A stretch of 64,000 nucleotides of DNA, taken from the NCBI GenBank assembly GCA_030803735.1, contig JAURUC010000001.1, positions 3,737,501-3,801,500 on the forward strand, written 5' to 3'. Under the pieces are notes generated by a model. That model saw only the letters and a program-made list of their open reading frames with translations. It made no database searches and was not told the DNA's origin. Each line of letters begins with the position of its first letter. Positions within the stretch are counted from its first letter, which is position 1. The position numbers and the translations under genes are program-made. This DNA comes from Actinopolyspora lacussalsi. Lineage in GTDB: Bacteria; Actinomycetota; Actinomycetes; Mycobacteriales; Pseudonocardiaceae. Positions 1 to 64,000 of the stretch are shown here, one piece after another.

Positions 1-1303
1 CCGTGTACATCCAGACACCGTCCACTCCCGAGGGGTTGGGATTCGGGGCCACCACGAACGGCTGGCGCCCCATCTCGGTGAAGATCCAACCGAACACGTT
101 GGCGAGGAACGGGGTGGCGATGGACGCCAGTGCCAGCGGTCCCCACAGCCGCCCGCGCGGGAACCTGCCGCCCCTGGTGAACCAGAGCGCCCCCAGGGCG
201 GCCAGCGCCGAGACGGCGCCGAAGCCGATCATGAACCGGAATCCCCAGTAGGTGACCGGCAGGTTCGGCTGGTACTCGATCCGCTCGCCCGCGAGCTCGC
301 CCAACCTGGGGTCGTCCGGGTAGTGCGTGCCGTACTTCTCCGCGTACTCGCCCTGCAGCTGCTGCACGCCCTTGACCTCGGTGCTGAAGTCCCCGTGGGC
401 CAGGTAGGACAGCATGAACGGCACGGTGATGCTCTTGACGCTCTCGCAGTCGGGGCGGCTGACGTCGCCGTAGGCGAAGACCGAGAAGCTGGCGGGCTGT
501 TCGGTGTGGCACAACGCCTCCGCCGAGGCCATCTTGAGCGGTTGCTGCTCGAACATCAGCTTGCCCTGGATGTCGCCGGAGATCGCCAGCCCCACGAAGG
601 AGAACAGCGCCACCCACGCGCCGACCCGCATCGACTTGTGCCAGACCCGGCGGTCCTCGTCGTGCGGCATGCCCTGCCGGTCGCGCTTCCAGACCTTCCA
701 CGCGGCGATACCGAGCACGAACGTGCCCGCCACCGCGAAGCACCCGAATATCGTGTGCGGGAAGGCCGCGAGCAGGGTGTTGTTGGTCAGCACGGCCCAG
801 ATCGAGCTCAGCCGGGGCTCCCCGTCGACCATCTCGACACCGACCGGGTGCTGCATCCACGAGTTGGCGGCCAGGATGAAGTAGGCCGAAGCCACGGTGG
901 CCAGCGAGAACGCCCAGGCGCAGGCCAGGTGCACCCGTTTGGACAGCCGGTCCCACCCGAAGATCCACAGACCGAGGAAGACCGATTCGACGAAGAAGGC
1001 GACGATGCCTTCCATGGCCAGCGGCGCCCCGAAGACGTCGCCCACGAACCTGGAGTACTCGCTCCAGGCCATGCCGAACTGGAACTCCTGCACGATGCCG
1101 GTCACCACGCCCATGGCGAAGTTGACCATCATGAGCTTGCCCCAGAACTTGGTCATCTTCAGGTACCGCTCGTTACCGGTGCGGTACCAGGCGGTCTGCA
1201 TTCCCGCGACGAGGATCGCGAGTCCGATCGTCAACGGGACCATCAGGAAGTGATAAACCGTCGTGATCCCGAACTGCCACCTGGCGATGTCGAGGAGATC
1301 CAC
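1..1303 (-). CDS. cydA: Cytochrome bd ubiquinol oxidase subunit I, truncated by window edge
   Basis: Heme-bearing subunit of the cytochrome bd quinol oxidase, an integral membrane terminal oxidase reducing O2 to water. The GTG start at 1303 gives VDLLDIARWQFG, the usual CydA opening, with the heme b595 ligand His at about residue 18 in TTVYHF. The stretch GRQPFV near residue 415 is the conserved GRQPW-type motif close to the C-terminus. About 434 residues are present and the last few dozen lie beyond position 1, where cydB would be expected. A GGAG lies about 14 bases before the start. The family call is firm; the true C-terminus is not visible. Confidence 0.93.
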   Translation of the reverse strand, partial: MDLLDIARWQFGITTVYHFLMVPLTIGLAILVAGMQTAWYRTGNERYLKMTKFWGKLMMVNFAMGVVTGIVQEFQFGMAWSEYSRFVGDVFGAPLAMEGIVAFFVESVFLGLWIFGWDRLSKRVHLACAWAFSLATVASAYFILAANSWMQHPVGVEMVDGEPRLSSIWAVLTNNTLLAAFPHTIFGCFAVAGTFVLGIAAWKVWKRDRQGMPHDEDRRVWHKSMRVGAWVALFSFVGLAISGDIQGKLMFEQQPLKMASAEALCHTEQPASFSVFAYGDVSRPDCESVKSITVPFMLSYLAHGDFSTEVKGVQQLQGEYAEKYGTHYPDDPRLGELAGERIEYQPNLPVTYWGFRFMIGFGAVSALAALGALWFTRGGRFPRGRLWGPLALASIATPFLANVFGWIFTEMGRQPFVVAPNPNPSGVDGVWMYT

Positions 1304-1830
1304 GCGTACCAGCCTGCTCCCGAGCCGACGGGAATTGCAGGACAAATCGTCCTCATTCCCTCGGACGAGGGTCCTGGCGGCGACCGGGACGTTGGTCCTG
1401 ACAGGGGAGGACCTGTAGCCCGATTCGGGGTGAATCGCGCCGCGGTCAGGTGAGTGGGAAGGGCTTCACCCACGAATGAACGGAATTCTCACTCCGAAAT
1501 CCGCCGTTGTAAACCGTCCGTCCGAAATTCCGCCGAAGAAGCCGCCCCGATTCGCGGCCCCGGGGACCACTTCAGTCCGCACCGGCACCGTCGATTTCTC
1601 GCGAAATCGCCGCGCCCCTTCGACGCGAGCCGAGCCCCGATCACCCCCCCGGCAGGGCCGAGCTCCCACCACTCACGCAGTCGGCACCCCCGCGGGTTCT
1701 CCCGTGCGGCTCTCGCGAGGAAGGCCCGACGTTGTGTAGATCGCTACCCGATGTCGGGCCTCCCCGGAGCGAGAGCCGTGCGAGAGGTTCCGCCACGAAA
1801 CCAGCTACGCAGACCGAGCCGGCAATTCGA
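1304..1830. repeat. Intergenic region with one NBS-like palindrome and a family A hairpin
   Basis: This 527-bp gap separates the cydA start from the end of the IclR gene. Bases 1304-1590 would hold the cydA promoter but I see no clear operator. The palindrome GATTTCTCGCGAAATC sits at 1593-1608. The 72-nt family A hairpin is at 1707-1778: outer arms CGGCTCTCGC and GCGAGAGCCG, inner arms GGCCCGAC and GTCGGGCC, apex GTAG-ATCG-CTAC. The same palindrome-spacer-hairpin arrangement recurs at 35282-35621. No convincing gene is present. Confidence 0.7.
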
Positions 1831-2532
1831 CTACCCGAGAGCGTCGGAGACGGCGGAACAGGTGCGTACGACGAGGGGCCCGACCTCGTCCGGCGAGAGC
1901 GGCTCCATGGCCACCACGCCCACGCTGGCGCGCAGGCCGGGCACACCACGCACGGGTGCGGCGACCCCGTACGCCCCCGGCTGGAGCTCACCCACGCTGG
2001 CCACCCACTTCGGCCCCTCCTCCGAGAGGTCCACGGCGCGACCCGCCGCGCCGCGCTGCACGGAATGTCTGGTGCCCACGCGGTAGGAGACGTGATAGCT
2101 CGTCCAGGACGGTTCGACCACGGCGATGGCCTGTGCCTCGTTGCCGTCGGCGACGGTGAGGTGAACCGTGGCCCCCACGCGTTCCGCCAGGGCGCGCAGC
2201 GCGGGCAGTGCCGCGAACCGCAGTTGCGGCACCACCTTGCCCGCCAACCACAGCACGCCGAGACCGAGCCGAACCTTGGAACCCTCGCGCCGCACCAGAC
2301 CACGACTCTGCAACGGGCCCAGCAGCCGATACACCGCCGCCCTGCTGACGCCGACGATGGTGGCGAGATCGCTGATGGTGGGTGCCTCACTGTCGGCATC
2401 GGCCACCGCCTGCAGCAGGTTGAGGCCGCGCTCCAGCGTCAGCGAACTCTCCTTCGTCTGAGTGGCTCCGGCGGGCTCCCGCTCGGGATCCGGAGTGGGA
2501 TCCCCGGCGGATCGGGCCGAGCTCGTGCTCAT
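1831..2532 (-). CDS. IclR-family transcriptional regulator next to homogentisate genes
   Basis: A 233-residue IclR-type regulator. The winged helix-turn-helix at about residues 30-90 includes ISDLATIVGVSRAAVYRLL, followed by an effector-binding domain. I chose the ATG at 2532 because GGAGGTGA lies just upstream; a more distal ATG at 2604 would run into fahA. It is codirectional with fahA, whose stop is at 2537, only a few bases away, so the two are probably cotranscribed. IclR proteins often control aromatic catabolism, so control of the hmgA/fahA locus is a reasonable inference. The ligand is unknown, possibly homogentisate. Confidence 0.85.
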   Translation of the reverse strand: MSTSSARSAGDPTPDPEREPAGATQTKESSLTLERGLNLLQAVADADSEAPTISDLATIVGVSRAAVYRLLGPLQSRGLVRREGSKVRLGLGVLWLAGKVVPQLRFAALPALRALAERVGATVHLTVADGNEAQAIAVVEPSWTSYHVSYRVGTRHSVQRGAAGRAVDLSEEGPKWVASVGELQPGAYGVAAPVRGVPGLRASVGVVAMEPLSPDEVGPLVVRTCSAVSDALG

Positions 2533-2536
2533 CGGG

Positions 2537-3742
2537 TCACCTCCGAACCGCGGGCAGCACCGTGCCGGACACATCCCCCAGCCCGACCGGACGGCCGTGC
2601 TCACCGGGCGCCGTGGCGCTGATCGTCACGCGGTCGCCGTCCTGCAGGAAGGTGCGCTGCTCGCCGTCCTCCAGCGTAACGGGATCGGAGCCGCCCCAGC
2701 TGAGTTCGAGCAGGCATCCCCGCTGATCGGGCTCCGGACCCGAAACCGTACCGGAGGCGAACAGATCGCCCGGTCGCACCGTGCTGCCGTTGACGGTCAG
2801 GTGCGCCAACTGCTGCGCGGGCGACCAGTACATCTCCGCGAAGGGCGGTCGGGACAGCAGGGTGTCGTTGCACCGCACCTCCAAACGCAGATCCAGACCC
2901 CACGGCCGATCCTCGACGAGGTAGTCCAGCAGCTGGTGATCATAGCCGGTGGTGGGGACCCGGGCCTGTTCCAGTGCCGCGAGCGGGGTGATCCAGCCCG
3001 ACATCGAGGTCGCGAACGACTTGGCCAGGAACGGCCCCAGCGGCTGGTACTCCCAGGACTGGATGTCGCGGGCGGACCAGTCGTTGACGAGCACCGCCCC
3101 GAGGACGTGCTCGGCGAAGTCCTCGGTCTCGATCGACGTGGCGGGTTCACCGCCGCAGACGAAGCCCACCTCCGCCTCGAAGTCGAGCCTGCGGGTGGGC
3201 CCGAACACCGGGGTGGGGTCACCGGAGACGCGGCGCTGCCCGTTGGGGCGGGCCACGTCCGTTCCGGAGACCACCACGGTGCCGGAGCGGCCGTGGTAGC
3301 CGACCGGCAGGTGCGTCCAGTTCGGCAGCAACGGTTCCGCTTCGCGGCGGAATATCTTGCCGACGTTCTCGGCGTGGTGCCGTGAGGAGTAGAAGTCGGC
3401 GAAGTCGGCCACGGTGAACGGCATCAGCTGGGTGTGCCAGTCGGTGCGGATCAACTCGGCGCCCTTGGGACGTGAGTCCGCCCCGACCAGCTCCAGCAGG
3501 CGTTCCCGCAGCTCGCGCCAGGCCGCCGGTCCCGCCGCGAGCAGCGGATCCAACGAGTCACCGGAGACGAGCTCACCCACCCGCGGGCCGAGCTCGTCGG
3601 CGACGCCCCGCAGCGGGACGGCGTGTTTGCCCACCCGCACGGCCACCGTCGGCCCCTTGGCGGTGCCCAGCACGCCGTAAGGCAGTGTCTGCGGCCCGAA
3701 CGGGCGGTCCGGCGCGAACTCTGGGTCCTCGATCCAGGTCAC
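2537..3742 (-). CDS. fahA: Fumarylacetoacetase
   Basis: Hydrolyses fumarylacetoacetate to fumarate and acetoacetate, the last step of tyrosine/homogentisate breakdown. The 401-residue product has the FAH N-terminal SH3-like domain followed by the catalytic domain. Visible family motifs are DFYSSRHHAENV, YHGRSGTVVVSGT, the acidic metal-ligand region EAEVGFVCGG and NDWSARDIQSWEYQPLGPF. The GTG start at 3742 overlaps the stop of the upstream gene by 4 bases (GTGA), indicating translational coupling. hmgA lies divergently beyond that partner gene. Length and motifs are normal. Confidence 0.95.
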   Translation of the reverse strand: MTWIEDPEFAPDRPFGPQTLPYGVLGTAKGPTVAVRVGKHAVPLRGVADELGPRVGELVSGDSLDPLLAAGPAAWRELRERLLELVGADSRPKGAELIRTDWHTQLMPFTVADFADFYSSRHHAENVGKIFRREAEPLLPNWTHLPVGYHGRSGTVVVSGTDVARPNGQRRVSGDPTPVFGPTRRLDFEAEVGFVCGGEPATSIETEDFAEHVLGAVLVNDWSARDIQSWEYQPLGPFLAKSFATSMSGWITPLAALEQARVPTTGYDHQLLDYLVEDRPWGLDLRLEVRCNDTLLSRPPFAEMYWSPAQQLAHLTVNGSTVRPGDLFASGTVSGPEPDQRGCLLELSWGGSDPVTLEDGEQRTFLQDGDRVTISATAPGEHGRPVGLGDVSGTVLPAVRR

Positions 3743-4611
3743 AACAGTTCCAACTCGACGAGATCGGACACGGGATCGGTGGGCGAAGTCGCCCCGTACG
3801 AGGAGAACACGCTCCGGACCGCCTTCGCCGCCTCGTCGGAGAGCGAGCACGCCTCCTCGGTCAGTGCCCGCTCGTCGGTGCTGGCCAGGGCCGCGCGCAC
3901 GTCCTGGCCGGACAGGGCGCGCCCCACGGCCACCAGCAGGTTCAGGAAACCGTGGTGCGGAAAGCCGGTCTCCGAGTCGGTACGGCGCACCGCGCGGGGC
4001 ATTCCGGCGGTCACCTTGAACGGAACCTCCAGCGTGGTGGCCACGGCCAGGAACTCGGCCACGACGTCGACACCGGGGAAGGACTCGACGGTCTGACCTC
4101 CCGACCGCAGTTTCGGCCAGCAGCCGAACTCGGCGACCCGACGAACCCCGTCGAGCCACCCCTCACCACGTCGTGGTTCGACGACGCGAACCACGTCCTC
4201 CGGGACGAACTCGGAAACGCGTTCCAGCCAGACGTCGTCGACCTCGGACGGTCCGGGCATCTCGACCATTCGGAGCGAGAGCAGTTCGTGGCGTCCCTCG
4301 ATGATCGAGAGCGCCTTCGGCACCTCGCCGAGTCCGGTGTCGCAGACCAGCGACATGGGAACGGGTTCGGCCGGTTTGGCCTTGGCCAGTTCGGTGATCA
4401 GTTCCGGCAGGCGGGAGACCTGGCAGAGGATCGGCCCCAGCAACCCCGCGTACTCGCCGTCCCGCGCACGCAGGTGTTCCTCAACCGCCTGAGCGACGGA
4501 CGCGTTGGCGGGCGGGAACAGCGAGGCATCGTCCACCAGACGTGCGAACAGGGGCGGAATACCGCGCGGACCGGGCGCGTGGAGTTCAACAGCGCTTGAC
4601 ACGAGTGTCAC
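3739..4611 (-). CDS. Conserved protein of unknown function in the homogentisate operon
   Basis: A product of about 290 residues that I cannot assign to a named family. It lies between divergent hmgA and fahA and its stop overlaps the fahA start, so it is almost certainly part of tyrosine degradation. It shows alternating hydrophobic and charged segments (PPLFARLVDDASLFPP near the N-terminus; PFKVTAGMPRAVRR and GFPHHGFLNLLVAVGRAL later), no signal peptide and no membrane segment. The window has no recognisable maleylacetoacetate isomerase, the step between HmgA and FahA, so this gene is a candidate for it or for an accessory role. Start is GTG at 4611 or GTG at 4602; both are possible. Confidence 0.75.
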   Translation of the reverse strand: MTLVSSAVELHAPGPRGIPPLFARLVDDASLFPPANASVAQAVEEHLRARDGEYAGLLGPILCQVSRLPELITELAKAKPAEPVPMSLVCDTGLGEVPKALSIIEGRHELLSLRMVEMPGPSEVDDVWLERVSEFVPEDVVRVVEPRRGEGWLDGVRRVAEFGCWPKLRSGGQTVESFPGVDVVAEFLAVATTLEVPFKVTAGMPRAVRRTDSETGFPHHGFLNLLVAVGRALSGQDVRAALASTDERALTEEACSLSDEAAKAVRSVFSSYGATSPTDPVSDLVELELL

Positions 4612-4774
4612 GCTAATGCCGTGCCGGGCAGTGAACAAAAGTGTCCGCAAAACGAACGCCTTGCGGGATTGTCCGATTCGCCGCCGATTCGGGGCGAAGA
4701 GGTGACCGTTGGGCGATCAGTCCTGTGTTTTCGCAGCGCTCGGCTTTGCCGCGCTCGATCGACCGGAGGCCGGT

Positions 4775-5962
4775 ATGCCGTACTACCGCCAAGTGGGTGA
4801 GATTCCGCGCAAGAGGCACACGCGGTTCCGTCAACCGGACGGCAGCCTCTACGCCGAGGAACTGATGGGAATCGAAGGGTTCTCCTCGGAGTCGGCCCTG
4901 CTGTATCACCGCGGACTGCCCACCGCGGTCGTCGCGGCCGAAGCGGTTGCCGAACAGGGACGTGCCACCGAGCCCAACCTGCCGCTCCGGCCACGGCACT
5001 TCCGTACCGGCGAGCTCGCGTTCCCGCGTGGCGAGGCCGGGAGCGACGCGGTCACCGGGCGCAGGCTGCTGTTCGGCAACAGCGACGTGTCGATCTGCTT
5101 CGCGGTGCCCGACACCACGAGCCCGCTCTACCGCAACGCGACCGGTGACGAGCTGTGCTACGTGCAGCACGGCTCGGCACGGTTCGAGACGATCTACGGA
5201 GCCCTGGAGGTCGCCGAGGGCGACTACGTCCTGCTGCCCGCCTCCACCACGTACCGGGTGGTGCCGCTGGGCGAACGACCTCCCCGGCTGTACCTCGTGG
5301 AAGCCACCGGACACATCGGCCCGCCCAAGCGCTATCTCAGCGCCAAGGGGCAGTTCCTGGAGAGCTCCCCGTACTGCGAACGGGACCTGCGCGGTCCCAC
5401 GGAGCCGCTGCTGCTGGAGGGCGAGCACGTGGACGTGCTGGTTCGGCACCACGACGGCCTCACCCGGATGACGTACGAGCATCACCCGTTCGACGTGGTC
5501 GGCTGGGACGGCTGCCTGTATCCGTGGGTGTTCAACATCGCCGACTTCGAACCGATCACCGGACGCATCCACCAGCCGCCCCCGGTGCACCAGACCTTCG
5601 AGGGGCCGAACTTCGTGGTGTGCTCGTTCTGCCCCCGCAAGGTGGACTACCACCCGGACTCGATCCCGGTGCCGTACAACCACGCCAATGTGGACTCCGA
5701 CGAGCTGATGTTCTACGTGGGTGGGAACTACGAGGCGCGGAAGGGCTCCGGAATCGGCATCGGCTCGCTGTCGCTGCACCCCTCCGGGTGCAGCCACGGG
5801 CCGCAACCGGGTGCGGCGGAGGCGTCGCTGGGCGCGGAGCGGTTCGACGAGACGGCCGTCATGATCGACACCTTCCGGCCGTTGCGGTTGGGTGAGGCAG
5901 CCACCGCATCCGAGGACCCCACCTACTACCGCAGCTGGGTGACCAACAAGCCGGACAACTGA
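4775..5962 (+). CDS. hmgA: Homogentisate 1,2-dioxygenase
   Basis: Non-heme iron dioxygenase opening the ring of homogentisate to maleylacetoacetate. The ATG at 4775 (MPYYRQVGEIPRKRH) is preceded by GGAGG about 6 bases away, so the upstream in-frame extension is not used. The 395-residue cupin-fold protein keeps the C-terminal region with iron-binding histidines and glutamate: HQTFEGPNF, YNHANVDSDELMFYVGG and HPSGCSHGPQPG. It is divergent from the unknown gene plus fahA; the shared 163-bp gap should hold both promoters. Length matches bacterial HmgA of the shorter type. Confidence 0.95.
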   Translation: MPYYRQVGEIPRKRHTRFRQPDGSLYAEELMGIEGFSSESALLYHRGLPTAVVAAEAVAEQGRATEPNLPLRPRHFRTGELAFPRGEAGSDAVTGRRLLFGNSDVSICFAVPDTTSPLYRNATGDELCYVQHGSARFETIYGALEVAEGDYVLLPASTTYRVVPLGERPPRLYLVEATGHIGPPKRYLSAKGQFLESSPYCERDLRGPTEPLLLEGEHVDVLVRHHDGLTRMTYEHHPFDVVGWDGCLYPWVFNIADFEPITGRIHQPPPVHQTFEGPNFVVCSFCPRKVDYHPDSIPVPYNHANVDSDELMFYVGGNYEARKGSGIGIGSLSLHPSGCSHGPQPGAAEASLGAERFDETAVMIDTFRPLRLGEAATASEDPTYYRSWVTNKPDN

Positions 5963-6434
5963 GCAGGTCGGCTCGTGTTCCGCAGCTGGTTGCGTGGCGG
6001 AACCTCTCGTACGGCTCTCGCCGTGTTGCTGTGCCGGTTGCTCTGGCGCGGTGGTCGGGTAGCCGGCACGTGAGTCGGCGCCTTGCTGTGTTGGGCCGGC
6101 TCTTGAGTAGCGACCTACGCGGCGAGCGGCCCGGTCTTGCAATGCATCCGACTCACGCACCGGGGACAATCGCGCTGCGAACCGCACGGTCGCTTCCCGG
6201 CGAGGGTTCCGGGACCGGCGATTTCGCGAGAAATCTACGCCCACGGGGCCACACCGCCCCCAGTGGACCGTCGATTTCGCGAGAGATCGACGGCGCCCCG
6301 GCCCCGGTCGACAGCGCGGTACACCGCACGCGGTTCCGCCACGCGGCGATCCCTGATCGGGTCACTTCCACAACGGCGTCGACTGGGTTAGGGTTACCTA
6401 ATAAGTCCTGCTGTGCCGCCTCTGGAGGTGAGCG
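5963..6434. repeat. Intergenic composite repeat: partial A, family B hairpin, paired palindromes, then iron box
   Basis: This 472-bp gap between hmgA and the DUF2470 gene is mostly repeat. A truncated family A left arm lies around 5985-6025. The family B hairpin is at 6070-6156, with outer arms GTGAGTCGG and CCGACTCAC, inner arms GGGCCG and CGGCCC, and apex GTAG-CGAC-CTAC at 6107-6118. Palindromes follow at 6220-6235 and 6273-6288, 53 bp apart; the second has one imperfect base. The region from the B hairpin into the first palindrome is similar to 26300-26682. No gene is seen. Confidence 0.7.
6386..6401 (+). promoter_or_regulatory. Probable DtxR/IdeR iron box
   Basis: GGTTAGGGTTACCTAA matches 14 of 16 positions of the right-hand part of the classical actinobacterial iron box TTAGGTTAGGCTAACCTAA (recalled consensus). 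It contains the inverted halves TTAGG and CCTAA and lies 34 bp before the ATG of the DUF2470 gene, where an iron-loaded repressor would block transcription. The match is by eye. Confidence 0.6.
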
Positions 6435-7205
6435 ATGCCCGAGACCGCTCGCACGCCCGCGAAGCCCGATGCCGCCGAACGTGCCCGCACGATCGCCAAA
6501 CGGGGCGGCAGAGCGGCGGTACAGCCCTCCGGAAACGACGCCGAACGGGTTCAACCGCTGCTGCACCACGTCCACCGGGACGGCACCGCCACGGTGCTGC
6601 TCTCGGACGGGCACCCCCTTGTCGCGGCGGTCTGGCAGGCTCCGCGCGGCGAGTTCGGTGCCGTGCTGGAGGTGGCCGACTCCGCCCCGGTACGGCTGCG
6701 TGAACCGGTGCGCGGGCTGATCTGGCTGACCGGATGGCTGCGTGTCCCGGACAGCGGTGAACGCCACGAACGGGTACTGCAGATCGCGGAGGAACGCCCC
6801 GACCCGCGACTGCTGGACGTCGGGCACGGCGTGACCGCACTGCGGTTGGAGGCCGTCTCGCTGGTACTCGCGGATTCCGAGGAGACCAGCTCGATCGACT
6901 CCGCCGAGTTCGCCGCCTCGCGGCCGGATCCGTTCTGCCTCTACGAGGACGGCTGGCTGCGGCACCTGGAACTCTCCCACCGTGACGTGGTCGGACTGCT
7001 CACCCGCTACTTGCCGGAGCGGTTGCGGGGCGGGCACGTGCGGCCGCTGGGGTTGGACCGCTACGGAGTACGGCTCCGGGTGGAATCGGCGGACGGCGAC
7101 CACGACGTCCGGCTCGGGTTCTCCCGTGCCGTGGAGGACTCCGAGCAGCTCGGCGCCGAACTGCGGCGGTTGATGGGATGCCCGTTCCCGGCGGAGCAGC
7201 GGTGA
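6435..7205 (+). CDS. DUF2470 domain protein, HugZ/PNPOx-like, probably iron regulated
   Basis: A 256-residue protein with an N-terminal split-barrel (pyridoxamine oxidase-like) region, including GTATVLLSDGHPLVAAVWQA, and a C-terminal DUF2470 domain (HLELSHRDVVGLLTRYLPER through PLGLDRYGVRLRV). Relatives include heme-handling or heme-degrading HugZ-type proteins. The start is fixed by GGAGGTGA 4 bases before the ATG. The iron box immediately upstream suggests expression when iron is scarce, consistent with heme-iron use. A haem-ligand residue cannot be identified from sequence alone, so catalytic activity is inference. Confidence 0.75.
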   Translation: MPETARTPAKPDAAERARTIAKRGGRAAVQPSGNDAERVQPLLHHVHRDGTATVLLSDGHPLVAAVWQAPRGEFGAVLEVADSAPVRLREPVRGLIWLTGWLRVPDSGERHERVLQIAEERPDPRLLDVGHGVTALRLEAVSLVLADSEETSSIDSAEFAASRPDPFCLYEDGWLRHLELSHRDVVGLLTRYLPERLRGGHVRPLGLDRYGVRLRVESADGDHDVRLGFSRAVEDSEQLGAELRRLMGCPFPAEQR

Positions 7206-7312
7206 CCGCGCGGAGTTGATCGAGCGGCGGCGGTCGCGCGGTCGTCTCGGCTCCGCCGTTCGGAAGGGCACGGCGACGCTATCGGAGAACAACGGTCAGT
7301 AGGGTTTCCGGG

Positions 7313-8140
7313 GTGAGCACCAGTCACGGTCCCGCCTCGCCGCGTTCCTGGTTACTGCCGAACCGACCCGATGAGCCGGCCCGGCTCACCGATCCGGGCA
7401 AGCGCAGGGCGATCGTCGTCGAGCTGATCATCGTCTTCGCGATCACGCTCGGCATGGCGGGGTTGCAGAGCCTGCTTTCCCTGCTGGACGCGCTGTTGCG
7501 TCCCGAGTCGCTGGACCAGCAGGCGGTGGCGATCAACGCCTCCCAGGCGCGGTTGGGACTGCTGGACCTGCTGGAGCAGCTGCTGGGTGTGCTGCGCCTG
7601 TTCGCCTGGGCCGCTCTCGGCGTCTACCTGCTGTGGCAGGGCGGTGTCGCGCTGCGAAACGTGGGTTTCGACAACAGCAGGCCGGGGCGGGACCTCGCGG
7701 GAGGTGCCGGGCTGGCCGCCCTGATAGGCATCCCCGGCCTGGGGCTTTACCTGGTGGCGCACTCGTTGGGACTGAACCTGGCCGTGCAGCCGACGACCCT
7801 GGACGAGGCGTGGTGGCGGGCTCCGGTCCTGGTGCTGTCGGCGTTGGGCAACGCCGCGGCCGAGGAAGTGCTGGTGGTCTGCTACCTGCTCACACGACTG
7901 CGGCAGCTGGGTGCCACCGAGAACCGCGCACTGTGGATCTCGGCGGTGCTGCGCGGCTCGTACCACCTGTACCAGGGGTTCGGCGGGTTCGTGGGCAACG
8001 TGGTCATGGGGCTGGTCTACGGCCGGGTGTGGCAGCGCACCAACCGGATCCACGCGCTGATCATCGGGCACGCGTTGATCGACGTCGTCGCCTTCGTCGG
8101 CTATGCCCTGTTGCGCGACCAGGTGGGTTGGCTGCCCTGA
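7313..8140 (+). CDS. CPBP-family intramembrane metalloprotease (CAAX/Abi)
   Basis: A 275-residue integral membrane protein with several hydrophobic helices. The glutamate-glutamate motif is AAEEVLVVCYLLTRL (about residues 182-196), followed by RGSYHLYQG with the conserved His, and IIGHALIDVVAFVGYALL with a second His and Asp. These are motifs 1-3 of the CPBP/Abi family, which cleave or modify membrane-embedded substrates. The usual EExxxR arginine is shifted or replaced by the Y/T/R region, a common variation. The GTG start at 7313 gives a charged N-terminus before the first helix. Substrate unknown. Confidence 0.85.
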   Translation: MSTSHGPASPRSWLLPNRPDEPARLTDPGKRRAIVVELIIVFAITLGMAGLQSLLSLLDALLRPESLDQQAVAINASQARLGLLDLLEQLLGVLRLFAWAALGVYLLWQGGVALRNVGFDNSRPGRDLAGGAGLAALIGIPGLGLYLVAHSLGLNLAVQPTTLDEAWWRAPVLVLSALGNAAAEEVLVVCYLLTRLRQLGATENRALWISAVLRGSYHLYQGFGGFVGNVVMGLVYGRVWQRTNRIHALIIGHALIDVVAFVGYALLRDQVGWLP

Positions 8141-8253
8141 TCGCACACCCCGGCACAACGAACCGTTCCCATCATGCCGGAATCGGTTAACGATCCGTCG
8201 AATTTCGCGTCGGATGCGGCTATTCTCGCTCGATACGGCTAGGCTGCGGGACC

Positions 8254-9453
8254 GTGACAACCCCACACGTGACGAGCGAAGTCGGCCCGCTGCGCACCGT
8301 GCTGCTGCACCGCCCCGGCGGTGAGCTCAAGCGGCTCACCCCGCGCAACAACGACCAACTGCTGTTCGACGCGATTCCCTGGGTGGACCGTGCCGAGCAG
8401 GAGCACGACGCGTTCGCGGCGGTGCTGCGCGAGCAGGGCGTCGAGGTGCTGCTGCTCGACGAGCTGCTGTCCGAGGCGCTGCGCGACCCGAGGGCCCGCA
8501 CCGCGGCGCTGCACAGCGGCGTGGACGAACGCAGGTTGGGCGCCGAGGTGGCGGACACGCTGTGCTCCTACCTGTCCAGCATGGACGAGAAGACGCTCAC
8601 CGGCGTTCTGGTGGCGGGAATGACCTTCGAGGAACTTCCCGCCGCCGAGGGGCAGTCGCTGGTTCGCAGGATGCACCAGCCGCACGACTTCGCCATCGAC
8701 CCGCTGCCGAACCTGCTGTTCACCAGGGACTCCTCGGTGTGGATCGACGACAGGGTGGCGGTGACCTCGCTGGCGATGCCCGCGCGGATCCGCGAGTCCG
8801 CGCTGACCGACCTGGTCTACGCCTACCACCCCAGGTTCGCGCAGTCCGCCCGTGCCTACGGCGCGCACTCCGCCCCGGTCGAGGGCGGGGACGTGCTGCT
8901 GCTGGCGCCGGGCGTGGTGGCCGTGGGGGTCGGGGAGCGCACCACTCCCGCGGGCGCGGAGTCGCTGGCCCGATCGCTGTTCGCCGACGGCCTCGCGTAC
9001 ACCGTGCTCGCGGTGCCGATCACGCAGACCCGGGCCTCGATGCACCTGGACACGGTGTGCACGATGGTCGACCACGACGCGGTGCTGATGTATCCCGCGA
9101 TCCGCGATCACCTCACCGCCTACGTGCTGCGGCCAGCCGGTGAGGGCATCAAGGTGTCCGGCCCCGAGCCGTTCCTCCGTGCGGCCGCCGAAGCGATGGA
9201 ACTCGACCGGCTGCGGGTGGTCGACACCGGCCTCGATCCGGTCACCGCCGAGCGCGAGCAGTGGGAGGACGGCAACAACACGCTGGCGGTCTCCCCGGGA
9301 ACGCTGGTGGCCTACGAACGCAACGTGGAGACCAACGCGCGGCTGGAGGAAGCGGGCATCCAGGTGCTGCGCATCAGCGGTTCCGAACTCGGCTCCGGAC
9401 GCGGCGGTCCCCGCTGCATGTCCTCGCCGATCGTGCGGGATCCGCTGTACTGA
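8254..9453 (+). CDS. arcA: Arginine deiminase
   Basis: Hydrolyses arginine to citrulline and ammonia. The 399-residue protein has the guanidino-group-modifying fold: FTRDSSVWI, the [11 protein letters not shown] region with catalytic His, and the nucleophilic Cys at about residue 388 in [15 protein letters not shown]. The GTG start at 8254 follows the terminal position expected from [17 protein letters not shown]. No ornithine transcarbamylase or carbamate kinase lies nearby, so it is not in a classical arcABC operon and may serve nitrogen supply or acid tolerance. A single NBS-like palindrome sits in the gap just downstream. Confidence 0.95.
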
Positions 9454-9488
9454 TACCGCATCCGGCCCCGCTCCCTCCGCCGCGCGGC

Positions 9489-9504
9489 GATTTCGCGCGA
9501 AATC
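9489..9504. repeat. NBS-like palindrome, single copy
   Basis: GATTTCGCGCGAAATC, a perfect 16-bp palindrome in the gap between arcA and the histidine kinase gene, 36 bp after the arcA stop. It belongs to the same dispersed set as the copies at 1593, 6220, 19612, 26667, 35308 and 59371 but stands alone here, without the A or B hairpins. Confidence 0.75.
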
Positions 9505-9587
9505 TACTCCCCGATCGGACTCCGGGTGTGAGGTTGCTCCTGCGGTGAGCGCGTGAATCGCCGGATGGCTATAACGTCGTGGGTGTC

Positions 9588-10742
9588 ATGGATTCGACGC
9601 TGGCCAGGCGAATGCTCGCCGCTTCCACCGAGATCACCAAGGCCGCCCTCGCGGAGGAGGACCCGGGGGCGGTGCTCCCGCTCGTGGTCCGGCGTGCCGC
9701 CGCGCTGGCCGAAGCCGACCTCGGGCTCGTGATGGTCCGCGACGAGCAGGACAACCTCACGGTGGAGGCGTCCTACGTCGGTCCGCACGCCCCCGAGCCG
9801 TTGACCGACCCGGTGGGTTCGGTGCTCTCACCGCACTCCGCCGCTTCCCAGGTGGCACACGGCGGTGTTCCGGTGGTGGTCGACGACCTCATCGACGATC
9901 CGATGACGGCTCCCTACGTCCCGTGGGCACTGCGGGTGTACGGTCCGTTCGCCGTGGCCCCGTTCGGCACGCACGAACGGAGGTTGGGCGCGCTGGCGGT
10001 GTACCGCAGGCGTGGGGCGGAGCCCTTCACCAGGGTGACCGTGGATCTGCTGACCTCGTTGGCCGCGCAGGCCGGGCTGGCGCTGGTGCTGGCGGAGGGA
10101 TCCACCGCCCGGCAACGTGTCGCGGTCTACCAGGAACGCGAGCGGATAGCGCGCGACCTGCACGACGTTATCGTGCAGCGGCTCTACGCGGCCGGTGTCC
10201 AGCTCAACGTGCTCGACCGCAGGATCGCCGACGATCTGGATCCCTCGGACGCGAAGCGACTGACCGAGATCACCGATCAGATCGATCAGACCATCGCCGA
10301 GGTGCGCGCGACCGTGCGCACGCTGACCTCCTCCGATCCCGAGCAGTCGAGGCAGGCGCCGGATCTGGCGGATTCACTGCGCGGCGAGGTCCGCATCGCG
10401 GGTGAGTTGCTCGGCAAGCCGCCCGAGCTGGAGCTGTCCGGCGACCTCGACGAGGTTCCGGTGGCGGTGGCCGACCACGCACGCGCGGCGTTGCGCGAGG
10501 CGCTTTCCAACGTGGTGCGCCATTCCGGGGCCCGGAACGTACTGGTCCGGGTGCGACGTACCTACGACGGGCTGCTGTTGCAGGTCACCGACGACGGTTG
10601 CGGTGTTCCGCGGGACGTGACCAGGCGGGGACTGCGCAACATGGCGGAACGGGCCACAGCCGCCGGAGGCAGCTGCACCGTCGACTCCTCCCCGGAAAGC
10701 GGCAGCACCGTCACCTGGCAGGTGCCACTCGCCGCGAGCTGA
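9588..10742 (+). CDS. DevS/DosS-like sensor histidine kinase with one GAF domain
   Basis: A 384-residue kinase: GAF sensor domain at about residues 15-165, HisKA_3 dimerisation helix with the phosphoacceptor His in RERIARDLHDVIVQRLYAAG (about residue 190), and a HATPase domain with N box REALSNVVRHSGARN, G1 DDGCGV and G2 GLRNMAERA. It has no membrane segment and resembles the C-terminal part of mycobacterial DevS/DosS, with one GAF rather than two. It converges on the DevR-like regulator at 10768, separated by 25 bp, so the pair is probably functional though not an operon. The ATG at 9588 is preferred over the GTG at 9579. Confidence 0.85.
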   Translation: MDSTLARRMLAASTEITKAALAEEDPGAVLPLVVRRAAALAEADLGLVMVRDEQDNLTVEASYVGPHAPEPLTDPVGSVLSPHSAASQVAHGGVPVVVDDLIDDPMTAPYVPWALRVYGPFAVAPFGTHERRLGALAVYRRRGAEPFTRVTVDLLTSLAAQAGLALVLAEGSTARQRVAVYQERERIARDLHDVIVQRLYAAGVQLNVLDRRIADDLDPSDAKRLTEITDQIDQTIAEVRATVRTLTSSDPEQSRQAPDLADSLRGEVRIAGELLGKPPELELSGDLDEVPVAVADHARAALREALSNVVRHSGARNVLVRVRRTYDGLLLQVTDDGCGVPRDVTRRGLRNMAERATAAGGSCTVDSSPESGSTVTWQVPLAAS

Positions 10743-10767
10743 GTCCGGCGACGGTGTCGCTACCCGG

Positions 10768-11412
10768 TCAGCCCTGTCTGCGGGCGTACCAGGCGGCCGC
10801 CTGGGTGCGGCGTGCCATCCCCAGCTTGGCCAGCACCGATGTCACGTAGTTCTTCACCGTCTTCTCGGCGAGGAACAGCCGTTTGGCGATCTCGCGGTTG
10901 CTCATGCCCTCGCCGATCAGTTCCAGCACCCGCTGTTCCTGTTCCGTCAGCGTGTCCAGCTCGTCCGGCGGTTTCTCGCTGTCCTCGCGCATCCGGTCCA
11001 GCACGCGGCGCGTGGTCACCGGATCCAGCAGGGAGCGCCCTGCGGCGACCTCGCGGACCGCGTTGACGAGGTCCTGGCCCCGCACCTGCTTCAGCAGATA
11101 GCCGGAGGCGCCCGCGTTGATCGCTCCCACCAGGGCCTGCTCGTCGTCGAACGCCGTCAGCACCAGGCAGCGTGGCGGTTCGGGTAACTCGCGCAGCCCA
11201 CGGCACAGCAGAAGTCCGTCGCCGTCCGGCAGCCGCATGTCCACGACCGCCACGTCCGGCTGATCCGCGCGGGCCCGGACGAGTCCCTCGTCCACGTTGC
11301 CCGCCTCGCCGACGACGTTGACGTCCGGCTCGGTGTCCAGTAGATCGCGCAGCCCTCTGCGCACGACTTCGTGGTCGTCGACGAGCAGCACGCGTACCTG
11401 CACGACCTCCAC
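10768..11412 (-). CDS. DevR/DosR-like NarL-family response regulator
   Basis: A 214-residue receiver plus LuxR-type HTH regulator. The acidic pocket is in LLVDDHEVVRRGL, the phosphoacceptor Asp in VAVVDMRLPDGDG, and the conserved Lys in SGYLLKQVRG. The HTH reads LTEQEQRVLELIGEGMSNRE, followed by FLAEKTVKNYVTSVLAKLGM. The LAEKTVKNYV recognition region matches what I recall of M. tuberculosis DevR, the dormancy regulator responding to hypoxia and NO. Its likely partner kinase is the convergent gene. Start may be GTG at 11412 or GTG at 11403; a GGAGG lies within the first codons, so the exact start is uncertain. Confidence 0.9.
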   Translation of the reverse strand: MEVVQVRVLLVDDHEVVRRGLRDLLDTEPDVNVVGEAGNVDEGLVRARADQPDVAVVDMRLPDGDGLLLCRGLRELPEPPRCLVLTAFDDEQALVGAINAGASGYLLKQVRGQDLVNAVREVAAGRSLLDPVTTRRVLDRMREDSEKPPDELDTLTEQEQRVLELIGEGMSNREIAKRLFLAEKTVKNYVTSVLAKLGMARRTQAAAWYARRQG

Positions 11413-11505
11413 GCTACTGGCGTGCTCCGCCGCGCGGTCGGGCAGGGTGTCCAGCTGGTCGTTCCGACGGGCCGGAATCGTCCCGCCCCGCGAACTCGGC
11501 GGTTC

Positions 11506-12033
11506 CTAGTGCCGGAACTTCCCGCCCCGGCAGTTCTTCTTACCGCCCTTGCCGGGGACGCTCTGCTGCGTCTGCTCGACGGCTCGGTGCGCGCCCTGGC
11601 GGGCCCGGTAGCCCACCGAGGGCTTGCCCTTCGTGTCCACCGCCGTGGTCAGTAGCCCGCCGAGCAGGCCGAGGTTCTTCAGGAAGTGGATCTGCTGTGC
11701 GGCGCGCTGCTCCGGATCGTCGATCTCCCAGAAGGAGTGCGCCGCGAGTGTGGTCGGGACCAGACTGCCGCTGAGCAGCAACGCGGCCAGCCGCGGTGCC
11801 TTGCCGAGTCCCAGCAGCACACCCGCGCCGATCTTCACCGCGCCGTCGATCTTGACCAGGGTTCGGGGATCCGTGGGTACCTGCTGGGGCAGACTGTCCT
11901 TGACCGGAGCGGTGGCTCGCTCCAACAGCGGGGTGGCCGCCTTGGCGTGCCCCTCGGTGTCGCGGAAGACTCCGATACCGCCCCAGACGAAGATCGAAGC
12001 CAGCAGTGGACGCGCGAGCCTGCGGATGAGCAT
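11506..12033 (-). CDS. DoxX-family membrane protein
   Basis: A 175-residue protein beginning MLIRRLARPLLASIFVWGG, typical of DoxX relatives: an N-terminal helix, then GAGVLLGLGKAPRLAALLL and further hydrophobic helices, and a basic, glycine-rich cytoplasmic tail ending KGGKKNCRGGKFRH. DoxX-like proteins have been tied to redox homeostasis in mycobacteria, but this member has no visible catalytic motif. It stands alone between the DevR-like regulator and the macro-domain gene on the same strand. The tail is rich in Lys and Arg and may be topology-determining. Confidence 0.8.
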   Translation of the reverse strand: MLIRRLARPLLASIFVWGGIGVFRDTEGHAKAATPLLERATAPVKDSLPQQVPTDPRTLVKIDGAVKIGAGVLLGLGKAPRLAALLLSGSLVPTTLAAHSFWEIDDPEQRAAQQIHFLKNLGLLGGLLTTAVDTKGKPSVGYRARQGAHRAVEQTQQSVPGKGGKKNCRGGKFRH

Positions 12034-12163
12034 CGACGAAACCTCCCGAGGTATTACACCTAGCCAGCCTGCGACGTGGCCGACGTTACGCTTCCGCGCT
12101 CCGTTCCGCTCGGGGCGGAGTCACCGCTCGACGATGCCCGCGGGTAGGGCGGATTCCGCGCGG

Positions 12164-12769
12164 TCAGGCGGTGTCCACCCGTGCGAACACCTCGTCCCAC
12201 GCGGCTGCCGTCTGCTTGGCGCAGAGCTCCGGCGCCGCGCCGCCCACCCCGGTTCCCAGCCCGGGCAGCGCTATGGAACGCACCACGTGGCGCACCGGGG
12301 TCCCGTTGTCCAGTACCGCTCCGGACCACAGCCGAAGCATCGCCCTGGCCGCCAGGTAGGGGTGCACGGTGTCACCCGGCAGTGTTTCGCTCGGTTCCCG
12401 CATGGTGGGGGCGCTGATCAGCCAGGCGGGTACTCGGCAGCCGGTGGGGACCAACAGCGCCTCGCCGACCGGAAGCTCGCCCCCGTGGTAGGCGAGTACG
12501 GCACTGCGCACCTGTTGTTCCACATCGGGAAAAGCGCTCGCGTAGGCGGCGTCTATCCCGCCCCGCATCCAGCCGTACGAGTTCGCCGGGCTGACCACGG
12601 CGTCGACGTGCGTGTCGAGTACCGAACCGTGGTGAACGCTGATGCCTTCCCGGCCGTAGGCGATGCTGTTCCACGCTGCGGCCAGCGGCTCGTCCAGTGC
12701 GCACAGGACCAGCCGCAGCTCCGGTTCCGCCCCGTATCTCGAGCGCTCCGAATCCGCGGTCACGTGCAC
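12164..12769 (-). CDS. Macro-domain protein (putative ADP-ribose binding or hydrolase)
   Basis: A 201-residue single-domain protein. The macro-domain signature is VDAVVSPANSYGWMRGGID (binding-loop asparagine and glycines, about residues 55-75), then VGEALLVPTGCRVPAWLISA and the second loop SIALPGLGTGVGGAAP. Macro domains bind ADP-ribose, and some remove it from protein or DNA. The YGWMRGGID variant with a bulky N-terminal strand resembles actinobacterial and phage-tail-associated macro proteins. It stands alone next to pheA, divergently arranged. GTG starts at 12769 and 12763 are both possible. Substrate is unknown. Confidence 0.75.
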   Translation of the reverse strand: MHVTADSERSRYGAEPELRLVLCALDEPLAAAWNSIAYGREGISVHHGSVLDTHVDAVVSPANSYGWMRGGIDAAYASAFPDVEQQVRSAVLAYHGGELPVGEALLVPTGCRVPAWLISAPTMREPSETLPGDTVHPYLAARAMLRLWSGAVLDNGTPVRHVVRSIALPGLGTGVGGAAPELCAKQTAAAWDEVFARVDTA

Positions 12770-12911
12770 AGCATCGCAGTCGGAACGGGGTTCGCGTAAT
12801 TGGGTAGGTCACACTCCGGGGGCATGATCTTTACCACTAACGTGTGAACTGGGGTTTCTTCGGCAGTGCCCGGGTGACAGCTCCCGTAGCAGCTCGGCAT
12901 AGGCTGGCCGC

Positions 12912-13835
12912 GTGCCCCGAATCGCGTATCTGGGTCCGCAAGGCACGTTCACCGAACAGGCCGCGCGTGAGCTGACAGCGGACTTCGCCGCAGAGCTGAT
13001 CGCCCACGACACCGTGCACTCGGCGTTGGAGGCGGTACGGGCCGGGGAGGTCGAAGCGGCCGGTGTGCCGATGGAGAACTCCGTCGAAGGGGCCGTTCCG
13101 TCGACCCTGGACGGGCTGGTGGCGGGTGACCCCGTGGTGGCCGTCGCCGAGCTGGTGCTGCCGATCCGGTTCGACGTGCTGGCGCGCCCGGGAACCGACC
13201 CCTCGGAGGTCACCTCGGTGGCGAGCCATCCGCACGCACTGGCGCAGGTACGCGGGTGGTTGTCCCGGGAGCTGCCCCGGGCGCAGGACGTACCCACCGC
13301 TTCCACCGCCACCGCCGCGGTGGAGGTGGAGAACGGCACGGCGGACGCGGCCGTGGTGGCTCCGGTCGCCCACCGGTACCACTCCCGACTCACCCGGTTG
13401 GCGAGCGATATCGCCGATGTGGACGACGCGGTCACCAGGTTCCTCCTGGTCCGTCGCCCGGGTCACCTGCCGGAGCCGACCGGGGCCGACCGGACCTCGA
13501 TCGCCGTGGTCGCGCACGACGAGGTGGGGGCACTCGGTGAGGTGCTGTCAGAGCTCTCGCTGCGCGGCATCAACCTGAGCCGGATCGAGTCGCGGCCCAC
13601 CAAGGACCGTCTCGGCGCCTACCGGTTCTTCCTCGACTTCGACGGCCACGTGGCCGACACCAGGATCGGCGACGCGTTGACCGGGTTGCACCGTCGCTGT
13701 TCCGAGGTGCGCTTCCTGGGATCGTTCCCCAAGGCCGACAGCAATCCCGTCAGCGTGCGGGCGTCCGACTCCGAACAGGCCTTTCGTCGCTCGATGCGGT
13801 GGTTGAGCGAGGTGCGCAGGGGCAGAACCGCCTGA
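12912..13835 (+). CDS. pheA: Prephenate dehydratase
   Basis: Converts prephenate to phenylpyruvate in phenylalanine biosynthesis. The 307-residue protein opens with RIAYLGPQGTFTEQAA, carries VPMENSVEGAVPSTLDGL and the catalytic Thr-Arg pair in DAVTRFLLVRRP. A C-terminal ACT domain with the ESRPTK phenylalanine-binding motif (LSRIESRPTKDRLGAYRF) implies feedback inhibition by phenylalanine. The GTG start is at 12912. A cotranscribed tyrA is not present; tyrA lies at the far end of the window. A perfect 19-bp tandem duplication starts at its stop codon. Confidence 0.96.
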   Translation: MPRIAYLGPQGTFTEQAARELTADFAAELIAHDTVHSALEAVRAGEVEAAGVPMENSVEGAVPSTLDGLVAGDPVVAVAELVLPIRFDVLARPGTDPSEVTSVASHPHALAQVRGWLSRELPRAQDVPTASTATAAVEVENGTADAAVVAPVAHRYHSRLTRLASDIADVDDAVTRFLLVRRPGHLPEPTGADRTSIAVVAHDEVGALGEVLSELSLRGINLSRIESRPTKDRLGAYRFFLDFDGHVADTRIGDALTGLHRRCSEVRFLGSFPKADSNPVSVRASDSEQAFRRSMRWLSEVRRGRTA

Positions 13836-13869
13836 GTCCCGGGCCGCTGCCTGAGTCCCGGGCCGCTGC
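13832..13869. repeat. Perfect 19-bp tandem duplication between convergent genes
   Basis: Two adjacent copies of CTGAGTCCCGGGCCGCTGC. The first contains the pheA stop codon and the second ends on the first base of the TAG of the convergent zincin gene. It looks like a local slippage duplication of the intergenic spacer; no hairpin role is evident. Confidence 0.7.
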
Positions 13870-14219
13870 TAGCCCCAGCCGAGCGCGTGCAGCTTCTCCT
13901 CGTCCAGCCCGAAGTGGTGTGCCAGTTCGTGCACCACGGTCACCGCGACCTCCTCCACGAGGTGCTGCTCGCTGGAGCACATCTCCAGCAGTGGTTCCCG
14001 GTAGATCGTGATCCTGTCCGGCAGCACTCCGCCGTAGTTGCTGTCGCGCTCCGTCAGCGCGACCCCCTCGTAGAGCCCGAGCAGCGACTCGTCGTCCGGG
14101 TTGCGGTCCTCCACCAGGATGACCACATTGCTCAGCTCCCGCAGCAGTTGCTGCGGAACCCGGTCCAACGCGTCGCCGACCAGCTCCTCGAAACGCTGTG
14201 ACGACATTTCCACCGGCAT
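13869..14219 (-). CDS. Small zincin-type metallopeptidase family protein
   Basis: A 116-residue soluble protein with a C-terminal zinc-binding HExxH motif, VVHELAHHFGLDEEKLHALG, characteristic of the small minimal-zincin family next to pheA and serS in many actinobacteria (compare Rv3836 by synteny, from memory). The N-terminal half is an alpha-beta region with no named domain. ATG at 14219 is preceded by GAGGTG. It lies 5 bp downstream of the septum-formation gene, so the two form an operon. Peptidase activity of this family is not well established. Confidence 0.8.
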   Translation of the reverse strand: MPVEMSSQRFEELVGDALDRVPQQLLRELSNVVILVEDRNPDDESLLGLYEGVALTERDSNYGGVLPDRITIYREPLLEMCSSEQHLVEEVAVTVVHELAHHFGLDEEKLHALGWG

Positions 14220-14224
14220 CTCGT

Positions 14225-15256
14225 TCACCTCTGGCCGTCGGCGGGAACTCCCGGTTGTGGTGTCTTCTCGGGTGCGGGCTGGTCGCTGATGGAGATCTCG
14301 CCGGTGACACTGCCCGTCACCGGTGCGAAGCCGCCGTCGTCGAGGGTGGCCGCCACCTTGCAGTTGACCTTGCGCGATCCGACCTGCCAGCTCTCCTTCG
14401 AGATGTTGTCCCAGTAGAGCGACAATCCCTTGTCCTCGGCCACGTTCTTGCCGCCCGCGTAGTCGGCCAGCTGTTCCTGGCAGGTCGTGAGCAGGAACTC
14501 GTCCTGTTTTTCGGTGGCGGGATGGCCGTCCTCGAACTTCTGGCTCAGATCGGCGACACCGGTCATCTCCACCGAGTGCGGTTTCGAGCACTCGACGGGG
14601 GAGAACACCGCGGAACCGCTGATTCCCAGGCAGGTGCCCACGTCGTAGATGTCGGACTGGTCGAGGGAGTCGACCTTGCCGGTGAAGCGGTACAACTGGC
14701 CTACCGGTCCCGGTTGCTGCAGCGCGCAGTGCAGCGTGCGGTCGCCGTCGCTCCAGCTCTGCTTGCTCGGCAGGAAGGCGCTGACCTCGAAACGGCCGTT
14801 CGGGTCGAGGCCGTTCGGCAGGTACTGCCGTGCCACGTCGGCGCAACGTTTCGTCTTGATCTCGTTGAACACCTCGGTGCTGGGGAACTCGGCGTCGGGA
14901 CCGAACCGCGCCCACACCTCGGTGGTGCCGGTCATCTCGAACAGGTGCGGTTCGGAGCAGGGGACCTCGCTGATGTCGCTGGCATCGTCCTGGGTCCAGT
15001 TCAGGCAGGTCCCGGCCGGTGCCTCGAAGTCGGGGGGAGGGGCCGTCGTGGTGGGCTGCTGCGCCACTCCGGGGGGCGGGTTCTCGGCGGAGGGCCAGTT
15101 CAGCAGCGCAGCTACCGTGAACACCAGCAGGGCGCCGATAACGGCCATGATCATCACCAGTCGAGCGTTCGCGGCTCCCTGCCGGCTCCGGTCGCCACGG
15201 GAGGAATTCTTGTCGCCGGAGTTCTGCTCCGACGGTGATTCGGGGGGCTCGGCCAT
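14225..15256 (-). CDS. Septum-formation family membrane protein
   Basis: A 343-residue protein: charged N-terminus rich in Ser, Gly and Asn, a single transmembrane helix at about residues 33-53 (VMIMAVIGALLVFTVAALL), then a large extracellular part rich in paired cysteines with two repeated units (GTCLNWTQDD...PCSEPHLFEMTG and GTCLGISGS...ECSKPHSVEMTG). This matches the actinobacterial septum-formation protein family. The ATG at 15256 has GGAGG 5 bases before it. The gene is in an operon with the downstream zincin. Function in division is inferred from the family name, and the C-terminal tail is Pro-rich. Confidence 0.85.
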   Translation of the reverse strand: MAEPPESPSEQNSGDKNSSRGDRSRQGAANARLVMIMAVIGALLVFTVAALLNWPSAENPPPGVAQQPTTTAPPPDFEAPAGTCLNWTQDDASDISEVPCSEPHLFEMTGTTEVWARFGPDAEFPSTEVFNEIKTKRCADVARQYLPNGLDPNGRFEVSAFLPSKQSWSDGDRTLHCALQQPGPVGQLYRFTGKVDSLDQSDIYDVGTCLGISGSAVFSPVECSKPHSVEMTGVADLSQKFEDGHPATEKQDEFLLTTCQEQLADYAGGKNVAEDKGLSLYWDNISKESWQVGSRKVNCKVAATLDDGGFAPVTGSVTGEISISDQPAPEKTPQPGVPADGQR

Positions 15257-15401
15257 CACTCCTCCATACTGCCTGGCCCGACATCGGAACGCGCACAGCA
15301 CGGTGTGTTTCGTTCCCGAGGGAGGCGCGGACCACGCCGGTGGGCACGCGGGGCCACCCAGGCTGGGGCACACCGGCTGCGACAAGCTAGGCTGACCTGC
15401 C

Positions 15402-16661
15402 GTGATCGACCTGAAGACGCTGCGCGAGGATCCCGACGCCGTGCGCGCTTCGCAGCGCGCCCGCGGGGAGGACTCCGCTCTGGTGGATGCACTGCTCGCC
15501 GCCGACGAGCGGCGCAGGTCAGCGGTGGCCGGCGCCGACGAGCTGCGTGCCGAGCAGAAGCGGATGGGCAAGGAAGTCGGCAAGTCGTCGGGCGAGCAAC
15601 GCGACCGTCTGCTCGCCGAGGCGAAGGAGCTCGCCAACAGGGTCAAGGAGGCCGAGGCCGAGCAGACCGCCGCCGACGCCGAACTGGAACGGGCGCAGCG
15701 GGCCGTTTCCAACATCATCGAACCCGAGACCCCGCACGGGGGCGAGCAGGACTACGTCGTGCTCAAGCACGTCGGCACGCCGCCCGAGTTCGACTTCGGG
15801 ATCGCCGATCACCTCGAACTGGGGATCTCGCTGGGCGCGTTGGACATGGAGCGCGGGGCCAAGGTCTCCGGGGCGCGGTTCTACTTCCTCACCGGTGTGG
15901 GGGCCCAACTCGAACTGGCACTGCTCAACATGGCCGCGGCCAGCGCCACCGCGGCCGGTTTCACGCTGACCGTGCCGCCGGTGCTGGTTCGCCCCGAGGT
16001 CATGGAGGGAACCGGTTTCCTGGGGGCGCACTCCGACGAGGTCTACCGGCTGGAGCAGGACGACCTGTACCTGGTCGGCACCTCCGAGGTCCCGCTGGCC
16101 GGTTACCACCAGGGCGAGATCCTCGACTTCACGGCGGGCCCGCGTCGCTACGCCGGTTGGTCCACCTGCTTCCGCAGGGAAGCGGGTTCCTACGGGAAGG
16201 ACACCCGCGGCATCATCCGGGTGCACCAGTTCAACAAGCTGGAGATGTTCTCCTACTGCCCGCCGGAGCAGGCCCGCGAGGAGCACGAGCGGCTGCTGGC
16301 GCTGGAGGAGGAGATGCTGGGCAAACTCGAACTGTCCTACCGGGTGATCGACACCGCCGCCGGCGACCTCGGCGACAGCGCCGCCCGCAAGTTCGACTGC
16401 GAGGCGTGGATCCCCAGTCAGGGGGAGTACCGCGAACTCACCTCCACCTCCAACTGCACCACGTTCCAGGCACGGCGGCTGAACGTCCGCCACCGCGACG
16501 CGGACGGGGCGAACCGGATCGCGGCCACGCTCAACGGGACACTGGCCACCACCCGTTGGATCGTGGCAATCCTGGAGAACCACCAGCTGTCCGACGGCTC
16601 GGTTCGGGTACCGGAGGGGTTGCGCCCCTTCATGGGCGGTATCGAGGTCCTGACCCCGTAG
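15402..16661 (+). CDS. serS: Seryl-tRNA synthetase
   Basis: Class II aminoacyl-tRNA synthetase charging tRNA-Ser. The 419-residue protein has the N-terminal long coiled-coil arm (about residues 30-110, Glu/Ala/Arg rich) that contacts the tRNA extra arm, then the catalytic core with motif 2 [20 protein letters not shown] and motif 3 in [19 protein letters not shown]. The GTG start at 15402 gives [18 protein letters not shown], the usual N-terminus. Transcription is divergent from the septum-formation gene. A strong hairpin follows the stop. Confidence 0.97.
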
Positions 16662-16676
16662 CCGCTACCCGGCGCC

Positions 16677-16710
16677 GAACCTCCCGCCGCCAGCTGCGGG
16701 CGGGAGGTTC
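16677..16710. terminator. Bidirectional terminator-like hairpin after serS
   Basis: Perfect 12-bp stem, GAACCTCCCGCC (16677-16688) with GGCGGGAGGTTC (16699-16710), and a 10-nt loop. It sits 15 bp after the serS stop and between convergent genes, so it can end both transcripts. It is unlike the A/B repeat hairpins and has no constant apex. Confidence 0.8.
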
Positions 16711-16752
16711 CGCCGGGAAAATCTCGGGCAGGCCGAACTCGGTCTCCTGCCC

Positions 16753-17397
16753 TCACCCGGTGGTGGCGGGTTGCGTGACCCGCTCCGCCGTTCCCTTCTC
16801 CAGCGTCACCCGTACGCAGGCCGCGGCCAGCCGGGCCAGGTCCTCCTCGTCGACGAGTTCGGCGAGTTCCTCGGCACCTCCCGGCAGACCGACCCGCCGC
16901 GCGCCGGTCAGGGCCTTCTTGTCGAAGTAGGGGCGCAGCTCCGGCCACACCGCCTGTGCCTCGCGGCAGAAGATGTCGGCCCCCACCGGCCCCAGCTTCG
17001 GGATCCGTCGCAGCGATTTCCGCAGCGCGTCGGCGTCCCCGTCCGCCTCCGCACGCATCTCGCGCGGATCGCCCGAGTACTCGTCCCGCAGCAGTTCCGC
17101 TCCCTGGCCGAGGGCGGTGGCGGTGCTCTCGTCATAGCGGACGTAGTGCCCACGTCCCAGCGCGTCCACCCGTTGCTGCCAGGTGGCACGCAGCATCCGT
17201 TCGGGCGTGTCGAACTCGGCGAGCTCGCGATTGGCGGCCACCGCGATCTCGGCCTTGATCCGGGTGGACAGCAGCACCGACAGCACCAGCAGCCGGTACA
17301 GCGGTTCCGGTCGGTTCCGCAGCGTGATGTCCGCCTGCGCGGCGTAGGTCGTGCCCGCCACGTCCAACAGGCGGCGGGCCGTGGTTCGTGTCGTCAT
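16753..17397 (-). CDS. HhH-GPD (endonuclease III-like) protein
   Basis: A 214-residue soluble protein of the helix-hairpin-helix base-excision family. The N-terminal helices contain LYRLLVLSVLLSTRIKAEIA, equivalent to the endonuclease III LLSAQT region. The hairpin-and-catalytic region is IPKLGPVGADIFCREAQAVW, where the Asp of GAD is the usual catalytic-Asp position, while the Lys typical of bifunctional glycosylase/AP lyases is absent. It is therefore probably a monofunctional glycosylase or a noncatalytic relative. No iron-sulfur cysteines are seen at the C-terminus. Start ATG at 17397. Confidence 0.7.
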   Translation of the reverse strand: MTTRTTARRLLDVAGTTYAAQADITLRNRPEPLYRLLVLSVLLSTRIKAEIAVAANRELAEFDTPERMLRATWQQRVDALGRGHYVRYDESTATALGQGAELLRDEYSGDPREMRAEADGDADALRKSLRRIPKLGPVGADIFCREAQAVWPELRPYFDKKALTGARRVGLPGGAEELAELVDEEDLARLAAACVRVTLEKGTAERVTQPATTG

Positions 17398-17557
17398 GGG
17401 TCGGGTTCTTCCGACGGCGAGGTTGTCGCTTCCGAGCGTTTCGCGTTCCGTTCGGCGGGTACCCGGCACGAGCCGTCGGTATTCCGCGTCGTTCCGCCTC
17501 GCGGGCAGCGGTTCGCACGGCAGCGGTTCGCACGGCAGCGGGTCACACCGCAGCGGG

Positions 17558-18451
17558 TCAGTGCTCCTTCAGGCCGGGCAGCACCTCCGATGCGATCTCC
17601 TCCAGCACCGACTCCTGCCCAGCGAACGGTGCCTCCGTCCGGGGCCAGTGCACGATCACGTCGGTGAACCCCAGTTCGCCCGCTCTGCCCAGCACGTCCC
17701 TGAAGCGCTCGACGCTGCTGAGCGAGTAGACCGAGCCGGCGTCGGCGTTCAGGTAGCGCGGCACCCTTCCCGGCACGCGCCCCCGCTCCCGCAGTACTTC
17801 CTCGAAACGTTCCGTGTTGTCCCGCAGCGACCGCCACCACGCCTCATCGCCGGTCACTTCCGCGCCCGATCCGCGGCCGTTCGTCACCCACCCGTTGCCG
17901 AACCGCGCGGCGAGGCGCATCGCGCGGGTTCCCTCCGCGGCCACCACGAACGGGACACGCGGTGTCTGGACGCAGCCGGGGGAGCGGCGCGCCTCCACCG
18001 CCGAGTAGTACTTGCCGTCGGAACTGACGTTGTCGTTGGTGAGGATCGAGTCCAGCAGCTCGGTGAACTCCCCGAAACGCTCGACCCGATCGGAGATGGA
18101 CAAGGGCTCGGTTCCGAACACCCGCTCGTCGAAACCGCTGCTTCCCGAGCCGAGGCCGAGCAGGAAGCGGCCGTCGCTGACATCGTCCAGCGCGGTCACC
18201 TCGCGGGCGAAATGCACCGGGTGTCGGAAATTCGGGGAACTCACCAGCGTGCCCAGCTTGATCCGGGAGGTCACGGTGGCCGCCGCCGTGAGGGTGGGAA
18301 CCGCGTCGAACCACGGTTTGTCCACCAACGATCTCCAACCCACGTGATCGTAGGTCCAGGCGTGGTCGAAGCCGTACTCCTCCGCCATACGCCAGAGCGG
18401 CTCCGCGGCCCACCAACGGTGTTCGGGCAGAATCACTATCCCAACGCGCAC
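17558..18451 (-). CDS. LLM-class flavin-dependent oxidoreductase
   Basis: A 297-residue TIM-barrel bacterial-luciferase-like oxidoreductase, probably using F420 or FMN. It begins MRVGIVILPEHRWWAAEPLW, continues GFDHAWTYDHVGW, then the substrate-facing LGLGSGSSGFDERVFG and VAAEGTRAMRLAARFGNGWV, which are typical of F420-dependent LLM proteins in actinobacteria. It is a standalone gene between the HhH protein and a divergent HAD hydrolase. Short tandem repeats of GCAGCGGTTCGCACG lie just after its stop (about 17510-17560). Substrate unknown. Confidence 0.85.
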   Translation of the reverse strand: MRVGIVILPEHRWWAAEPLWRMAEEYGFDHAWTYDHVGWRSLVDKPWFDAVPTLTAAATVTSRIKLGTLVSSPNFRHPVHFAREVTALDDVSDGRFLLGLGSGSSGFDERVFGTEPLSISDRVERFGEFTELLDSILTNDNVSSDGKYYSAVEARRSPGCVQTPRVPFVVAAEGTRAMRLAARFGNGWVTNGRGSGAEVTGDEAWWRSLRDNTERFEEVLRERGRVPGRVPRYLNADAGSVYSLSSVERFRDVLGRAGELGFTDVIVHWPRTEAPFAGQESVLEEIASEVLPGLKEH

Positions 18452-18574
18452 ACTCGTGACCGTATACGTTCATGCCGCTCCGCTACGAGAGGTAGGCACG
18501 GCGTAGGCGGCATGTGCCATGAAAGTGGTGCGCATCGCGTCCCGATAACCGGTTCGGCACGGCAGAATGGTCTG

Positions 18575-19387
18575 GTGCGCAGACCATCCCTTGTCGCTTC
18601 CGACGTCGACGGAACCCTGCTGGACCCGGCGGAGCGGGTCAGCGAACGCACCGCGCGCGCCGCGTGCGGCGTTCATGACTCCGGAACCCCGTTCGTGCTG
18701 GTCACCGGTCGTCCACCTCGCTGGGTCCCGCGGATCGTCGCCGGTCTCGGCGTGGCCGGGGCGGTGGTGTGCTCCAACGGGGCGGTGCTCTACGACGCGG
18801 CGGCGGACCGGGTGCTGCACAGTACGGCGATCGACCCGACGACCCTGCGGGAGGTGACCGGCGAGCTGCGCGACGCCTTACCGGGTTGTTCCTTCGGGGT
18901 GGAGCGTTCCACCAGCGGCGCGCACGACCGGTTGGACCAGCAGTTCATCGCCGAGTCCGCGTTCCACCGCTGCTGGCCCAACCCGGACCTGCGCATCGCT
19001 GCGCGGGACGAGCTGGTCGGTGTGCCGGTGGTGAAGCTGCTGGTCATGCACGAGCGGATGACCAGTGCCGAGATGGCGCCCGTCGCGGAGGAAGTGATCG
19101 GAGGACGGCTGGGGGTCACCTACTCCACCGGCGCCGGGTTGCTGGAGCTGTCCGCGCCGGGCGTGAACAAGGCGGCGGGGCTCGCGCGAGTGGCCGAGCA
19201 GCTGGCGGCTGATCCCCGCGACGTCATCGCGTTCGGCGACATGCCCAACGACATCCCCATGCTGGAGTGGGTGGGGCACGGCGTGGCGGTCGGCAACGCA
19301 CACCCCGATGTTCGCCAGGTCGCCGACGAGGTGACCACGAGCAACACCCACGACGGGGTGGCAACCGTGCTCGAACGCTGGTGGTGA
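18575..19387 (+). CDS. HAD-superfamily (Cof-type) phosphatase
   Basis: A 270-residue phosphatase. Motif 1 is LVASDVDGTLLDP (nucleophile Asp and acid-base Asp), the second motif TGRPPR follows, and motif 4 is FGDMPNDIPMLEW. The Cof-type C2 cap lies between. This family dephosphorylates sugar phosphates and pyridine nucleotides. The start is GTG at 18575 (VRRPSLVASDVDG), since the upstream in-frame extension overlaps the LLM gene's promoter and is out of character. By synteny it resembles Rv3813c. The stop lies 6 bp before a long intergenic repeat region that includes family A. Confidence 0.85.
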   Translation: MRRPSLVASDVDGTLLDPAERVSERTARAACGVHDSGTPFVLVTGRPPRWVPRIVAGLGVAGAVVCSNGAVLYDAAADRVLHSTAIDPTTLREVTGELRDALPGCSFGVERSTSGAHDRLDQQFIAESAFHRCWPNPDLRIAARDELVGVPVVKLLVMHERMTSAEMAPVAEEVIGGRLGVTYSTGAGLLELSAPGVNKAAGLARVAEQLAADPRDVIAFGDMPNDIPMLEWVGHGVAVGNAHPDVRQVADEVTTSNTHDGVATVLERWW

Positions 19388-19777
19388 CCTCCTGCTGTCG
19401 GCGGCGCGGTTTGCGTGGCGGTGCGGGTGGCGGAGCCTCTGGCACGGCTCTCGCTGCGGGTGCCCCGACATCGGGTAGCGACCTACACAACGTCGGGGCC
19501 GTCCTCGCGAGAGCCGCACCGGAGAACCCGCGGCGGTGCCGGTGGCGAGAGCGGTCGGAGCGCGGCCCGTGGAAGTGGTCGGAGCGCGGCGCTGCGTCGT
19601 AGCGGCGCGGCGATTTCGCGAGAAATTGACGCCCCAGTGCGGCGGTGCGGCCTCGTGTGCGTAGATTTCCCACGAAATCGCGGAGGCCGCTACCGGAGTC
19701 GGGCCAGTCGGGCCTCACCGCAGCGAGAGCCCGCGAGAGGTTCCGTCACCCGCATCGCTACGCGAATCGACCACGGA
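19388..19777. repeat. Intergenic composite repeat: family A hairpin plus paired palindromes
   Basis: This 390-bp gap lies between convergent genes. The family A hairpin (copy 2) is at 19445-19516: outer arms CGGCTCTCGC and GCGAGAGCCG, inner arms GCCCCGAC and GTCGGGGC, apex GTAG-CGAC-CTAC. The inner stem differs from copies 1 and 4 but stays paired. Palindromes lie at 19612-19627 and 19664-19679, 52 bp apart; the second is imperfect (GATTTCCCACGAAATC). A fragment of a family A arm recurs around 19718-19745. The A-to-palindrome spacing and sequence mirror 35380-35571 in reverse. No gene is seen. Confidence 0.7.
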
Positions 19778-20854
19778 TCATCCGGCCGAGGCCTGTCTGA
19801 TGGTGTCCATCCGGGCGTGGACGTTGTCACCGGGGCAGGCGGTCTCGCCGACGTCGCGGTGGGTGAAAATCCTGGGCAACGTGACCGAGGTGCCCTCGGG
19901 GTACTTGTTTCCCCTGCCTCCCCCGGACACCAGCGTGGTCTGCCCCAACGGATCACGACCGACGGTGCCGAGCTTCCAGCCCGCGATCCTTCCGGTCGAA
20001 CGCAGCGCGCTCTCGGTCGGGTAGGCGGTCTCGAAGTTGCCGATCAGCGCCACCCCGAAGGTCTGACCGTTGAATCCCTGGGTGTGGCCACCCACGACGT
20101 GGCGTCGCAGTCCGTCGGTACGTCCGGCGAAGATCGTGCCGCACTTGTCCACCAGCGCGTGGTAGCCGATGTCGCCCCACCCGAGCTCCACGGCGTGATA
20201 GTGATACAGCCCCCGGACCACCTCGGCGGAGCGCGCGCAGGTGTAGTCGTTCGTCTCCACGGTGTGGTGCACGATCGCCGCCCGCGTGGTGGCCGAGTAC
20301 TCCGGTGGCCAGCGCATCATGCTCTCGTCGGCGCCCCACTCCGCGCGGGTCACCACCGGCGGCCGTGCGGTCCGCCGCTCGGTTTCCGAACGCACCGGCT
20401 CCGTGCCCGGCGTGATCGCGATCAGTTCCAGCTCCCCGGTCACGTGCTCGCCCGCCCGAACCGCGCGTATCCGGATGCGGGAGCTCGGCCCGGTCCACCA
20501 GGCACCGCTCGCGCCCGCCGCGCCGGACACATCGCTGCCGCCGTGCCCGGAGGAACCCAGTGGCGACAGCTCGTGCCAGGAGCTCCAGCGCCCGTCCTGC
20601 CGGTACTGTGCCGTTGTCCGGTCCGGGGCTTTCCCGTCCCAGGTGACAGCGACCATGCTGAACCGCTTTCGGGTCCGCACCGTGCGTATGCCCGGTGAGT
20701 CCCGTGCTCCCGGTGCCTCGGACAGTGACCGGTGCACCGCCGTGGTCTCTCCGCGAGTCGGACTCGATCGTTCCGTGGTCGAACCGGCGGCACCGGTGGT
20801 CAGCAGTGTGGTCGTGGCCAGTGCGATGGTTCCGACGATTAAGCCGCGGAGCAT
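19778..20854 (-). CDS. Secreted PGRP-type N-acetylmuramoyl-L-alanine amidase
   Basis: A 358-residue secreted protein: signal peptide LRGLIVGTIALATTTLLTTGAAG (N-terminal 25), a linker with WSSWHELSPLG-type strands, and an amidase-2/PGRP domain from about residue 170 (RAEWGAD, IVHHTVETNDYTC, HYHAVELGWGDIGYHALVD, TFGVALIGNFE, THRDVGETACPGDNVHAR). Zinc ligands His (IVHHT), a later His and Cys (ACPGD) are in the usual places. It cleaves the lactyl-L-alanine amide of peptidoglycan. It resembles Rv3811 by synteny and lies close to the glf operon. Translation start ATG at 20854. Confidence 0.9.
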   Translation of the reverse strand: MLRGLIVGTIALATTTLLTTGAAGSTTERSSPTRGETTAVHRSLSEAPGARDSPGIRTVRTRKRFSMVAVTWDGKAPDRTTAQYRQDGRWSSWHELSPLGSSGHGGSDVSGAAGASGAWWTGPSSRIRIRAVRAGEHVTGELELIAITPGTEPVRSETERRTARPPVVTRAEWGADESMMRWPPEYSATTRAAIVHHTVETNDYTCARSAEVVRGLYHYHAVELGWGDIGYHALVDKCGTIFAGRTDGLRRHVVGGHTQGFNGQTFGVALIGNFETAYPTESALRSTGRIAGWKLGTVGRDPLGQTTLVSGGGRGNKYPEGTSVTLPRIFTHRDVGETACPGDNVHARMDTIRQASAG

Positions 20855-21013
20855 AAGTCGCCTCGCTCACATTGTCGGGAGCCCCGGAGGGTGGTCTTCG
20901 ATGTGAGTTGTTCACACCTTCGCGGGGCAGTATGCGACCCGATAACTTCACGCGCCCGGCGAAGCCTCGTTATCCGAAACCACGATCGCGAAACCGACAC
21001 GATCAGTCGCTGA

Positions 21014-22249
<1,236 letters not shown>

Positions 22250-22250
22250 C

Positions 22251-24302
22251 GTGACTGACCGGACTTCTCCGACCGAGCCTGACCTGGCCGAGTCGGATCA
22301 GTTGGAGCAGGACGCCGCGGAGCGGAACTCCTCGGAACAGGACACGACGGCTTCCGGGACGGAGAGTGACTCCGCGCACGCCGTGGGTGAGAGCAAGCTC
22401 GCCGACTCGGCCACGGTCCGTACCGGCGGCAAGCGGATCGGGGCGGAACAGGTGCTGCAGCGGGTGTTGCTCCCCCGCCCGGAGGACCCGATGGACGCCC
22501 GTCCGCTCTACCTCGACGAGCCGGAAGCCGCTTCGCAGCACGCCACCGTGTTGTCCCGCCGATCGCTGCGTGCTCCGGTACACACCAACATCTCGTTCGC
22601 CTCGTACTTCAACGCGTTCCCCGCCAGTTACTGGAAACGCTGGACGAAGCTGAACGAGGTCGTGCTGCGGCTCAAGGTTCGTGGCTCGGGCAGGCTGGAC
22701 GTTTACCGCTCCAAGCCGAACGGTGACATCGTGCACCTGGAGGGGACGGCCGTATCCAGTCCGAAGTCCTGGCGTCGGCTGGAGTTCCGCATCTCGCTCA
22801 AGCCCTTCGAGGACGGCGGCTGGATCTGGTTCGACCTGTTCACCAACGAGGGTGACATCGAACTCGACGAGGCGGCCTGGACCACCGACCTCAAACTGCC
22901 GAAGCAGCGGGTGGTGGTGGGGACGACCACCATGCGCCCGGAGGACTGCGTGCAGACACTGCAGACGCTGGGTGAGGACTCGCAGGTCCTCGATCTCGTC
23001 GAACGTGTGGTGGTGGCCGACCAGGGGGCGCAGAAGATCCGCGAGACCGAGGGCTTCGACGAGGCCGCTCGTCGGATCGGCGACAAGCTCCACGTCATCG
23101 AACAGCCCAACCTCGGTGGTTCCGGTGGGTTCACCCGCGTGATGTACGAGGGGATCTACAACTCCGACGCCGAACAAGTGATGCTGTTCGACGACGACAT
23201 CGCGTTGGAACCCGACGGCGTCCTGCGCTCCAACGCCTTCGCGCGTGCGTCGGTGCAGCCTGTGGTCGTCGGTGGGCACATGCTCAATCTCCAGGCCAGG
23301 TCACGGCTGCACACGATGGGCGAGGTCGTCGATCTCGGTGCAGCGATGTGGCGTGCCGCACCCGGAGCCGCCACCGATCACGACTTCGCCCAGTACCCGC
23401 TGCGCAAGAGCAGGAAGCTGCACAAGCTCATCCACTCCACCTACAACGGGTGGTGGATGTGCCTGTTCCCGAGGGAGGTCATCGAGCGGACGGGTCTGCC
23501 ACTGCCGCTCTTCCTCAAGTGGGACGACGCCGAGTATCACCTGCGCGCGGGCGAACGCGGTTATCCGACCGTCTCGTTGCCCGGGGCCGCCGTCTGGCAC
23601 ATGCCCTGGACCGACAAGAACGACGCGACGGACTGGACGGCCTATTTCCACACTCGCAACAGGCTCATCCTCGCCGCGCTGCACAGCCCGGACGACGTGC
23701 GCAAGAACCTGGTCAAGCAGAGCCTGAAGCTCACGCTGCGACACCTGTTCTCCATGGAGTACTCCACGGTCGCGGTGCAGCTCAAGGCCGTCGAGGACTT
23801 CATGGCCGGGCCCGAGGGGCTCTTCGACAGCCTGCGAACCGCCTTACCGGAGGTCCGCAAGCTGCGTGAGCACTACTCCGACGCACAGACCTACTCCTCC
23901 GCCCGGGAACTACCGACTCCCTCCGCCAATCCCGCCATGGCCGAAGCGCTGTTGGACCCGCCGGTACACCCGGTGCGGATAGCCAAGCGTGCCTCCCAGG
24001 CGTTGCTGCACAACCTCAAGGCCCCCGATCCGAACGCCAAGCAACGGCCGCAGCTGAACATCCCGTCCTCGAACGCGCTCTGGTTCCTGCTCGGTGCGCT
24101 GGACAGTGCCACCGTATCCACCGCGGACGGGAGCGGTACCGTGTTCCGGCGACGTGACCCGGACGAGTTCCGCAGGCTCGGCAGGCGGGCTCTGGCCGAC
24201 TACCGCAAGCTCGTCAGTGAGTGGCCCCGGTTGCGTGACGCATACCGCCAGGCGCTGCCGGAACTGACCAGTCCGGAGTCCTGGAAGCGGATGTACGAGT
24301 GA
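22251..24302 (+). CDS. glfT2: Galactofuranosyltransferase GlfT2
   Basis: Bifunctional beta-(1-5)/beta-(1-6) galactofuranosyltransferase that builds the galactan of arabinogalactan on the cytoplasmic face. The 683-residue protein has an acidic, Ser/Glu-rich tail of about 55 residues, a beta-sandwich (GSGRLDVYRSKPNGDIVHLE), and a GT-A domain with DDD near residues 314-316 (MLFDDDIALEPDG), WDDAEYHLRAGE near 424, and the catalytic-region His in AAVWHMPW. The long N-terminal tail is absent from what I recall of the mycobacterial enzyme. GTG at 22251 overlaps directly behind glf. Confidence 0.95.
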   Translation: MTDRTSPTEPDLAESDQLEQDAAERNSSEQDTTASGTESDSAHAVGESKLADSATVRTGGKRIGAEQVLQRVLLPRPEDPMDARPLYLDEPEAASQHATVLSRRSLRAPVHTNISFASYFNAFPASYWKRWTKLNEVVLRLKVRGSGRLDVYRSKPNGDIVHLEGTAVSSPKSWRRLEFRISLKPFEDGGWIWFDLFTNEGDIELDEAAWTTDLKLPKQRVVVGTTTMRPEDCVQTLQTLGEDSQVLDLVERVVVADQGAQKIRETEGFDEAARRIGDKLHVIEQPNLGGSGGFTRVMYEGIYNSDAEQVMLFDDDIALEPDGVLRSNAFARASVQPVVVGGHMLNLQARSRLHTMGEVVDLGAAMWRAAPGAATDHDFAQYPLRKSRKLHKLIHSTYNGWWMCLFPREVIERTGLPLPLFLKWDDAEYHLRAGERGYPTVSLPGAAVWHMPWTDKNDATDWTAYFHTRNRLILAALHSPDDVRKNLVKQSLKLTLRHLFSMEYSTVAVQLKAVEDFMAGPEGLFDSLRTALPEVRKLREHYSDAQTYSSARELPTPSANPAMAEALLDPPVHPVRIAKRASQALLHNLKAPDPNAKQRPQLNIPSSNALWFLLGALDSATVSTADGSGTVFRRRDPDEFRRLGRRALADYRKLVSEWPRLRDAYRQALPELTSPESWKRMYE

Positions 24303-24420
24303 TTCGAAGTGAACCCGAGTGTCGGGCACTGTCGGCTGCGCGGATCCGGGACCGGAACACCGGTCCCGGACGGGCGCCCGGAGTGGACGCACCTCGGCAG
24401 GAGAGGGAGCCGGAGACGAA

Positions 24421-25008
24421 GTGGACGCAGAGCTGACCACCGTGGCCACCGAGCCGACGGGGCCGGAGCAGGCCACGGAGGAGAAACCGCCCGCTGCGGT
24501 CACGGCCGAGACCACCGCGGTGCGCCGTGTCCAGAGCGTGCTGGCGGAACGGCCGGTCGTTACCGTTGCCAAGGGTATGTCCAAATTCGGTGACCACGCA
24601 CTCGGCTGGTTGGCGGTCGGGGCGGTCGGGGCGATCACGGACCGCCGCCGTCGTCGTGAGTGGGTGTTGGCGGCGGCCGGTGTCGCCGCTTCGCACGGTG
24701 CCTCGATCGCGGTCAAGCGTCTTGTGCGGCGCCAACGCCCCGGGGATCCGGGTATCCGGGTGCTGGTCGACACCCCCAGCCGGTTGAGTTTCCCCTCCTC
24801 GCACGCCACTTCGACGACCACGGCCGCGATTCTCTACGGCAGGTTGCTCGGACGCGGGCTGGGGCCGGTGGTGGTGCCGCCGATGATGGTCAGCCGCCTG
24901 GTGCTCGGTGTTCACTATCCGAGTGACGTGCTCGTCGGCTCGGGGCTCGGTGGTGCGGTCGCACTGGGCGTACGTCGATACGTCGAGCGGCGGAGGAACC
25001 GTGGCTGA
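24421..25008 (+). CDS. PAP2-type phosphatase, probable DPPR phosphatase (Rv3807c-like)
   Basis: A 195-residue membrane phosphatase with PAP2 motifs: KRLVRRQRP (C1), FPSSHAT (C2) and SRLVLGVHYPSDV (C3 with catalytic His). In the mycobacterial arabinogalactan cluster this position is held by Rv3807c, proposed to dephosphorylate decaprenylphosphoryl-phosphoribose after UbiA. The GTG at 24421 has GGAGACGAA upstream and gives VDAELTTVATE; earlier in-frame starts would overlap the glfT2 end. It overlaps the ubiA GTG by 8 bases, which implies coupled translation. The assignment rests on synteny with glf-glfT2-PAP2-ubiA. Confidence 0.85.
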   Translation: MDAELTTVATEPTGPEQATEEKPPAAVTAETTAVRRVQSVLAERPVVTVAKGMSKFGDHALGWLAVGAVGAITDRRRRREWVLAAAGVAASHGASIAVKRLVRRQRPGDPGIRVLVDTPSRLSFPSSHATSTTTAAILYGRLLGRGLGPVVVPPMMVSRLVLGVHYPSDVLVGSGLGGAVALGVRRYVERRRNRG

Positions 25009-26257
25009 CAGGAACGAGGTCGATTCACGGTCCCCGGAGGAGAGCACTCCGGGAACCAACGACGGACAGCGGTCCGAACGGTCGGTGACGACCCCCGCTT
25101 CCGGTGGCGGCGTCGACACCGCCACCACCGAACGGGAAGCCGAGACCGAACGTGATGCCGAGCCCTCGACCGCCGATGCGGACCCCGCGGGCACCGAGGA
25201 GGCCGTGCGGGCCGACTCCGAAGGACTGATCGGTTCGGAGGCGGGTGGTGAGGCCGGTGCGTTGGAGGACCGGTTCACCGGAGGCACGGCGACCACGGAC
25301 TCGGCGGGGGAAACGACCGCCGAGGGATCGCGCCAGGACAAGTCCTCGGACGCCTACCACGCGAGGGTGGTCGCCGCCGCGGGAACTCCGACCGGGCTGT
25401 TCAACGGCCTGCTCAAGGAACTGCGGCCGAAGCAGTGGGTCAAGAACATCCTGGTGCTGGCCGCACCGTTCAGCGCGGGCGAGCTGTGGGCGGTTCCGAC
25501 CCTGCTCGACGCGGCCGTGGCCTTCGTGGTCTTCTCGATGGCCGCTTCGGGAATCTACTTCATCAACGACGCTCTCGACGTCGAGTCGGACCGGGCGCAC
25601 CCGACCAAACGAAACCGGCCGATCGCGGCGGGGTTGATTCCGCTGCCGGTGGCCTACGCGGTGTGCGGGTTGCTGCTGGTCGGCTCACTGGTCATATCCG
25701 GCCTGATGAGCATGGGGCTGTTGGCGGTGATGGCCGTCTACGTCGCCGTGCAGCTCGGCTACTGCTTCGGACTCAAGCACCAGCCGGTGATCGACCTGTG
25801 CATAGTGGCCTCCGGCTTCCTGCTGCGCGCGGTGGCGGGTGGCGCCGCCGCCGGGCTGGAGATCACCCAGTGGTTCTACATCGTGGTCGCTTTCGGCTCG
25901 CTGTTCATGGTGGCGGGCAAGCGCTACGCGGAGGTCAAGCTCGCCAACGAGACCGGAGCCAAGATCCGCAAGTCGCTGCGGGCCTACTCCGCCTCGTACC
26001 TGCGGTTCGTCTGGGCCATCTCGGCCGCGATCATGATCATGTCCTACAGCATGTGGGCCTACGACATCCGGCAGCAGGACAACTCGATCTGGGGAGTGGT
26101 GTCGATCATTCCCTTCGTGATCGGCATCCTGCGTTACGCGGTGGACGTGGACAAGGGCGTGGCCGGTGAGCCGGAGGAAGTGGCACTCAAGGACAAGGTG
26201 CTGCTGGTACTGTTCGGCATCCTCGCCGGATGCCTCTTCCTCGCCTTCTACCTCTGA
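25001..26257 (+). CDS. ubiA: Decaprenyl-phosphate phosphoribosyltransferase (UbiA-type)
   Basis: Integral membrane enzyme transferring phosphoribose from PRPP to decaprenyl phosphate, the first committed step to the arabinose donor DPA. The 418-residue protein has an N-terminal tail of about 130 residues, very acidic and poor in hydrophobics, then the UbiA core with RPKQWVKNILVLAAP and the Asp motif NDALDVESD near residue 190, plus several helices ending LFLAFYL. The tail is much longer than in mycobacterial UbiA, which I recall as about 300 residues. The GTG at 25001 has GGAGG 5 bases upstream. Confidence 0.93.
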   Translation: MADRNEVDSRSPEESTPGTNDGQRSERSVTTPASGGGVDTATTEREAETERDAEPSTADADPAGTEEAVRADSEGLIGSEAGGEAGALEDRFTGGTATTDSAGETTAEGSRQDKSSDAYHARVVAAAGTPTGLFNGLLKELRPKQWVKNILVLAAPFSAGELWAVPTLLDAAVAFVVFSMAASGIYFINDALDVESDRAHPTKRNRPIAAGLIPLPVAYAVCGLLLVGSLVISGLMSMGLLAVMAVYVAVQLGYCFGLKHQPVIDLCIVASGFLLRAVAGGAAAGLEITQWFYIVVAFGSLFMVAGKRYAEVKLANETGAKIRKSLRAYSASYLRFVWAISAAIMIMSYSMWAYDIRQQDNSIWGVVSIIPFVIGILRYAVDVDKGVAGEPEEVALKDKVLLVLFGILAGCLFLAFYL

Positions 26258-26779
26258 CAGTCACCGTGAGAGTGGAGTGCGTGGTCGGGTAGCCGTCACG
26301 TGAGTCGGCGCCTTGCCGCGTTGGGCCGGCTCTTGAGTAGCGACCTACGCGGCGAGCGGCCCGGCCTCGCAATGCATCCGACTCACGCACCGGGGACACG
26401 CGCGCTGCTCACGTGGGAAGGCGAGTGGTGCGGCCTCGCGACTCGGCTGCCGTAGCTGGTTTCGTGGCGGAACCTCTCGCACGGCTCTCGCTGCGGTTCC
26501 GGCGACATCGGGTAGCGACCTACACAACGTCTCCGGCGTCCTCGCGAGAGCCGCACGAGAGAACCCGCGGCGGTGCCGACTGCGAGAGCGGTAGGGGTTG
26601 AGCACCGGGGACACCCGCGCTGCTTATCCGCACGGTCGCGTACCGACGGGCGGTACCGGGGACGGCGATTTCGCGGGAAATCGACGGCCACCCCAGACCG
26701 GACCGCCGTACGCACCGGGCCCTCGCCCAACGGCTCGGCGATTTCGCGGGAAATCGACGCGGGCCGGTGCGGGTACTGT
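26258..26779. repeat. Intergenic composite repeat: B hairpin, A hairpin, paired palindromes
   Basis: This 522-bp gap lies between convergent ubiA and the YbaK-type gene and is almost all repeat. The family B hairpin (copy 2) is at 26300-26386. The family A hairpin (copy 3) is at 26482-26553 with inner arms CCGGCGAC and GTCTCCGG. A second copy of the B-flanking block (CACCGGGGACAC) follows at about 26603. Palindromes lie at 26667-26682 and 26740-26755, both ATTTCGCGGGAAAT, 73 bp apart. The order A-B-palindrome-palindrome is thus visible in modular form. No gene is seen. Confidence 0.75.
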
Positions 26780-27289
26780 TCACTCTTCCGAGGCGACCTG
26801 CAGGGATCGGCCCTCGGTTATCCGCAGCAGCTCGTCGTGGGTGGTGGGAAACACCGTGCGGGGCGTACCGCCCGCTGCCCAGACCCGTTCGTAGTCCGCC
26901 AGTGCGCTGTCGACCACCGTCGGCAGCGCTTCGGGATGTCCCAGCGGAGCCACCCCGCCGATCGCCTGACCGGTGGCCCGACGAACCTGCTCCGGCTTGG
27001 CGCGGATGAGCGGTTGCCAACCCAGTCGCAGGGCCAGCGCTTCCGTGTCCACCCGGTGACGCCCACTGGTCAGCACCAGGACCGGCTCCTCACCGGAGAG
27101 GAAGACCAGGCTGCCCGCGATAGCGCCCGTCTCGCAGCCGAGTGCGGCAGCGGCATCGGCGGCGGTCCTGGTCGATCCCGGCATTTCCCGGATCTCGCCC
27201 GGCACACCAACTGCCCGGAGCCGACGGGCTACCTCTTTGCTGCGTTCGGGGAGCATGCTCTCCGAGGACGCGGTCGTCTCCGATTGCAC
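26780..27289 (-). CDS. YbaK/prolyl-tRNA-editing family deacylase
   Basis: A 169-residue editing domain, probably hydrolysing mischarged Cys- or Ala-tRNA-Pro in trans. It shows IREMPGSTRTAADAAAALGC and SGEEPVLVLTSGRHRVDTE, then RATGQAIGGVAPLGH, the YbaK-type loop. I use the GTG at 27289 (VQSETTASSES) because GGAGG lies 8 bases upstream; an ATG at 27256 is the alternative. It is convergent with ubiA and divergent from a nitroreductase gene. The exact tRNA substrate cannot be told from sequence. Confidence 0.8.
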   Translation of the reverse strand: MQSETTASSESMLPERSKEVARRLRAVGVPGEIREMPGSTRTAADAAAALGCETGAIAGSLVFLSGEEPVLVLTSGRHRVDTEALALRLGWQPLIRAKPEQVRRATGQAIGGVAPLGHPEALPTVVDSALADYERVWAAGGTPRTVFPTTHDELLRITEGRSLQVASEE

Positions 27290-27371
27290 GCGGCGAACCT
27301 CCGTACGGTTTTTCGGCGCATTGGGCCGACCTCTCGCGACAGTTCGAACCCTAGCGCACCATACTTCGATC

Positions 27372-27911
27372 GTGACCGAATCACCCGGGCGTGGTGCCCT
27401 TTTCCCGGAGTCGTTGGAGCTGCTGCGCGGGTTGCGCGCCAGCCGCTGGTTCACCGATGCCGAGGTGACCGCGACGGATCTGCGCCGGATACTCGAGGTG
27501 GCCCGTTGGACGGGCTCCGCGCGTAATCGCCAACCGTGGCGGGTGCACACCGTTCGCGACGCGGACATTCGTGCCGAACTGGGACGCTGCGGCGACTACG
27601 CCCTGCACCTCGCACAGGCACCTGTGGTGCTCCTGCTGGCGTTGGATCGCGGCGGGGCGGACGCCGAGTTCGACGGGGGCAGGTTCGCACAGACGCTCAT
27701 CGCGGCGGCGGGCGCGTTCGGACTCGGCTGCTGCCCGGCGACGTTCTTCCCCGCGGCCAACGCCGAACGGGCCACCGCGATCGCCGGGTTCGAGGAGCCG
27801 TGGTCGGTGCGTACCGGGATCGCGTTGGGTTGGCCCGCGCCGGCGCCTCTCGGCAGATCCGCGATTCCGCAGGGCAGGTTACCGTTGGACGCCCTCTGGT
27901 CGGGGGAATGA
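27372..27911 (+). CDS. Nitroreductase-family protein
   Basis: A 179-residue FMN-fold protein of the small nitroreductase group. It contains LRRILEVARWTGSARNRQPW, the FMN-contacting helix and loop with RNRQPW, and FAQTLIAAAGAFGLGCCPAT, the dimer helix. The length is at the lower limit of the family. GTG start at 27372 (VTESPGRGALFP). Cofactor preference and substrate are unknown. It lies between the YbaK-type gene and a convergent DUF2017 gene. Confidence 0.75.
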   Translation: MTESPGRGALFPESLELLRGLRASRWFTDAEVTATDLRRILEVARWTGSARNRQPWRVHTVRDADIRAELGRCGDYALHLAQAPVVLLLALDRGGADAEFDGGRFAQTLIAAAGAFGLGCCPATFFPAANAERATAIAGFEEPWSVRTGIALGWPAPAPLGRSAIPQGRLPLDALWSGE

Positions 27912-28012
27912 GCCTGATCGGGGAGTGAGCGCCGTTCGACAGCGGCTCGACGCGGAAGGTGTCGCAGCAAGCAACGGCCACCGGTCCACCAGCGCGAACC
28001 GAGCCGCGAACC

Positions 28013-28050
28013 CTGCCAGTCGTACCTGCCAGTAGTACCTGTCAGTAGTA
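28013..28050. repeat. Short tandem repeat at the end of the DUF2017 gene
   Basis: Three imperfect copies of a unit near CCAGTAGTACCTG between the nitroreductase and DUF2017 genes; the last overlaps the DUF2017 stop. It encodes the C-terminal tail PEYSYY in the reverse frame. Probably slippage, not regulatory. Confidence 0.5.
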
Positions 28051-28623
28051 GGAGTACTCCGGCAGGGGTTGCCCGGAAACCTTGCGCAGCACGTCCGCGA
28101 CATTCTGCATCCACCACACGGCGAACCGGGCGGGCGTGAGCGGATCGTTCCAGTCCGCGGTCTTGTCGAAGTGCTCGTCGATGGGGGCGCAACCGGGGCC
28201 GAGCACGCCGTGTTCCACGCCGTAGGCGATGCGCATGTTCACCAGTACCCAGAACCACGCCTCGACCTGCTCGGCGTTGTGCAGCACCAACCGTTCGCCC
28301 GTGGCGGGCAGGGTGCGCAACACGACGTCCGCGTCCTCCCGGAGCCGATTGATCAGATCGGCCTCCAGCCAACCGCGCAACGCGTCGTCGTCCACGGGAT
28401 CGCACCAACTGTCGCGCAGCGCGCGGAGCATGGTCGAGTCCAGTGGTGTGACCGGCAACGGCAACGAGAGCCGCTCACATAGCCAGTCGTATTCGCGGTA
28501 TTCGTCCAACCTTCCCTGGACGAGTTCCCGATATCGTGGCAGTGAAGCGCGTAGCCACTTGAACATGGTCGAATCGAACTCAGCGACCAGCGTGTTATCC
28601 ACAATGGAGCACTTCACGGCCAT
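28042..28623 (-). CDS. DUF2017 domain protein
   Basis: A 193-residue protein matching the actinobacterial DUF2017 family: WLRASLPRYRELVQGRLDEY, DPVDDDALRGWLEADLINRL and an acidic helix AEQVEAWFWVLVNMRIAYGVE. The family is usually next to clpS and murI; neither is here. It has no signal peptide and no membrane segment. The start at ATG 28623 (MAVKCSIVDNTLVAEF) follows GGGAGA. Function is unknown. Confidence 0.7.
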   Translation of the reverse strand: MAVKCSIVDNTLVAEFDSTMFKWLRASLPRYRELVQGRLDEYREYDWLCERLSLPLPVTPLDSTMLRALRDSWCDPVDDDALRGWLEADLINRLREDADVVLRTLPATGERLVLHNAEQVEAWFWVLVNMRIAYGVEHGVLGPGCAPIDEHFDKTADWNDPLTPARFAVWWMQNVADVLRKVSGQPLPEYSYY

Positions 28624-28802
28624 ATCCGAGTCTCCCATCGCCCCGGCCCCGAATCCACAGTCGATTCTCGCAGCCGACTCGACGGGAGTCACAACCGCAT
28701 CCACGATGCGATAGCGAACGGCGTTCTCCGCCCGTTGCCCGGCCTCCCCCGGCGCTTCCGCGCCGGAGGAGACCAGGTCGGCAACCCGGTGGAAAACTCG
28801 GA

Positions 28803-29672
28803 TCAGTAACGGTGCACCTTGGTCTTGCCGGTCTTGGAGTTCCAGACGATGTAGCCGTGCTGGAAATCGCTACGCCGCCCGTTTTTGACGCCGTACTCGT
28901 TGGACTTGGGAAAACCCAGCCACGATTTCTCGGCGCCGAGCTTCAGCCAATGGGCACGGATCGCGCCCTTCACCGAGTGAGCGCCGGTCTTCTCGCTCCA
29001 GTACACGGAGGCCCCGTGGTGGTCCGCGCCGCGGAAATGCGTGTAGATCCCCTTGCCACCGGGAGTGTCCGTGGTGGTGGAGGTCGGGTAGTTCAGAAAA
29101 CCGCGTTCGTAGCCGTTCTTGGCCCAGAATTGCCTCGGCGGTCCCCAGATTCCCTGCGCGCCGGTCTTCGGGGTCCAGTAGATCGAGGCGACCCCGATCG
29201 CATCGGTTCCCGTGAAGTGGTTGTAACGCCCCTTGCCGTCCGGAGTCTTCAGCTCGTCGGTGGTGGGGACACCGTAGGTTTCGTGTGTGCCCACCTCGGT
29301 GTAGCGGTCCGCGATGGCACCGTGCACTTCGTGCGTGCCGGTGTCGTCGGTGTGGTACATCCAGCCGTTCTTGAACTGCTGGTAGGAGATCCCGTCCTTG
29401 TGGTACTCGGTGTCCACGGGGTGACCGAGCAGCTTACGCAGCTTCGGATCGTTCCAGTACCGGTGTTCGATGGGGGTGAATTCGGCGGACGACGCCTTCT
29501 GGGGCTGTTCCTCCGCCTGGGACTGCTGTTCGGTCTGGGTCTGTTGTTCCGCGCGGGGAGTGTCCACGTCGCCGCTCGCGGTGCCGGACAGCCCCAGCGA
29601 CAGTGTGGCCGCGAGCATGGTGGCCGCACCGGCCACCGCTCTACGCAAGATCGAACCGTTTCCGGAAAACAC
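28803..29672 (-). CDS. Secreted LGFP-repeat protein
   Basis: A 289-residue secreted protein: signal peptide VFSGNGSILRRAVAGAATML and on, a Gln/Glu-rich linker (EQQTQTEQQSQAEEQ), then about four LGFP repeats (LLGHPVDTEYHKDG, YGVPTTDELKTPDGKG, LNYPTSTTTDTPGGKG, LGFPKSNEYGVKNG). LGFP repeats are found in cell-wall-associated proteins of arabinogalactan-containing actinobacteria, and are thought to anchor to or sense the envelope. GTG at 29672 has AGGAG upstream. It is followed on the same strand side by a larger paralogue, with a strong terminator between. Confidence 0.85.
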   Translation of the reverse strand: MFSGNGSILRRAVAGAATMLAATLSLGLSGTASGDVDTPRAEQQTQTEQQSQAEEQPQKASSAEFTPIEHRYWNDPKLRKLLGHPVDTEYHKDGISYQQFKNGWMYHTDDTGTHEVHGAIADRYTEVGTHETYGVPTTDELKTPDGKGRYNHFTGTDAIGVASIYWTPKTGAQGIWGPPRQFWAKNGYERGFLNYPTSTTTDTPGGKGIYTHFRGADHHGASVYWSEKTGAHSVKGAIRAHWLKLGAEKSWLGFPKSNEYGVKNGRRSDFQHGYIVWNSKTGKTKVHRY

Positions 29673-29798
29673 GGGATGCTCCTGTTCAGCTCGGCGAACT
29701 CCGAACGATGCCCAGCTTGGGAGCGGGTGGGCGGGAGCTGTGGCACGGACACGCTCGATCACGCGGCCAATCCCGGTATTTCACCTGTTCGAGATAAC

Positions 29799-29833
29799 GA
29801 AGGGCCTTCCGGAGCGGATCCGGAAGGCCCTTC
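29799..29833. terminator. Terminator-like hairpin between the two LGFP genes
   Basis: Perfect 14-bp stem, GAAGGGCCTTCCGG (29799-29812) with CCGGAAGGCCCTTC (29820-29833), and a 7-nt loop. It lies 56 bp downstream of the stop of the large LGFP gene (29889, reverse strand) and before the smaller paralogue's promoter region. Confidence 0.85.
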
Positions 29834-29888
29834 TGGAATCTCGGAGCGTCACACCTCTCGGTTGCTCAGCCCGGTGTGACCGATTCGG

Positions 29889-32144
29889 TCACCACGGCCG
29901 GTCGACGATCTCACCGGTCTCCGGGGAGTAGATGACGTAGCCCCCCTGGAAGTTCACCCTGCGATCACCGTTCTCAGTGGTCATCTCATCGCTGGTGGGG
30001 TAGCCGAGGTAGGAACGCTCCCAACCCAGCTGCTGCCACCGGTCACGGATACCCCCGTAGACGGTGTGCGCACTGCCGACGCTCTTGCTGAAGTAGATCG
30101 AGCTGCCGCCCGCACCGTTGAAGTGGTTGTAGGCGGCCTGCCCGTCCGGTGTGATGCGCTGATCGGTGGTCGGGTAACCGAGGGCTCCGCCCGGCCCACC
30201 CTCCTCCAGCAGGTACTTCGAGGCGATCCCTCCCTGCAGGGAATGCGCCTGGGTCGCCTGACTCCAGGCGACCATGGCGAACATATTGTTCTGCCCGCTG
30301 AAGAGGTTGAACCTTCCGGAGCCGTCCCCGTAACCGATGAGCTCGTCGGTGATCGGGTACCCCAACGGTCCGTTGACCCCGCCGCTCGCCATCCACTTGT
30401 CGTAGATGGCGCCGTAGACGGCGTGCGTGGCCCCGAATTCTTCTATCCAGGCGCCCTCCGAGGCCGAGTAGATGGCGCCGCCATCGCTTCCGGCGAACTC
30501 GATGTAGCTGCCCTTACCATCCGCGGCGCTCTGCTCGTCGGTGGTGGGGTAGCCCAGCGGGCCGCGTTCCCAGCCCGTGGAGGCCCACTTGTCCCGGATA
30601 GCGCCTTGGATGGTGTGTGCGCCGGTTTGTTCCGTCCAGTAGATCGAGCCGTTGTTCTCGAAGTGGTTGTACTGGCCGGTGTTGTCCGGTGTGGCCGTGG
30701 TGTCGGTGGTGGGGTAGCCCAGGGGGCCGCGTTCCCAGCCCGTGGAGGCCCACTTGTCGTAGATGGCGCCTTGGATGGTGTGTGCGCCGGTTTGTTCCGA
30801 CGAGTAGATCGAGCCGTTGTTCTCGAAGTGGTTGTACTGGCCGGTGTTGTCCGGTGTGTTGGTGGTGTCGGTGGTGGGGTAGCCGAGCGGGCCGCGTTCC
30901 CAGTTGGTGGATGCCCACTTGTCCCGGATGGCGCCTTGGATGGTGTGTGCGCCGGTTTGTTCCGACGAGTAGATCGAGCCGTTGTTCTCGAAGTGGTTGT
31001 ACTGGCCGGTGTTGTCCGGTGTGGCCGTGGTGTCGGTGGTCGGGTAACCCAGCGGGCCCTCTCCACCACCGGTCTCCTCCCACTTCGCCAGGATCTTGCC
31101 CTGCAGCACGTGGGCCTGCGTCTCGGCGGTCCAGTAGATGACGCCGCCGTTGGCGAACTCGCTGTACTGACCCCGGCCGTCCGCTGTCGCGGCGGTGTCG
31201 GTGGTCGGGTAACCCAGCTGGCTACCGCCGCCTTCGGCGCGCCACTTCCGCAGCACGGGCTCACCGAGCACGTGGGCTTCCGCGTCCTCCGGCGCGTAGA
31301 TCGCGCTCGTTCCCCGCTCGGAGCTCATGAACTCGCCGTAGGGGGTTCCCAGGTCGTCGGTGAGCACGTTGGTGGTGGGCACACCCAGTACCTCGTGCCC
31401 GCCAGCCTTCACGAAGGCGTCGAGCACGGCACCCGAGACGGAGTGCACGCCCTGCTCGGCCGACCAGTAGATCCGGGCGTTGTCGTACTTCTGGTAACGG
31501 AGCGAGTCGCTGACGACCTGCTCCTCACCCACCGGCTCTCCCAGCCGCTGCTGCTCGTCGGAGCTGAGGTTCTGGTAGTACTCGTCGATCTTGCCCGCGC
31601 CGGGACCCTCATCGGTCTGGTCGCCATCGTCCGCGGAACCGTCGCCGTTGTCTCCGGAGCCGGTGTCACTATCCGATTCGCTGCCGGAGCCGGTGTCAGC
31701 ACCGGACTCCGAGTCGTTCGACCCGGAGCCGTCGGTGGAACCGGACTCGTCGGTGGAACCGGACTCGTCGGTGGAACCGGACTCGTCGGTGGAACCGGAC
31801 TCGTCGGTGGAACCGGACTCGTCGGTGGAACCGGACTCGTCGGTGGAACCGCTATCGGAACCGGAGTCATCGGTGGAACTGTCGCCGGAGCCCGAGGCGT
31901 CGCTCGATCCGGAGTCGTCGTCGGAAGTGTCGTCCCCAGAGTCCGAGGAGCTCGTCCCCGTTCCGGATTCGCTCCCCGCCTCGTTCTGGGCGGAGTCGTC
32001 ACCGGAGTCGGCCTGCTGGCTCGACTGGGTGGTCGGCGTGCTCTGCTCGGACTGTTCGGTCGCTCCGGCCGCGGGAGCGGCCGTGACCAGGGCGGCTGCC
32101 GTGCTCAGCGCGACAGCGCGCCCCACAAGATTCTTGACCGTCAC
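29889..32144 (-). CDS. Large secreted LGFP-repeat protein with Ser/Asp-rich stalk
   Basis: A 751-residue secreted protein. The signal peptide starts VTVKNLVGRAVALSTAAALV, followed by a long Ser-Asp-Gly-Thr stalk (about residues 30-195) that includes STDESG repeated in tandem. Then come about ten LGFP modules (LGYPTTDT...). Near-identical 55-residue units (period 165 bp) lie in the middle. The stalk probably spans the envelope and the LGFP array binds the wall. The start at GTG 32144 has AAAGGGG upstream; the ATG at 32171 is less likely. No LPXTG or C-terminal membrane segment is seen, so retention presumably depends on LGFP binding. Confidence 0.85.
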   Translation of the reverse strand: MTVKNLVGRAVALSTAAALVTAAPAAGATEQSEQSTPTTQSSQQADSGDDSAQNEAGSESGTGTSSSDSGDDTSDDDSGSSDASGSGDSSTDDSGSDSGSTDESGSTDESGSTDESGSTDESGSTDESGSTDESGSTDGSGSNDSESGADTGSGSESDSDTGSGDNGDGSADDGDQTDEGPGAGKIDEYYQNLSSDEQQRLGEPVGEEQVVSDSLRYQKYDNARIYWSAEQGVHSVSGAVLDAFVKAGGHEVLGVPTTNVLTDDLGTPYGEFMSSERGTSAIYAPEDAEAHVLGEPVLRKWRAEGGGSQLGYPTTDTAATADGRGQYSEFANGGVIYWTAETQAHVLQGKILAKWEETGGGEGPLGYPTTDTTATPDNTGQYNHFENNGSIYSSEQTGAHTIQGAIRDKWASTNWERGPLGYPTTDTTNTPDNTGQYNHFENNGSIYSSEQTGAHTIQGAIYDKWASTGWERGPLGYPTTDTTATPDNTGQYNHFENNGSIYWTEQTGAHTIQGAIRDKWASTGWERGPLGYPTTDEQSAADGKGSYIEFAGSDGGAIYSASEGAWIEEFGATHAVYGAIYDKWMASGGVNGPLGYPITDELIGYGDGSGRFNLFSGQNNMFAMVAWSQATQAHSLQGGIASKYLLEEGGPGGALGYPTTDQRITPDGQAAYNHFNGAGGSSIYFSKSVGSAHTVYGGIRDRWQQLGWERSYLGYPTSDEMTTENGDRRVNFQGGYVIYSPETGEIVDRPW
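30541..31060. repeat. 165-bp tandem units inside the large LGFP gene
   Basis: Three units with nearly identical DNA and a period of 165 bp, seen from GCGCCTTGGA at 30601, 30766 and 30931. They encode 55-residue LGFP modules such as HTIQGAIRDKWASTGWERG. The DNA identity points to recent duplication or gene conversion, so copy number may vary between strains. Confidence 0.85.
31731..31856. repeat. 18-bp tandem repeat encoding STDESG stalk
   Basis: Six perfect copies of GTCGGTGGAACCGGACTC plus one degenerate copy. On the coding strand they give Ser-Thr-Asp-Glu-Ser-Gly units in the stalk. Likely slippage-prone. Confidence 0.9.
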
Positions 32145-32530
32145 TATTTCCCCTTTCAGGTCTCGTTCCATGATCGGACGAAAGGGGCGTGACTGTCGCG
32201 TCCTGTTATCGTTTCGCAGTCGAATTTACCCGTGCAATCGTCTTGCCGCGGGATGTAACACGGTGAGCCGGATTACATTCCATGTTTTCGTCATCACGAT
32301 CGGTCGTGATTGTTCATCGCGCTGGGCATCGAGTCTCGCCGAACGGGGAAACTGTGTCATGCCTCGCGGCCGTGCTCAGCGGAATCGGGTCGCGGTGCGC
32401 AGTCGACCGCGGACGACTTCGCCCGGTACGCGTTCGACGAGAACACGCACCGGGCGAAGTCGGTAAGCCGCGTGACGGTTGTGCTGTCCGGTCGGAGCAG
32501 CCGGAAACCGTGACGTATCGACAAGCGGGT
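32145..32530. other. Intergenic region with hairpin, between divergent-side LGFP start and dprE2 end
   Basis: This 386-bp gap contains the promoter of the large LGFP gene, with AT-richer sequence around 32190-32300. It also contains a perfect 13-bp hairpin, GACTTCGCCCGGT (32415-32427) with ACCGGGCGAAGTC (32449-32461), about 70 bp past the dprE2 stop, a candidate terminator. No gene is supported. Confidence 0.5.
32415..32461. terminator. Candidate terminator downstream of dprE2
   Basis: Perfect 13-bp stem with a 21-nt loop located 70-116 bp beyond the dprE2 stop on the reverse strand. Loop length is longer than typical, so a regulatory or terminator role is tentative. Confidence 0.5.
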
Positions 32531-33286
32531 TCAGAACGGGAGTCTGCGGAACACCGCGCGTGGCAGATGACGCAGCACGCTCATCACGTAACGGAACTGC
32601 GCCGGTGCCCACACCAGCTCCTTGCCCTTGCGCACCGAGTTCACGACGATTTCCGCGACCTGCTCGGGAGTCTGCGCCAGCGGCGCCTCCTTGAGCCCCT
32701 CGGTCATCTTCGACTTGACGTGGCCGGGGCGCACCACCGTCACCTTGATTCCGGAGGGGCGCAGCGCCTCGGTCAGGCCGGTGTAGAACCCGTCCATGCC
32801 CGCCTTGGCGGAGCCGTAGGCGAAGTTGGACCGACGTACCCGTTCCCCCGCGACGGAGGAGAGCGCGACGATGTGGCCGTGCCCCTGCTTGCGCAGGTGT
32901 TCGGCGAGCAGTACTCCCACCGTCACCGGGGCCACGTAGTTGATCTCGGCCATCTCCTGCGCGGCCGTCACATCGGTCCAGAGTTTCTCCTGGTCGCCCA
33001 GCATGCCGAACGCGACGATGCTGATATCGATGTCTCCCTCGCCGAAGGCCTTGTCCAGGGTTTCCGCGTGGGTCTCGGGCTTGCGGGCGTCGAACGGGAC
33101 CGTGGTAACCGTGCTGCCCGTCTCGCGCAGCCGCTCCGCCGCCGCTTCCAGCCGGTCGGAGGGACGCGCGGCCAGCACTATCCGAAGTGGACGCTCTCGC
33201 GCGTAGCGCTCGGCGGTGGCCAGCGCGATGTCCGAGGTGCCGCCGAGCAGCAGCAGGGACTGGGGGTTGCCAACCGCATCGATCAC
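32531..33286 (-). CDS. dprE2: Decaprenylphosphoryl-2-keto-erythro-pentose reductase
   Basis: Short-chain dehydrogenase that reduces DPX to decaprenylphosphoryl arabinose, the second half of the DprE1/DprE2 epimerisation. The 251-residue protein has the glycine-rich GGTSDIALATAERYA, the catalytic Ser in VALSSVAGERV and the YxxxK motif YGSAKAGMDGF. The GTG at 33286 overlaps the dprE1 stop by four bases (GTGA), so the two are translationally coupled. A membrane association is expected by analogy. Confidence 0.95.
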   Translation of the reverse strand: MIDAVGNPQSLLLLGGTSDIALATAERYARERPLRIVLAARPSDRLEAAAERLRETGSTVTTVPFDARKPETHAETLDKAFGEGDIDISIVAFGMLGDQEKLWTDVTAAQEMAEINYVAPVTVGVLLAEHLRKQGHGHIVALSSVAGERVRRSNFAYGSAKAGMDGFYTGLTEALRPSGIKVTVVRPGHVKSKMTEGLKEAPLAQTPEQVAEIVVNSVRKGKELVWAPAQFRYVMSVLRHLPRAVFRRLPF

Positions 33287-34647
33287 AGGTTCAGCCTCCT
33301 GGCCAGGTCGGAACGGAAGATTCCTTCGGGGTCGACCGCGGCACGCGTCTTGCGCCACTCGTCGATACGCGGGTACATGCGCTCGATCATCTCGGGAGTG
33401 GTGCGGGACTCCTTGGCGAGGTAAAGCCTGCCACCGGCCTCCAACACCATTTCGTCCAGATCCCGGCACAGCCGATCGAGCCCCGGTGTGACCGGGATGT
33501 CGACGGTTAGCGTCCAGCCCTTGTCCGGGAAGGACATCGGTGCCGCGTTTCCCGGGCCGAACGTCTTGAGGACGTTCAGGAACGAGACGTGTCCCGAAGC
33601 GCTGATCTTGTCGATCGAGCGGCGGAACATCTGTTCCTGGCCGAACGGGACCATGAACTGGTACTGCAGAAAACCGTTGGAACCGTACACGCGGTTCCAC
33701 TCGCCGACCAGGTCGAGCGGGTGGAAGAACTGCGTGATGTTCTGTACCGAGCCGTACTTCGTAGGTGCTTTGCGGTACCAGACCTCGTTGAAGGCGGTGA
33801 TGGTGTACTTGTTCACCAACCCGTTCGGAAATACCGGCGGTGCCGTCATCAATTGGGGGGCGTCGAATCCGAGCGGATTCTTCCGCAGTTTTTTCGGGAG
33901 TTCGTCGAGGGTGGCCGGATTGCCACGGGTGAGCAGTGCGCGTCCCATCCGGTCGCCCCGCGCCAACGAGTCGAACCAGGCGACCGAATACACGTAATCG
34001 TCGTCGGAACCGTCCGTGAAGTGTTCGAGCAGCTCGTCCAGATTCCGGGTTCGGATGTTGTCGACCACGAAGTAGGCCGTTTCCACCCGTTTGAGGCGAA
34101 TGGTGGCTCGGAGGACGATCCCGGTCATCCCCATGCCGCCGACCGTGGCCCAGAACAGCTCGGCCGAATCGGACTCGGGAGTCAGGGTGCGCACCTCGCC
34201 GTCCGCCGTCAGCAGGTCCAACGAGATCACGTGGCTGCCGAACGACCCCTGCGAGTGGTGATTCTTGCCGTGGATGTCCGCCCCGATGGCCCCACCGATG
34301 GTCACCTGCCGGGTGCCGGGGAGCACCGGTGGCCACAGGCCGTGCGGGATCAGCCTGCGCATCAAGGTGTCCAGGGACACACCCGCGTCCACGTCGACGA
34401 CCGCGTTGTCGACGTCGATCGTGTGGATCCGGTCGAGCGCGGTCATGTCGATGACGGTCCCACCGGCGTTCTGCGCCGGGTCGCCGTAGCTGCGGCCGAG
34501 ACCTCTGGCGATCACCCCGCGTGGGCCGGCCTCGCGCACGGCACGGGCGATTGTCTCGACATCCGGTGTGCTGACCACCTCGGCCATGGTGGGGGCGGTA
34601 CGTCCCCAGCCCGTCAGCATCCGTTGCTCGTTGTTAACCGATCCCAC
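33283..34647 (-). CDS. dprE1: Decaprenylphosphoryl-beta-D-ribose 2'-oxidase
   Basis: FAD-dependent oxidase converting DPR to the keto intermediate DPX, essential for arabinan synthesis. The 454-residue VAO-fold protein has the FAD site GLGRSYGDPAQNAGGTVIDM and GAIGADIHGKNHHSQGSFG, and the C-terminal WRKTRAAVDPEGIFRSD. The residue aligned with Cys387 of the M. tuberculosis enzyme, the covalent target of benzothiazinones, is Thr381 here (GWTLTVDIP, codon at 33505-33507). The GTG at 34647 gives VGSVNNEQRMLTGWGR. It is divergent from gtrA. Confidence 0.96.
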   Translation of the reverse strand: MGSVNNEQRMLTGWGRTAPTMAEVVSTPDVETIARAVREAGPRGVIARGLGRSYGDPAQNAGGTVIDMTALDRIHTIDVDNAVVDVDAGVSLDTLMRRLIPHGLWPPVLPGTRQVTIGGAIGADIHGKNHHSQGSFGSHVISLDLLTADGEVRTLTPESDSAELFWATVGGMGMTGIVLRATIRLKRVETAYFVVDNIRTRNLDELLEHFTDGSDDDYVYSVAWFDSLARGDRMGRALLTRGNPATLDELPKKLRKNPLGFDAPQLMTAPPVFPNGLVNKYTITAFNEVWYRKAPTKYGSVQNITQFFHPLDLVGEWNRVYGSNGFLQYQFMVPFGQEQMFRRSIDKISASGHVSFLNVLKTFGPGNAAPMSFPDKGWTLTVDIPVTPGLDRLCRDLDEMVLEAGGRLYLAKESRTTPEMIERMYPRIDEWRKTRAAVDPEGIFRSDLARRLNL

Positions 34648-34831
34648 TGTGACGAGTCTAGCTGCGTACCGTGGCACGGCAGCGCCGGGTGAAACCCGGC
34701 CCCACCCCGCTTGACCGGTCGAGTGGCTACACTTGCCTGTGAGTCAGGGGCGGCGGGTGACGCGTGGGCGGATTGATTGCCGCTCGGCCCGGTTCCCGCT
34801 TAAGTGTCGTCGTGACAGCCGAGGTGAACGA

Positions 34832-35281
34832 GTGGCCGTGGCCGAAAGCACCGCCGAACCTGATACCAAGAAGCTGGGGATAGTCGAGCAGCTCATCCGT
34901 TTCGGACTCATCGGCGTCTTCTGTGCGCTGCTGGACTACGGCTCGTACATGACGCTGCTCGCGCTGGACCTGCCGAACTGGGCGGCCCGAACCCTGGCGT
35001 TCGTGCTGGGGACCAGCGCCTCCTACGTCGCGAACCGAAGACTCACCTTCGCCGGTGCCAACACCGGCAACACCAAGGCGAAGGCCGGGGGATTCGTGCT
35101 GGTCTACGTGGTGACCTTCCTGGTCAACATCGGCACCAACCAGCTGTTGTTCCTGCTGCTGCCCGAGTTCGGCTTCCACTACGGGGCGCAGCTCAAGTGG
35201 ACCGTGTGCTGGTTGGCGGGCCAGGGACTGGGTACCGCGATCAATTTCGTGCTGTTGCGCTGGGTCGTCTTCCGCGAGTGA
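34832..35281 (+). CDS. GtrA-family membrane protein
   Basis: A 149-residue protein with about four transmembrane helices (FGLIGVFCALLDYGSYMTLL, AFVLGTSASYVANRRLTF, VLVYVVTFLVNIGTNQLLF, GLGTAINFVLLRWVVF). GtrA proteins are proposed to flip polyprenyl-linked sugars, and this one sits where Rv3789 lies next to dprE1, where a role in decaprenylphosphoryl-arabinose handling has been discussed. The GTG at 34832 (VAVAESTAEPDTKKLG) has GAGGTGAAC upstream. It is divergent from dprE1. Confidence 0.88.
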   Translation: MAVAESTAEPDTKKLGIVEQLIRFGLIGVFCALLDYGSYMTLLALDLPNWAARTLAFVLGTSASYVANRRLTFAGANTGNTKAKAGGFVLVYVVTFLVNIGTNQLLFLLLPEFGFHYGAQLKWTVCWLAGQGLGTAINFVLLRWVVFRE

Positions 35282-35621
35282 ACCGCCCCTGACCTCGGAG
35301 CTCCGTCGATTTCTCGCGAAATCGCCGGCCCGGCACCGCCGTCGGGAAGCAACCGTGAGCGACGCAGCGGGGTGTCCCCGCCTCCGTCGATTTCTCGCGA
35401 AATCGCCGCGCCGCTACGACGCAGGGCCGAGCTCCCACCACGCCCGCAGGCGGCACTCCGACCACTCTCGCCGTCGGCACCGCCGCGGGTTCTCCGGTGC
35501 GGCTCTCGCGAGGAAGGCCCGACGTTGTGTAGATCGCTACCCGATGTCGGGCCTCCCCGGAGCGAGAGCCGTGCCAGAGGTTCCGCCAAGCGATCAGCTA
35601 CTCCGCCCGAGCCGTCAAAGC
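35282..35621. repeat. Intergenic composite repeat: paired palindromes plus family A hairpin
   Basis: This 340-bp gap separates convergent gtrA and emb. Palindromes GATTTCTCGCGAAATC lie at 35308-35323 and 35389-35404, 81 bp apart. The family A hairpin (copy 4) is at 35500-35571 with outer arms CGGCTCTCGC and GCGAGAGCCG, identical in its stems to copy 1. Sequence from the second palindrome through the hairpin closely resembles 1593-1790. No gene is seen. Confidence 0.75.
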
Positions 35622-38600
35622 CTACTGGCTTCCGCGCCGGTTGGCGGAGCCGTCGACGTGCCCGATCTCGTCGCCGTCGAACTCCTCCTCCGCGGAGGTG
35701 TCGTTGCGGTCGTCCGAACTGGGGACGTCACCGGGCAGCTGCACCGGTCTGCTCATCGGTCCCGGGCTCCAGGTGCCCCAGTGGGTCTCCTCCTCGATGT
35801 TCATGGCCGTCTGGGCGGGTAAGGCCGCCGGGCGGTACCGGTCCACGGCGTAGAGCGTTCCCCAGTCCCGGTGGATGTTGCCGCGTAGGTAGGTCGGCAT
35901 CTCGCGCATGCTGCTGGTGACGTTGAGCCAGCCGAACGGGCCCGCCGCGTCGGGGGAGGACCACGCCTGGCCGACCGAACGCAGGCTGCCACCGGCGCTG
36001 ATCCGGAAGCGCGGTACCTCCGCGATCCCGTGGCTGATGTTCGGCAGGTTCAGACACGGATGCTGGAAGGCGGCCGTCCATTCCACGAACGCGGGTGCGT
36101 CGCCGATGAAGTCGGTCATGTTCGTCAGTCGGGGCGCCCTGGGGGCGCTGAAGGCGAGCCAACCGTCTTCGCCGAGGGACTGGTCGACCGCCACCACGCG
36201 GGCCTGCTCCGCTCCCTCGGCCCTGCCGTTCACACTGATCCGAGCGTCCCGCCACTCGGTTTCGGGAGCTGTAACCACGCGGCGGCGGTCCGTCACCTCG
36301 AAGCCGTCCTCGGTCCGCTTGCCGAACTCCACGTAGAGCTTGTTCGCATCGTTCACCTTGCCCGCCAGGGTGATCACCACCGGGACGTTGCCCTTGCGGG
36401 CACGTTCCGGCAGGTCGTACCACTGGGTGCGCAGTTCGCCGGTCACGACGCCCCGGGGGTCGTAGCTGCCCCAGACCGGCGCTTCATCGCTGCCCAGGTC
36501 GTAGGGCGGGCTCCAGTCCTTGCCCTGGGGTTCGTCGTTGTCGGGAGGCAGGCCGTGGCGTCGGAAACCGCGCATCTTGGCCTCCAGGTACTCCTTCGGC
36601 GACTCCTCGGACTCCAGCCGGGCGGGAACCTCGGCATCCGGTATCGGATCGTCGGGTTGCTTCTCGGAGACCCGCAGCATTCCCTTGAGGGGTTCCTTCT
36701 CCACGTACACGTAGTCCGACAGCCCGCAGCTGCTGCCCATCAGCTGCTTGGCCGAGTCCTTGCCGAGGCTGTAACTGTTCCACTGGCTCTGGATCGCCTT
36801 GCCGAAGGTGGCCAGTTCCCCGATGACGAGCAGTGCGCAGACCACCGAGAGCGGAGCGGTGCCCAGCCGCAGCGCGCGGCTGCGCCCCTCCACGCCGGTG
36901 CGGCCGTTGCGGTCGAGCTTCGGTGGGTCGACCACGTGCGGCCGGTGCTCGTCGATCCGCAGGTGCTCGATGACCGCGACGATCAGCGCGATCCCCGCGA
37001 TGACCAGCAGCACGGTGCTGGCGCTGTAGCCGAGGACGGAGGGCTGCTTGCTGTGCCAGGGGATTCCCCAGCCCGAGACGTACCACCAGGCGTTGGGTCC
37101 GGTGGCGGCCAGCGCGCAGATCGCCATCAGCCCCGCGAAGAACGCGGCGCGGTTGCGTCGTGAACGCAGCACCGTGCCGCTGGTCGCCAGCGCGGTCAGT
37201 GCCGCGAGGGCGCCGCCGACCGAGGCGAAGATGCCGAAGTGGTGCGTCCACTTGGTGGGCGTGAGCACCAGCACGAAGAACGTCAGCGCCGTCATCCCCA
37301 GCAGCCTGCGACTCGGGCCGAGTGCCGCGCCCCGGATACGGCCGCGTCGCAGCAGCACCACGGCGCACGTGACCAGGCACAGGAACACCAGCAGCACCGG
37401 GAACCGCCGGGTCATCGATCCGTCGGGGATCTGGCTGAACAGCAGCGAGTAGCGGCTCACCTCCTGGTACCAGCTCAGACTCGGGCCGAGTTCACCGCGC
37501 AGCTGGGTCGACTCGATCACCGACTGCCAGGTCTGGTCCCAGTAGACGATGTTGAGTATCGCGAAGCCGCACGCCGAGATCGGGGCGAGTGTCGGCAGCC
37601 AGCCGAACTCCCGGATCCGTTGGCTGACGATCCGGAACAGCGGTTTGAACGCGACCACGAAGGGAAGCACGGCCATCAGACCGTGCGGATTGGCCCCCAG
37701 CGCCAGCGCGGCCCCGAACAGACCGACAGCCGCGGGCAGCAGGCGCTTCGTGGCCACCGCTCGTTCCACACCGGCCAGTGCGAGCAGCGAGAACAGCACG
37801 ACCACCGGCTCGGGGCGGAGGCCGTTGTTGTAAGGCATCCAGAACGCCAGGAAAACGGCGGCGGCGGCCCAGCCCGCCGCGTGACTGCGGCGAACCTGCT
37901 GCCCGAGCCTGGGAAGCAGTTCCCGGCTGATCAGCAGCCAGCTCGCGATGCCCATCAGCAGAGCGGGCAGCCGCATCCAAGGAGTGGAGGCCGAGATCCG
38001 AACCCACTGCGAGTAGAGCTCGTAGAACCAGCCGAACGGGGATTCCGGAGCGCCGAACCAGCGGTAGTAGTTGCTGATGTAGCCCGCGCTGTCCCGGGAG
38101 CGTGCTATCGAGAGTATGTAGCCGTCATCGGAGGTCATGGCCCCGATCAGCCACCAGACGATCAGTGCCGCGAGTACCGACGCGTCCCGCCACGTGGGTT
38201 TCCACCACCCGGTCGGGACCAGTTTGGGAGCGCGTCGTCCGGTGCGGCGGTCGAGCCTGCGGATCACGACCAAGCAGCCGATGAAGCACAGCATCGCCAA
38301 CCCGATGACGACGAACTTGAACACCGTCGCGCTGGTGGACCACCGGGTGTCGACCTGTGCCCGGAACGACACCTCGTCGATCGGGTCCTGCCGCTCCTCG
38401 AGATCGGAGTAGATGCCGGTCAGCTGCGGGCGCCGGTCCTCGCCCGCAACGTTCGCCAGTGGCTTGTCGCCCACGCTGGCGACCGTCCGCGAGCCGTCGG
38501 AGCGCACCGAGATCGTGCAGTTGCCGTCCGGGATGGTGGCGCTGCCGAGTCGGCTCCCGCGCGAGAGCAGCGTCAGCTCGCCGTCCTCGACGCGTAACAC

Positions 38601-38981
38601 CATGCCGGTGAGGTCGCCGTACTCGGAGGAGGGGGGATTCGTGCTCAGCACGTTGGCCGAGTCCGAGGTTCTGGAGTCCAGGCTGCGGGCGGTCTCGCAC
38701 GGCGCGGTGAACTCCAGGTCCACCGGTGAGTAGCTGACCAGCGGGGCGGACACCGGGTCGGTCCCCTCGGCCGTGGGCCAGCTGAGGTTGGTGATCTCGT
38801 GCTTGACGGGCAGGAACGGCACCGACAGCGAGAGGATCGTTCCCACTATTCCGAGCACCGCCGCGATCACCCGAAGACGTCTGCGGGAATCGGCGTTGTT
38901 CGCGGCATCACGGCCTCCGGTGTCACCGGAGCCGTTTCCCCGATTGGGCCGCTCGTCCTCTTTCCGCCCGACGCTAAGCAC
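35622..38981 (-). CDS. emb: Emb-family arabinosyltransferase
   Basis: Large GT-C membrane enzyme adding arabinofuranose from DPA, target of ethambutol in mycobacteria. The 1119-residue protein has an N-terminal membrane helix (RVIAAVLGIVGTILSLSVP), many transmembrane helices in the middle, the catalytic loop TSDDGYILSIARSRDSAGY (about residue 245) with the Asp-Asp motif, and the proline motif region RLPALLMGIASWLLISRELL. A large soluble C-terminal carbohydrate-binding domain follows. Only one emb is present, as in corynebacteria, rather than the three of mycobacteria. The GTG at 38981 gives VLSVGRKEDERPNRGN. Confidence 0.94.
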   Translation of the reverse strand: MLSVGRKEDERPNRGNGSGDTGGRDAANNADSRRRLRVIAAVLGIVGTILSLSVPFLPVKHEITNLSWPTAEGTDPVSAPLVSYSPVDLEFTAPCETARSLDSRTSDSANVLSTNPPSSEYGDLTGMVLRVEDGELTLLSRGSRLGSATIPDGNCTISVRSDGSRTVASVGDKPLANVAGEDRRPQLTGIYSDLEERQDPIDEVSFRAQVDTRWSTSATVFKFVVIGLAMLCFIGCLVVIRRLDRRTGRRAPKLVPTGWWKPTWRDASVLAALIVWWLIGAMTSDDGYILSIARSRDSAGYISNYYRWFGAPESPFGWFYELYSQWVRISASTPWMRLPALLMGIASWLLISRELLPRLGQQVRRSHAAGWAAAAVFLAFWMPYNNGLRPEPVVVLFSLLALAGVERAVATKRLLPAAVGLFGAALALGANPHGLMAVLPFVVAFKPLFRIVSQRIREFGWLPTLAPISACGFAILNIVYWDQTWQSVIESTQLRGELGPSLSWYQEVSRYSLLFSQIPDGSMTRRFPVLLVFLCLVTCAVVLLRRGRIRGAALGPSRRLLGMTALTFFVLVLTPTKWTHHFGIFASVGGALAALTALATSGTVLRSRRNRAAFFAGLMAICALAATGPNAWWYVSGWGIPWHSKQPSVLGYSASTVLLVIAGIALIVAVIEHLRIDEHRPHVVDPPKLDRNGRTGVEGRSRALRLGTAPLSVVCALLVIGELATFGKAIQSQWNSYSLGKDSAKQLMGSSCGLSDYVYVEKEPLKGMLRVSEKQPDDPIPDAEVPARLESEESPKEYLEAKMRGFRRHGLPPDNDEPQGKDWSPPYDLGSDEAPVWGSYDPRGVVTGELRTQWYDLPERARKGNVPVVITLAGKVNDANKLYVEFGKRTEDGFEVTDRRRVVTAPETEWRDARISVNGRAEGAEQARVVAVDQSLGEDGWLAFSAPRAPRLTNMTDFIGDAPAFVEWTAAFQHPCLNLPNISHGIAEVPRFRISAGGSLRSVGQAWSSPDAAGPFGWLNVTSSMREMPTYLRGNIHRDWGTLYAVDRYRPAALPAQTAMNIEEETHWGTWSPGPMSRPVQLPGDVPSSDDRNDTSAEEEFDGDEIGHVDGSANRRGSQ

Positions 38982-39200
38982 GAGTGGAGAATAGTAGGTG
39001 TTCAGGCGGCGCCGTTTCGCGGTATCACCGGCATGTGCCGCCTGACACGTCGCGCCGATTGTCCCCGAGCTGCTTTTCGCCGTTTTGTCCAATGTCCGGC
39101 GGCGCGGTGCCGAACCGGCGGTACGCCGATTCCCGGTCCGGCCGCGTGGCGGTCGGACCGGTCCGGCGTGCCGGGCGAGTCCGCCGTGGACCGCCCGGCT

Positions 39201-40130
39201 TTACCTGCGGAAGAAACGCTCGCGCCTGCCCAGGCGCAGCAGCCGGAGCCATTCCAGGAAATCCTTCGGGCTCCGGCGCTGCCAGACGAAGTAGAGTCCG
39301 AAACGAGCCACTTCGAGCATCCCGATTCCGCGCATGCCCGGCTGGGCGAGCAGGTAGCCGCGGTTTCGGTAGGTGTAGTAGCGTTTGGTGGAATCCTCCG
39401 GATCCTGCGCGTGAAACTTCCCACCCAGCATCGGTTTGAATTCGCCCGAGCCGTTGGGGTGCAGGAATCGAGTACGCAGTGTGGTCCCGAACGGCAGTCC
39501 CGAACGCACGATCCGGCGGTGTATTTCCACCTCGTCGCCGCGGAAGAACAACCGGTAATCGGGAACTCCGACCACGTCCAGCGTTCCGGCCCGGAACAGT
39601 GCGCCGTTGAACAGCGAGGCGATGCCGGGCAGGAAGTCGTGCTCGGAACCGGTGCCGCGCAGTTCCTCCGGGCGGCGTTTCCACGTCAGGCCACGCCGCA
39701 GCGGGAAGGCGAGGGTGTCCGGGCTGTCGATGTCGACCACGACCGGTGAGACGGCGGCGAGACCGCGCGCTTCCGCCTCTTCCAGCAGGGTGCGCAGCGC
39801 GTGCTCGTCGGCGGGGCGGCCGTCGTCGTCACCGAGCCAGATCCACTCCGCGCCCAGCGAGAGCGCGTGCATCATGCCCAGCGCGAACCCGCCCGCGCCG
39901 CCCAGGTTCCGCCGGGAGGGCAGATAGGTCGTGGGGATGGGGCACTCGGCGACCACCTCGGCGACGGGTTGGTCGGGGCCGTTGTCGACCACCACGAGGT
40001 GGTCCGGCGGCCGTGTCTGGCTGCCGATCACCTTCAGCGACTCGGCGAGCAGCTCCGGGCGGTGCCGGGTGACGATCACCGTCACCACCGAGTCCGCCGG
40101 CAGCGGTGCGGATTGTTCGGATGCCGTCAT
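39201..40130 (-). CDS. glfT1: Galactofuranosyltransferase GlfT1
   Basis: Initiates galactan synthesis by adding the first Galf residues onto the rhamnosyl linker. The 309-residue GT2-type protein has VTVIVTRHRPELLAESLKVI, the donor motif IWLGDDDGRPADEHAL (Asp triad) and RLFFRGDEVEIHRRI. The ATG at 40130 overlaps the wzt stop by one base (TGATG). The order wzm-wzt-glfT1 matches Rv3783-Rv3781-Rv3782 in content though not exact order, from memory. The C-terminus is very basic (RLLRLGRRERFFRR). Confidence 0.94.
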   Translation of the reverse strand: MTASEQSAPLPADSVVTVIVTRHRPELLAESLKVIGSQTRPPDHLVVVDNGPDQPVAEVVAECPIPTTYLPSRRNLGGAGGFALGMMHALSLGAEWIWLGDDDGRPADEHALRTLLEEAEARGLAAVSPVVVDIDSPDTLAFPLRRGLTWKRRPEELRGTGSEHDFLPGIASLFNGALFRAGTLDVVGVPDYRLFFRGDEVEIHRRIVRSGLPFGTTLRTRFLHPNGSGEFKPMLGGKFHAQDPEDSTKRYYTYRNRGYLLAQPGMRGIGMLEVARFGLYFVWQRRSPKDFLEWLRLLRLGRRERFFRR

Positions 40131-40957
40131 CAGCCCTCGCCGCTTCCGATGGTCGCGGTCGAACCCGCCTGGTCCTCCTGCATCCGGGCCTTCGCCCGGG
40201 GGCTGAGGTTCTCGAAGGGGTCCTTGCCCTTGTAGTGCGTGAGCACCTCGCGCAGCGGGCCGTGCTCCTTGATCTGGCCCTTCTCCATCCAGATCGCCGT
40301 GCTGCACAGCTCGGCGAGGAACTCGTCGGAGTGCGAGGCGAACACCAGCATCCCGGAACGCTTGACCAGCTCGTTGAGCCTGCCCTTGGCCTTCTCCAGG
40401 AAGTCGGCGTCGACCGCGCCGATGCCCTCGTCGAGCACCAGGATCTCGGGGTCGATGGAGGTGACCACGCCCAGCGCGAGCCTGACCCGCATACCGGTGG
40501 AATAGGTGCGCAGCGGCATCGACAGGTAGTTCCCGAGCTCGGTGAACTCGGCGATGTCGTCGATCCGCTGCTCCATCTGCTTGCGGCTCATGCCCAGGAA
40601 CAGGCCCCGGATGATGATGTTCTCGTGCCCGGAGATCTCCGGGTCCATCCCCACGCCGAGGTCGAAGACCGGGGCGACCTTGCCCTCCACGCGCGAGCTG
40701 CCCCGCGTCGGCTCGTAGATGCCGGACAGCAGCCGCAGCAGGGTGGACTTGCCCGCGCCGTTGTGGCCGACCAGGGCGACCCGGTCGCCGTGCCGCAGCG
40801 AGAGGTCGATGTCGCGCAGCGCCTCGATGATCGGGACCTTGGTGTCGGTGCCGATCTTGCCGCCGGTCTTGCCGAGCATGGCCTTCTTCATCGAGCGCGA
40901 CTTCGCGTCGAAGATCGGGAAGTCAACCGCTGCGTTCCACACGTCGATACTGACCAC
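40130..40957 (-). CDS. wzt: ABC transporter ATP-binding protein for galactan (Wzt/RfbE-like)
   Basis: ATPase that exports the lipid-linked galactan with Wzm. The 275-residue protein has Walker A GHNGAGKSTLLRLL, signature YSTGMRVRLALGV and Walker B EILVLDEGIGAVDADF, plus an H-loop in FASHSDEF. The N-terminal VDFPIFDAKSRSMKKAMLGK is the usual polysaccharide-exporter opening. GTG at 40957 with GGAGG upstream. It has no long C-terminal polysaccharide-binding domain. Operon with wzm. Confidence 0.92.
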   Translation of the reverse strand: MVSIDVWNAAVDFPIFDAKSRSMKKAMLGKTGGKIGTDTKVPIIEALRDIDLSLRHGDRVALVGHNGAGKSTLLRLLSGIYEPTRGSSRVEGKVAPVFDLGVGMDPEISGHENIIIRGLFLGMSRKQMEQRIDDIAEFTELGNYLSMPLRTYSTGMRVRLALGVVTSIDPEILVLDEGIGAVDADFLEKAKGRLNELVKRSGMLVFASHSDEFLAELCSTAIWMEKGQIKEHGPLREVLTHYKGKDPFENLSPRAKARMQEDQAGSTATIGSGEG

Positions 40958-40974
40958 GGTTCGTCGACCTCCTT

Positions 40975-41898
40975 CTAGACCCAGTAGGAAACGCGGGCCC
41001 GGTAGTTGCGCATCATCAGCAGTGCCAGGCCCCAGCCGCCCACTGTGATGGCCAGCACGATCAGCCAGTGGTACATGTCCTGGTTGCTGCCCAGCAGCGG
41101 CGAACGAACGATGTCGACGTAATGGTAGATGGGATTTATCTGGGCCAGCCAGGCGCGCGGGCCCGCGTTCTCCTCCAGCGCCGACATGGGCCAGACGATC
41201 GGCGACATGAAGAACAGCAGCTGCATGAAGCTGCTGACCACCGGCGGGATGTCGCGGAACCGGGTGCTGACGATCCCGAACAGCAATACGACCCAGCCCG
41301 CGTTGACCAGTAGCAGCAGCAGCGCGGGGAACACGCTGAAAACGGTCCACGACAGCTCGGGCTGGAAAATCGCCAGAATCGCGAAATATATGACCAGGTT
41401 GTGCAAGAAGAGCAGGAATTCGCGCCACACCGTCCGGAAGACGTAGATGCTGATCGGCGCGGGTAGCTGCTTGATCATCCCCTCGTTCTGGATGAACACG
41501 TCCGTACCCGAGGTCAGGCATCCGGAGATGAAGTACCAGATGATGAAGCCCACCGTCATGTACGGCACGTACTCGCCGGGGTCCATGCCGAAGATGGTCG
41601 AGTACAGCAGCCCCAGTCCGGTGGCAGTGACGCCCATGCTGATGGTGATCCACAGCGGGCCCAGGACGGAGCGGCGGTAACGCTGCTTGACGTCCTGCCA
41701 CCCCAGATGGGCCCAGAGCTGTCGCTGCTGTGCCGCCCTGCTGATGTCGTCGAACACCCTGCGCCAGCTGCGGGAGCGCGCCGTGATGGGCGCTGCCGCG
41801 GGCGCTTCGGTTTGGTCTGTCGTGCTGGTCGCCTGCACGCTGTGCAGCGTACCGACCGGGGCACGCGCTGTTGCGGTGGGAGTCGCCCCGGGGAGCAT
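40975..41898 (-). CDS. wzm: ABC transporter permease for galactan (Wzm/RfbD-like)
   Basis: Six-helix polysaccharide ABC-2 permease. The core starts SWRRVFDDISRAAQQRQLWA, then LGWQDVKQRYRRSVLGPLWI, the amphipathic-to-TM1 motif of the family, and PYMTVGFIIWYFISGCLTSG. The N-terminal 30 residues are Ala/Thr/Pro-rich, either a real tail or an overextended start. ATG at 41898 has AGAGGACA upstream; GTG at 41838 (VQATSTTDQTEAP) is the alternative. Partner of the wzt gene 18 bp downstream. Confidence 0.9.
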   Translation of the reverse strand: MLPGATPTATARAPVGTLHSVQATSTTDQTEAPAAAPITARSRSWRRVFDDISRAAQQRQLWAHLGWQDVKQRYRRSVLGPLWITISMGVTATGLGLLYSTIFGMDPGEYVPYMTVGFIIWYFISGCLTSGTDVFIQNEGMIKQLPAPISIYVFRTVWREFLLFLHNLVIYFAILAIFQPELSWTVFSVFPALLLLLVNAGWVVLLFGIVSTRFRDIPPVVSSFMQLLFFMSPIVWPMSALEENAGPRAWLAQINPIYHYVDIVRSPLLGSNQDMYHWLIVLAITVGGWGLALLMMRNYRARVSYWV

Positions 41899-42015
41899 TG
41901 TCCTCTTGGTTAGGTTGGTCCGTTTCGAGATCGCTCGAACGGGGGATCTGATCCTCGCTCGATCGATGCAGCGCAAGACTCCGTCAGGCGGGTGGCACGG
42001 CCCGCTGGGCGTGGT

Positions 42016-42597
42016 TCAGAGGTACTGTCCGTGTGACGACCCGCTCCGGTGATCGTGTTCCCCGCCGCCGTCGGTCTCTCCCGCGGGCAGCGCGCCCTGC
42101 CGCATCTTCTCCAGTTGATCGCGGGCGGCGAGCTGTTGGGCGTAGAGCGCGGTCTGCAGTCCGTGGAACAGCCCTTCGAGCCAGCCCACCAGCTGGGCCT
42201 GTGCGATCCGCAGCTCCGCCTCCGAAGGGGTTTCCTCCCTGGTGAAAGGCAGCGACAGGCGTTCCAACTCCTGGATCAGCTCCGGTGCGAGTCCCTGCTC
42301 CAGTTCTTTGACGGAGGACCGGTGGATCTCCTTCAGCCGGAACCGGCTGGCCTCGTCCAGCGGAGCGGAGCGCACCTCCTCCAACAGCTGTTTGATCATC
42401 GTGCCGATTCGCATGACCTTGGTCGGCTGCTCCACGAGCTCGCCGAGATTTTGATCACCGTTCTCGGTCGTGGACTCGGCGTCCTCTTCGGTGCTGTTGT
42501 CGCCGAGTGGCTGGTTCGGAGTGATCGAGGCCCCCACCGGAGTGTTCTCGTCGCCGACCACGAACATTCGTCCCGGTTCGATGTCCCTGCCGTTCAT
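42016..42597 (-). CDS. bpa: Bacterial proteasome activator (Bpa/PafE)
   Basis: ATP-independent ring-shaped activator of the 20S proteasome. The 193-residue protein has the helical core EQPTKVMRIGTMIKQLLEEV, RSAPLDEASRFRLKEIHRSS and ELIQELERLSLPF, and ends exactly GQYL, the C-terminal gate-opening motif of this activator. Gly/His-rich flexible sequence precedes it (ETDGGGEHDHRSGSSHGQYL). Start ATG at 42597. Its place next to wzm and the quinone oxidoreductase corresponds to Rv3780. No proteasome genes are in the window. Confidence 0.95.
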   Translation of the reverse strand: MNGRDIEPGRMFVVGDENTPVGASITPNQPLGDNSTEEDAESTTENGDQNLGELVEQPTKVMRIGTMIKQLLEEVRSAPLDEASRFRLKEIHRSSVKELEQGLAPELIQELERLSLPFTREETPSEAELRIAQAQLVGWLEGLFHGLQTALYAQQLAARDQLEKMRQGALPAGETDGGGEHDHRSGSSHGQYL

Positions 42598-42755
42598 CCT
42601 TCAATGGTGCCGCGTGTGCCACACGGAACGCGAAGCGGTGTGCCGGTTGTGTGACTCCGAGACGGCGGAACTCGCCCGTGATGCCGGGTGGTGACGCCGG
42701 GAGAACTCGGGGCCCGCCTGCCCGGCACCCGAGTTCCGGTCACCCCGCCCGGTGG

Positions 42756-43745
42756 TCACTCCGCTCGGTCGGTCGTGAGCAGGATCTTGCCGTGCACCCC
42801 GCCGGCCGCCATGAGTTCGTGCGCGCGTGCCGCCTCCCGCATCGGGAGCCGGTGCCACACGACCGGGCGGATTTCGCCCCGCTCGATCATCGGCCACACC
42901 CACTGCCGTACGTCGTGCACGATCCCGGCCTTGCCGTGGGGGCCCTCCAGCGGCCTGCCACGCAGCCCCAACGCCGACATGCGCAGCCGCTTGACCAGCA
43001 TCTTTCCCAGGTCGAGTTCGGCCTTGCGGCCACCCTGCATCCCGATCACGGCCAGGTGCCCGTCGGTGGCGAGCGCGCTGAGGTTGCGGTCCAGGTACGA
43101 GCCGCCCATGTTGTCCAGGATCACGTTCGCCCCGCCGAGCCGCTTGACCTCGGCGACGAAGTCCCCCTCGCGGTAGTCCACCGCCGGACTGGCCCCGAGC
43201 TCCTCGCACAGCCGCAGCCCGTCCTCGCTGCCCGCGGTGGCGACCACCCGCGCGCCCAGTGCGCGGCCGAGCTGTATCGCGCAGGTACCGATGCCACCCG
43301 AGCCGCCGTGCACCAGCAGTAGTTGTTCCGGTTCCAGCCCGGCCTCGTGCACGATGTTGGACCACACCGTGCAGGTGACTTCCGGCAGTCCGGCCGCGTC
43401 CACCTGGTCGACCCCCGGAGGTATCGGCAGCAGTTGGGTGGCGGGCACCACCACCCGTTCGGCGTAGCCCCCGCCCGACAGCAGGGCACACACCCGGTCA
43501 CCGGGCCGCCAGCCGGTGACGCCGGGGCCGGACTCGACCACGGTGCCCGAGCACTCCAGCCCGAGCAGCTCACTGGCCCCCTCGGGCGGCGGGTAGGAGC
43601 CCTGGCGCTGTGCCAGGTCGGCCCGGTTGACCCCGGCGGCGGTCACGTCGACGGCCACCTCTCCGGGGCCGGGCTCGGGCGCGGGGACCTCGCGCCACTC
43701 CAGGACATCGGGTTCGCCCGCTTCGCGGATGGTGATCGCGTGCAT
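42756..43745 (-). CDS. NADPH:quinone oxidoreductase (zinc-independent MDR family)
   Basis: A 329-residue medium-chain reductase of the quinone oxidoreductase (crotonyl-type) group. It starts MHAITIREAGEPDVLEW, has AGVNRADLAQRQGSYPPPEG, and the NADPH-binding LLLVHGGSGGIGTCAIQLG (AxxGGxG type). No structural zinc cysteines are present. By synteny it is like Rv3777. ATG at 43745. It reduces quinones or other electrophiles; the natural substrate is unknown. Confidence 0.88.
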   Translation of the reverse strand: MHAITIREAGEPDVLEWREVPAPEPGPGEVAVDVTAAGVNRADLAQRQGSYPPPEGASELLGLECSGTVVESGPGVTGWRPGDRVCALLSGGGYAERVVVPATQLLPIPPGVDQVDAAGLPEVTCTVWSNIVHEAGLEPEQLLLVHGGSGGIGTCAIQLGRALGARVVATAGSEDGLRLCEELGASPAVDYREGDFVAEVKRLGGANVILDNMGGSYLDRNLSALATDGHLAVIGMQGGRKAELDLGKMLVKRLRMSALGLRGRPLEGPHGKAGIVHDVRQWVWPMIERGEIRPVVWHRLPMREAARAHELMAAGGVHGKILLTTDRAE

Positions 43746-44023
43746 GCTCCCGACCGTAGCGCCGCCACCCCTTCCGGACGCGGTGAGTGCCTTTCGGTCT
43801 CGGTGTGTCGGTTTGTTCCGGCAGTGGGAAGGTGGAATTCTCGAAAGCGGCAGTGAGGGTTGTTCGGGAAAAACGGGAAATGTCTTCGTGCGTGCCGCTG
43901 GGCCGCGTGAACGGAGACATTTCGGTATCTCGACCATCCGTTCCACCGCCATGGCGTCTTGACTTTACCGGGGAGTTTTATGAACTCTTGGCCGGCACGT
44001 ATTCACCCGATACGGGGAGCAAG

Positions 44024-45547
44024 ATGACAGTGCACAACGTCCGATCAGGACGCTTCGTCGCCGCGCTGCTCGCCACCGGCGCGACCGCCGCTTTCACGGC
44101 GGTTCCCGCTGCGGCGACCCCGGCGGCGGAGCCCGGATTCAATGTCAACGACGTGAATCGGCATCTCGTGGCATTCCAGCGGATCGCCGACCGCAACGAC
44201 GGCACACGTGCTTCCGGAACGCCCGGATATCAGGCCAGCGTGGATTATGTCGCGGGCAAACTCCGGAGCGCGGGCTACGAAGTGTCCACTCCCGACTTCG
44301 AATACACCAAGTACCGCCTCGATTCGGTCTCCCTGAGCGCCGCGGGCTCGCCGGTCGAGGAAGTCGGTGCGTTGGAGTACTCGCCCGCCACGCCCGACGG
44401 CGGAGTCCAGGCACCGCTGTCGGTCACGCCGGTGGACGACTCCACCGGTTGCCAGGCGGCCGATTACCAGGGCACGGACGTTGCCGGCACCATCACGCTC
44501 GTCAAGCGCGGTGCCTGCACCTTCGCCAAGAAGCAGCGGCTCGCCGCCGAGCAGGGCGCCGACGCCGCGATCATCTACAACAACGTCGAGGGAGAGCTCA
44601 ACGGCACCCTGGGCGGTGCCGACGCGGGCGTGATCCCCACAGCCTCGGTCGGCAAGGCCCTCGGTGCCGACCTGGTCGCCAAGGCCGGCGAGAGCGCCAC
44701 GCTGAACCTCGATGCCACCTTCGACGAGATCACCAGCGAGAACGTAGTCGCCGAGACCCGCACCGGTCGCAAGGACAACGTCGTGATGGCAGGCGCCCAC
44801 CTCGACAGCGCGGACGCGGGGCCGGGCATCAACGACAACGGCACCGGTAGCGCCGGACTGCTGGAAACGGCTCTGGAGATGGGCGGCAGCCCCGACGTCA
44901 ACAACGCGGTGCGGTTCGCCTGGTGGGGTGCCGAGGAGTCCGGCCTGATCGGTTCCACGAAGTACGTCAACGGGCTGAGCTTCGAGCAGCAGCTCGACAT
45001 CGCGATGTACCTGAACTTCGACATGATCGGATCGCCGAACGCCGGTTACTTCACCTACGACGGTGACGATTCGGACGGTGTGGGCGCCGGTCCCGGGCCG
45101 TACGGCTCGGCGCAGATCGAGCAGGACTTCACCGAGGCGATGCAGCGCCAGGGCATCGAGGTCGAGGGAACCGACTTCAACGGCCGGTCGGACTATGGGC
45201 AGTTCATCGCCGTGGGCATCCCGGCGGGCGGACTGTTCACCGGCGCCGGGGGCATCAAGACCGAGGCCCAGGCGGCCAAGTGGGGCGGCGAAGCCGGCGT
45301 CGCCTACGACCCGAACTACCACAAGGCCGGTGACGACCTCGGCAACGTCGACCGCACCGCCCTGATCCGCAACACCAGGGCACTGGCCGGAGTGGTCCAG
45401 CACTACGGGCAGACGACCGAGGACGTCAACGGGATGCGGAGCAGGGCCGAACGCGCCCGGGTGCGCAGCATGGCGATGGCGCAGCCCATGAGCCTCGCGT
45501 CGAACGCCGACTCGCACGGTCACACCTGCCAGCTCCCGCTGAAGTGA
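44024..45547 (+). CDS. Secreted M28-family aminopeptidase with PA domain
   Basis: A 507-residue secreted zinc aminopeptidase. Signal peptide MTVHNVRSGRFVAALLATG to about residue 30; a PA domain (GTDVAGTITLVKRGACTFAK) at about 140-240; and an M28 catalytic domain with zinc ligands HLDS (His), GPGINDNGTGSAG (Asp), WGAEESGLIGS (Glu), FDMIGS (Asp) and PNYHKAGDD (His). It resembles Streptomyces aminopeptidase S and mycobacterial LpqL. The ATG at 44024 has GGGGAG upstream. It is not lipidated, as there is no lipobox. A strong terminator follows. Confidence 0.92.
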   Translation: MTVHNVRSGRFVAALLATGATAAFTAVPAAATPAAEPGFNVNDVNRHLVAFQRIADRNDGTRASGTPGYQASVDYVAGKLRSAGYEVSTPDFEYTKYRLDSVSLSAAGSPVEEVGALEYSPATPDGGVQAPLSVTPVDDSTGCQAADYQGTDVAGTITLVKRGACTFAKKQRLAAEQGADAAIIYNNVEGELNGTLGGADAGVIPTASVGKALGADLVAKAGESATLNLDATFDEITSENVVAETRTGRKDNVVMAGAHLDSADAGPGINDNGTGSAGLLETALEMGGSPDVNNAVRFAWWGAEESGLIGSTKYVNGLSFEQQLDIAMYLNFDMIGSPNAGYFTYDGDDSDGVGAGPGPYGSAQIEQDFTEAMQRQGIEVEGTDFNGRSDYGQFIAVGIPAGGLFTGAGGIKTEAQAAKWGGEAGVAYDPNYHKAGDDLGNVDRTALIRNTRALAGVVQHYGQTTEDVNGMRSRAERARVRSMAMAQPMSLASNADSHGHTCQLPLK

Positions 45548-45914
45548 CCCGGTTGCCGTAGGGGACCGGTTCACAACGCGGTCGCTCGCTCGGCGAATCG
45601 ACGGCCGGGGCGTCCTCGGTGCGCCCCGGCCGTTTCCGTGCGGCGGCGGTTTCCCAAAAATCGCCGGGCAGATGGTACCGGCGAGTACCGAATCCCGAGC
45701 ACTCTCGCAGTCGGCACCGCCGCTGTCCGGGACTGTCCGTCGGAACGGGACCATGCGATTAAGCAGCGCGGTTGTCCCCGGTGCGTGAGTCGGATGCATT
45801 GCGAGGCCGGGCCGCTCGCCGCGTAGGTCGCTACTCAAGAGCCGGCCCAACGCGGCAAGGCGCCGACTCACGTGACGGCTACGTAACCGCCCGAGCAACT
45901 TCTGTCGCGGATTC
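45548..45914. repeat. Intergenic region: terminator, degenerate palindrome, family B hairpin
   Basis: This 367-bp gap lies between convergent genes. It has a strong terminator (45601-45633), a degenerate palindrome around 45649-45664 (GGTTTCCCAAAAATCG), a block matching the flank of family A (CTCTCGCAGTCGGCACCGCCG), and then family B hairpin copy 3 at 45785-45871 in reverse orientation, 87 nt, with apex GTAGGTCGCTAC. Flanking CCGGTGCGTGAGTCGG is conserved with the other B copies. No gene is seen. Confidence 0.7.
45601..45633. terminator. Strong hairpin terminator after the M28 peptidase
   Basis: Perfect 12-bp stem, ACGGCCGGGGCG (45601-45612) with CGCCCCGGCCGT (45622-45633), 9-nt loop, followed by TTTCC. 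Located 53 bp after the stop. Confidence 0.85.
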
Positions 45915-46700
45915 CTAGTCCAGGGCACGGCGCAGGAAGAACTTGATCCCCAGCGCACCGAAGATCACACAAGCTCCCAGCAGGGCCAGCAGACACACCC
46001 AGGGCGCCATGTGCGGCACGTCCGGCAGCAGCGCGCCACGCATCCCCTCGCTCACGTAGGTCAGCGGGTTGAACGCGCAGACGACCTGGAACCAGCGGAG
46101 CTGGTCGAGCTGCGCCCAGGGGAACTGGCTCGCGCCGGTGAAGATCAGCGGAGCCAGGATCACGGCGAACATGATGTTGATCCGCCGGGGTGGTACCGCC
46201 GCCCCCACGGTGAGCCCCACCGTGCCGCCCACCAGCGAGCCGAGCACCATGCACAGCACCGCGAACGGCAGGCCGGACAGGTCCCACGCGACGTTTCCCA
46301 GCATCAGCAGCCCGATCGGGAACATCAGAAGTGCCGCGAACAGCCCGCGAAGCGCGCCGAAGAGCATCTTCTCCACGGCCACCCAGGTGATCGGCAGCGG
46401 GGCGAGCAGCCTGTCCTCGATCTCGCGGGAGAACGAGAAGTCCAGCACCAGCGGGAACGAGGTGTTCTGCAGTGCCACCAGGAACGAGTTGAGCGCGATC
46501 ATCCCCGGCAGCAGGATCTGCGCGTAGCCGGGTTGGGTGTAGCCGAGCTGGCCCAGCACCTTGCCGAAGATGAACAACAGCGCCACCGGCTGCACCAGCA
46601 CCTGTGCCAGGAAACTGGGCATCTCGCGTCCGGTGACGAACACGTCCCTGCCGAGCACGGCCCAGAACGCGCGTACCGAGCTCTGCGTGGTGCCGGTCAT
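45915..46700 (-). CDS. ABC-2 type exporter permease (DrrB-like)
   Basis: A 261-residue membrane protein with six hydrophobic helices: QVLVQPVALLFIFGKVLGQLG, GMIALNSFLVALQNTSFPLV, ALRGLFAALLMFPIGLLML, FAVLCMVLGSLVGGTVGLT, MFAVILAPLIFTGASQFPW and a C-terminal helix. The RWFQVVCAFNPLTYVSEGMRG motif is typical of the ABC2 family that exports drugs or lipids. The ATG at 46700 overlaps the stop of the ATPase gene by four bases, so the two are an operon. Substrate unknown. Confidence 0.9.
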   Translation of the reverse strand: MTGTTQSSVRAFWAVLGRDVFVTGREMPSFLAQVLVQPVALLFIFGKVLGQLGYTQPGYAQILLPGMIALNSFLVALQNTSFPLVLDFSFSREIEDRLLAPLPITWVAVEKMLFGALRGLFAALLMFPIGLLMLGNVAWDLSGLPFAVLCMVLGSLVGGTVGLTVGAAVPPRRINIMFAVILAPLIFTGASQFPWAQLDQLRWFQVVCAFNPLTYVSEGMRGALLPDVPHMAPWVCLLALLGACVIFGALGIKFFLRRALD

Positions 46701-47683
46701 CGCAGGTCCCTGCCGGTCAGTTCGATGAATACGTCCTCCAGGCTCGCCGAGCCGAGTGAGAGGTCACTGACCGTGATGTCGTTGTCGTGCAGCTTCGCGG
46801 CGATCGGACCGAGCAGCGAACCGGGCTCACCGTCGACATAGAGGCGCAGCTCGGTTTCCGGGGAGACCCCTTCGAGGGCGGTCGAACCGCCCGGGGCCTC
46901 GACCCGCCGCACTCCGGGAATGTCGGACAGCAGGCCGGTGACCTTGTCGCTGTCGAAACCGTTCGGACGGAGCCGCGCGTCGATGGTTCCGCTGCCCGGC
47001 AGCGATCTGATCAGCGCGGTGGGGGTGTCCACGGTGAGCATCCTGCCGTGATCGACTACACCCACCCGGTCGGAGAGCTTCTCGGCCTCTTCCATGTCGT
47101 GCGTGGTCAGTACGACGGTGACTCCCTCGGAACGCAGATCGTTGACGCGGTCGTGCACGAACAGCCTCGCCTGTGGATCCAGCCCGGTGGACGGTTCGTC
47201 CAGGAACAGCACCTCGGGTCGGTGGATCAGCGCCCTGGCGATCATCAGCCGCTGTGCCTGACCGCCGGAGAGGTCGTCGATGCGTGCCTTGGACTTGTCG
47301 GCCAGCCCCATCCGCTCCATGAGTCGGGTGGCCAACGCGTGCCGCTCGGAACGACCGATTCCGTGGTACGAGGCGTGGAACAGCAGGTTCTGCCTGGCGT
47401 TGAGCGACCTGTCGAGATTGACCCGTTGCGGCACCACGGCGACCTTGCTCCTGGCGGCCACGGGATCACGGGCCACGTCGACCCCGCCGATCGTGGCGCT
47501 CCCACCGTTGAGCACGATCCGGGTGGTCAGAATCCCCACCGTCGTGGTTTTGCCCGCACCGTTCGGTCCCAGCAGTCCGAAGATCTCACCGTGCCGGACC
47601 CGGAAGCTCAGCCCGTCCACCGCGTTGCGGGTGCTCTTGGGGTAGTGCTTGACCAGATCCGCCACTTCGACAGCAGCAGTCAC
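46697..47683 (-). CDS. ABC exporter ATP-binding protein (DrrA/DrrB-type)
   Basis: A 328-residue ATPase with Walker A GPNGAGKTTTVGILTTRI, signature DLSGGQAQRLMIAR, Walker B EVLFLDEPSTGLDP and the H-loop LTTHDMEEAEKL. The C-terminal 90 residues form a DrrA-like regulatory domain (IDARLRPNGFDSDKV). The GTG at 47683 is preceded by AGGGGGAC. The order ATPase-permease with ATGA overlap matches drug/lipid exporters such as DrrAB. A link to a nearby biosynthetic cluster is not visible. Confidence 0.9.
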   Translation of the reverse strand: MTAAVEVADLVKHYPKSTRNAVDGLSFRVRHGEIFGLLGPNGAGKTTTVGILTTRIVLNGGSATIGGVDVARDPVAARSKVAVVPQRVNLDRSLNARQNLLFHASYHGIGRSERHALATRLMERMGLADKSKARIDDLSGGQAQRLMIARALIHRPEVLFLDEPSTGLDPQARLFVHDRVNDLRSEGVTVVLTTHDMEEAEKLSDRVGVVDHGRMLTVDTPTALIRSLPGSGTIDARLRPNGFDSDKVTGLLSDIPGVRRVEAPGGSTALEGVSPETELRLYVDGEPGSLLGPIAAKLHDNDITVSDLSLGSASLEDVFIELTGRDLR

Positions 47684-47915
47684 CCGTCCCCCTGGCAGGA
47701 ACTCGTCGTCTCGGTTGTTCCCTCTGTGGTGCTCCCATGCCACTCGTGCGGGCCACGCGGCACCGGAAACCCGTGCGGCAGCTGGGTTACTGCCGTGATT
47801 GTACGCCGCCGATCCGTGATCGAGGTCAACTTTCGCCCGCGGGAGGGCCTGTGAGCGGCCTCTTGTCGGCGGCCCCCTGTTGGCGTGGTGGGTGTCGAGG
47901 GCTACCCTACTGCGC

Positions 47916-48000
47916 GGAAGCGTGGCAGAGCGGCCTAATGCACTCGCCTTGAAAGCGAGCGGTCCGAGAGGGCCCGGGGGTTCGAATCCCCCCGCTTCCG
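47916..48000 (+). tRNA. tRNA-Ser(TGA)
   Basis: An 85-nt type II tRNA. The acceptor stem is GGAAGCG (47916-47922) with CGCTTCC (47993-47999) and G discriminator. The anticodon loop is CTTGAAA, anticodon TGA, decoding UCA and UCG. A long variable arm is present, as expected for serine. T-arm GGTTCGAATCC is standard. CCA is not encoded. A terminator-like hairpin follows at 48019-48055 and an integrase remnant begins 67 bp after. Confidence 0.95.
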
Positions 48001-48018
48001 CCGGTGTGAGCAGGGAAG

Positions 48019-48055
48019 ACGAAGCCCGGTGGACGGATGTTCCGCCGGGCTTCGT
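48019..48055 (+). terminator. Terminator-like hairpin downstream of tRNA-Ser
   Basis: 11-bp stem, ACGAAGCCCGG (48019-48029) with CCGGGCTTCGT (48045-48055), 15-nt loop, just after the tRNA 3' end. Confidence 0.7.
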
Positions 48056-48066
48056 TCGGTTCCGTC

Positions 48067-48310
48067 TCAGTTTCCCTCAGCAAGGGGGTAGTCGGAGGCC
48101 TCGTGCGGTTCCCACGGATGGTCTCCGATCTTGTCGGCAACGGTTCCCGGCGCGCGTCCGGTCACGTGCTGATAGCGCTGGGTGAGAGCGGCGTTGGACC
48201 ACCCCATGAATCCCCATCGCTGTGCGATCCGGGACGCCCAGTTCGATAGCACGGTCTCGGCGGTGTGGTGAGCTTCGTCGAACGGACATCGGTCCGGCCG
48301 TACGTACCGC
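48067..48310 (-). pseudogene. Remnant of a tyrosine recombinase (phage/ICE integrase) next to tRNA-Ser
   Basis: On the reverse strand, without a complete gene, about 80 codons read as the C-terminus of an integrase: a degenerate HxLRH-like box (DEAHHTAETVLSN), then MGWSNAALTQRYQHVTGRAP, in which the Tyr of TQRYQHV is the catalytic nucleophile position, followed by a typical charged tail. The upstream catalytic domain is missing, so this is a decayed relic. Its location 67 bp from a tRNA-Ser 3' end is the classic integration site arrangement. The boundary at 48310 is approximate. Confidence 0.65.
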
Positions 48311-48672
48311 CAACCACATTGTGATCAACTTTCGACAACCGCGTGGGAAACGCTTTCAATCAAGAGTTGACTTCGCTCTTTCGAGTGAAAATTCAATCGA
48401 GCCGAAGTGAAAAATTATTCGCTTAACGACTTCCGAGTTCGACTCGATCGATCGTTTCACCAGGTGATCGGCTTTTTGTCGGGAATTTCCCGCGATGCGT
48501 GAACAGTTGCCTGGCGATTGCTATACAGCGGTGATCGGTTAGCGTTCGCTCGGAATCCGACCGTGCAGTCGAGTCGGTTCCGCCGCTGATCGTACTCGCG
48601 GGGTCGGTGAGACGGCCCCCGAGGGGATCGGTGCGCACAGCGAAGGCAGCCACGGCCGCAAGGACGTTCGCA

Positions 48673-49509
48673 ATGGAGTTCTCGGGAGTCGAGTTCCGTT
48701 ACGCGGGCGGCGGGACACCCCGGTCCCGTCGCGCCGTCGTGGCGCTCGGCGTCCTGCTGGCCGTGTTGGTCACCGGTTGTTCGGCGGCCACGTCCGAGTC
48801 GCGTCAGGCCGACGAAACCCCGTCGTCGACCCGGCGTGCGAAGGTGGATCTCTCCACGCTTCCGGACGCGACCACTTTCGGAACCACACCCGACGCCCCT
48901 TCCGATCCGGCACCGCGCTCCGGTACCGACGGTGTGGTGCTGCGTGTGAAGCGGGAGATCGCGGTACGCGATTCCGTGGGTGGTGAAGCGATCGCGCGAC
49001 TACCCGCTACCCAGTTCGAATCGCCGACCTGGGTTCCGATAGTCGCCGAAAGCGATGGCTGGGCACGAGTTCTGTTGCCTTCGCGCCCGAACGGTTCGAC
49101 CGGTTGGGTTCGGTTGGGAACCGAGAAAGTGCACAAAGCGCACTCCCCGTACGTCGTGGATGTCGACGTGGGGAACCGCCGGCTGGTGGTGCTCGAAAAT
49201 GGTCGGGAACTCGGTTCCTGGAGCGTCGGGGTCGGTTCCGTGGATACGCCGACACCGAGGGGGCGCACTTTCATTCTCGCCTCCATCCGGGAGACGGTCA
49301 GCGATTTCAGCCCGATCATTCTGCCGCTCGGGACGCACTCCGAGACCTACACCACCTACGGCGGTGGTCCCGGAACCGTCGCGTTGCACGGCTGGCCGGA
49401 GCCCGATGTCTTCGGTACGGCGAGTAGCGACGGGTGTGTCCGAGTGCCCGGTGATGCGCTGCGGTTACTGCGGTCGCTGCCGTTGGGGACGCTTGTCCGG
49501 CTGCGCTGA
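48673..49509 (+). CDS. L,D-transpeptidase (YkuD) lipoprotein
   Basis: A 278-residue putative 3-3 crosslinking transpeptidase. It has an N-terminal signal with the lipobox LVTGC near residue 37, an Ig-like or SH3-type part, and a YkuD domain from about 150 with the catalytic motif HGWPEPDVFGTASSDGCVRV, where His and the Cys of SDGC are in the usual positions. I use the ATG at 48673 with AAGGA upstream; GTG at 48631, preceded by GAGGGG, is also plausible. L,D-transpeptidases strengthen peptidoglycan beneath the arabinogalactan. Confidence 0.85.
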   Translation: MEFSGVEFRYAGGGTPRSRRAVVALGVLLAVLVTGCSAATSESRQADETPSSTRRAKVDLSTLPDATTFGTTPDAPSDPAPRSGTDGVVLRVKREIAVRDSVGGEAIARLPATQFESPTWVPIVAESDGWARVLLPSRPNGSTGWVRLGTEKVHKAHSPYVVDVDVGNRRLVVLENGRELGSWSVGVGSVDTPTPRGRTFILASIRETVSDFSPIILPLGTHSETYTTYGGGPGTVALHGWPEPDVFGTASSDGCVRVPGDALRLLRSLPLGTLVRLR

Positions 49510-49583
49510 GTGGGCGGACGGTGAGGCGTTTTCGCCGGCTCACCGTGCGAAATCCGCAGGTATTCGACGAAGGAAGTGTGACA

Positions 49584-50045
<462 letters not shown>

Positions 50046-50058
50046 CGGTCACCGAACG

Positions 50059-50134
50059 GGACCCCGTACTCGTTCCCGAAGGGCTGTCGCCTCCGCAGTT
50101 GAGCGACCGGTCCGAGGGGAGCGGTACGGGGTCC
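50059..50134 (+). terminator. Long-range hairpin after the chaplin-like gene
   Basis: 11-bp arms GGACCCCGTAC (50059-50069) and GTACGGGGTCC (50124-50134) closing a 54-nt loop, followed by GTTT. It lies 14 bp after the stop and before the convergent aminotransferase end. Confidence 0.55.
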
Positions 50135-50168
50135 GTTTCGTCGGGAGGACGCCCCAGGCCGTCCGAGG

Positions 50169-51221
50169 TCATCCCCGGAACGAGGCCGCGGCCTTGAGCA
50201 GCGCGTCGTTCTCCTCGGGCGCACCGATGGTGATGCGCACGCCGTCTCCGGCGAAGGCACGCACCACCACCCGGTTCTCCGCGCAGTGCGCGTCGAAGGC
50301 CGCGCTGCGTTCCCCGAGCGGCAGCCACACGAAGTTCGCCTGGCTGGCGGAAACCTCGTAGCCGAGTTCGAGCAGCGCTTCGCGTACGCGGGTTCGCTCG
50401 GTGGCGATCTCGGCGCAGCGCCGCTCCAGTTCCGCGGTCGCGCTCAGCGAGGCCACCGCCGCTCGCTGGGCGACCGCGCTCACGCTGAACGGGATGTAGA
50501 CCTTGCGCAACGCCGTGATGATCTCGGGGGCGCCCACCGCGTAGCCCACGCGCAGCCCCGCCAGGCCGTACGCCTTGGAGAAGGTCCGCAGCGACACCAC
50601 GTTGTCTCGCTGTCGAGTGAGTTCCACGCCGTCCGGCGCTGCTGGGTCGGTCACGAACTCCCGGTACGCCTCGTCCAGCACCACCACCACTTCCGGGGGG
50701 ACGCGCCGCAGGAAGTCCTCCAGGTCCTCCCGGCGCAGCGAGGTCCCCGTCGGGTTGTTGGGAGTGCAGACGAAGACCACCCGGGTAGCGGGGGTGATCG
50801 CGGCCAGCAGCCCTGCCAGGTCCAGCTCGTGTTCCGGGGTGAGCGGAACGCGAACCTCCTCGGCGCCCGCGACGCGGGCGAGGATCGGGTAGGCCTCGAA
50901 CGAACGCCACGGGAAGACGACCTCGTCGCCGGGCTCGCAGGTGGCCTGCACGATCTGCTGGCACAGCGCCACCGAGCCACAACCCACCGCGATGCGGTCG
51001 GTGGTGACCACCAGCCGGTCGGCCAACGTTTCCACGAGTTCGGTCGCGGCCATGTCGGGGTAGCGGTGCACGTCGTGCGCCGCTCGTGTGATGGCCTCCA
51101 CCACACTCGGCAGTGGTCCGGCGGAGACCTCGTTGCTCGCCAACTTGACCGAACCCGGCACCGTCCTGCCCGCGACGTAGGCGGGCAGTTTCTCGAGGTC
51201 GGAACGGATGCGCACGCTCAT
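50169..51221 (-). CDS. Histidinol-phosphate or aromatic aminotransferase (HisC2/Pat-like)
   Basis: PLP-dependent class I/II aminotransferase of 350 residues. The cofactor lysine is in RTFSKAYGLAGLRVGYAVG; CTPNNPTGT and DEAYREF are the PLP-binding motifs. The position next to the tRNA-Ser in M. tuberculosis is occupied by hisC2/pat (Rv3772), so aromatic aminotransferase is likely, perhaps making phenylalanine or tyrosine from the PheA and TyrA products. ATG at 51221 with AGGAGTG upstream. Substrate choice cannot be settled by reading. Confidence 0.85.
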   Translation of the reverse strand: MSVRIRSDLEKLPAYVAGRTVPGSVKLASNEVSAGPLPSVVEAITRAAHDVHRYPDMAATELVETLADRLVVTTDRIAVGCGSVALCQQIVQATCEPGDEVVFPWRSFEAYPILARVAGAEEVRVPLTPEHELDLAGLLAAITPATRVVFVCTPNNPTGTSLRREDLEDFLRRVPPEVVVVLDEAYREFVTDPAAPDGVELTRQRDNVVSLRTFSKAYGLAGLRVGYAVGAPEIITALRKVYIPFSVSAVAQRAAVASLSATAELERRCAEIATERTRVREALLELGYEVSASQANFVWLPLGERSAAFDAHCAENRVVVRAFAGDGVRITIGAPEENDALLKAAASFRG

Positions 51222-51442
51222 TGACCACTCCTTGCTCTGCTCGTGGCGGCTCGTACGGGCCGCGGTGCGACAGTATCCCGCCGGGTGGTCGCGGTAGGAT
51301 CTTCGGTCGATTCGTCTCCTCGTTTCTACTCCGGAAAGAGCAATGATGGGATGACTCCTCCGAAGTAATGTCGACATTCGCACGGTTCTTTTCCGTCACA
51401 GCACGTTGACGGGAGTTCACCCTCGCGTGGTTATCTGCGCGT

Positions 51443-52147
51443 ATGATCCAAACCAGGACCGAGACGATCGCGCTCACCAATGACACCCGACTCAGACTGA
51501 CGGTCGCCGAACCGGACAACGTGGTTCGAGGTGGCGTCGTGGTCCTGCACGAGGCACGAGGAGTGACGGACTACACGAGAGTCCTGGTCGCGGCGCTCGC
51601 CGAGGAGGGCTGGCTCACGGTGGCGCCGCACCTGTACCACCGGGACGGCACCGACGAACTCCCCAACGAGGAAACCCCGCACCGGGTGGCGGAGCAGGTG
51701 AGCAGGCTCTCCGGCGAGTCCGTGCTCGCCGACACCGACGCCGCCTTCGTCTGGCTGGCGGATCGGGGCGTTTCCAGCGACCGACAGGGCATCATCGGAT
51801 TCGACATCGGTGGGAGTGCCGCTCTCATGGTGGCCGCCAGCAGGCGGCTGGGAGCGGCTGTCACCGTGGGTGGTGACGGCATCGTCACACCGCTTTCGGA
51901 GGGCTTCTCGCCGCTGGTCGACATCGCGGGGGAGCTGAGCTGCCCCTGGCTCGGACTGTACGGCGAGCAGGACAGCCGAACGCCCGCCGGAGAGATCGAC
52001 AAGCTGCGTGCCGCCGCGACCGCCGCCGAGACCGCCACCGACGTGGTGCGCTACCCGAACGCCGATCACCGCTTCGACACCGATCCGGAGGCCGCCGAGG
52101 AGGCCTGGCAACGTGCCCGCAACTGGCTCGATCTGCACCTGCGCTGA
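51443..52147 (+). CDS. Dienelactone hydrolase-family protein with Asp at the nucleophile position
   Basis: A 234-residue alpha/beta hydrolase of the DLH family: VVVLHEARGVTDYTRVLVAA, the nucleophile elbow IIGFDIGGSAAL, and the catalytic His in YPNADHRFDT. In dienelactone hydrolases the elbow is normally G-x-C-x-G-G; here it is GFDIGG, so Asp replaces Cys. The residue fits a nucleophilic Asp as in haloalkane dehalogenases and epoxide hydrolases, but activity could also be lost. ATG at 51443. No neighbours indicate the substrate. Confidence 0.75.
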   Translation: MIQTRTETIALTNDTRLRLTVAEPDNVVRGGVVVLHEARGVTDYTRVLVAALAEEGWLTVAPHLYHRDGTDELPNEETPHRVAEQVSRLSGESVLADTDAAFVWLADRGVSSDRQGIIGFDIGGSAALMVAASRRLGAAVTVGGDGIVTPLSEGFSPLVDIAGELSCPWLGLYGEQDSRTPAGEIDKLRAAATAAETATDVVRYPNADHRFDTDPEAAEEAWQRARNWLDLHLR

Positions 52148-52190
52148 TCGGAGCTCCGCTCTCCCGGGCCACTCGTCCGGCGCGGGCGGC

Positions 52191-52206
52191 GAATTCGCGG
52201 GAAATT
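52191..52206. repeat. NBS-like palindrome, variant
   Basis: GAATTCGCGGGAAATTTC, a variant of the dispersed palindrome with an imperfect left arm, in the 123-bp gap between the DLH-type gene and the ligase. Confidence 0.55.
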
Positions 52207-52270
52207 TCCGGTCGAACCGCGCGGGTGTCATCTGTGGCCCCGGAAGGCGGTGGTGGGTTAGGAAGCTGTT

Positions 52271-54244
52271 ATGACTTCAAGCACCACACCCGAGCTGCTC
52301 TGGCAACCCTCACCCGAGTGGGTTCGGCAGACCCGCATCGGCAGGTTCCGCGACTGGCTGCGGCAGCACCGGGAGCTGGACCTGCCCGACTACCGCGCGC
52401 TCTGGCGCTGGTCGGTCGAGGACCTGACCGGGTTCTGGTCGGCCGTGGCCGAGTTCTTCGGGGTCTCCTTCCACGAACCCCCGGATCGGGTGCTGAGTGC
52501 CGAGACCATGCCGGGAGCCGAGTGGTTTCCCGGCGCACGGTTGAACTACGCGGAACACGCGTTGTGCGTGGGACCGGGCAAGGACGACGCGCGCACCGCC
52601 GTGATCTTCGAACGAGAGGACGGCCACGGCGAGACGATCACTTTCGGTGAGCTGCGCTCGCGAGTGGCCGCCGCCAGGGCGGGACTGGTCGAGCTGGGAG
52701 TCCGCAGCGGTGACCGGGTGGCGGCGCTGGTACCGAACAGCCCCGAGACCCTGGTGGCATTCCTCGCGACCGCCAGCCTGGGCGCTGTCTGGTCCTCCTG
52801 CTCCCCGGACTTCGGGCTGCGCGCGGTGGCGGACCGCTTCGTGCAGATCGAGCCCAAGGTGCTGCTGACCGTCAACGGATACCGCTACGGCGGCAGGGAG
52901 TTCGACATCACCGGAACCGTCGAGGAGCTCCGGCGGCAGCTGCCCGGCCTCGGTGCCACGGTCTCGATCGACTACGTGACGGGTGCGGGGTCGCTGTCGG
53001 ACACCGTCGGTTGGCGGGACATGGTGGAACGACACGCCGATGCTGAGCTCTCCTTCGAGTCGGTGCCGTTCGACCACCCGCTGTGGGTGCTCTACTCCTC
53101 CGGGACCACCGGGCTGCCCAAGGGCATCGTGCACGGGCACGGCGGGATCGTCCTGGAGCACCTCAAGGCGATCGGGCTGCACTGCGACCTGGGGCCCGGG
53201 GACAGGTTCTGCTGGTTCACCACCACCGGGTGGATGATGTGGAACTTCCTGGTCGGCGGGCTGCTGACCGGCTCGGCCGTCGTGCTGTTCGACGGCAGTC
53301 CCGTGCACCCCGGGACGGACACGCTGTGGGAGCTGTCCGCGCGACACGGCGTGAGCTACTTCGGGACCTCCGCACCGTTCATCCAGACCTGCCGCAAGCG
53401 GGGGCTGCGTCCGGCCACGGACCACGACCTCTCCCGGCTGCGGACCGTCGGTTCCACCGGGGCGCCGTTGACCGCCGACGGGTTCGGCTGGATCGCCGAG
53501 GAGGTCGGGCACGACGTGCAGATCGCCAGCGTCTCCGGTGGCACCGATCTGTGTACCGCCTTCGTCGGGGCCTCACCCGACGTGCCGGTGTGGCTGGGCG
53601 AGATCTCCTGCCCCATGCTGGGCGCCTCGGTGGCCGCCTACGACGAGCACGGGGACGAGACGCACGACGAGGTCGGCGAACTGGTGTTGACCGAGCCGAT
53701 GCCGAGCATGCCGGTGTACTTCTGGAACGACCCGGACGGCAGCAGGCTGCTGGAGGCCTACTTCGACACCTATCCCGGCATCTGGCGGCACGGGGACTGG
53801 GTGCGGATCACCGAGCGGGGTTCACTGGTCATCTACGGGCGCAGTGACTCCACCCTCAACCGCGGGGGCATCCGGATGGGTACGGCGGAGTTCTACCGCG
53901 TGGTCGAGGGCTTCGACGAGGTTTCCGACTCGCTGGTCATCGACACTTCCGGCGCGGGGGAAACCGACGGTGAGCTGCTGTGCTTCCTGGTGTTGGCGGA
54001 GGGCGCCGAGCTGGCGACGCTGGAACCGGCGCTGCGGGAGCGGTTGCGCAGCGAACTATCGCCCCGGCACGTGCCGAACCGCTTCGTCGTGATCGGTGAG
54101 GTACCGCACACCCTCAACGGCAAGAAGCTCGAAGTGCCCGTCAAGAAGATCCTCGCGGGGGCCGCACCGGAGAGCGCGGTCAGCATGGACGCCTTGCGGA
54201 ACCCCGATTCACTGCGACCTTTCATCGAGATGACCAGCGGTTGA
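52271..54244 (+). CDS. Acetoacetate-CoA ligase
   Basis: A 657-residue adenylate-forming enzyme activating acetoacetate to acetoacetyl-CoA. It has the AMP-binding motif LYSSGTTGLPKGIVHGHGG, the acceptor region YGRSDSTLNRGGIRMGTAEFY and the adenylation lysine in NGKKLEVPVKKIL. The N-terminal WQPSPEWVRQTRIGRFRDWL is the characteristic opening of acetoacetyl-CoA synthetases. It may work with the acetoacetate released by FahA, but the genes are far apart. ATG at 52271. Confidence 0.93.
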   Translation: MTSSTTPELLWQPSPEWVRQTRIGRFRDWLRQHRELDLPDYRALWRWSVEDLTGFWSAVAEFFGVSFHEPPDRVLSAETMPGAEWFPGARLNYAEHALCVGPGKDDARTAVIFEREDGHGETITFGELRSRVAAARAGLVELGVRSGDRVAALVPNSPETLVAFLATASLGAVWSSCSPDFGLRAVADRFVQIEPKVLLTVNGYRYGGREFDITGTVEELRRQLPGLGATVSIDYVTGAGSLSDTVGWRDMVERHADAELSFESVPFDHPLWVLYSSGTTGLPKGIVHGHGGIVLEHLKAIGLHCDLGPGDRFCWFTTTGWMMWNFLVGGLLTGSAVVLFDGSPVHPGTDTLWELSARHGVSYFGTSAPFIQTCRKRGLRPATDHDLSRLRTVGSTGAPLTADGFGWIAEEVGHDVQIASVSGGTDLCTAFVGASPDVPVWLGEISCPMLGASVAAYDEHGDETHDEVGELVLTEPMPSMPVYFWNDPDGSRLLEAYFDTYPGIWRHGDWVRITERGSLVIYGRSDSTLNRGGIRMGTAEFYRVVEGFDEVSDSLVIDTSGAGETDGELLCFLVLAEGAELATLEPALRERLRSELSPRHVPNRFVVIGEVPHTLNGKKLEVPVKKILAGAAPESAVSMDALRNPDSLRPFIEMTSG

Positions 54245-54366
54245 GCTGATCGCGTGCCGTGCGGCGGCGGGGGGTCGGTACCGACGATGGTCAATGACGA
54301 CCCCCCGTTGTAATTCGGCGTGCGGGAGTGTGTATGGTTTACATCAGTAGCCGAGAGGAACTACCC

Positions 54367-54456
54367 GGAGGCTTCGCCTAGTCTGGTCTATGGCGCCGCA
54401 CTGCTAATGCGGTAAGGGGCAACCCCCCTTCCCGGGTTCGAATCCCGGAGCCTCCG
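54367..54456 (+). tRNA. tRNA-Ser(GCT)
   Basis: A 90-nt type II tRNA. Acceptor GGAGGCT (54367-54373) with AGCCTCC (54449-54455), G discriminator, anticodon GCT in CTGCTAA, decoding AGC and AGU, and a long variable arm with GGGCAACCCCCC. The T-loop GTTCGAATC is standard. Not followed by encoded CCA. Confidence 0.95.
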
Positions 54457-54495
54457 CCGGGGCACCCACCCAGGTGGGAGTCCACAACTGAACAC

Positions 54496-54568
54496 GCGCC
54501 CGTAGCTCAACGGATAGAGCATCTGACTACGGATCAGAAGGTTTGGGGTTCGAATCCCTACGGGCGCA
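54496..54568 (+). tRNA. tRNA-Arg(ACG)
   Basis: A 73-nt type I tRNA. Acceptor GCGCCCG (54496-54502) with CGGGCGC (54561-54567), discriminator A. The anticodon loop is CTACGGA, anticodon ACG (A34 normally edited to inosine), decoding CGN. It lies 39 bp after tRNA-Ser(GCT). No CCA encoded. Confidence 0.95.
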
Positions 54569-54583
54569 CATTATCGCAGGTCA

Positions 54584-54615
54584 GGGGCGGTTTCGGAATA
54601 CTCCGGAGCCGCCCC
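54584..54615 (+). terminator. Terminator-like hairpin after tRNA-Arg
   Basis: GGGGCGG (54584-54590) pairs with CCGCCCC (54609-54615), with an inner CGGA/TCCG stem and tetraloop ATAC. It follows the tRNA pair by 16 bp. Confidence 0.75.
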
Positions 54616-54705
54616 GCTGCTGTGCGGTACACATTTTGTGCGCGTGGGGAACACGATCCTCAACCCTGAGATAGCGTCACCGTTGTAGTCCTTACGAAGG
54701 TTACT

Positions 54706-55160
54706 TCAGTACCATTGGCCGGGTTGCCATTCGACGCGGGTGGGGCGTTGTCCGGTGCGGCAGTATTCGGTGATGGCTTCGCGAACTCGCTCAAGGGGTA
54801 GTGAGGCCGAGGTGGGAAACCACAGGTCGCCTTCGGGGTCGAACAGCAGCGGGGGGTGTCCTCGGTGGTGTGGGGGTTGTAGGAGTCCAGCAGTTCGTGG
54901 TGCTAGTAGTGGTAGCTCAGCGCTGCGACGCTACTTTTTGGGTCGGCAGCGACCCGTAGAGAGTGGTCGGGGAACGCTTCTCCGTCGAGTGAGCGCCAGG
55001 AGCGGCACGGGCGGTCCCAGACGTAGAACAGACTGACGTGATGGGCTGGTGTGTCGAGCACGCGTGTGATGAGCTGCTCGGTTTCCGCTGGTTCGTGGGC
55101 GTAGTGCCACCCGTTGTCGGTCACCGCGGTAACGACGGTGGGCGCGCTGATCGTGGTCAT
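54706..55160 (-). pseudogene. Broken Imm1-like immunity gene for the neighbouring deaminase toxin
   Basis: On the reverse strand, starting at the ATG at 55160, the frame codes 85 residues (MTTISAPTVVTAVTDNGW... ending SVAALSYHY) and stops at a TAG at 54903. The sequence after the stop reads, in another frame, as the rest of an Imm1-type protein: PPLLFDPEGDLWFPTSASLP and LERVREAITEYCRTGQRPTR, ending QPGQWY at a TGA (54708-54706). So one nonsense codon and one frameshift break it. The start overlaps the toxin stop (ATGA). Imm1 proteins are the usual immunity partners of deaminase toxins. Confidence 0.7.
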
Positions 55161-55867
55161 GGTCTGGCTTCTCCGTGGATGGTGACGGGGTGCTGTTTTC
55201 CGGGTTTCCAGACGACCAGTGTGGACCCGCGAGGCAGGATGGCACGCACCGCTTGGTAGCAGTTTCCGCGCTGCCCGGAGCACATGTCCTTGTTCAGCAC
55301 GATCACGCCGTGTGTCTGCCCGCGTTCTTTCATCCGTGGGGCGTATTTCGTTTCGACGTGGGTGTACACGGTGGGAGCGCCACGGTCGTCGGACGGGAAC
55401 ACGGTGGAGTTGTGCAGGTTCAGCCGGGCGCGCTCGGATGCCTCGTCGCGTCCGCTGGTTTCGGTGAGTTCGGTGGTCTGCCCGCCGGTGTGCTCGGGTA
55501 GCCGCTGGCGGACCTGGTCGATCCACGTGCGGTCGCGGGCCGCGTCGGTGGGAACACGCGGGAAGGTTGATGGGTGGGGCAGGCTCGGCGGGGGTCGCTC
55601 GCTGGTCACGCCGAGGGTGGCGAGGTAGTTCACCAGGTGCCCTCGGGTGTTGTCGGACAGCGCGAGTACGTCGTCGATGAGCTCGCGAGCCTGTTCGAGC
55701 AGCGCCACGGCCTCGGCCAGTTCGGGGGAGGTGCTGCCCTGTCCGATCTCGGTCAGGGTGGGCAGGGCGTATTCCTCGATCCAGGCCCTTGCCGGGTGCA
55801 GCTGCTCCGGTGGCAGTTGTCCGAGCATGGCGGCGAGGGTGTTGCCGACCTCCTCCACGTGGGACAT
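55157..55867 (-). CDS. SCP1.201-like deaminase-domain toxin
   Basis: A 236-residue protein. The N-terminal half (residues 1-90) is helical and acidic, like the delivery regions of type VII-linked toxins, then comes a Pro/Ser linker. The C-terminal 80 residues read TVYTHVETKYAPRMKERGQT and VLNKDMCSGQRGNCYQAV with LPRGSTLVVWKPG, which matches the SCP1.201-like deaminase family: catalytic His-x-Glu in HVE and a zinc-binding Cys pair (CSGQRGNC, spacing six rather than the common five). It likely deaminates a nucleic acid base. The ATG at 55867 follows GAGGAG. The immunity gene downstream is broken. Confidence 0.72.
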   Translation of the reverse strand: MSHVEEVGNTLAAMLGQLPPEQLHPARAWIEEYALPTLTEIGQGSTSPELAEAVALLEQARELIDDVLALSDNTRGHLVNYLATLGVTSERPPPSLPHPSTFPRVPTDAARDRTWIDQVRQRLPEHTGGQTTELTETSGRDEASERARLNLHNSTVFPSDDRGAPTVYTHVETKYAPRMKERGQTHGVIVLNKDMCSGQRGNCYQAVRAILPRGSTLVVWKPGKQHPVTIHGEARP

Positions 55868-55877
55868 GGTGGGCTCC

Positions 55878-56126
55878 TCACAGCACGGCGGAGAAGGTGC
55901 TGACGTGTCCGGCGGCCTGCGCTACGGCTTGGACCGCCTCGCCCGCCTTCTCGTGGGCGATGCCGAACAGCCGCGGCGCCTGCCGCACATCGTGGTTGGT
56001 GCTGGTCCCGGCCACCTGATTCAGCTGCCCACGCAGCTCGTCGAGCGTGGTCTGTATGCCCTGTAACTCGCCTGCGGGTGCGGTGCCGATGATCTGCTGA
56101 AGCTGGCCGCGAATCTCGTCGAGCAT
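55878..56126 (-). CDS. Small helical protein, probable partner of the deaminase toxin
   Basis: An 82-residue protein, MLDEIRGQLQQIIGTAPAGE through GEAVQAVAQAAGHVSTFSAVL, made of two predicted helices with no signal peptide. Size and position resemble the small WXG- or LXG-linked helical partners of type VII exported toxins, but no WXG or LXG motif is seen. It lies 10 bp upstream of the toxin on the same strand, so they are probably cotranscribed. Function unknown; a chaperone or targeting role is inference. Confidence 0.55.
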   Translation of the reverse strand: MLDEIRGQLQQIIGTAPAGELQGIQTTLDELRGQLNQVAGTSTNHDVRQAPRLFGIAHEKAGEAVQAVAQAAGHVSTFSAVL

Positions 56127-56484
56127 CGCAAGTCTTCCTCGTAACGGGAAACAACATCGGATGGGCACTGCCCGGCCGGGCGAGTAAGGGTGTAGGGACT
56201 GTCCGGCCGGGTGGCAACGGCCCGGCGTCGGGCCGTGTCTTACAGGGCGTGGAGTCCGGCGAGAATGCGGGCAAGAGTGGTCCGGTCGCGGGACTAGCCG
56301 GACAGAACCTCCCCGCCCCGAGATGTGTTCCGGTTGCTGCTGTCGTGGCGATCACTGCCCGGAGACCGTGTTGGGTGGTGGGTCCCCGCTGCCGTGAGGT
56401 CGCCGGACAGCGCGCGTACGTGACCCGGTAGCCGACAGGGACGGAACCCGTGTCGACCGAGGTAGAGCCGATCCGGACGGGGGC
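56127..56484. other. Gap with no supported gene between small operons
   Basis: A 358-bp region between the small helical gene and a short reverse-strand gene. A 64-codon frame (56294-56488, reverse) starts with an ATGA overlap with the stop of the next gene, but its composition (Arg/Pro/Gly/His rich) looks like noise, so I do not annotate it as a gene. A promoter for the deaminase cassette is expected here. Confidence 0.5.
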
Positions 56485-56712
56485 TCATCGCTCAGCCTCT
56501 ATTACCGTGGCCTGCTCACCGTCACAGATGGTGAGCTCGGTGGGTTCGTCGCGGTATTCGCGCAGCGCGGCGGCGAGTTCGTCCAGTGCGTCGGCCAGTG
56601 TCCGTCGATCGGTGGCAGGGAGTTGGTTACCGCCGAGTCGGTGGGCGGCTTCGTCGAGCATCCATTGGCAGCGGCGTAGCAGTACGGCCAGTTGGGTGTG
56701 TGGCTGGCTCAC
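56485..56712 (-). CDS. Small acidic-helical protein of unknown function
   Basis: A 75-residue protein, MSQPHTQLAVLLRRCQWMLD and LPATDRRTLADALDELAAAL, all helical with a soluble charged surface. It overlaps the stop of the next upstream gene by 4 bases (ATGA), so the two are coupled. Such short proteins often accompany XRE-type regulators in actinobacterial accessory loci. No homolog is recognised. Function unknown. Confidence 0.55.
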   Translation of the reverse strand: MSQPHTQLAVLLRRCQWMLDEAAHRLGGNQLPATDRRTLADALDELAAALREYRDEPTELTICDGEQATVIEAER

Positions 56713-56915
56713 CGGACACCACCCCCGTTCGGGAGCCGGCCCAGCAGTTTGGTCAGGGTGTCCCGCAGCTGGCGCGCCTGCTCGGCATTCCAGCGGGTGC
56801 GGTTGTAGACGGTGGGAGTGATGATCGTCAGCCGACCACCCTCGACCGACAATCGCAGTGATTCGGTGCCGTCGTGCTCGACGGTGTTACACCGTACCAA
56901 CACGGGTTCTCGCAT
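56709..56915 (-). CDS. Small beta-rich protein of unknown function
   Basis: A 68-residue protein, MREPVLVRCNTVEHDGTESL and GGRLTIITPTVYNRTRWNAE, with alternating hydrophobic pattern then a C-terminal helix, ending LGRLPNGGGVR. Start ATG at 56915 has GGAGGTGACGCT upstream. It is divergent from the XRE regulator, 76 bp away, and coupled to the downstream 75-residue gene. Function unknown. Confidence 0.6.
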   Translation of the reverse strand: MREPVLVRCNTVEHDGTESLRLSVEGGRLTIITPTVYNRTRWNAEQARQLRDTLTKLLGRLPNGGGVR

Positions 56916-56991
56916 AGCGTCACCTCCAGTAGTCGAATCAAAACTAAGAGTTTTTGCGGACTTGGAGGGACAATTGCGGGACAATACGGCC

Positions 56992-58191
56992 ATGAGTGCG
57001 GACAACGGAGTGGCGGAACGGGTCGCCCGCTTCCGCAAGCTGGCCGGGTGGAGCCAGCATCAGCTCGCCGCTCGTGCCTTCGTGTCGACCAGCCTGATCA
57101 AGAAGGTGGAGCAGGGGCATACTCCGGCGAGTCCGTCGCTGGTGTCGTGCTGTGCGCGTGCTCTCGGGGTCGATGCCTCCGTGCTCTACGGAACCGATCC
57201 CGAGGAACAGATCACCGAACAGCACGTCGAACGGGCCGGTGTCGAAGAACTCCGAGCCGCGCTGCACGCCTACGACGACCCCGAACTCGTGAATCCGCTT
57301 CACAGCGCATCCGAACTTCAGCGGCAGTTGAATGCGGCCGAGAAGCTGCGGCATTCGTTCCGCTATCACGAGTTGTGCCGTCGTATGCCCGAACTGCTGA
57401 ACCAGCTCTACGCCCGCACTGCCTTCGACCCGGCGGATACCTCCGCCGGAGAACATGCCCGGAGCATGTTGCACGACGCCTATCGGCTGGTCGCGACCCT
57501 CGGGGGGCGTTTCCACCAACCCGATATCGGCGCGATGGCTTCGGAGCGCCACGTCGCGCTCGCCTCTCGGACGGGTGATCCGTTGCGTGTCGCCCTGTCG
57601 GCCTATCACCGGTCCACCCATTTTCTGCGGCACGGTCAGTTCGCTCGCGGGCTGCGAGTGATCGAGCGAGGACACGAATCCGTGCGCGAGAGTCGGGTTC
57701 TCCAACGGGATTCGGTGGCAATTCAACTGCACCTGCGAGCGGCTGTGCTGGCAGCCCGGGCGGGTGACACCGAACGAGCCGATACCCACATCTCCGAGGC
57801 TCGGGCAGCACGGCAACGCTACGATCCGCCCGTATCGCCGTACTACAACACCGATTCCAGCGCCCTGAACATCGACGTCCACTGGTGTGCGATTCCCGTC
57901 GAGAACTACGACGGAACCGGAGCGGTGACCAGGGCCGAACAGGTCCACATCGTCGACCGGAACCGCCCCGAACGGGTGGGACACCACCACATCGACATGG
58001 CCCGTGCGTGGTTGTTGCACGGCAATCGCGAGAAAGTCATGGTGGAACTCAACGCGGCTCGACACATCTCACCGCACCACACCCGGCGTCACCCGACCGT
58101 GCAAGAAACCGTTCGGACACTCGCCGAAACCGACCGACGTGCCATCGACACCCTCGCTGGATTCGCCCGCTGGGCCGGAATACAAATCTGA
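56992..58191 (+). CDS. XRE-family helix-turn-helix regulator with TPR-like C-terminal domain
   Basis: A 399-residue regulator. The N-terminal HTH is at about residues 10-60 (RFRKLAGWSQHQLAARAFVS and TSLIKKVEQGHTPASPSLVS). The rest is a long helical region with TPR-like periodicity (about 90-395). This is the common actinobacterial layout of XRE regulators in antibiotic and accessory loci. ATG at 56992, with weak ribosome-binding signal. It is divergent from two small genes and 92 bp upstream of an unknown gene of lower GC. Confidence 0.85.
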   Translation: MSADNGVAERVARFRKLAGWSQHQLAARAFVSTSLIKKVEQGHTPASPSLVSCCARALGVDASVLYGTDPEEQITEQHVERAGVEELRAALHAYDDPELVNPLHSASELQRQLNAAEKLRHSFRYHELCRRMPELLNQLYARTAFDPADTSAGEHARSMLHDAYRLVATLGGRFHQPDIGAMASERHVALASRTGDPLRVALSAYHRSTHFLRHGQFARGLRVIERGHESVRESRVLQRDSVAIQLHLRAAVLAARAGDTERADTHISEARAARQRYDPPVSPYYNTDSSALNIDVHWCAIPVENYDGTGAVTRAEQVHIVDRNRPERVGHHHIDMARAWLLHGNREKVMVELNAARHISPHHTRRHPTVQETVRTLAETDRRAIDTLAGFARWAGIQI

Positions 58192-58283
58192 AATTCGATA
58201 GAAATTCGAAGCACATCGAGTCGCGAAGTGCCCTGAAACGTCGAGATTCGGTGCTGCCTACGTACGGAAAGGAGGTTACGACT

Positions 58284-58754
58284 GTGCCCACACCTGACCC
58301 GGAGATCTCTGGCAGCACAGGAGATGAGCAACCCGAGATGACGGGACACGGCGAATATGGCAGCGACGGCGTGACTGACGGTTCAGTCGTGTGTAGCACC
58401 GTATATGCTGGTTACTGCGCGTTAAAAGATCTTACTCCGGAACAGCTTCTTAAGTTTGTACAGGCTGTTGATTCGACCTGCGTAGCAGGAGCAGAGCGAC
58501 AGTCGGTGACGCTCCAGAGCGACCCGGAGATACGCCAGCTTTACCGGATGACCACCATGCTCGGCGGAAGCGAAGCGGCCGTCGAACTGCTACAGGACCC
58601 GGACCTCGGCCCATTGGGGTTAATCGACGTACCAATCGGGCAGGAAAAGATCACAAGTCTCAGCTTTGACGACATGCTATCTCTGTCCGTGCATCTCGCA
58701 CGGATGGCGTTGGTTGCCTACCGTGAGATGGCCAGTAATCACGACGAAGGTTGA
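58284..58754 (+). CDS. Unknown protein with lower-GC codons downstream of the XRE regulator
   Basis: A 156-residue protein, VPTPDPEISGSTGDEQPEMT, then VYAGYCALKDLTPEQLLKFV and a helical middle (DDMLSLSVHLARMALVAY). GTG at 58284 has AAGGAGG just upstream, a strong site. Codons here are richer in A/T than anywhere nearby (for example GCGTTAAAAGATCTTACTCC), so it was probably acquired recently. No family is recognised and there is no signal peptide. Cotranscription with the regulator is likely. Confidence 0.6.
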   Translation: MPTPDPEISGSTGDEQPEMTGHGEYGSDGVTDGSVVCSTVYAGYCALKDLTPEQLLKFVQAVDSTCVAGAERQSVTLQSDPEIRQLYRMTTMLGGSEAAVELLQDPDLGPLGLIDVPIGQEKITSLSFDDMLSLSVHLARMALVAYREMASNHDEG

Positions 58755-59034
58755 TGCGGAGACCGCCCGACCCACAACAGCTAGCCAAGCCGCGCGAACA
58801 GGGCCAGTGGTGCGCGGGCTAAGAGGTGTGTTCCCTCGTTCGGTCGGTGCGAGCGAGCGGGCCGCTAGCCACGGCGACCGGATGGGGACCTCCGGACGCG
58901 ATTCCTCGGTCTCCACCCGAGCAACCGCCTCGCTGCGCCACCATTGGGTGAAGCGCTCGGCATTTCGACTGGTAGAGCGGTCGGTCCGGTGGGACCGTGC
59001 TGTCCGAAAGCTCTCCGAGACGGAGGTGGACATC
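58755..59034. other. Short gap without a supported gene
   Basis: A 280-bp stretch between the low-GC gene and the DUF1540 gene. In-frame continuations on either strand are poor in coding character. It is expected to hold the promoter of the DUF1540 gene. No notable repeats. Confidence 0.4.
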
Positions 59035-59319
59035 ATGGAAATGCCCATCGTGAACGAGTGCGACGCCACGGACTGCGCTTACAACCAGCACCAAGCCTGC
59101 CACGCCCTCGCGATCACCGTGGGAGAGCCGGCCAATCCACGGTGCGACACCTTCACCACCGCCACTTCCCCCGCGGGTGATCCCGGGGCGGTCGGCCACG
59201 TCGGGGCCTGCAAGATGTCCGACTGCGGGCACAACGTCAACCTCGAATGCCAGGCCCCCGGCATCACGGTCGGCTACCAGGAGAACATCGTCGACTGCCT
59301 GACCTACGCACCCGCGTAG
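59035..59319 (+). CDS. Two-repeat DUF1540 domain protein
   Basis: A 94-residue small protein with two Cys-rich repeats, NECDATDCAYNQHQACHALA and ACKMSDCGHNVNLECQAPGI, each followed by a conserved T-V-G turn, as in DUF1540. The paired cysteines suggest metal binding. ATG at 59035 has GGAGGTGG upstream. The last base of its TAG is also the first base of an NBS-like palindrome. Function unknown. Confidence 0.85.
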   Translation: MEMPIVNECDATDCAYNQHQACHALAITVGEPANPRCDTFTTATSPAGDPGAVGHVGACKMSDCGHNVNLECQAPGITVGYQENIVDCLTYAPA

Positions 59320-59386
59320 ATTTCTCGCGAAATTGACGGAGTGTCGGGGGACCGGACCCGGCGGGGCGGCGATTTCCCGCGAAATC
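59319..59386. repeat. Paired NBS-like palindromes after the DUF1540 gene
   Basis: GATTTCTCGCGAAATT at 59319-59334 and GATTTCCCGCGAAATC at 59371-59386, 52 bp apart. The second differs from the Bacillus Noc consensus ATTTCCCGGGAAAT (recalled) by one base. The pair lies between convergent genes without A or B hairpins. Confidence 0.75.
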
Positions 59387-59478
59387 GCGGGATCGCGGTG
59401 CTCCGACGGGCGGGCGCGAGGGCCGGACCAGTGGGATGGGAGAGCGGGGACAGTGGATTGCGGAGAGCCGGCAGCGGC

Positions 59479-61068
59479 TCAGAAGACACGCCCCACCTCC
59501 CGGGCCACGATCTCGTCCATGTTGCGTTCCGCGAGTGCCGCGATGGTCATGGACGGGTTGCAGGCACCCGTGGAGCCGGGGATGAGCGCACCGTCGGTGA
59601 CGTAGAGCCCGCGCTGCCCGAGCACCCGGCCGTGGGTGTCGCACACCTCACCGATGGTGGCGCCCCCGAGCGGGTGGAACGTGGTGGTGTCGAAGGCGCT
59701 GGTGTCCAGCGTGATGTTCGTCAGGTGGTCCGCCAGGCTCCCGCCGACGATGCTTCGGATCCGCTCGCGGATCCGACCGGTGAGCTCCGCGTCGTACGAC
59801 CGGCTCCAGTGCAGCACGGCGTCGTCGCGATGCGGGTCGTAGCGGAACTCGCCGCGCGGCCGCACGATCCCGAACCCGATGACGCTGGTGGTGCCCAGGT
59901 CCACCGGGAACGGCACCGGCCCGTGCACGACGGTGACCGGTCCGTCCGGGTTGTCCCAGTCCCGCACGCCCATGCAGGCCGGGCCGCCTTGCAGGGCACC
60001 GGGACTGTCACCCAGCGGGGTCCAGGAGAAGATCCGATCCCCGTTGTTGCCCCAGTTCGAGCCGACAGCCTCGGGCAGGTCCGGGATCAGCTCCTTCTCC
60101 CTCGCCTTCACCAGCAGTCGTGTCGTACCCGCCGATCCGGCACCGAGGAACAGCGCGTCGGTGACGATCCGCTTGCGTTCCCGCACGGTGCCGTCGGTGG
60201 TGATGTGATCGACCCGCACCACCCAGCGCCCGGAGGAGTCGCGCGCGATGTCGCGAACCAGGTGCAGTGTGGCCACCTCCACGCGCCCGGTCGCTTCCGC
60301 CTCGGCGAGATAGGTGACATCCACGGTTCGCTTGCCACCGTTGTTGACGCCGTAGAGCACGTCTCCGGTGGTGTAGGAGGGTTTCATCTCCCCGCGCAGC
60401 TCGCGGCGGGCGAAGTCCCAGTCGATCGGCAGTGGAACCCGGTAGGGCGCCATGCCCGCCCGCGCGACGTGGTCGTGGAACTGCTTGACCGCCCGGTACT
60501 CCGGCGCGTGCAGCAGGTCGTCGGGAATGCCGTCGGGCCGCAGCACCGACTCGACCCGGCGGTAGTAGTCCCGATCGAACCGTTCGTAGTCCAGCCCCGC
60601 GGGCATCGAGCGCGTGAAGTGCTCGGCGCTCGGTTGGATCGTCATCCCGTGATACACCAGTGAGCCACCGCCCACCCCGGAACCGCACAGGATGTCCATG
60701 CCGACACCGCGCACCCGTTCCAACACCCCGGTGTAGGGCCGCCAAACGCTCGGTGGTGATCCGGTCAGCACCGGCCCTGGAGTCAACCAGGAGGCGCGGC
60801 GGTCGGGGCTGAACATGTGCGGGAACGTTTCCGCGTTCGGCCCGGTGGGCCACCGGATGCCGCGTTCCAGCACCAGCACCGGCACCCCGGCTCGGGCCAG
60901 TCGCGAGGCGGTGATCGAACCGCCGAATCCGGAGCCGATCACCACCGCCCGGCGGTGCTCCTCCACCGGCGCGGCGGTGGCCGAGCCCGCCACGCCCGCG
61001 GTCATCCCCAACGCGGCGGTGGCCGCCGTGCCCTTGAGCAGTTCCCGGCGTCCCAGTGGACCACGCAT
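59479..61068 (-). CDS. Secreted GMC-type cholesterol oxidase-like enzyme
   Basis: A 529-residue flavoenzyme of the cholesterol oxidase (GMC) family. A Tat-type signal, RRELLKGTAATAALGMTAG, is at the N-terminus, followed by the FAD motif VVIGSGFGGSITASRLA. The C-terminal active-site region is TFHPLGGATIGEVCDTHGRV with the catalytic His, then STGACNPSMTIAAL with the Asn. Such enzymes oxidise sterols to 3-ketosteroids. ATG at 61068 with GGAGAGGG upstream. Substrate is inferred from family only. Confidence 0.85.
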   Translation of the reverse strand: MRGPLGRRELLKGTAATAALGMTAGVAGSATAAPVEEHRRAVVIGSGFGGSITASRLARAGVPVLVLERGIRWPTGPNAETFPHMFSPDRRASWLTPGPVLTGSPPSVWRPYTGVLERVRGVGMDILCGSGVGGGSLVYHGMTIQPSAEHFTRSMPAGLDYERFDRDYYRRVESVLRPDGIPDDLLHAPEYRAVKQFHDHVARAGMAPYRVPLPIDWDFARRELRGEMKPSYTTGDVLYGVNNGGKRTVDVTYLAEAEATGRVEVATLHLVRDIARDSSGRWVVRVDHITTDGTVRERKRIVTDALFLGAGSAGTTRLLVKAREKELIPDLPEAVGSNWGNNGDRIFSWTPLGDSPGALQGGPACMGVRDWDNPDGPVTVVHGPVPFPVDLGTTSVIGFGIVRPRGEFRYDPHRDDAVLHWSRSYDAELTGRIRERIRSIVGGSLADHLTNITLDTSAFDTTTFHPLGGATIGEVCDTHGRVLGQRGLYVTDGALIPGSTGACNPSMTIAALAERNMDEIVAREVGRVF

Positions 61069-61638
61069 ACCCTCTCCTCGCCACGAATCCGAATGGTGAT
61101 CATATGAATTCGTTCGAACTCGTGGCGTAGTACTCATTCGATCGTGTGAGGGAGGCGTGAAGTTCGTCCCGGCGCGTCGCTTCGTCGTGCCGTTCGGTCC
61201 ACACCCGACGGATGCGGTGCGAAGCGGTGGCTGTACCGTCCTGTCGTCGGTCGCTTCCTTCGTTCCGGCGCGGCCGGCGGGAACAGTCTCGGCGTGGGGG
61301 AGAGTTGGTTTCGCTCGTGATCGCGGTGCTGGTGTTGCGCAAGGTCCGTTCCTACTGGACGAACCGCAGACGCGTCACGCAGCCTCGGTGAGAACGAAGC
61401 CCGGGACGTTCCGGGCGTTTCGTGATGCTTTCACCGGTACGCCGGAAGCGATGGCCCGGTCCGTTTTCGTCGGGTGATCCGGGGCTAATTGTTCGGCCGC
61501 TTGTTCTTCGTGGTCGAATCCGTACGACGAACCCGGCGCGATCTCATGAATTCGGTGAAATTTCGGATTGATTTTTTCGGGTCGGATTTCGTGTGTCGGG
61601 CCCCCGGGAACGGAGCCCGACAACGAACATCGGTCAGC
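61069..61638. other. 570-bp region without a supported gene
   Basis: Reading frames here are arginine-rich and lack coding character. Two hairpins are visible: around 61393-61423 (ACGAAGCCCGG with CCGGGCGTTTCGT, one bulge) and GTCGGGC (61595-61601) with GCCCGAC (61615-61621), 18 bp past the stop of the small secreted-protein gene, which may end that transcript. It would also carry the promoter of the cholesterol-oxidase-like gene. Confidence 0.5.
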
Positions 61639-61947
61639 TCACTGGATGCCGACGTTGATGTTGCTCTTCTCGACCTCGATGTCCTGCTTCTTCCAGTCCC
61701 AGCCCCAGAGCCAGAGCTTCTTCTTCTGGTCAACGTCGACCTTGCAGGACTTGTACAAGCACGTGTCGGCCTTGTCCTTCTTCTTGCCCTTGTGCTTGCC
61801 CTTCTCCTTCTCCTTGTGCTCGTCCTTGTGGCTGTGGTTGTGGTTGTGCTCCGGCTTCATGTCGTCGGCCGAAGCGACACCCGCACCGCCGATGGCCAGC
61901 GGCAGGGCCATGGCACCGACAACTACTGCCCGCGTGAACGAACGCAT
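61639..61947 (-). CDS. Small secreted His/Lys-rich protein
   Basis: A 102-residue secreted protein. Signal peptide MRSFTRAVVVGAMALPLAIG to about residue 27; then a His-Lys-Glu-rich segment (MKPEHNHNHSHKDEHKEKEK and KGKHKGKKKDK), and a C-terminal part with two cysteines (TCLYKSCK) and Trp-rich WLWGWDWKK. The His-rich run could bind metals such as Zn or Ni. AAAGGAAAGGG lies upstream of the ATG at 61947. No family recognised. Confidence 0.65.
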   Translation of the reverse strand: MRSFTRAVVVGAMALPLAIGGAGVASADDMKPEHNHNHSHKDEHKEKEKGKHKGKKKDKADTCLYKSCKVDVDQKKKLWLWGWDWKKQDIEVEKSNINVGIQ

Positions 61948-62170
61948 GCTCGCGCCCTTTCCTTTCGGATTATGGGAATTTTCGTCGGTCGATCCCGCAG
62001 GGGTCAATCCTCTTGGGTTCGATCCCATTGGTTCGCCGACAACTCGTTTTTACCCCAGTGGATTTACCGGCGCCGGACGACACGCGCGGCATTCACCGTA
62101 TTGAGTGTTTTTGGTTTTCTTGTGAATCAAGTTTCGGAAAATCCGCGAAAATCGGCGGGTCGATGGTTGT

Positions 62171-63382
62171 TCACGTTTCCGGTTGCGCTCGCACGGCGAC
62201 AGCGGTCGCCTGTCCGACACCCACCCCCGTGGCCGCGATTCCGAATCCACCGCCGCGATGGTTCAGGTGGCGACAAAGGTCGACGACCACTCGCGACATG
62301 GACGCGCCGAGCGGATGCCCGTAGGCCAGTGCGCCACCGTGCACGTTCACTCGATCGTGTGGAGCTTCCGGAAGTTGCCGCAGCACCGCGAGCACCAGCG
62401 CGGCGAACGCCTCGTTGATCTCCCACAGGTCGACTTCCTCGGCTTGCAGTTCCAGCTTGTCCAGCAACTCGCGTATCGCCGTCACGGTCGCGAGGACGAA
62501 CCGCTGGGGCGCGCAGGCCACCGTCGTCGTGCCTACCAGCTCACCGAGGGGGGTGACGGCCAACCGCTCGGCCTGTCGCTGGGAGCCGATGAGTGCCGCC
62601 ACCGATCCGTCGCCGAGCGGAGCGGAGTTGCCCACCGTCACGGTCCCCTCGGTAGAGAAGGCGGGGGGAAACCCGGCGAGTTTGGCCGCGCCGGTCTCCG
62701 AGCTCAGCGGTTCGTCGCTGCGCATCGGAATGCCGCCCACGCCGCGCACCGGGAAGACGAAGCCGTCGTGCATCCCGGCGTCCCAGGCCGCCGCCGCGCG
62801 GCGGTGCGAGCGCAGCGTGTACTCGTCCATCTCGCTTCGGCCCACACCCAGTTCAGTGGCGATGCGCTCGGCGATCAGCCCCAGCGGAGCCGTCCACTCG
62901 GGATCCATGCGCGGATTGATGAGTCGCCAACCGGCCGCCGTCGAGACGGCCTCCAACCGGTCGGGCAGCGCCCGTTCCGGGCGGGGGACGACGAACGGTG
63001 CCCGGCTCATGCCCTCCACGCCGCCCGCGACGACCAGCTCGGCGTCCCCGGTACGCACCGCGCGCCCCGCCTGCACGAATGCCTCGCACCCCGAGCCGCA
63101 CAACCGGTTGACGGTCACGCCGGGCACGTTCTCCGGCAGGCCGGCCAGCAGCACGGCCATGCGTGCCACGTCGCGGTTCTCCTCGCCAGCGCCGTTGGTG
63201 TTGCCGTAGATCACCTCGTCGATGGTTCCGGGATCCAGCGGACGCTCGTCCCGGTCGGCGTGTCGGTGCACCAGCTCGGCCAACGGCATGGCGGCGAGGT
63301 CGTCCACCCGGATCCCGGAGAGTTCGCCCCGGTACCTGCCGAACGGAGTTCGGGTGGCGTCGAGCAGCATCGCACGGGCCAT
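62171..63382 (-). CDS. Thiolase-family acyltransferase lacking the second catalytic Cys
   Basis: A 403-residue thiolase. The nucleophile region NRLCGSGCEAF (Cys95) and the catalytic His in GGALAYGHPLGAS are present, and NEAFAAL is the usual loop. The C-terminal motif normally reads ATLCIGGGQ with a second catalytic Cys; here it is GGGFGIAATGVGVGQA, so Gly occupies that position and no Cys is near. That Cys acts in proton shuttling in standard acetyl-CoA acetyltransferases. Otherwise length and motifs are normal. ATG at 63382. It may be a specialised or inactive enzyme. Confidence 0.8.
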   Translation of the reverse strand: MARAMLLDATRTPFGRYRGELSGIRVDDLAAMPLAELVHRHADRDERPLDPGTIDEVIYGNTNGAGEENRDVARMAVLLAGLPENVPGVTVNRLCGSGCEAFVQAGRAVRTGDAELVVAGGVEGMSRAPFVVPRPERALPDRLEAVSTAAGWRLINPRMDPEWTAPLGLIAERIATELGVGRSEMDEYTLRSHRRAAAAWDAGMHDGFVFPVRGVGGIPMRSDEPLSSETGAAKLAGFPPAFSTEGTVTVGNSAPLGDGSVAALIGSQRQAERLAVTPLGELVGTTTVACAPQRFVLATVTAIRELLDKLELQAEEVDLWEINEAFAALVLAVLRQLPEAPHDRVNVHGGALAYGHPLGASMSRVVVDLCRHLNHRGGGFGIAATGVGVGQATAVAVRAQPET

Positions 63383-63469
63383 AGGGCCATGATGCCGCAA
63401 TCGGGGGTGAGTACTTTAGTTCTTTCGGGTGAGTTCGGCGAATATCCGCAGCCACCGCCGGGCGCTCGC

Positions 63470-64000
63470 TCACTCTCCCGAGGGGGTTGTCTCCTCGTTC
63501 GTGGCGGGCACCGGGCGATGTTCGGCCACCGCCGTGTCCTCGGCCAGCGAAACCACGCGAGCCCCGCTCTCCCCGAGCTCACGCAGCCTGCGCAAGGCGT
63601 GCCCGGCGTCGAGTCGCACGGTCGTCCGCACCGGTTCGGCCGGCTCGGCGGGATAGAACCCGGCACGTGCCTGGTGGCCGGAGCGCAGCGTGGCGTTCAA
63701 GGAGCCCGTGGAGGCCAGCGCTCCCCGCGCGGCTCCGAGTCGCCCCAGGGTGTCGTCCAACGCGTCCAGCAGGGCCGCACGGTTGCCCTCCGTCATGGCC
63801 CGCACCAGATCCGGGTCGGTGGCGATCACTCTCGTCCCGTCCCGGAACGAGCCCGCCGCCAGCGATTCGGCCAGTGGTCCACCGTCACCGCCCACGGAGG
63901 CGAGCACGGCCGCCAGCAGGTGGGGCAGATGCGATACCCGCGCCACCGCGGCGTCGTGCTCGGCGGGGGAGGCGGGCACCACCCGCGCGCCGCAGTCCAG
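63470..64000 (-). CDS. tyrA: Prephenate dehydrogenase, C-terminal part
   Basis: The C-terminal domain of TyrA, which oxidises prephenate to 4-hydroxyphenylpyruvate. The fragment reads SPAEHDAAVARVSHLPHLLA and SFRDGTRVIATDPDLVRAMT, with the helix AALLDALDDTLGRLGAARGA, then a variable tail. The N-terminal NAD domain and start lie beyond position 64000. Together with pheA and the HisC2/Pat-like aminotransferase it would complete phenylalanine and tyrosine synthesis. The last 40 residues look divergent. Confidence 0.85.
   Translation of the reverse strand: MDCGARVVPASPAEHDAAVARVSHLPHLLAAVLASVGGDGGPLAESLAAGSFRDGTRVIATDPDLVRAMTEGNRAALLDALDDTLGRLGAARGALASTGSLNATLRSGHQARAGFYPAEPAEPVRTTVRLDAGHALRRLRELGESGARVVSLAEDTAVAEHRPVPATNEETTPSGE

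Follow-up and report, generated by a model that had tools for sequence, protein, structure and literature searches.

The described systems closest to the element analyzed here are the bacterial REP and BIME repeats. REPs measure 20–40 bp; GTAG- and CGTC-tagged forms are covered by a paper whose main text does not contain the word Actinobacteria (PMC3733652), and RAYT-linked REPs by another (PMC2817692). As far as these papers portray them, REP and BIME repeats resemble the present element in its palindromic form, in its number of more than 100 per genome, with most copies lying between genes and near gene 3′ ends, and in its mosaics with other repeats, in which units lie in opposite orientation. 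The element departs from them in a core of ca. 100 nt, which exceeds the REP size range, in the irregularity of its hairpin, whose internal-loop motifs are fixed and which prefers one strand, and in the lack of an evident, consistent tag at its foot.

Other known systems share part of this description. MITEs and small mobile sequences such as RU/ERIC-like units, compared by description, are likewise short, non-coding and present in many copies, with inverted ends in some composites. In the element, however, only 21 of 131 copies carry a second, inverted head on the tail side (strict motifs), neither a parent transposon nor, at the two sites compared, a target duplication was found, and the folded core is under strand-specific covariation. 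Structured RNAs of Rfam 15 are similar in their covarying stems, fixed loop motifs and G-U pairs on one strand, whereas the element matches no family and is dispersed as a repeat. Intrinsic terminators also consist of a GC-rich hairpin close behind stop codons, but the element is irregular, keeps its loop motifs, has no evident T run and folds better antisense to the gene. Integron attC sites, which enter the comparison only through their recognition as a folded single strand, are marked by core site sequences and a cognate integrase. No paper on these Actinopolyspora repeats was found in the open-access literature searched. Here, we follow the element from four copies in a 64,000-nt stretch of DNA from the salt-loving bacterium Actinopolyspora lacussalsi (the window) to its relatives across the family Pseudonocardiaceae.

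Anatomy of the repeat unit

The preliminary description placed four 72-nt hairpins (family A) at 1707–1778, 19445–19516, 26482–26553 and 35500–35571, and these positions are correct, as are the arms given for them. In a common orientation, the inner stem is GGCCCGAC/GTCGGGCC in the first and fourth copies, which are identical, GCCCCGAC/GTCGGGGC in the second and CCGGCGAC/GTCTCCGG in the third. The observation of four covarying hairpins is confirmed with these alleles, apart from one C-T mismatch in copy 3; the fully paired form of that allele is found in L030 and L044. The outer arms, reported as constant, are so only among the near-identical copies of the own genome and are rewritten with pairing kept in other genera. 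Nor is the apex fully constant, its loop being shorter in several of 38 own-genome copies and its stems GTAT/ATAC-like in some genera.

The 72-nt stretch is the middle of a longer unit, and identical 72-nt middles occur in copies with differing flanks. On the better-folding strand, the core is an irregular hairpin of ca. 100 nt running from GCGGGTTCTC to GAGGTTCCGC, flanked by a head of ca. 30 nt and, at the opposite end, usually by a tail module. A covariance model of 124 positions, R1, delimits the cores in the window:

1582..1676, no strand: tail module of copy 1, with a palindrome at 1594
1677..1800, + (better-folding strand): core of copy 1 (R1 136.7 bits); head towards a gene with its stop at 1831 (gene call)
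1801..1821, +: outer head part of copy 1, from similarity to copies 2 and 4, window self-BLAST (ends 1821–1825) and head consensus
5980..6021, −: head and outer arm of family A, truncated, located behind a stop at 5962 and followed by a family B copy at ca. 6051–6178
19402..19422, −: outer head part of copy 2
19423..19546, − (better-folding strand): core of copy 2 (R1 136.3 bits); head towards a HAD-hydrolase gene with its stop at 19387 (gene call, Pfam)
19547..19680, no strand: tail module of copy 2, with short direct repeats and palindromes at 19612 and 19665
19707..19763, no strand: second head, truncated and inverted, at the far end of the copy-2 composite (19413–19469 against 19763–19707, 82.8%)
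26286..26408, −: hairpin of family B, which shares the GTAG/CTAC apex and has different stems (R1 match weak, at 26.6 bits; 12 B copies aligned)
26460..26583, − (better-folding strand): core of copy 3 (R1 143.8 bits), with family B between it and a stop at 26257
35378..35469, no strand: tail module of copy 4, with a palindrome at 35390; another palindrome lies at 35309
35470..35593, + (better-folding strand): core of copy 4 (R1 137 bits); head towards an Emb arabinosyltransferase gene with its stop at 35622 (Pfam)
35594..35614, +: outer head part of copy 4
45763..45885, +: another family B copy, the third in the window (R1 23.8 bits; 91–98% identity to other B copies over 121–141 nt)

The stop at 26257, which the family B hairpin adjoins, belongs to a UbiA-family gene (Pfam). 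In the head consensus, the GT(A/G)G stretch is weak, its commonest bases reaching 55, 56, 58 and 85% per position; CGTC ends one strand of the tail palindrome, which is a module of its own. The apex GTAG was rejected as a REP tag because it lies inside the hairpin and not at its foot. Inspection of the internal loop by eye gave no support for a kink-turn. At gathering score, Rfam matched only 3 tRNAs in the whole window, and a permissive scan of 19300–19800 returned a single match, of 19.4 bits, to a microRNA family whose gathering score is 197; membership in an Rfam family was rejected on the basis of these two scans.

Covariation and the maintained strand

Covariation is strong. The alignment fitted to the model comprises 90 distinct rows, from 95 copies in 13 genomes and one A. 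biskrensis contig; 98.2% of its cells are paired, and of the 37 pairs, 20 have changed on both sides with pairing kept, 2 of the 20 belonging to a doubtful helix of two pairs that lies outside the main hairpin. The alignment contains 209 both-sided cells, compared with a mean of 45.9 after shuffling (none of 500 shuffles reached 209) and 27–56 in slid controls. RNAalifold applied to a sequence-only alignment of 17 copies again gave 20 of 37 pairs. The proposal of a selected RNA or DNA structure in place of a random repeat is therefore supported far beyond the four original copies. On the model strand, G-U cells outnumber C-A cells by 405 to 11, which marks one strand as the one maintained, and RNA energy is lower on the model strand in 126 of 130 copies. 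The hairpin is strong on both strands.

Within the genus, the covariation has a more mixed origin. The three commonest inner alleles are each found together with both states of one outer pair; stem alleles are thus shuffled among copies, and the covariation is partly exchange. Between orthologous copies (31 pairs less L310, four own sites being used twice, all best-scoring copies and not a random sample) we counted 17 double changes, all of which keep pairing where about 1 would be expected if the sides were independent; two pairs make up 12 of the 17. Given this concentration and the free combination of alleles, the window covariation does not of itself amount to a series of independent compensatory changes. 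As a mark of selection, it is less well supported, since within the window it is largely an exchange of a few stem alleles among copies, and the interpretation offered in the preliminary description is as a whole partly supported.

The covariation might even be mutational and not selective, if arm-templated (quasipalindrome) correction and gene conversion changed both arms together. The recurrence of the exchange at the same two pairs, the free combination of alleles and the identity of the 72-nt middles despite different flanks would all fit such a process. Arm-templated correction should, however, convert G-U to Watson-Crick pairs, yet every one of the 90 rows has G-U at columns 20–121, and 87 of the 90 have U-G at 22–117. 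Between genera, moreover, stem letters are rewritten while pairing and several internal-loop motifs are kept. We regard a purely mutational origin as very unlikely.

Genomic distribution and gene context

When run on the genome and its relatives, as the preliminary description had proposed, the covariance model returned 131 matches on the own chromosome at E ≤ 0.01, the best at 3.4e-25 (150 of 9327 candidate places scored), a number that excludes chance as the source of the family. None of the 131 copies lies between 14,148 and 1,304,225, i.e., in 1.29 Mb of chromosome. The element was found in 78 of 297 sampled Pseudonocardiaceae genomes (15 of 46 genera) and, in an order-wide sample, in 17 of 249 genomes, all 17 from this family; in searches of more than 40 genomes, filters were strict and few places were scored in each genome. 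G021 has 121 matches, G002 and G008 are also element-rich, and the congener G006 is nearly devoid of the element, with 3 matches. Plasmids gave no match to a 246-nt query.

The head faces a stop codon in 107 of 131 copies, at 25–39 nt in 89 of these. As a control, stops form 40% of the ends of gaps of at least 150 nt in the sequence examined, a figure that comes mostly from a copy-poor region (142 of 169 gaps); in the window alone, they account for 25 of 54 ends. A start is faced by 23 copies, in 3 of which an antisense frame is open and possibly marks a missed gene end; the gene caller was simple and self-trained, with rough starts, and called part of the HAD gene on the wrong strand. Relative to the gene at the stop that the head faces, the better-folding strand runs antisense. 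On the tail side, a stop lies next to 80 copies and a start next to 48, which leaves the model strand without a consistent upstream gene. The genes at the head mostly differ between genera.

When 40 strong copies of the sister species A. mzabensis and A. alba were mapped, 33 fell next to a copy of the own genome, which shows little recent movement. Orientation could be classified at 32 of these 33 shared sites, the remaining one (L305) being left out because it has copies on both strands; 30 are the same and 2 flipped, and the flip at L327 is ambiguous because of a second, partial own copy nearby. An earlier impression of frequent flips was reduced accordingly. Clear inversions of whole composites were found in more distant congeners, at own position 2,966,303 compared with L200 (A, tail and B; 468 aligned nt, 80.8%) and at 4,047,418 compared with L048 (A plus tail; 212 nt, 93.4%); in L052, L064, L067 and L180, inversion is clear for the A part alone. 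At two sites, the element is present in one species and absent from another at the same gene junction, and neither site showed a clean empty site or target duplication, the flanks being too diverged or a remnant being present. The Emb locus of A. alba was dropped as a clean empty site: A. mzabensis has a remnant there, so the absence in A. alba may be a loss. Orthologous copies are 92.2% identical in the core, 77.9 and 82.2% in the flanks and 90.9% at third codon positions. A core above its flanks and near third codon positions fits decay slowed by conversion or a weak constraint on each copy.

These data bear on the main rival to a mobile origin, namely that the host uses the element and selection keeps it at each site, as a model-strand RNA or as a 3′-end hairpin that ends or protects transcripts (a terminator or antisense barrier). 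Tight spacing behind stops, sites common to several species, a core better conserved than the intergenic flanks, pairing kept in all 17 ortholog double changes and a hairpin strong on both strands speak for such use. However, the better-folding strand is antisense to the preceding gene and the model strand has no consistent upstream gene; inspection of the alignments by eye revealed no evident T run beside the hairpin; 1.29 Mb of chromosome has no copies and the congener G006 has nearly none; conservation of the core hardly exceeds that of third codon positions; and REPs, as far as the cited work describes them, show a like preference of place (PMC3733652). Host use at each site seems unlikely to us on balance, though it deserves serious weight.

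Candidate mobilizing factors and the favored reading

Among 504 proteins compared, with clusters judged by eye, no transposase-like cluster recurred beside own copies. Y1_Tnp (IS200-type) has 4 matches in the own genome (G000) and occurs in 6 more congeners, but gave no match in the element-rich G002, G008 and G021. RVT_1 (PF00078) matched in only 2 of 13 genomes and IS110 (PF01548) in 7 of 13; both are missing from G000, and IS110 also from G002 and G021. G021 has none of the three. A simple RAYT/IS200 link is weakened by this pattern even though the own genome has its 4 matches, as are links to a reverse transcriptase, absent from the own genome and most of the 13, and to IS110. The element likewise differs from RAYT-mobilized REPs in the absence of Y1_Tnp from some element-rich genomes and of a transposase-like cluster beside own copies, and from group II intron/retron and IS110 bridge RNAs in that the own genome has no PF00078 or PF01548 match. 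Inverted heads, the GT(A/G)G-like head stretch and the CGTC-ending tail palindrome do recall tagged REPs as these papers present them (PMC3733652, PMC2817692), and Y1_Tnp is at hand in the own genome and congeners. That the element is cargo of one of these known hairpin users nonetheless strikes us as the least probable of the explanations considered, each enzyme being missing from some element-rich genomes; one since lost could still have been responsible.

We favor, with moderate confidence, the reading that the hairpins form the core of a large interspersed repeat, REP/BIME-like and non-autonomous, which Actinopolyspora and its relatives carry and whose folded strand is recognized by a putative factor. 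Within each lineage, it would have been spread by a putative enzyme that recognizes a folded single strand, either RNA or single-stranded DNA; the rewritten stems and differing head genes between genera are as expected of such lineage-specific spread. Recognition might operate via the loop motifs and the fixed G-U/U-U irregularities, which would keep the shape while stem letters drift. Insertions would have survived mainly beside gene ends, settled copies being inherited in place and homogenized by recombination between copies, and the mobilizing factor may be lost.

A further, rather improbable reading is that the model strand really exists as a structured nucleic acid in many copies, belonging to a putative hairpin-recognizing or nucleic-acid-guided system. 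As RNA or single-stranded DNA, it would then point with its 3′ end outward across the head into the adjoining gene end, so that every one of the ca. 130 copies would join a locus-specific antisense extension to a shared scaffold.

For the family, the covariance model permits annotation of an element whose tested copies are covered by no Rfam family. The stop-codon spacing, the antisense folding strand, the in-place inversions and the copy-free 1.29 Mb sharply constrain its mechanism. With a fold that can be read from sequence with unusual confidence, what recognizes bacterial interspersed repeats, and whether as RNA or single-stranded DNA, becomes a testable question.

Architecture of the family A unit

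The four family A hairpins of the preliminary description were confirmed at their coordinates. Each forms the middle of a longer unit made up of a head, a hairpin of ~100 nt and, in many copies, a tail module. A covariance model built from 38 copies matched the host genome 131 times at E <= 0.01 (150 places scored out of 9327 candidates). This genome is a single contig of 5,028,440 bp containing the window at positions 3,737,501-3,801,500, and it belongs to an Actinopolyspora (Actinomycetes), judging by the Emb protein of the window (98% identity to Actinopolyspora righensis, 97% to A. alba, 94% to A. mzabensis). The head, of ~30 nt, has the consensus GGCTCGGtTTGCGTGGgTGgTCGCgTG ahead of GCGGAACCTC, with the exact GCGGAACCTC anchor present in 117/131 copies, and a second head was detected in 21/131. 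In the tail module, a short palindrome accompanies direct repeats of ~25 nt. Within 400 nt of the copy, such a palindrome was found on the tail side for 73/131 copies and on the head side for 2/131.

Repeat features, in window coordinates unless stated
1707-1778, 19445-19516, 26482-26553, 35500-35571: family A hairpins (72-nt middles)
26286-26408, about 6051-6178, 45763-45885: family B hairpins
1594, 6220, 19612, 19665, 35309, 35390: short palindromes, type GATTTCGCGAGAAATC
30537-31222, 31701-31879, 49835-49984: closely spaced direct repeats that lie in or overlap long open frames, from window self-comparison
2,503,191/2,503,571; 2,925,980/2,926,231; 4,903,074/4,903,311 (host genome): gaps with two family A copies, heads outward, each to its own gene

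The GATTTCGCGAGAAATC-type palindromes, often two together, have a terminal CGTC on one of the strands and in this respect resemble CGTC-tagged REPs, for which a longer stem of 8-9 bp has been described. Family B has the GTAG/CTAC apex of family A on different stems; the head side faced a stop in 12/12 copies of host sequence examined (8/12 at 29-35 nt), and neither strand of these 12 had a clear folding advantage. Composites are modular, since some congeners carry another spacer in place of the tail module (loci L051, L052, L064 and the first copy of L079).

Covariation and the maintained strand

The preliminary description had proposed a selected RNA or DNA structure with a covarying inner stem, and searching the genome and its relatives with covariance models supported and sharpened this claim. 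In a structural alignment of 95 copies (90 distinct rows) from 13 genomes and one A. biskrensis contig, 98.2% of stem cells held standard pairs and 20/37 pairs showed both-sided change, two of them in a doubtful small helix. The 209 both-sided cells compare with 45.9 in shuffles (0/500 reached 209) and 27-56 in a slid-partner control. Because this alignment was fitted to the model, a second was made by sequence alone; RNAalifold on its 17 copies gave 37 pairs, 20 with kept both-sided change. Stems were rewritten between genera, the retained stretches including GGGTTCT, GCGAGGA and GAGG-TTCC with its partners.

One strand, which we term the model strand, is maintained. It held 405 G-U cells versus 11 C-A cells and was lower in energy in 126/130 copies with RNA parameters (means -76.5 vs -67.5 kcal/mol) and in 109/130 with DNA parameters. 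Strand maintenance makes RNA more likely than single-stranded DNA.

Allele exchange and proposed selection on shape

Orthologous copies qualify how much of this covariation reflects structural selection. In 30 aligned pairs of 31 listed, 998 of 1,045 stem cells were unchanged and 17 were double-changed, all 17 still paired (0.98 expected under independent sides); the others were one-sided but paired (16) or broken (14). Differences amounted to 3.2% at paired and 16.1% at unpaired columns. Two pairs hold 12/17 double changes, and at one of the two, both states are found together with each of the three commonest inner alleles, for which reason the copies seem to convert one another. Within the genus, allele exchange accounts for much of the covariation. 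Simple arm-templated correction could also be proposed as the source of the paired changes, but the presence of fixed G-U positions argues against it. It is the rewriting of stems between genera that carries the argument for long-term selection on the shape. Orthologous identity was 92.2% in the core against 90.9% at third codon positions, 77.9% in the head and 82.2% in the tail, so these sequences do not prove constraint at single sites.

Genomic placement, spread and stability

According to gene ends from a simple gene caller, the head side of the 131 copies faces a stop in 107 cases, a start in 23 and no called gene in one, whereas among gaps of at least 150 nt in the host sequence examined, 40% of ends are stops (binomial P 4e-23; 25/54 in the window alone). 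The tail side faces 80 stops, 48 starts and no gene in three cases. For 89/107 head-side stops the distance from the model end is 25-39 nt; the head consensus extends ~21 nt past that end, and the outer head edge would lie a few to ~20 nt from the stop. As the head mostly faces a stop, the better-folding strand is in most cases antisense to the gene behind whose end it lies. The main alternative to a mobile repeat is a host-used RNA or 3'-end element. The stop-side preference is not unique to family A, since many REPs are likewise reported to adjoin the 3' ends of ORFs, in two genomes at distances of up to 20 bp (PMC3733652).

No family A match falls between 14,148 and 1,304,225 of the host genome, where 33.6 would be expected if uniform; the stretch does have ordinary intergenic gaps, and ~374 kb sampled within it gave a best match of only E 0.43. 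This 1.29-Mb stretch surrounds the antipode of dnaA (single DnaA C-terminal domain at 3,594,536), and tail palindromes are few there (4 in the 400 kb sampled vs 6 in the 64-kb window). One family A copy (3,594,855-3,594,974) occupies the gap right after the end of dnaA, as judged from coordinates. With the origin set at dnaA and the terminus assumed at its antipode, the complement of the model strand is co-directional with replication in 92/131 copies.

The element occurs in 78/297 sampled genomes and 15/46 genera of the family; in an order-wide sample it was found in 17/249 genomes, 17/17 within the same family. One congener (G006) has 3 matches. Genes adjoining copies mostly differ between genera (19 loci, 4 genera). 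Mapping 40 strong copies of A. mzabensis and A. alba placed 33 at most 400 nt from a host copy; the other 7 fall outside the host sequence compared. At the stop of the Emb arabinosyltransferase gene, the element is present or absent depending on species. At another junction, A. biskrensis has an element and the host, A. righensis, A. alba, A. mzabensis and A. xinjiangensis show none. Composites were also inverted between the same two genes across species, for which inverted heads at both ends are a likely substrate.

Y1_Tnp (IS200/RAYT type) was found in 10/25 genomes searched, including the host, with no match in element-rich G002, G008 and G021; RVT_1 (2/13 genomes) and IS110 (7/13) had no match in the host. 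None of the three is a likely explanation; G021, with 121 matches of the element, lacks all three. No transposase-like protein was seen among the protein clusters recurring beside host copies. A search of open-access papers found no description of family A repeats.

Family A is best read as a large REP/BIME-like, non-autonomous repeat whose folded single strand would be recognised by a putative factor, and whose copies would now mostly be inherited in place.
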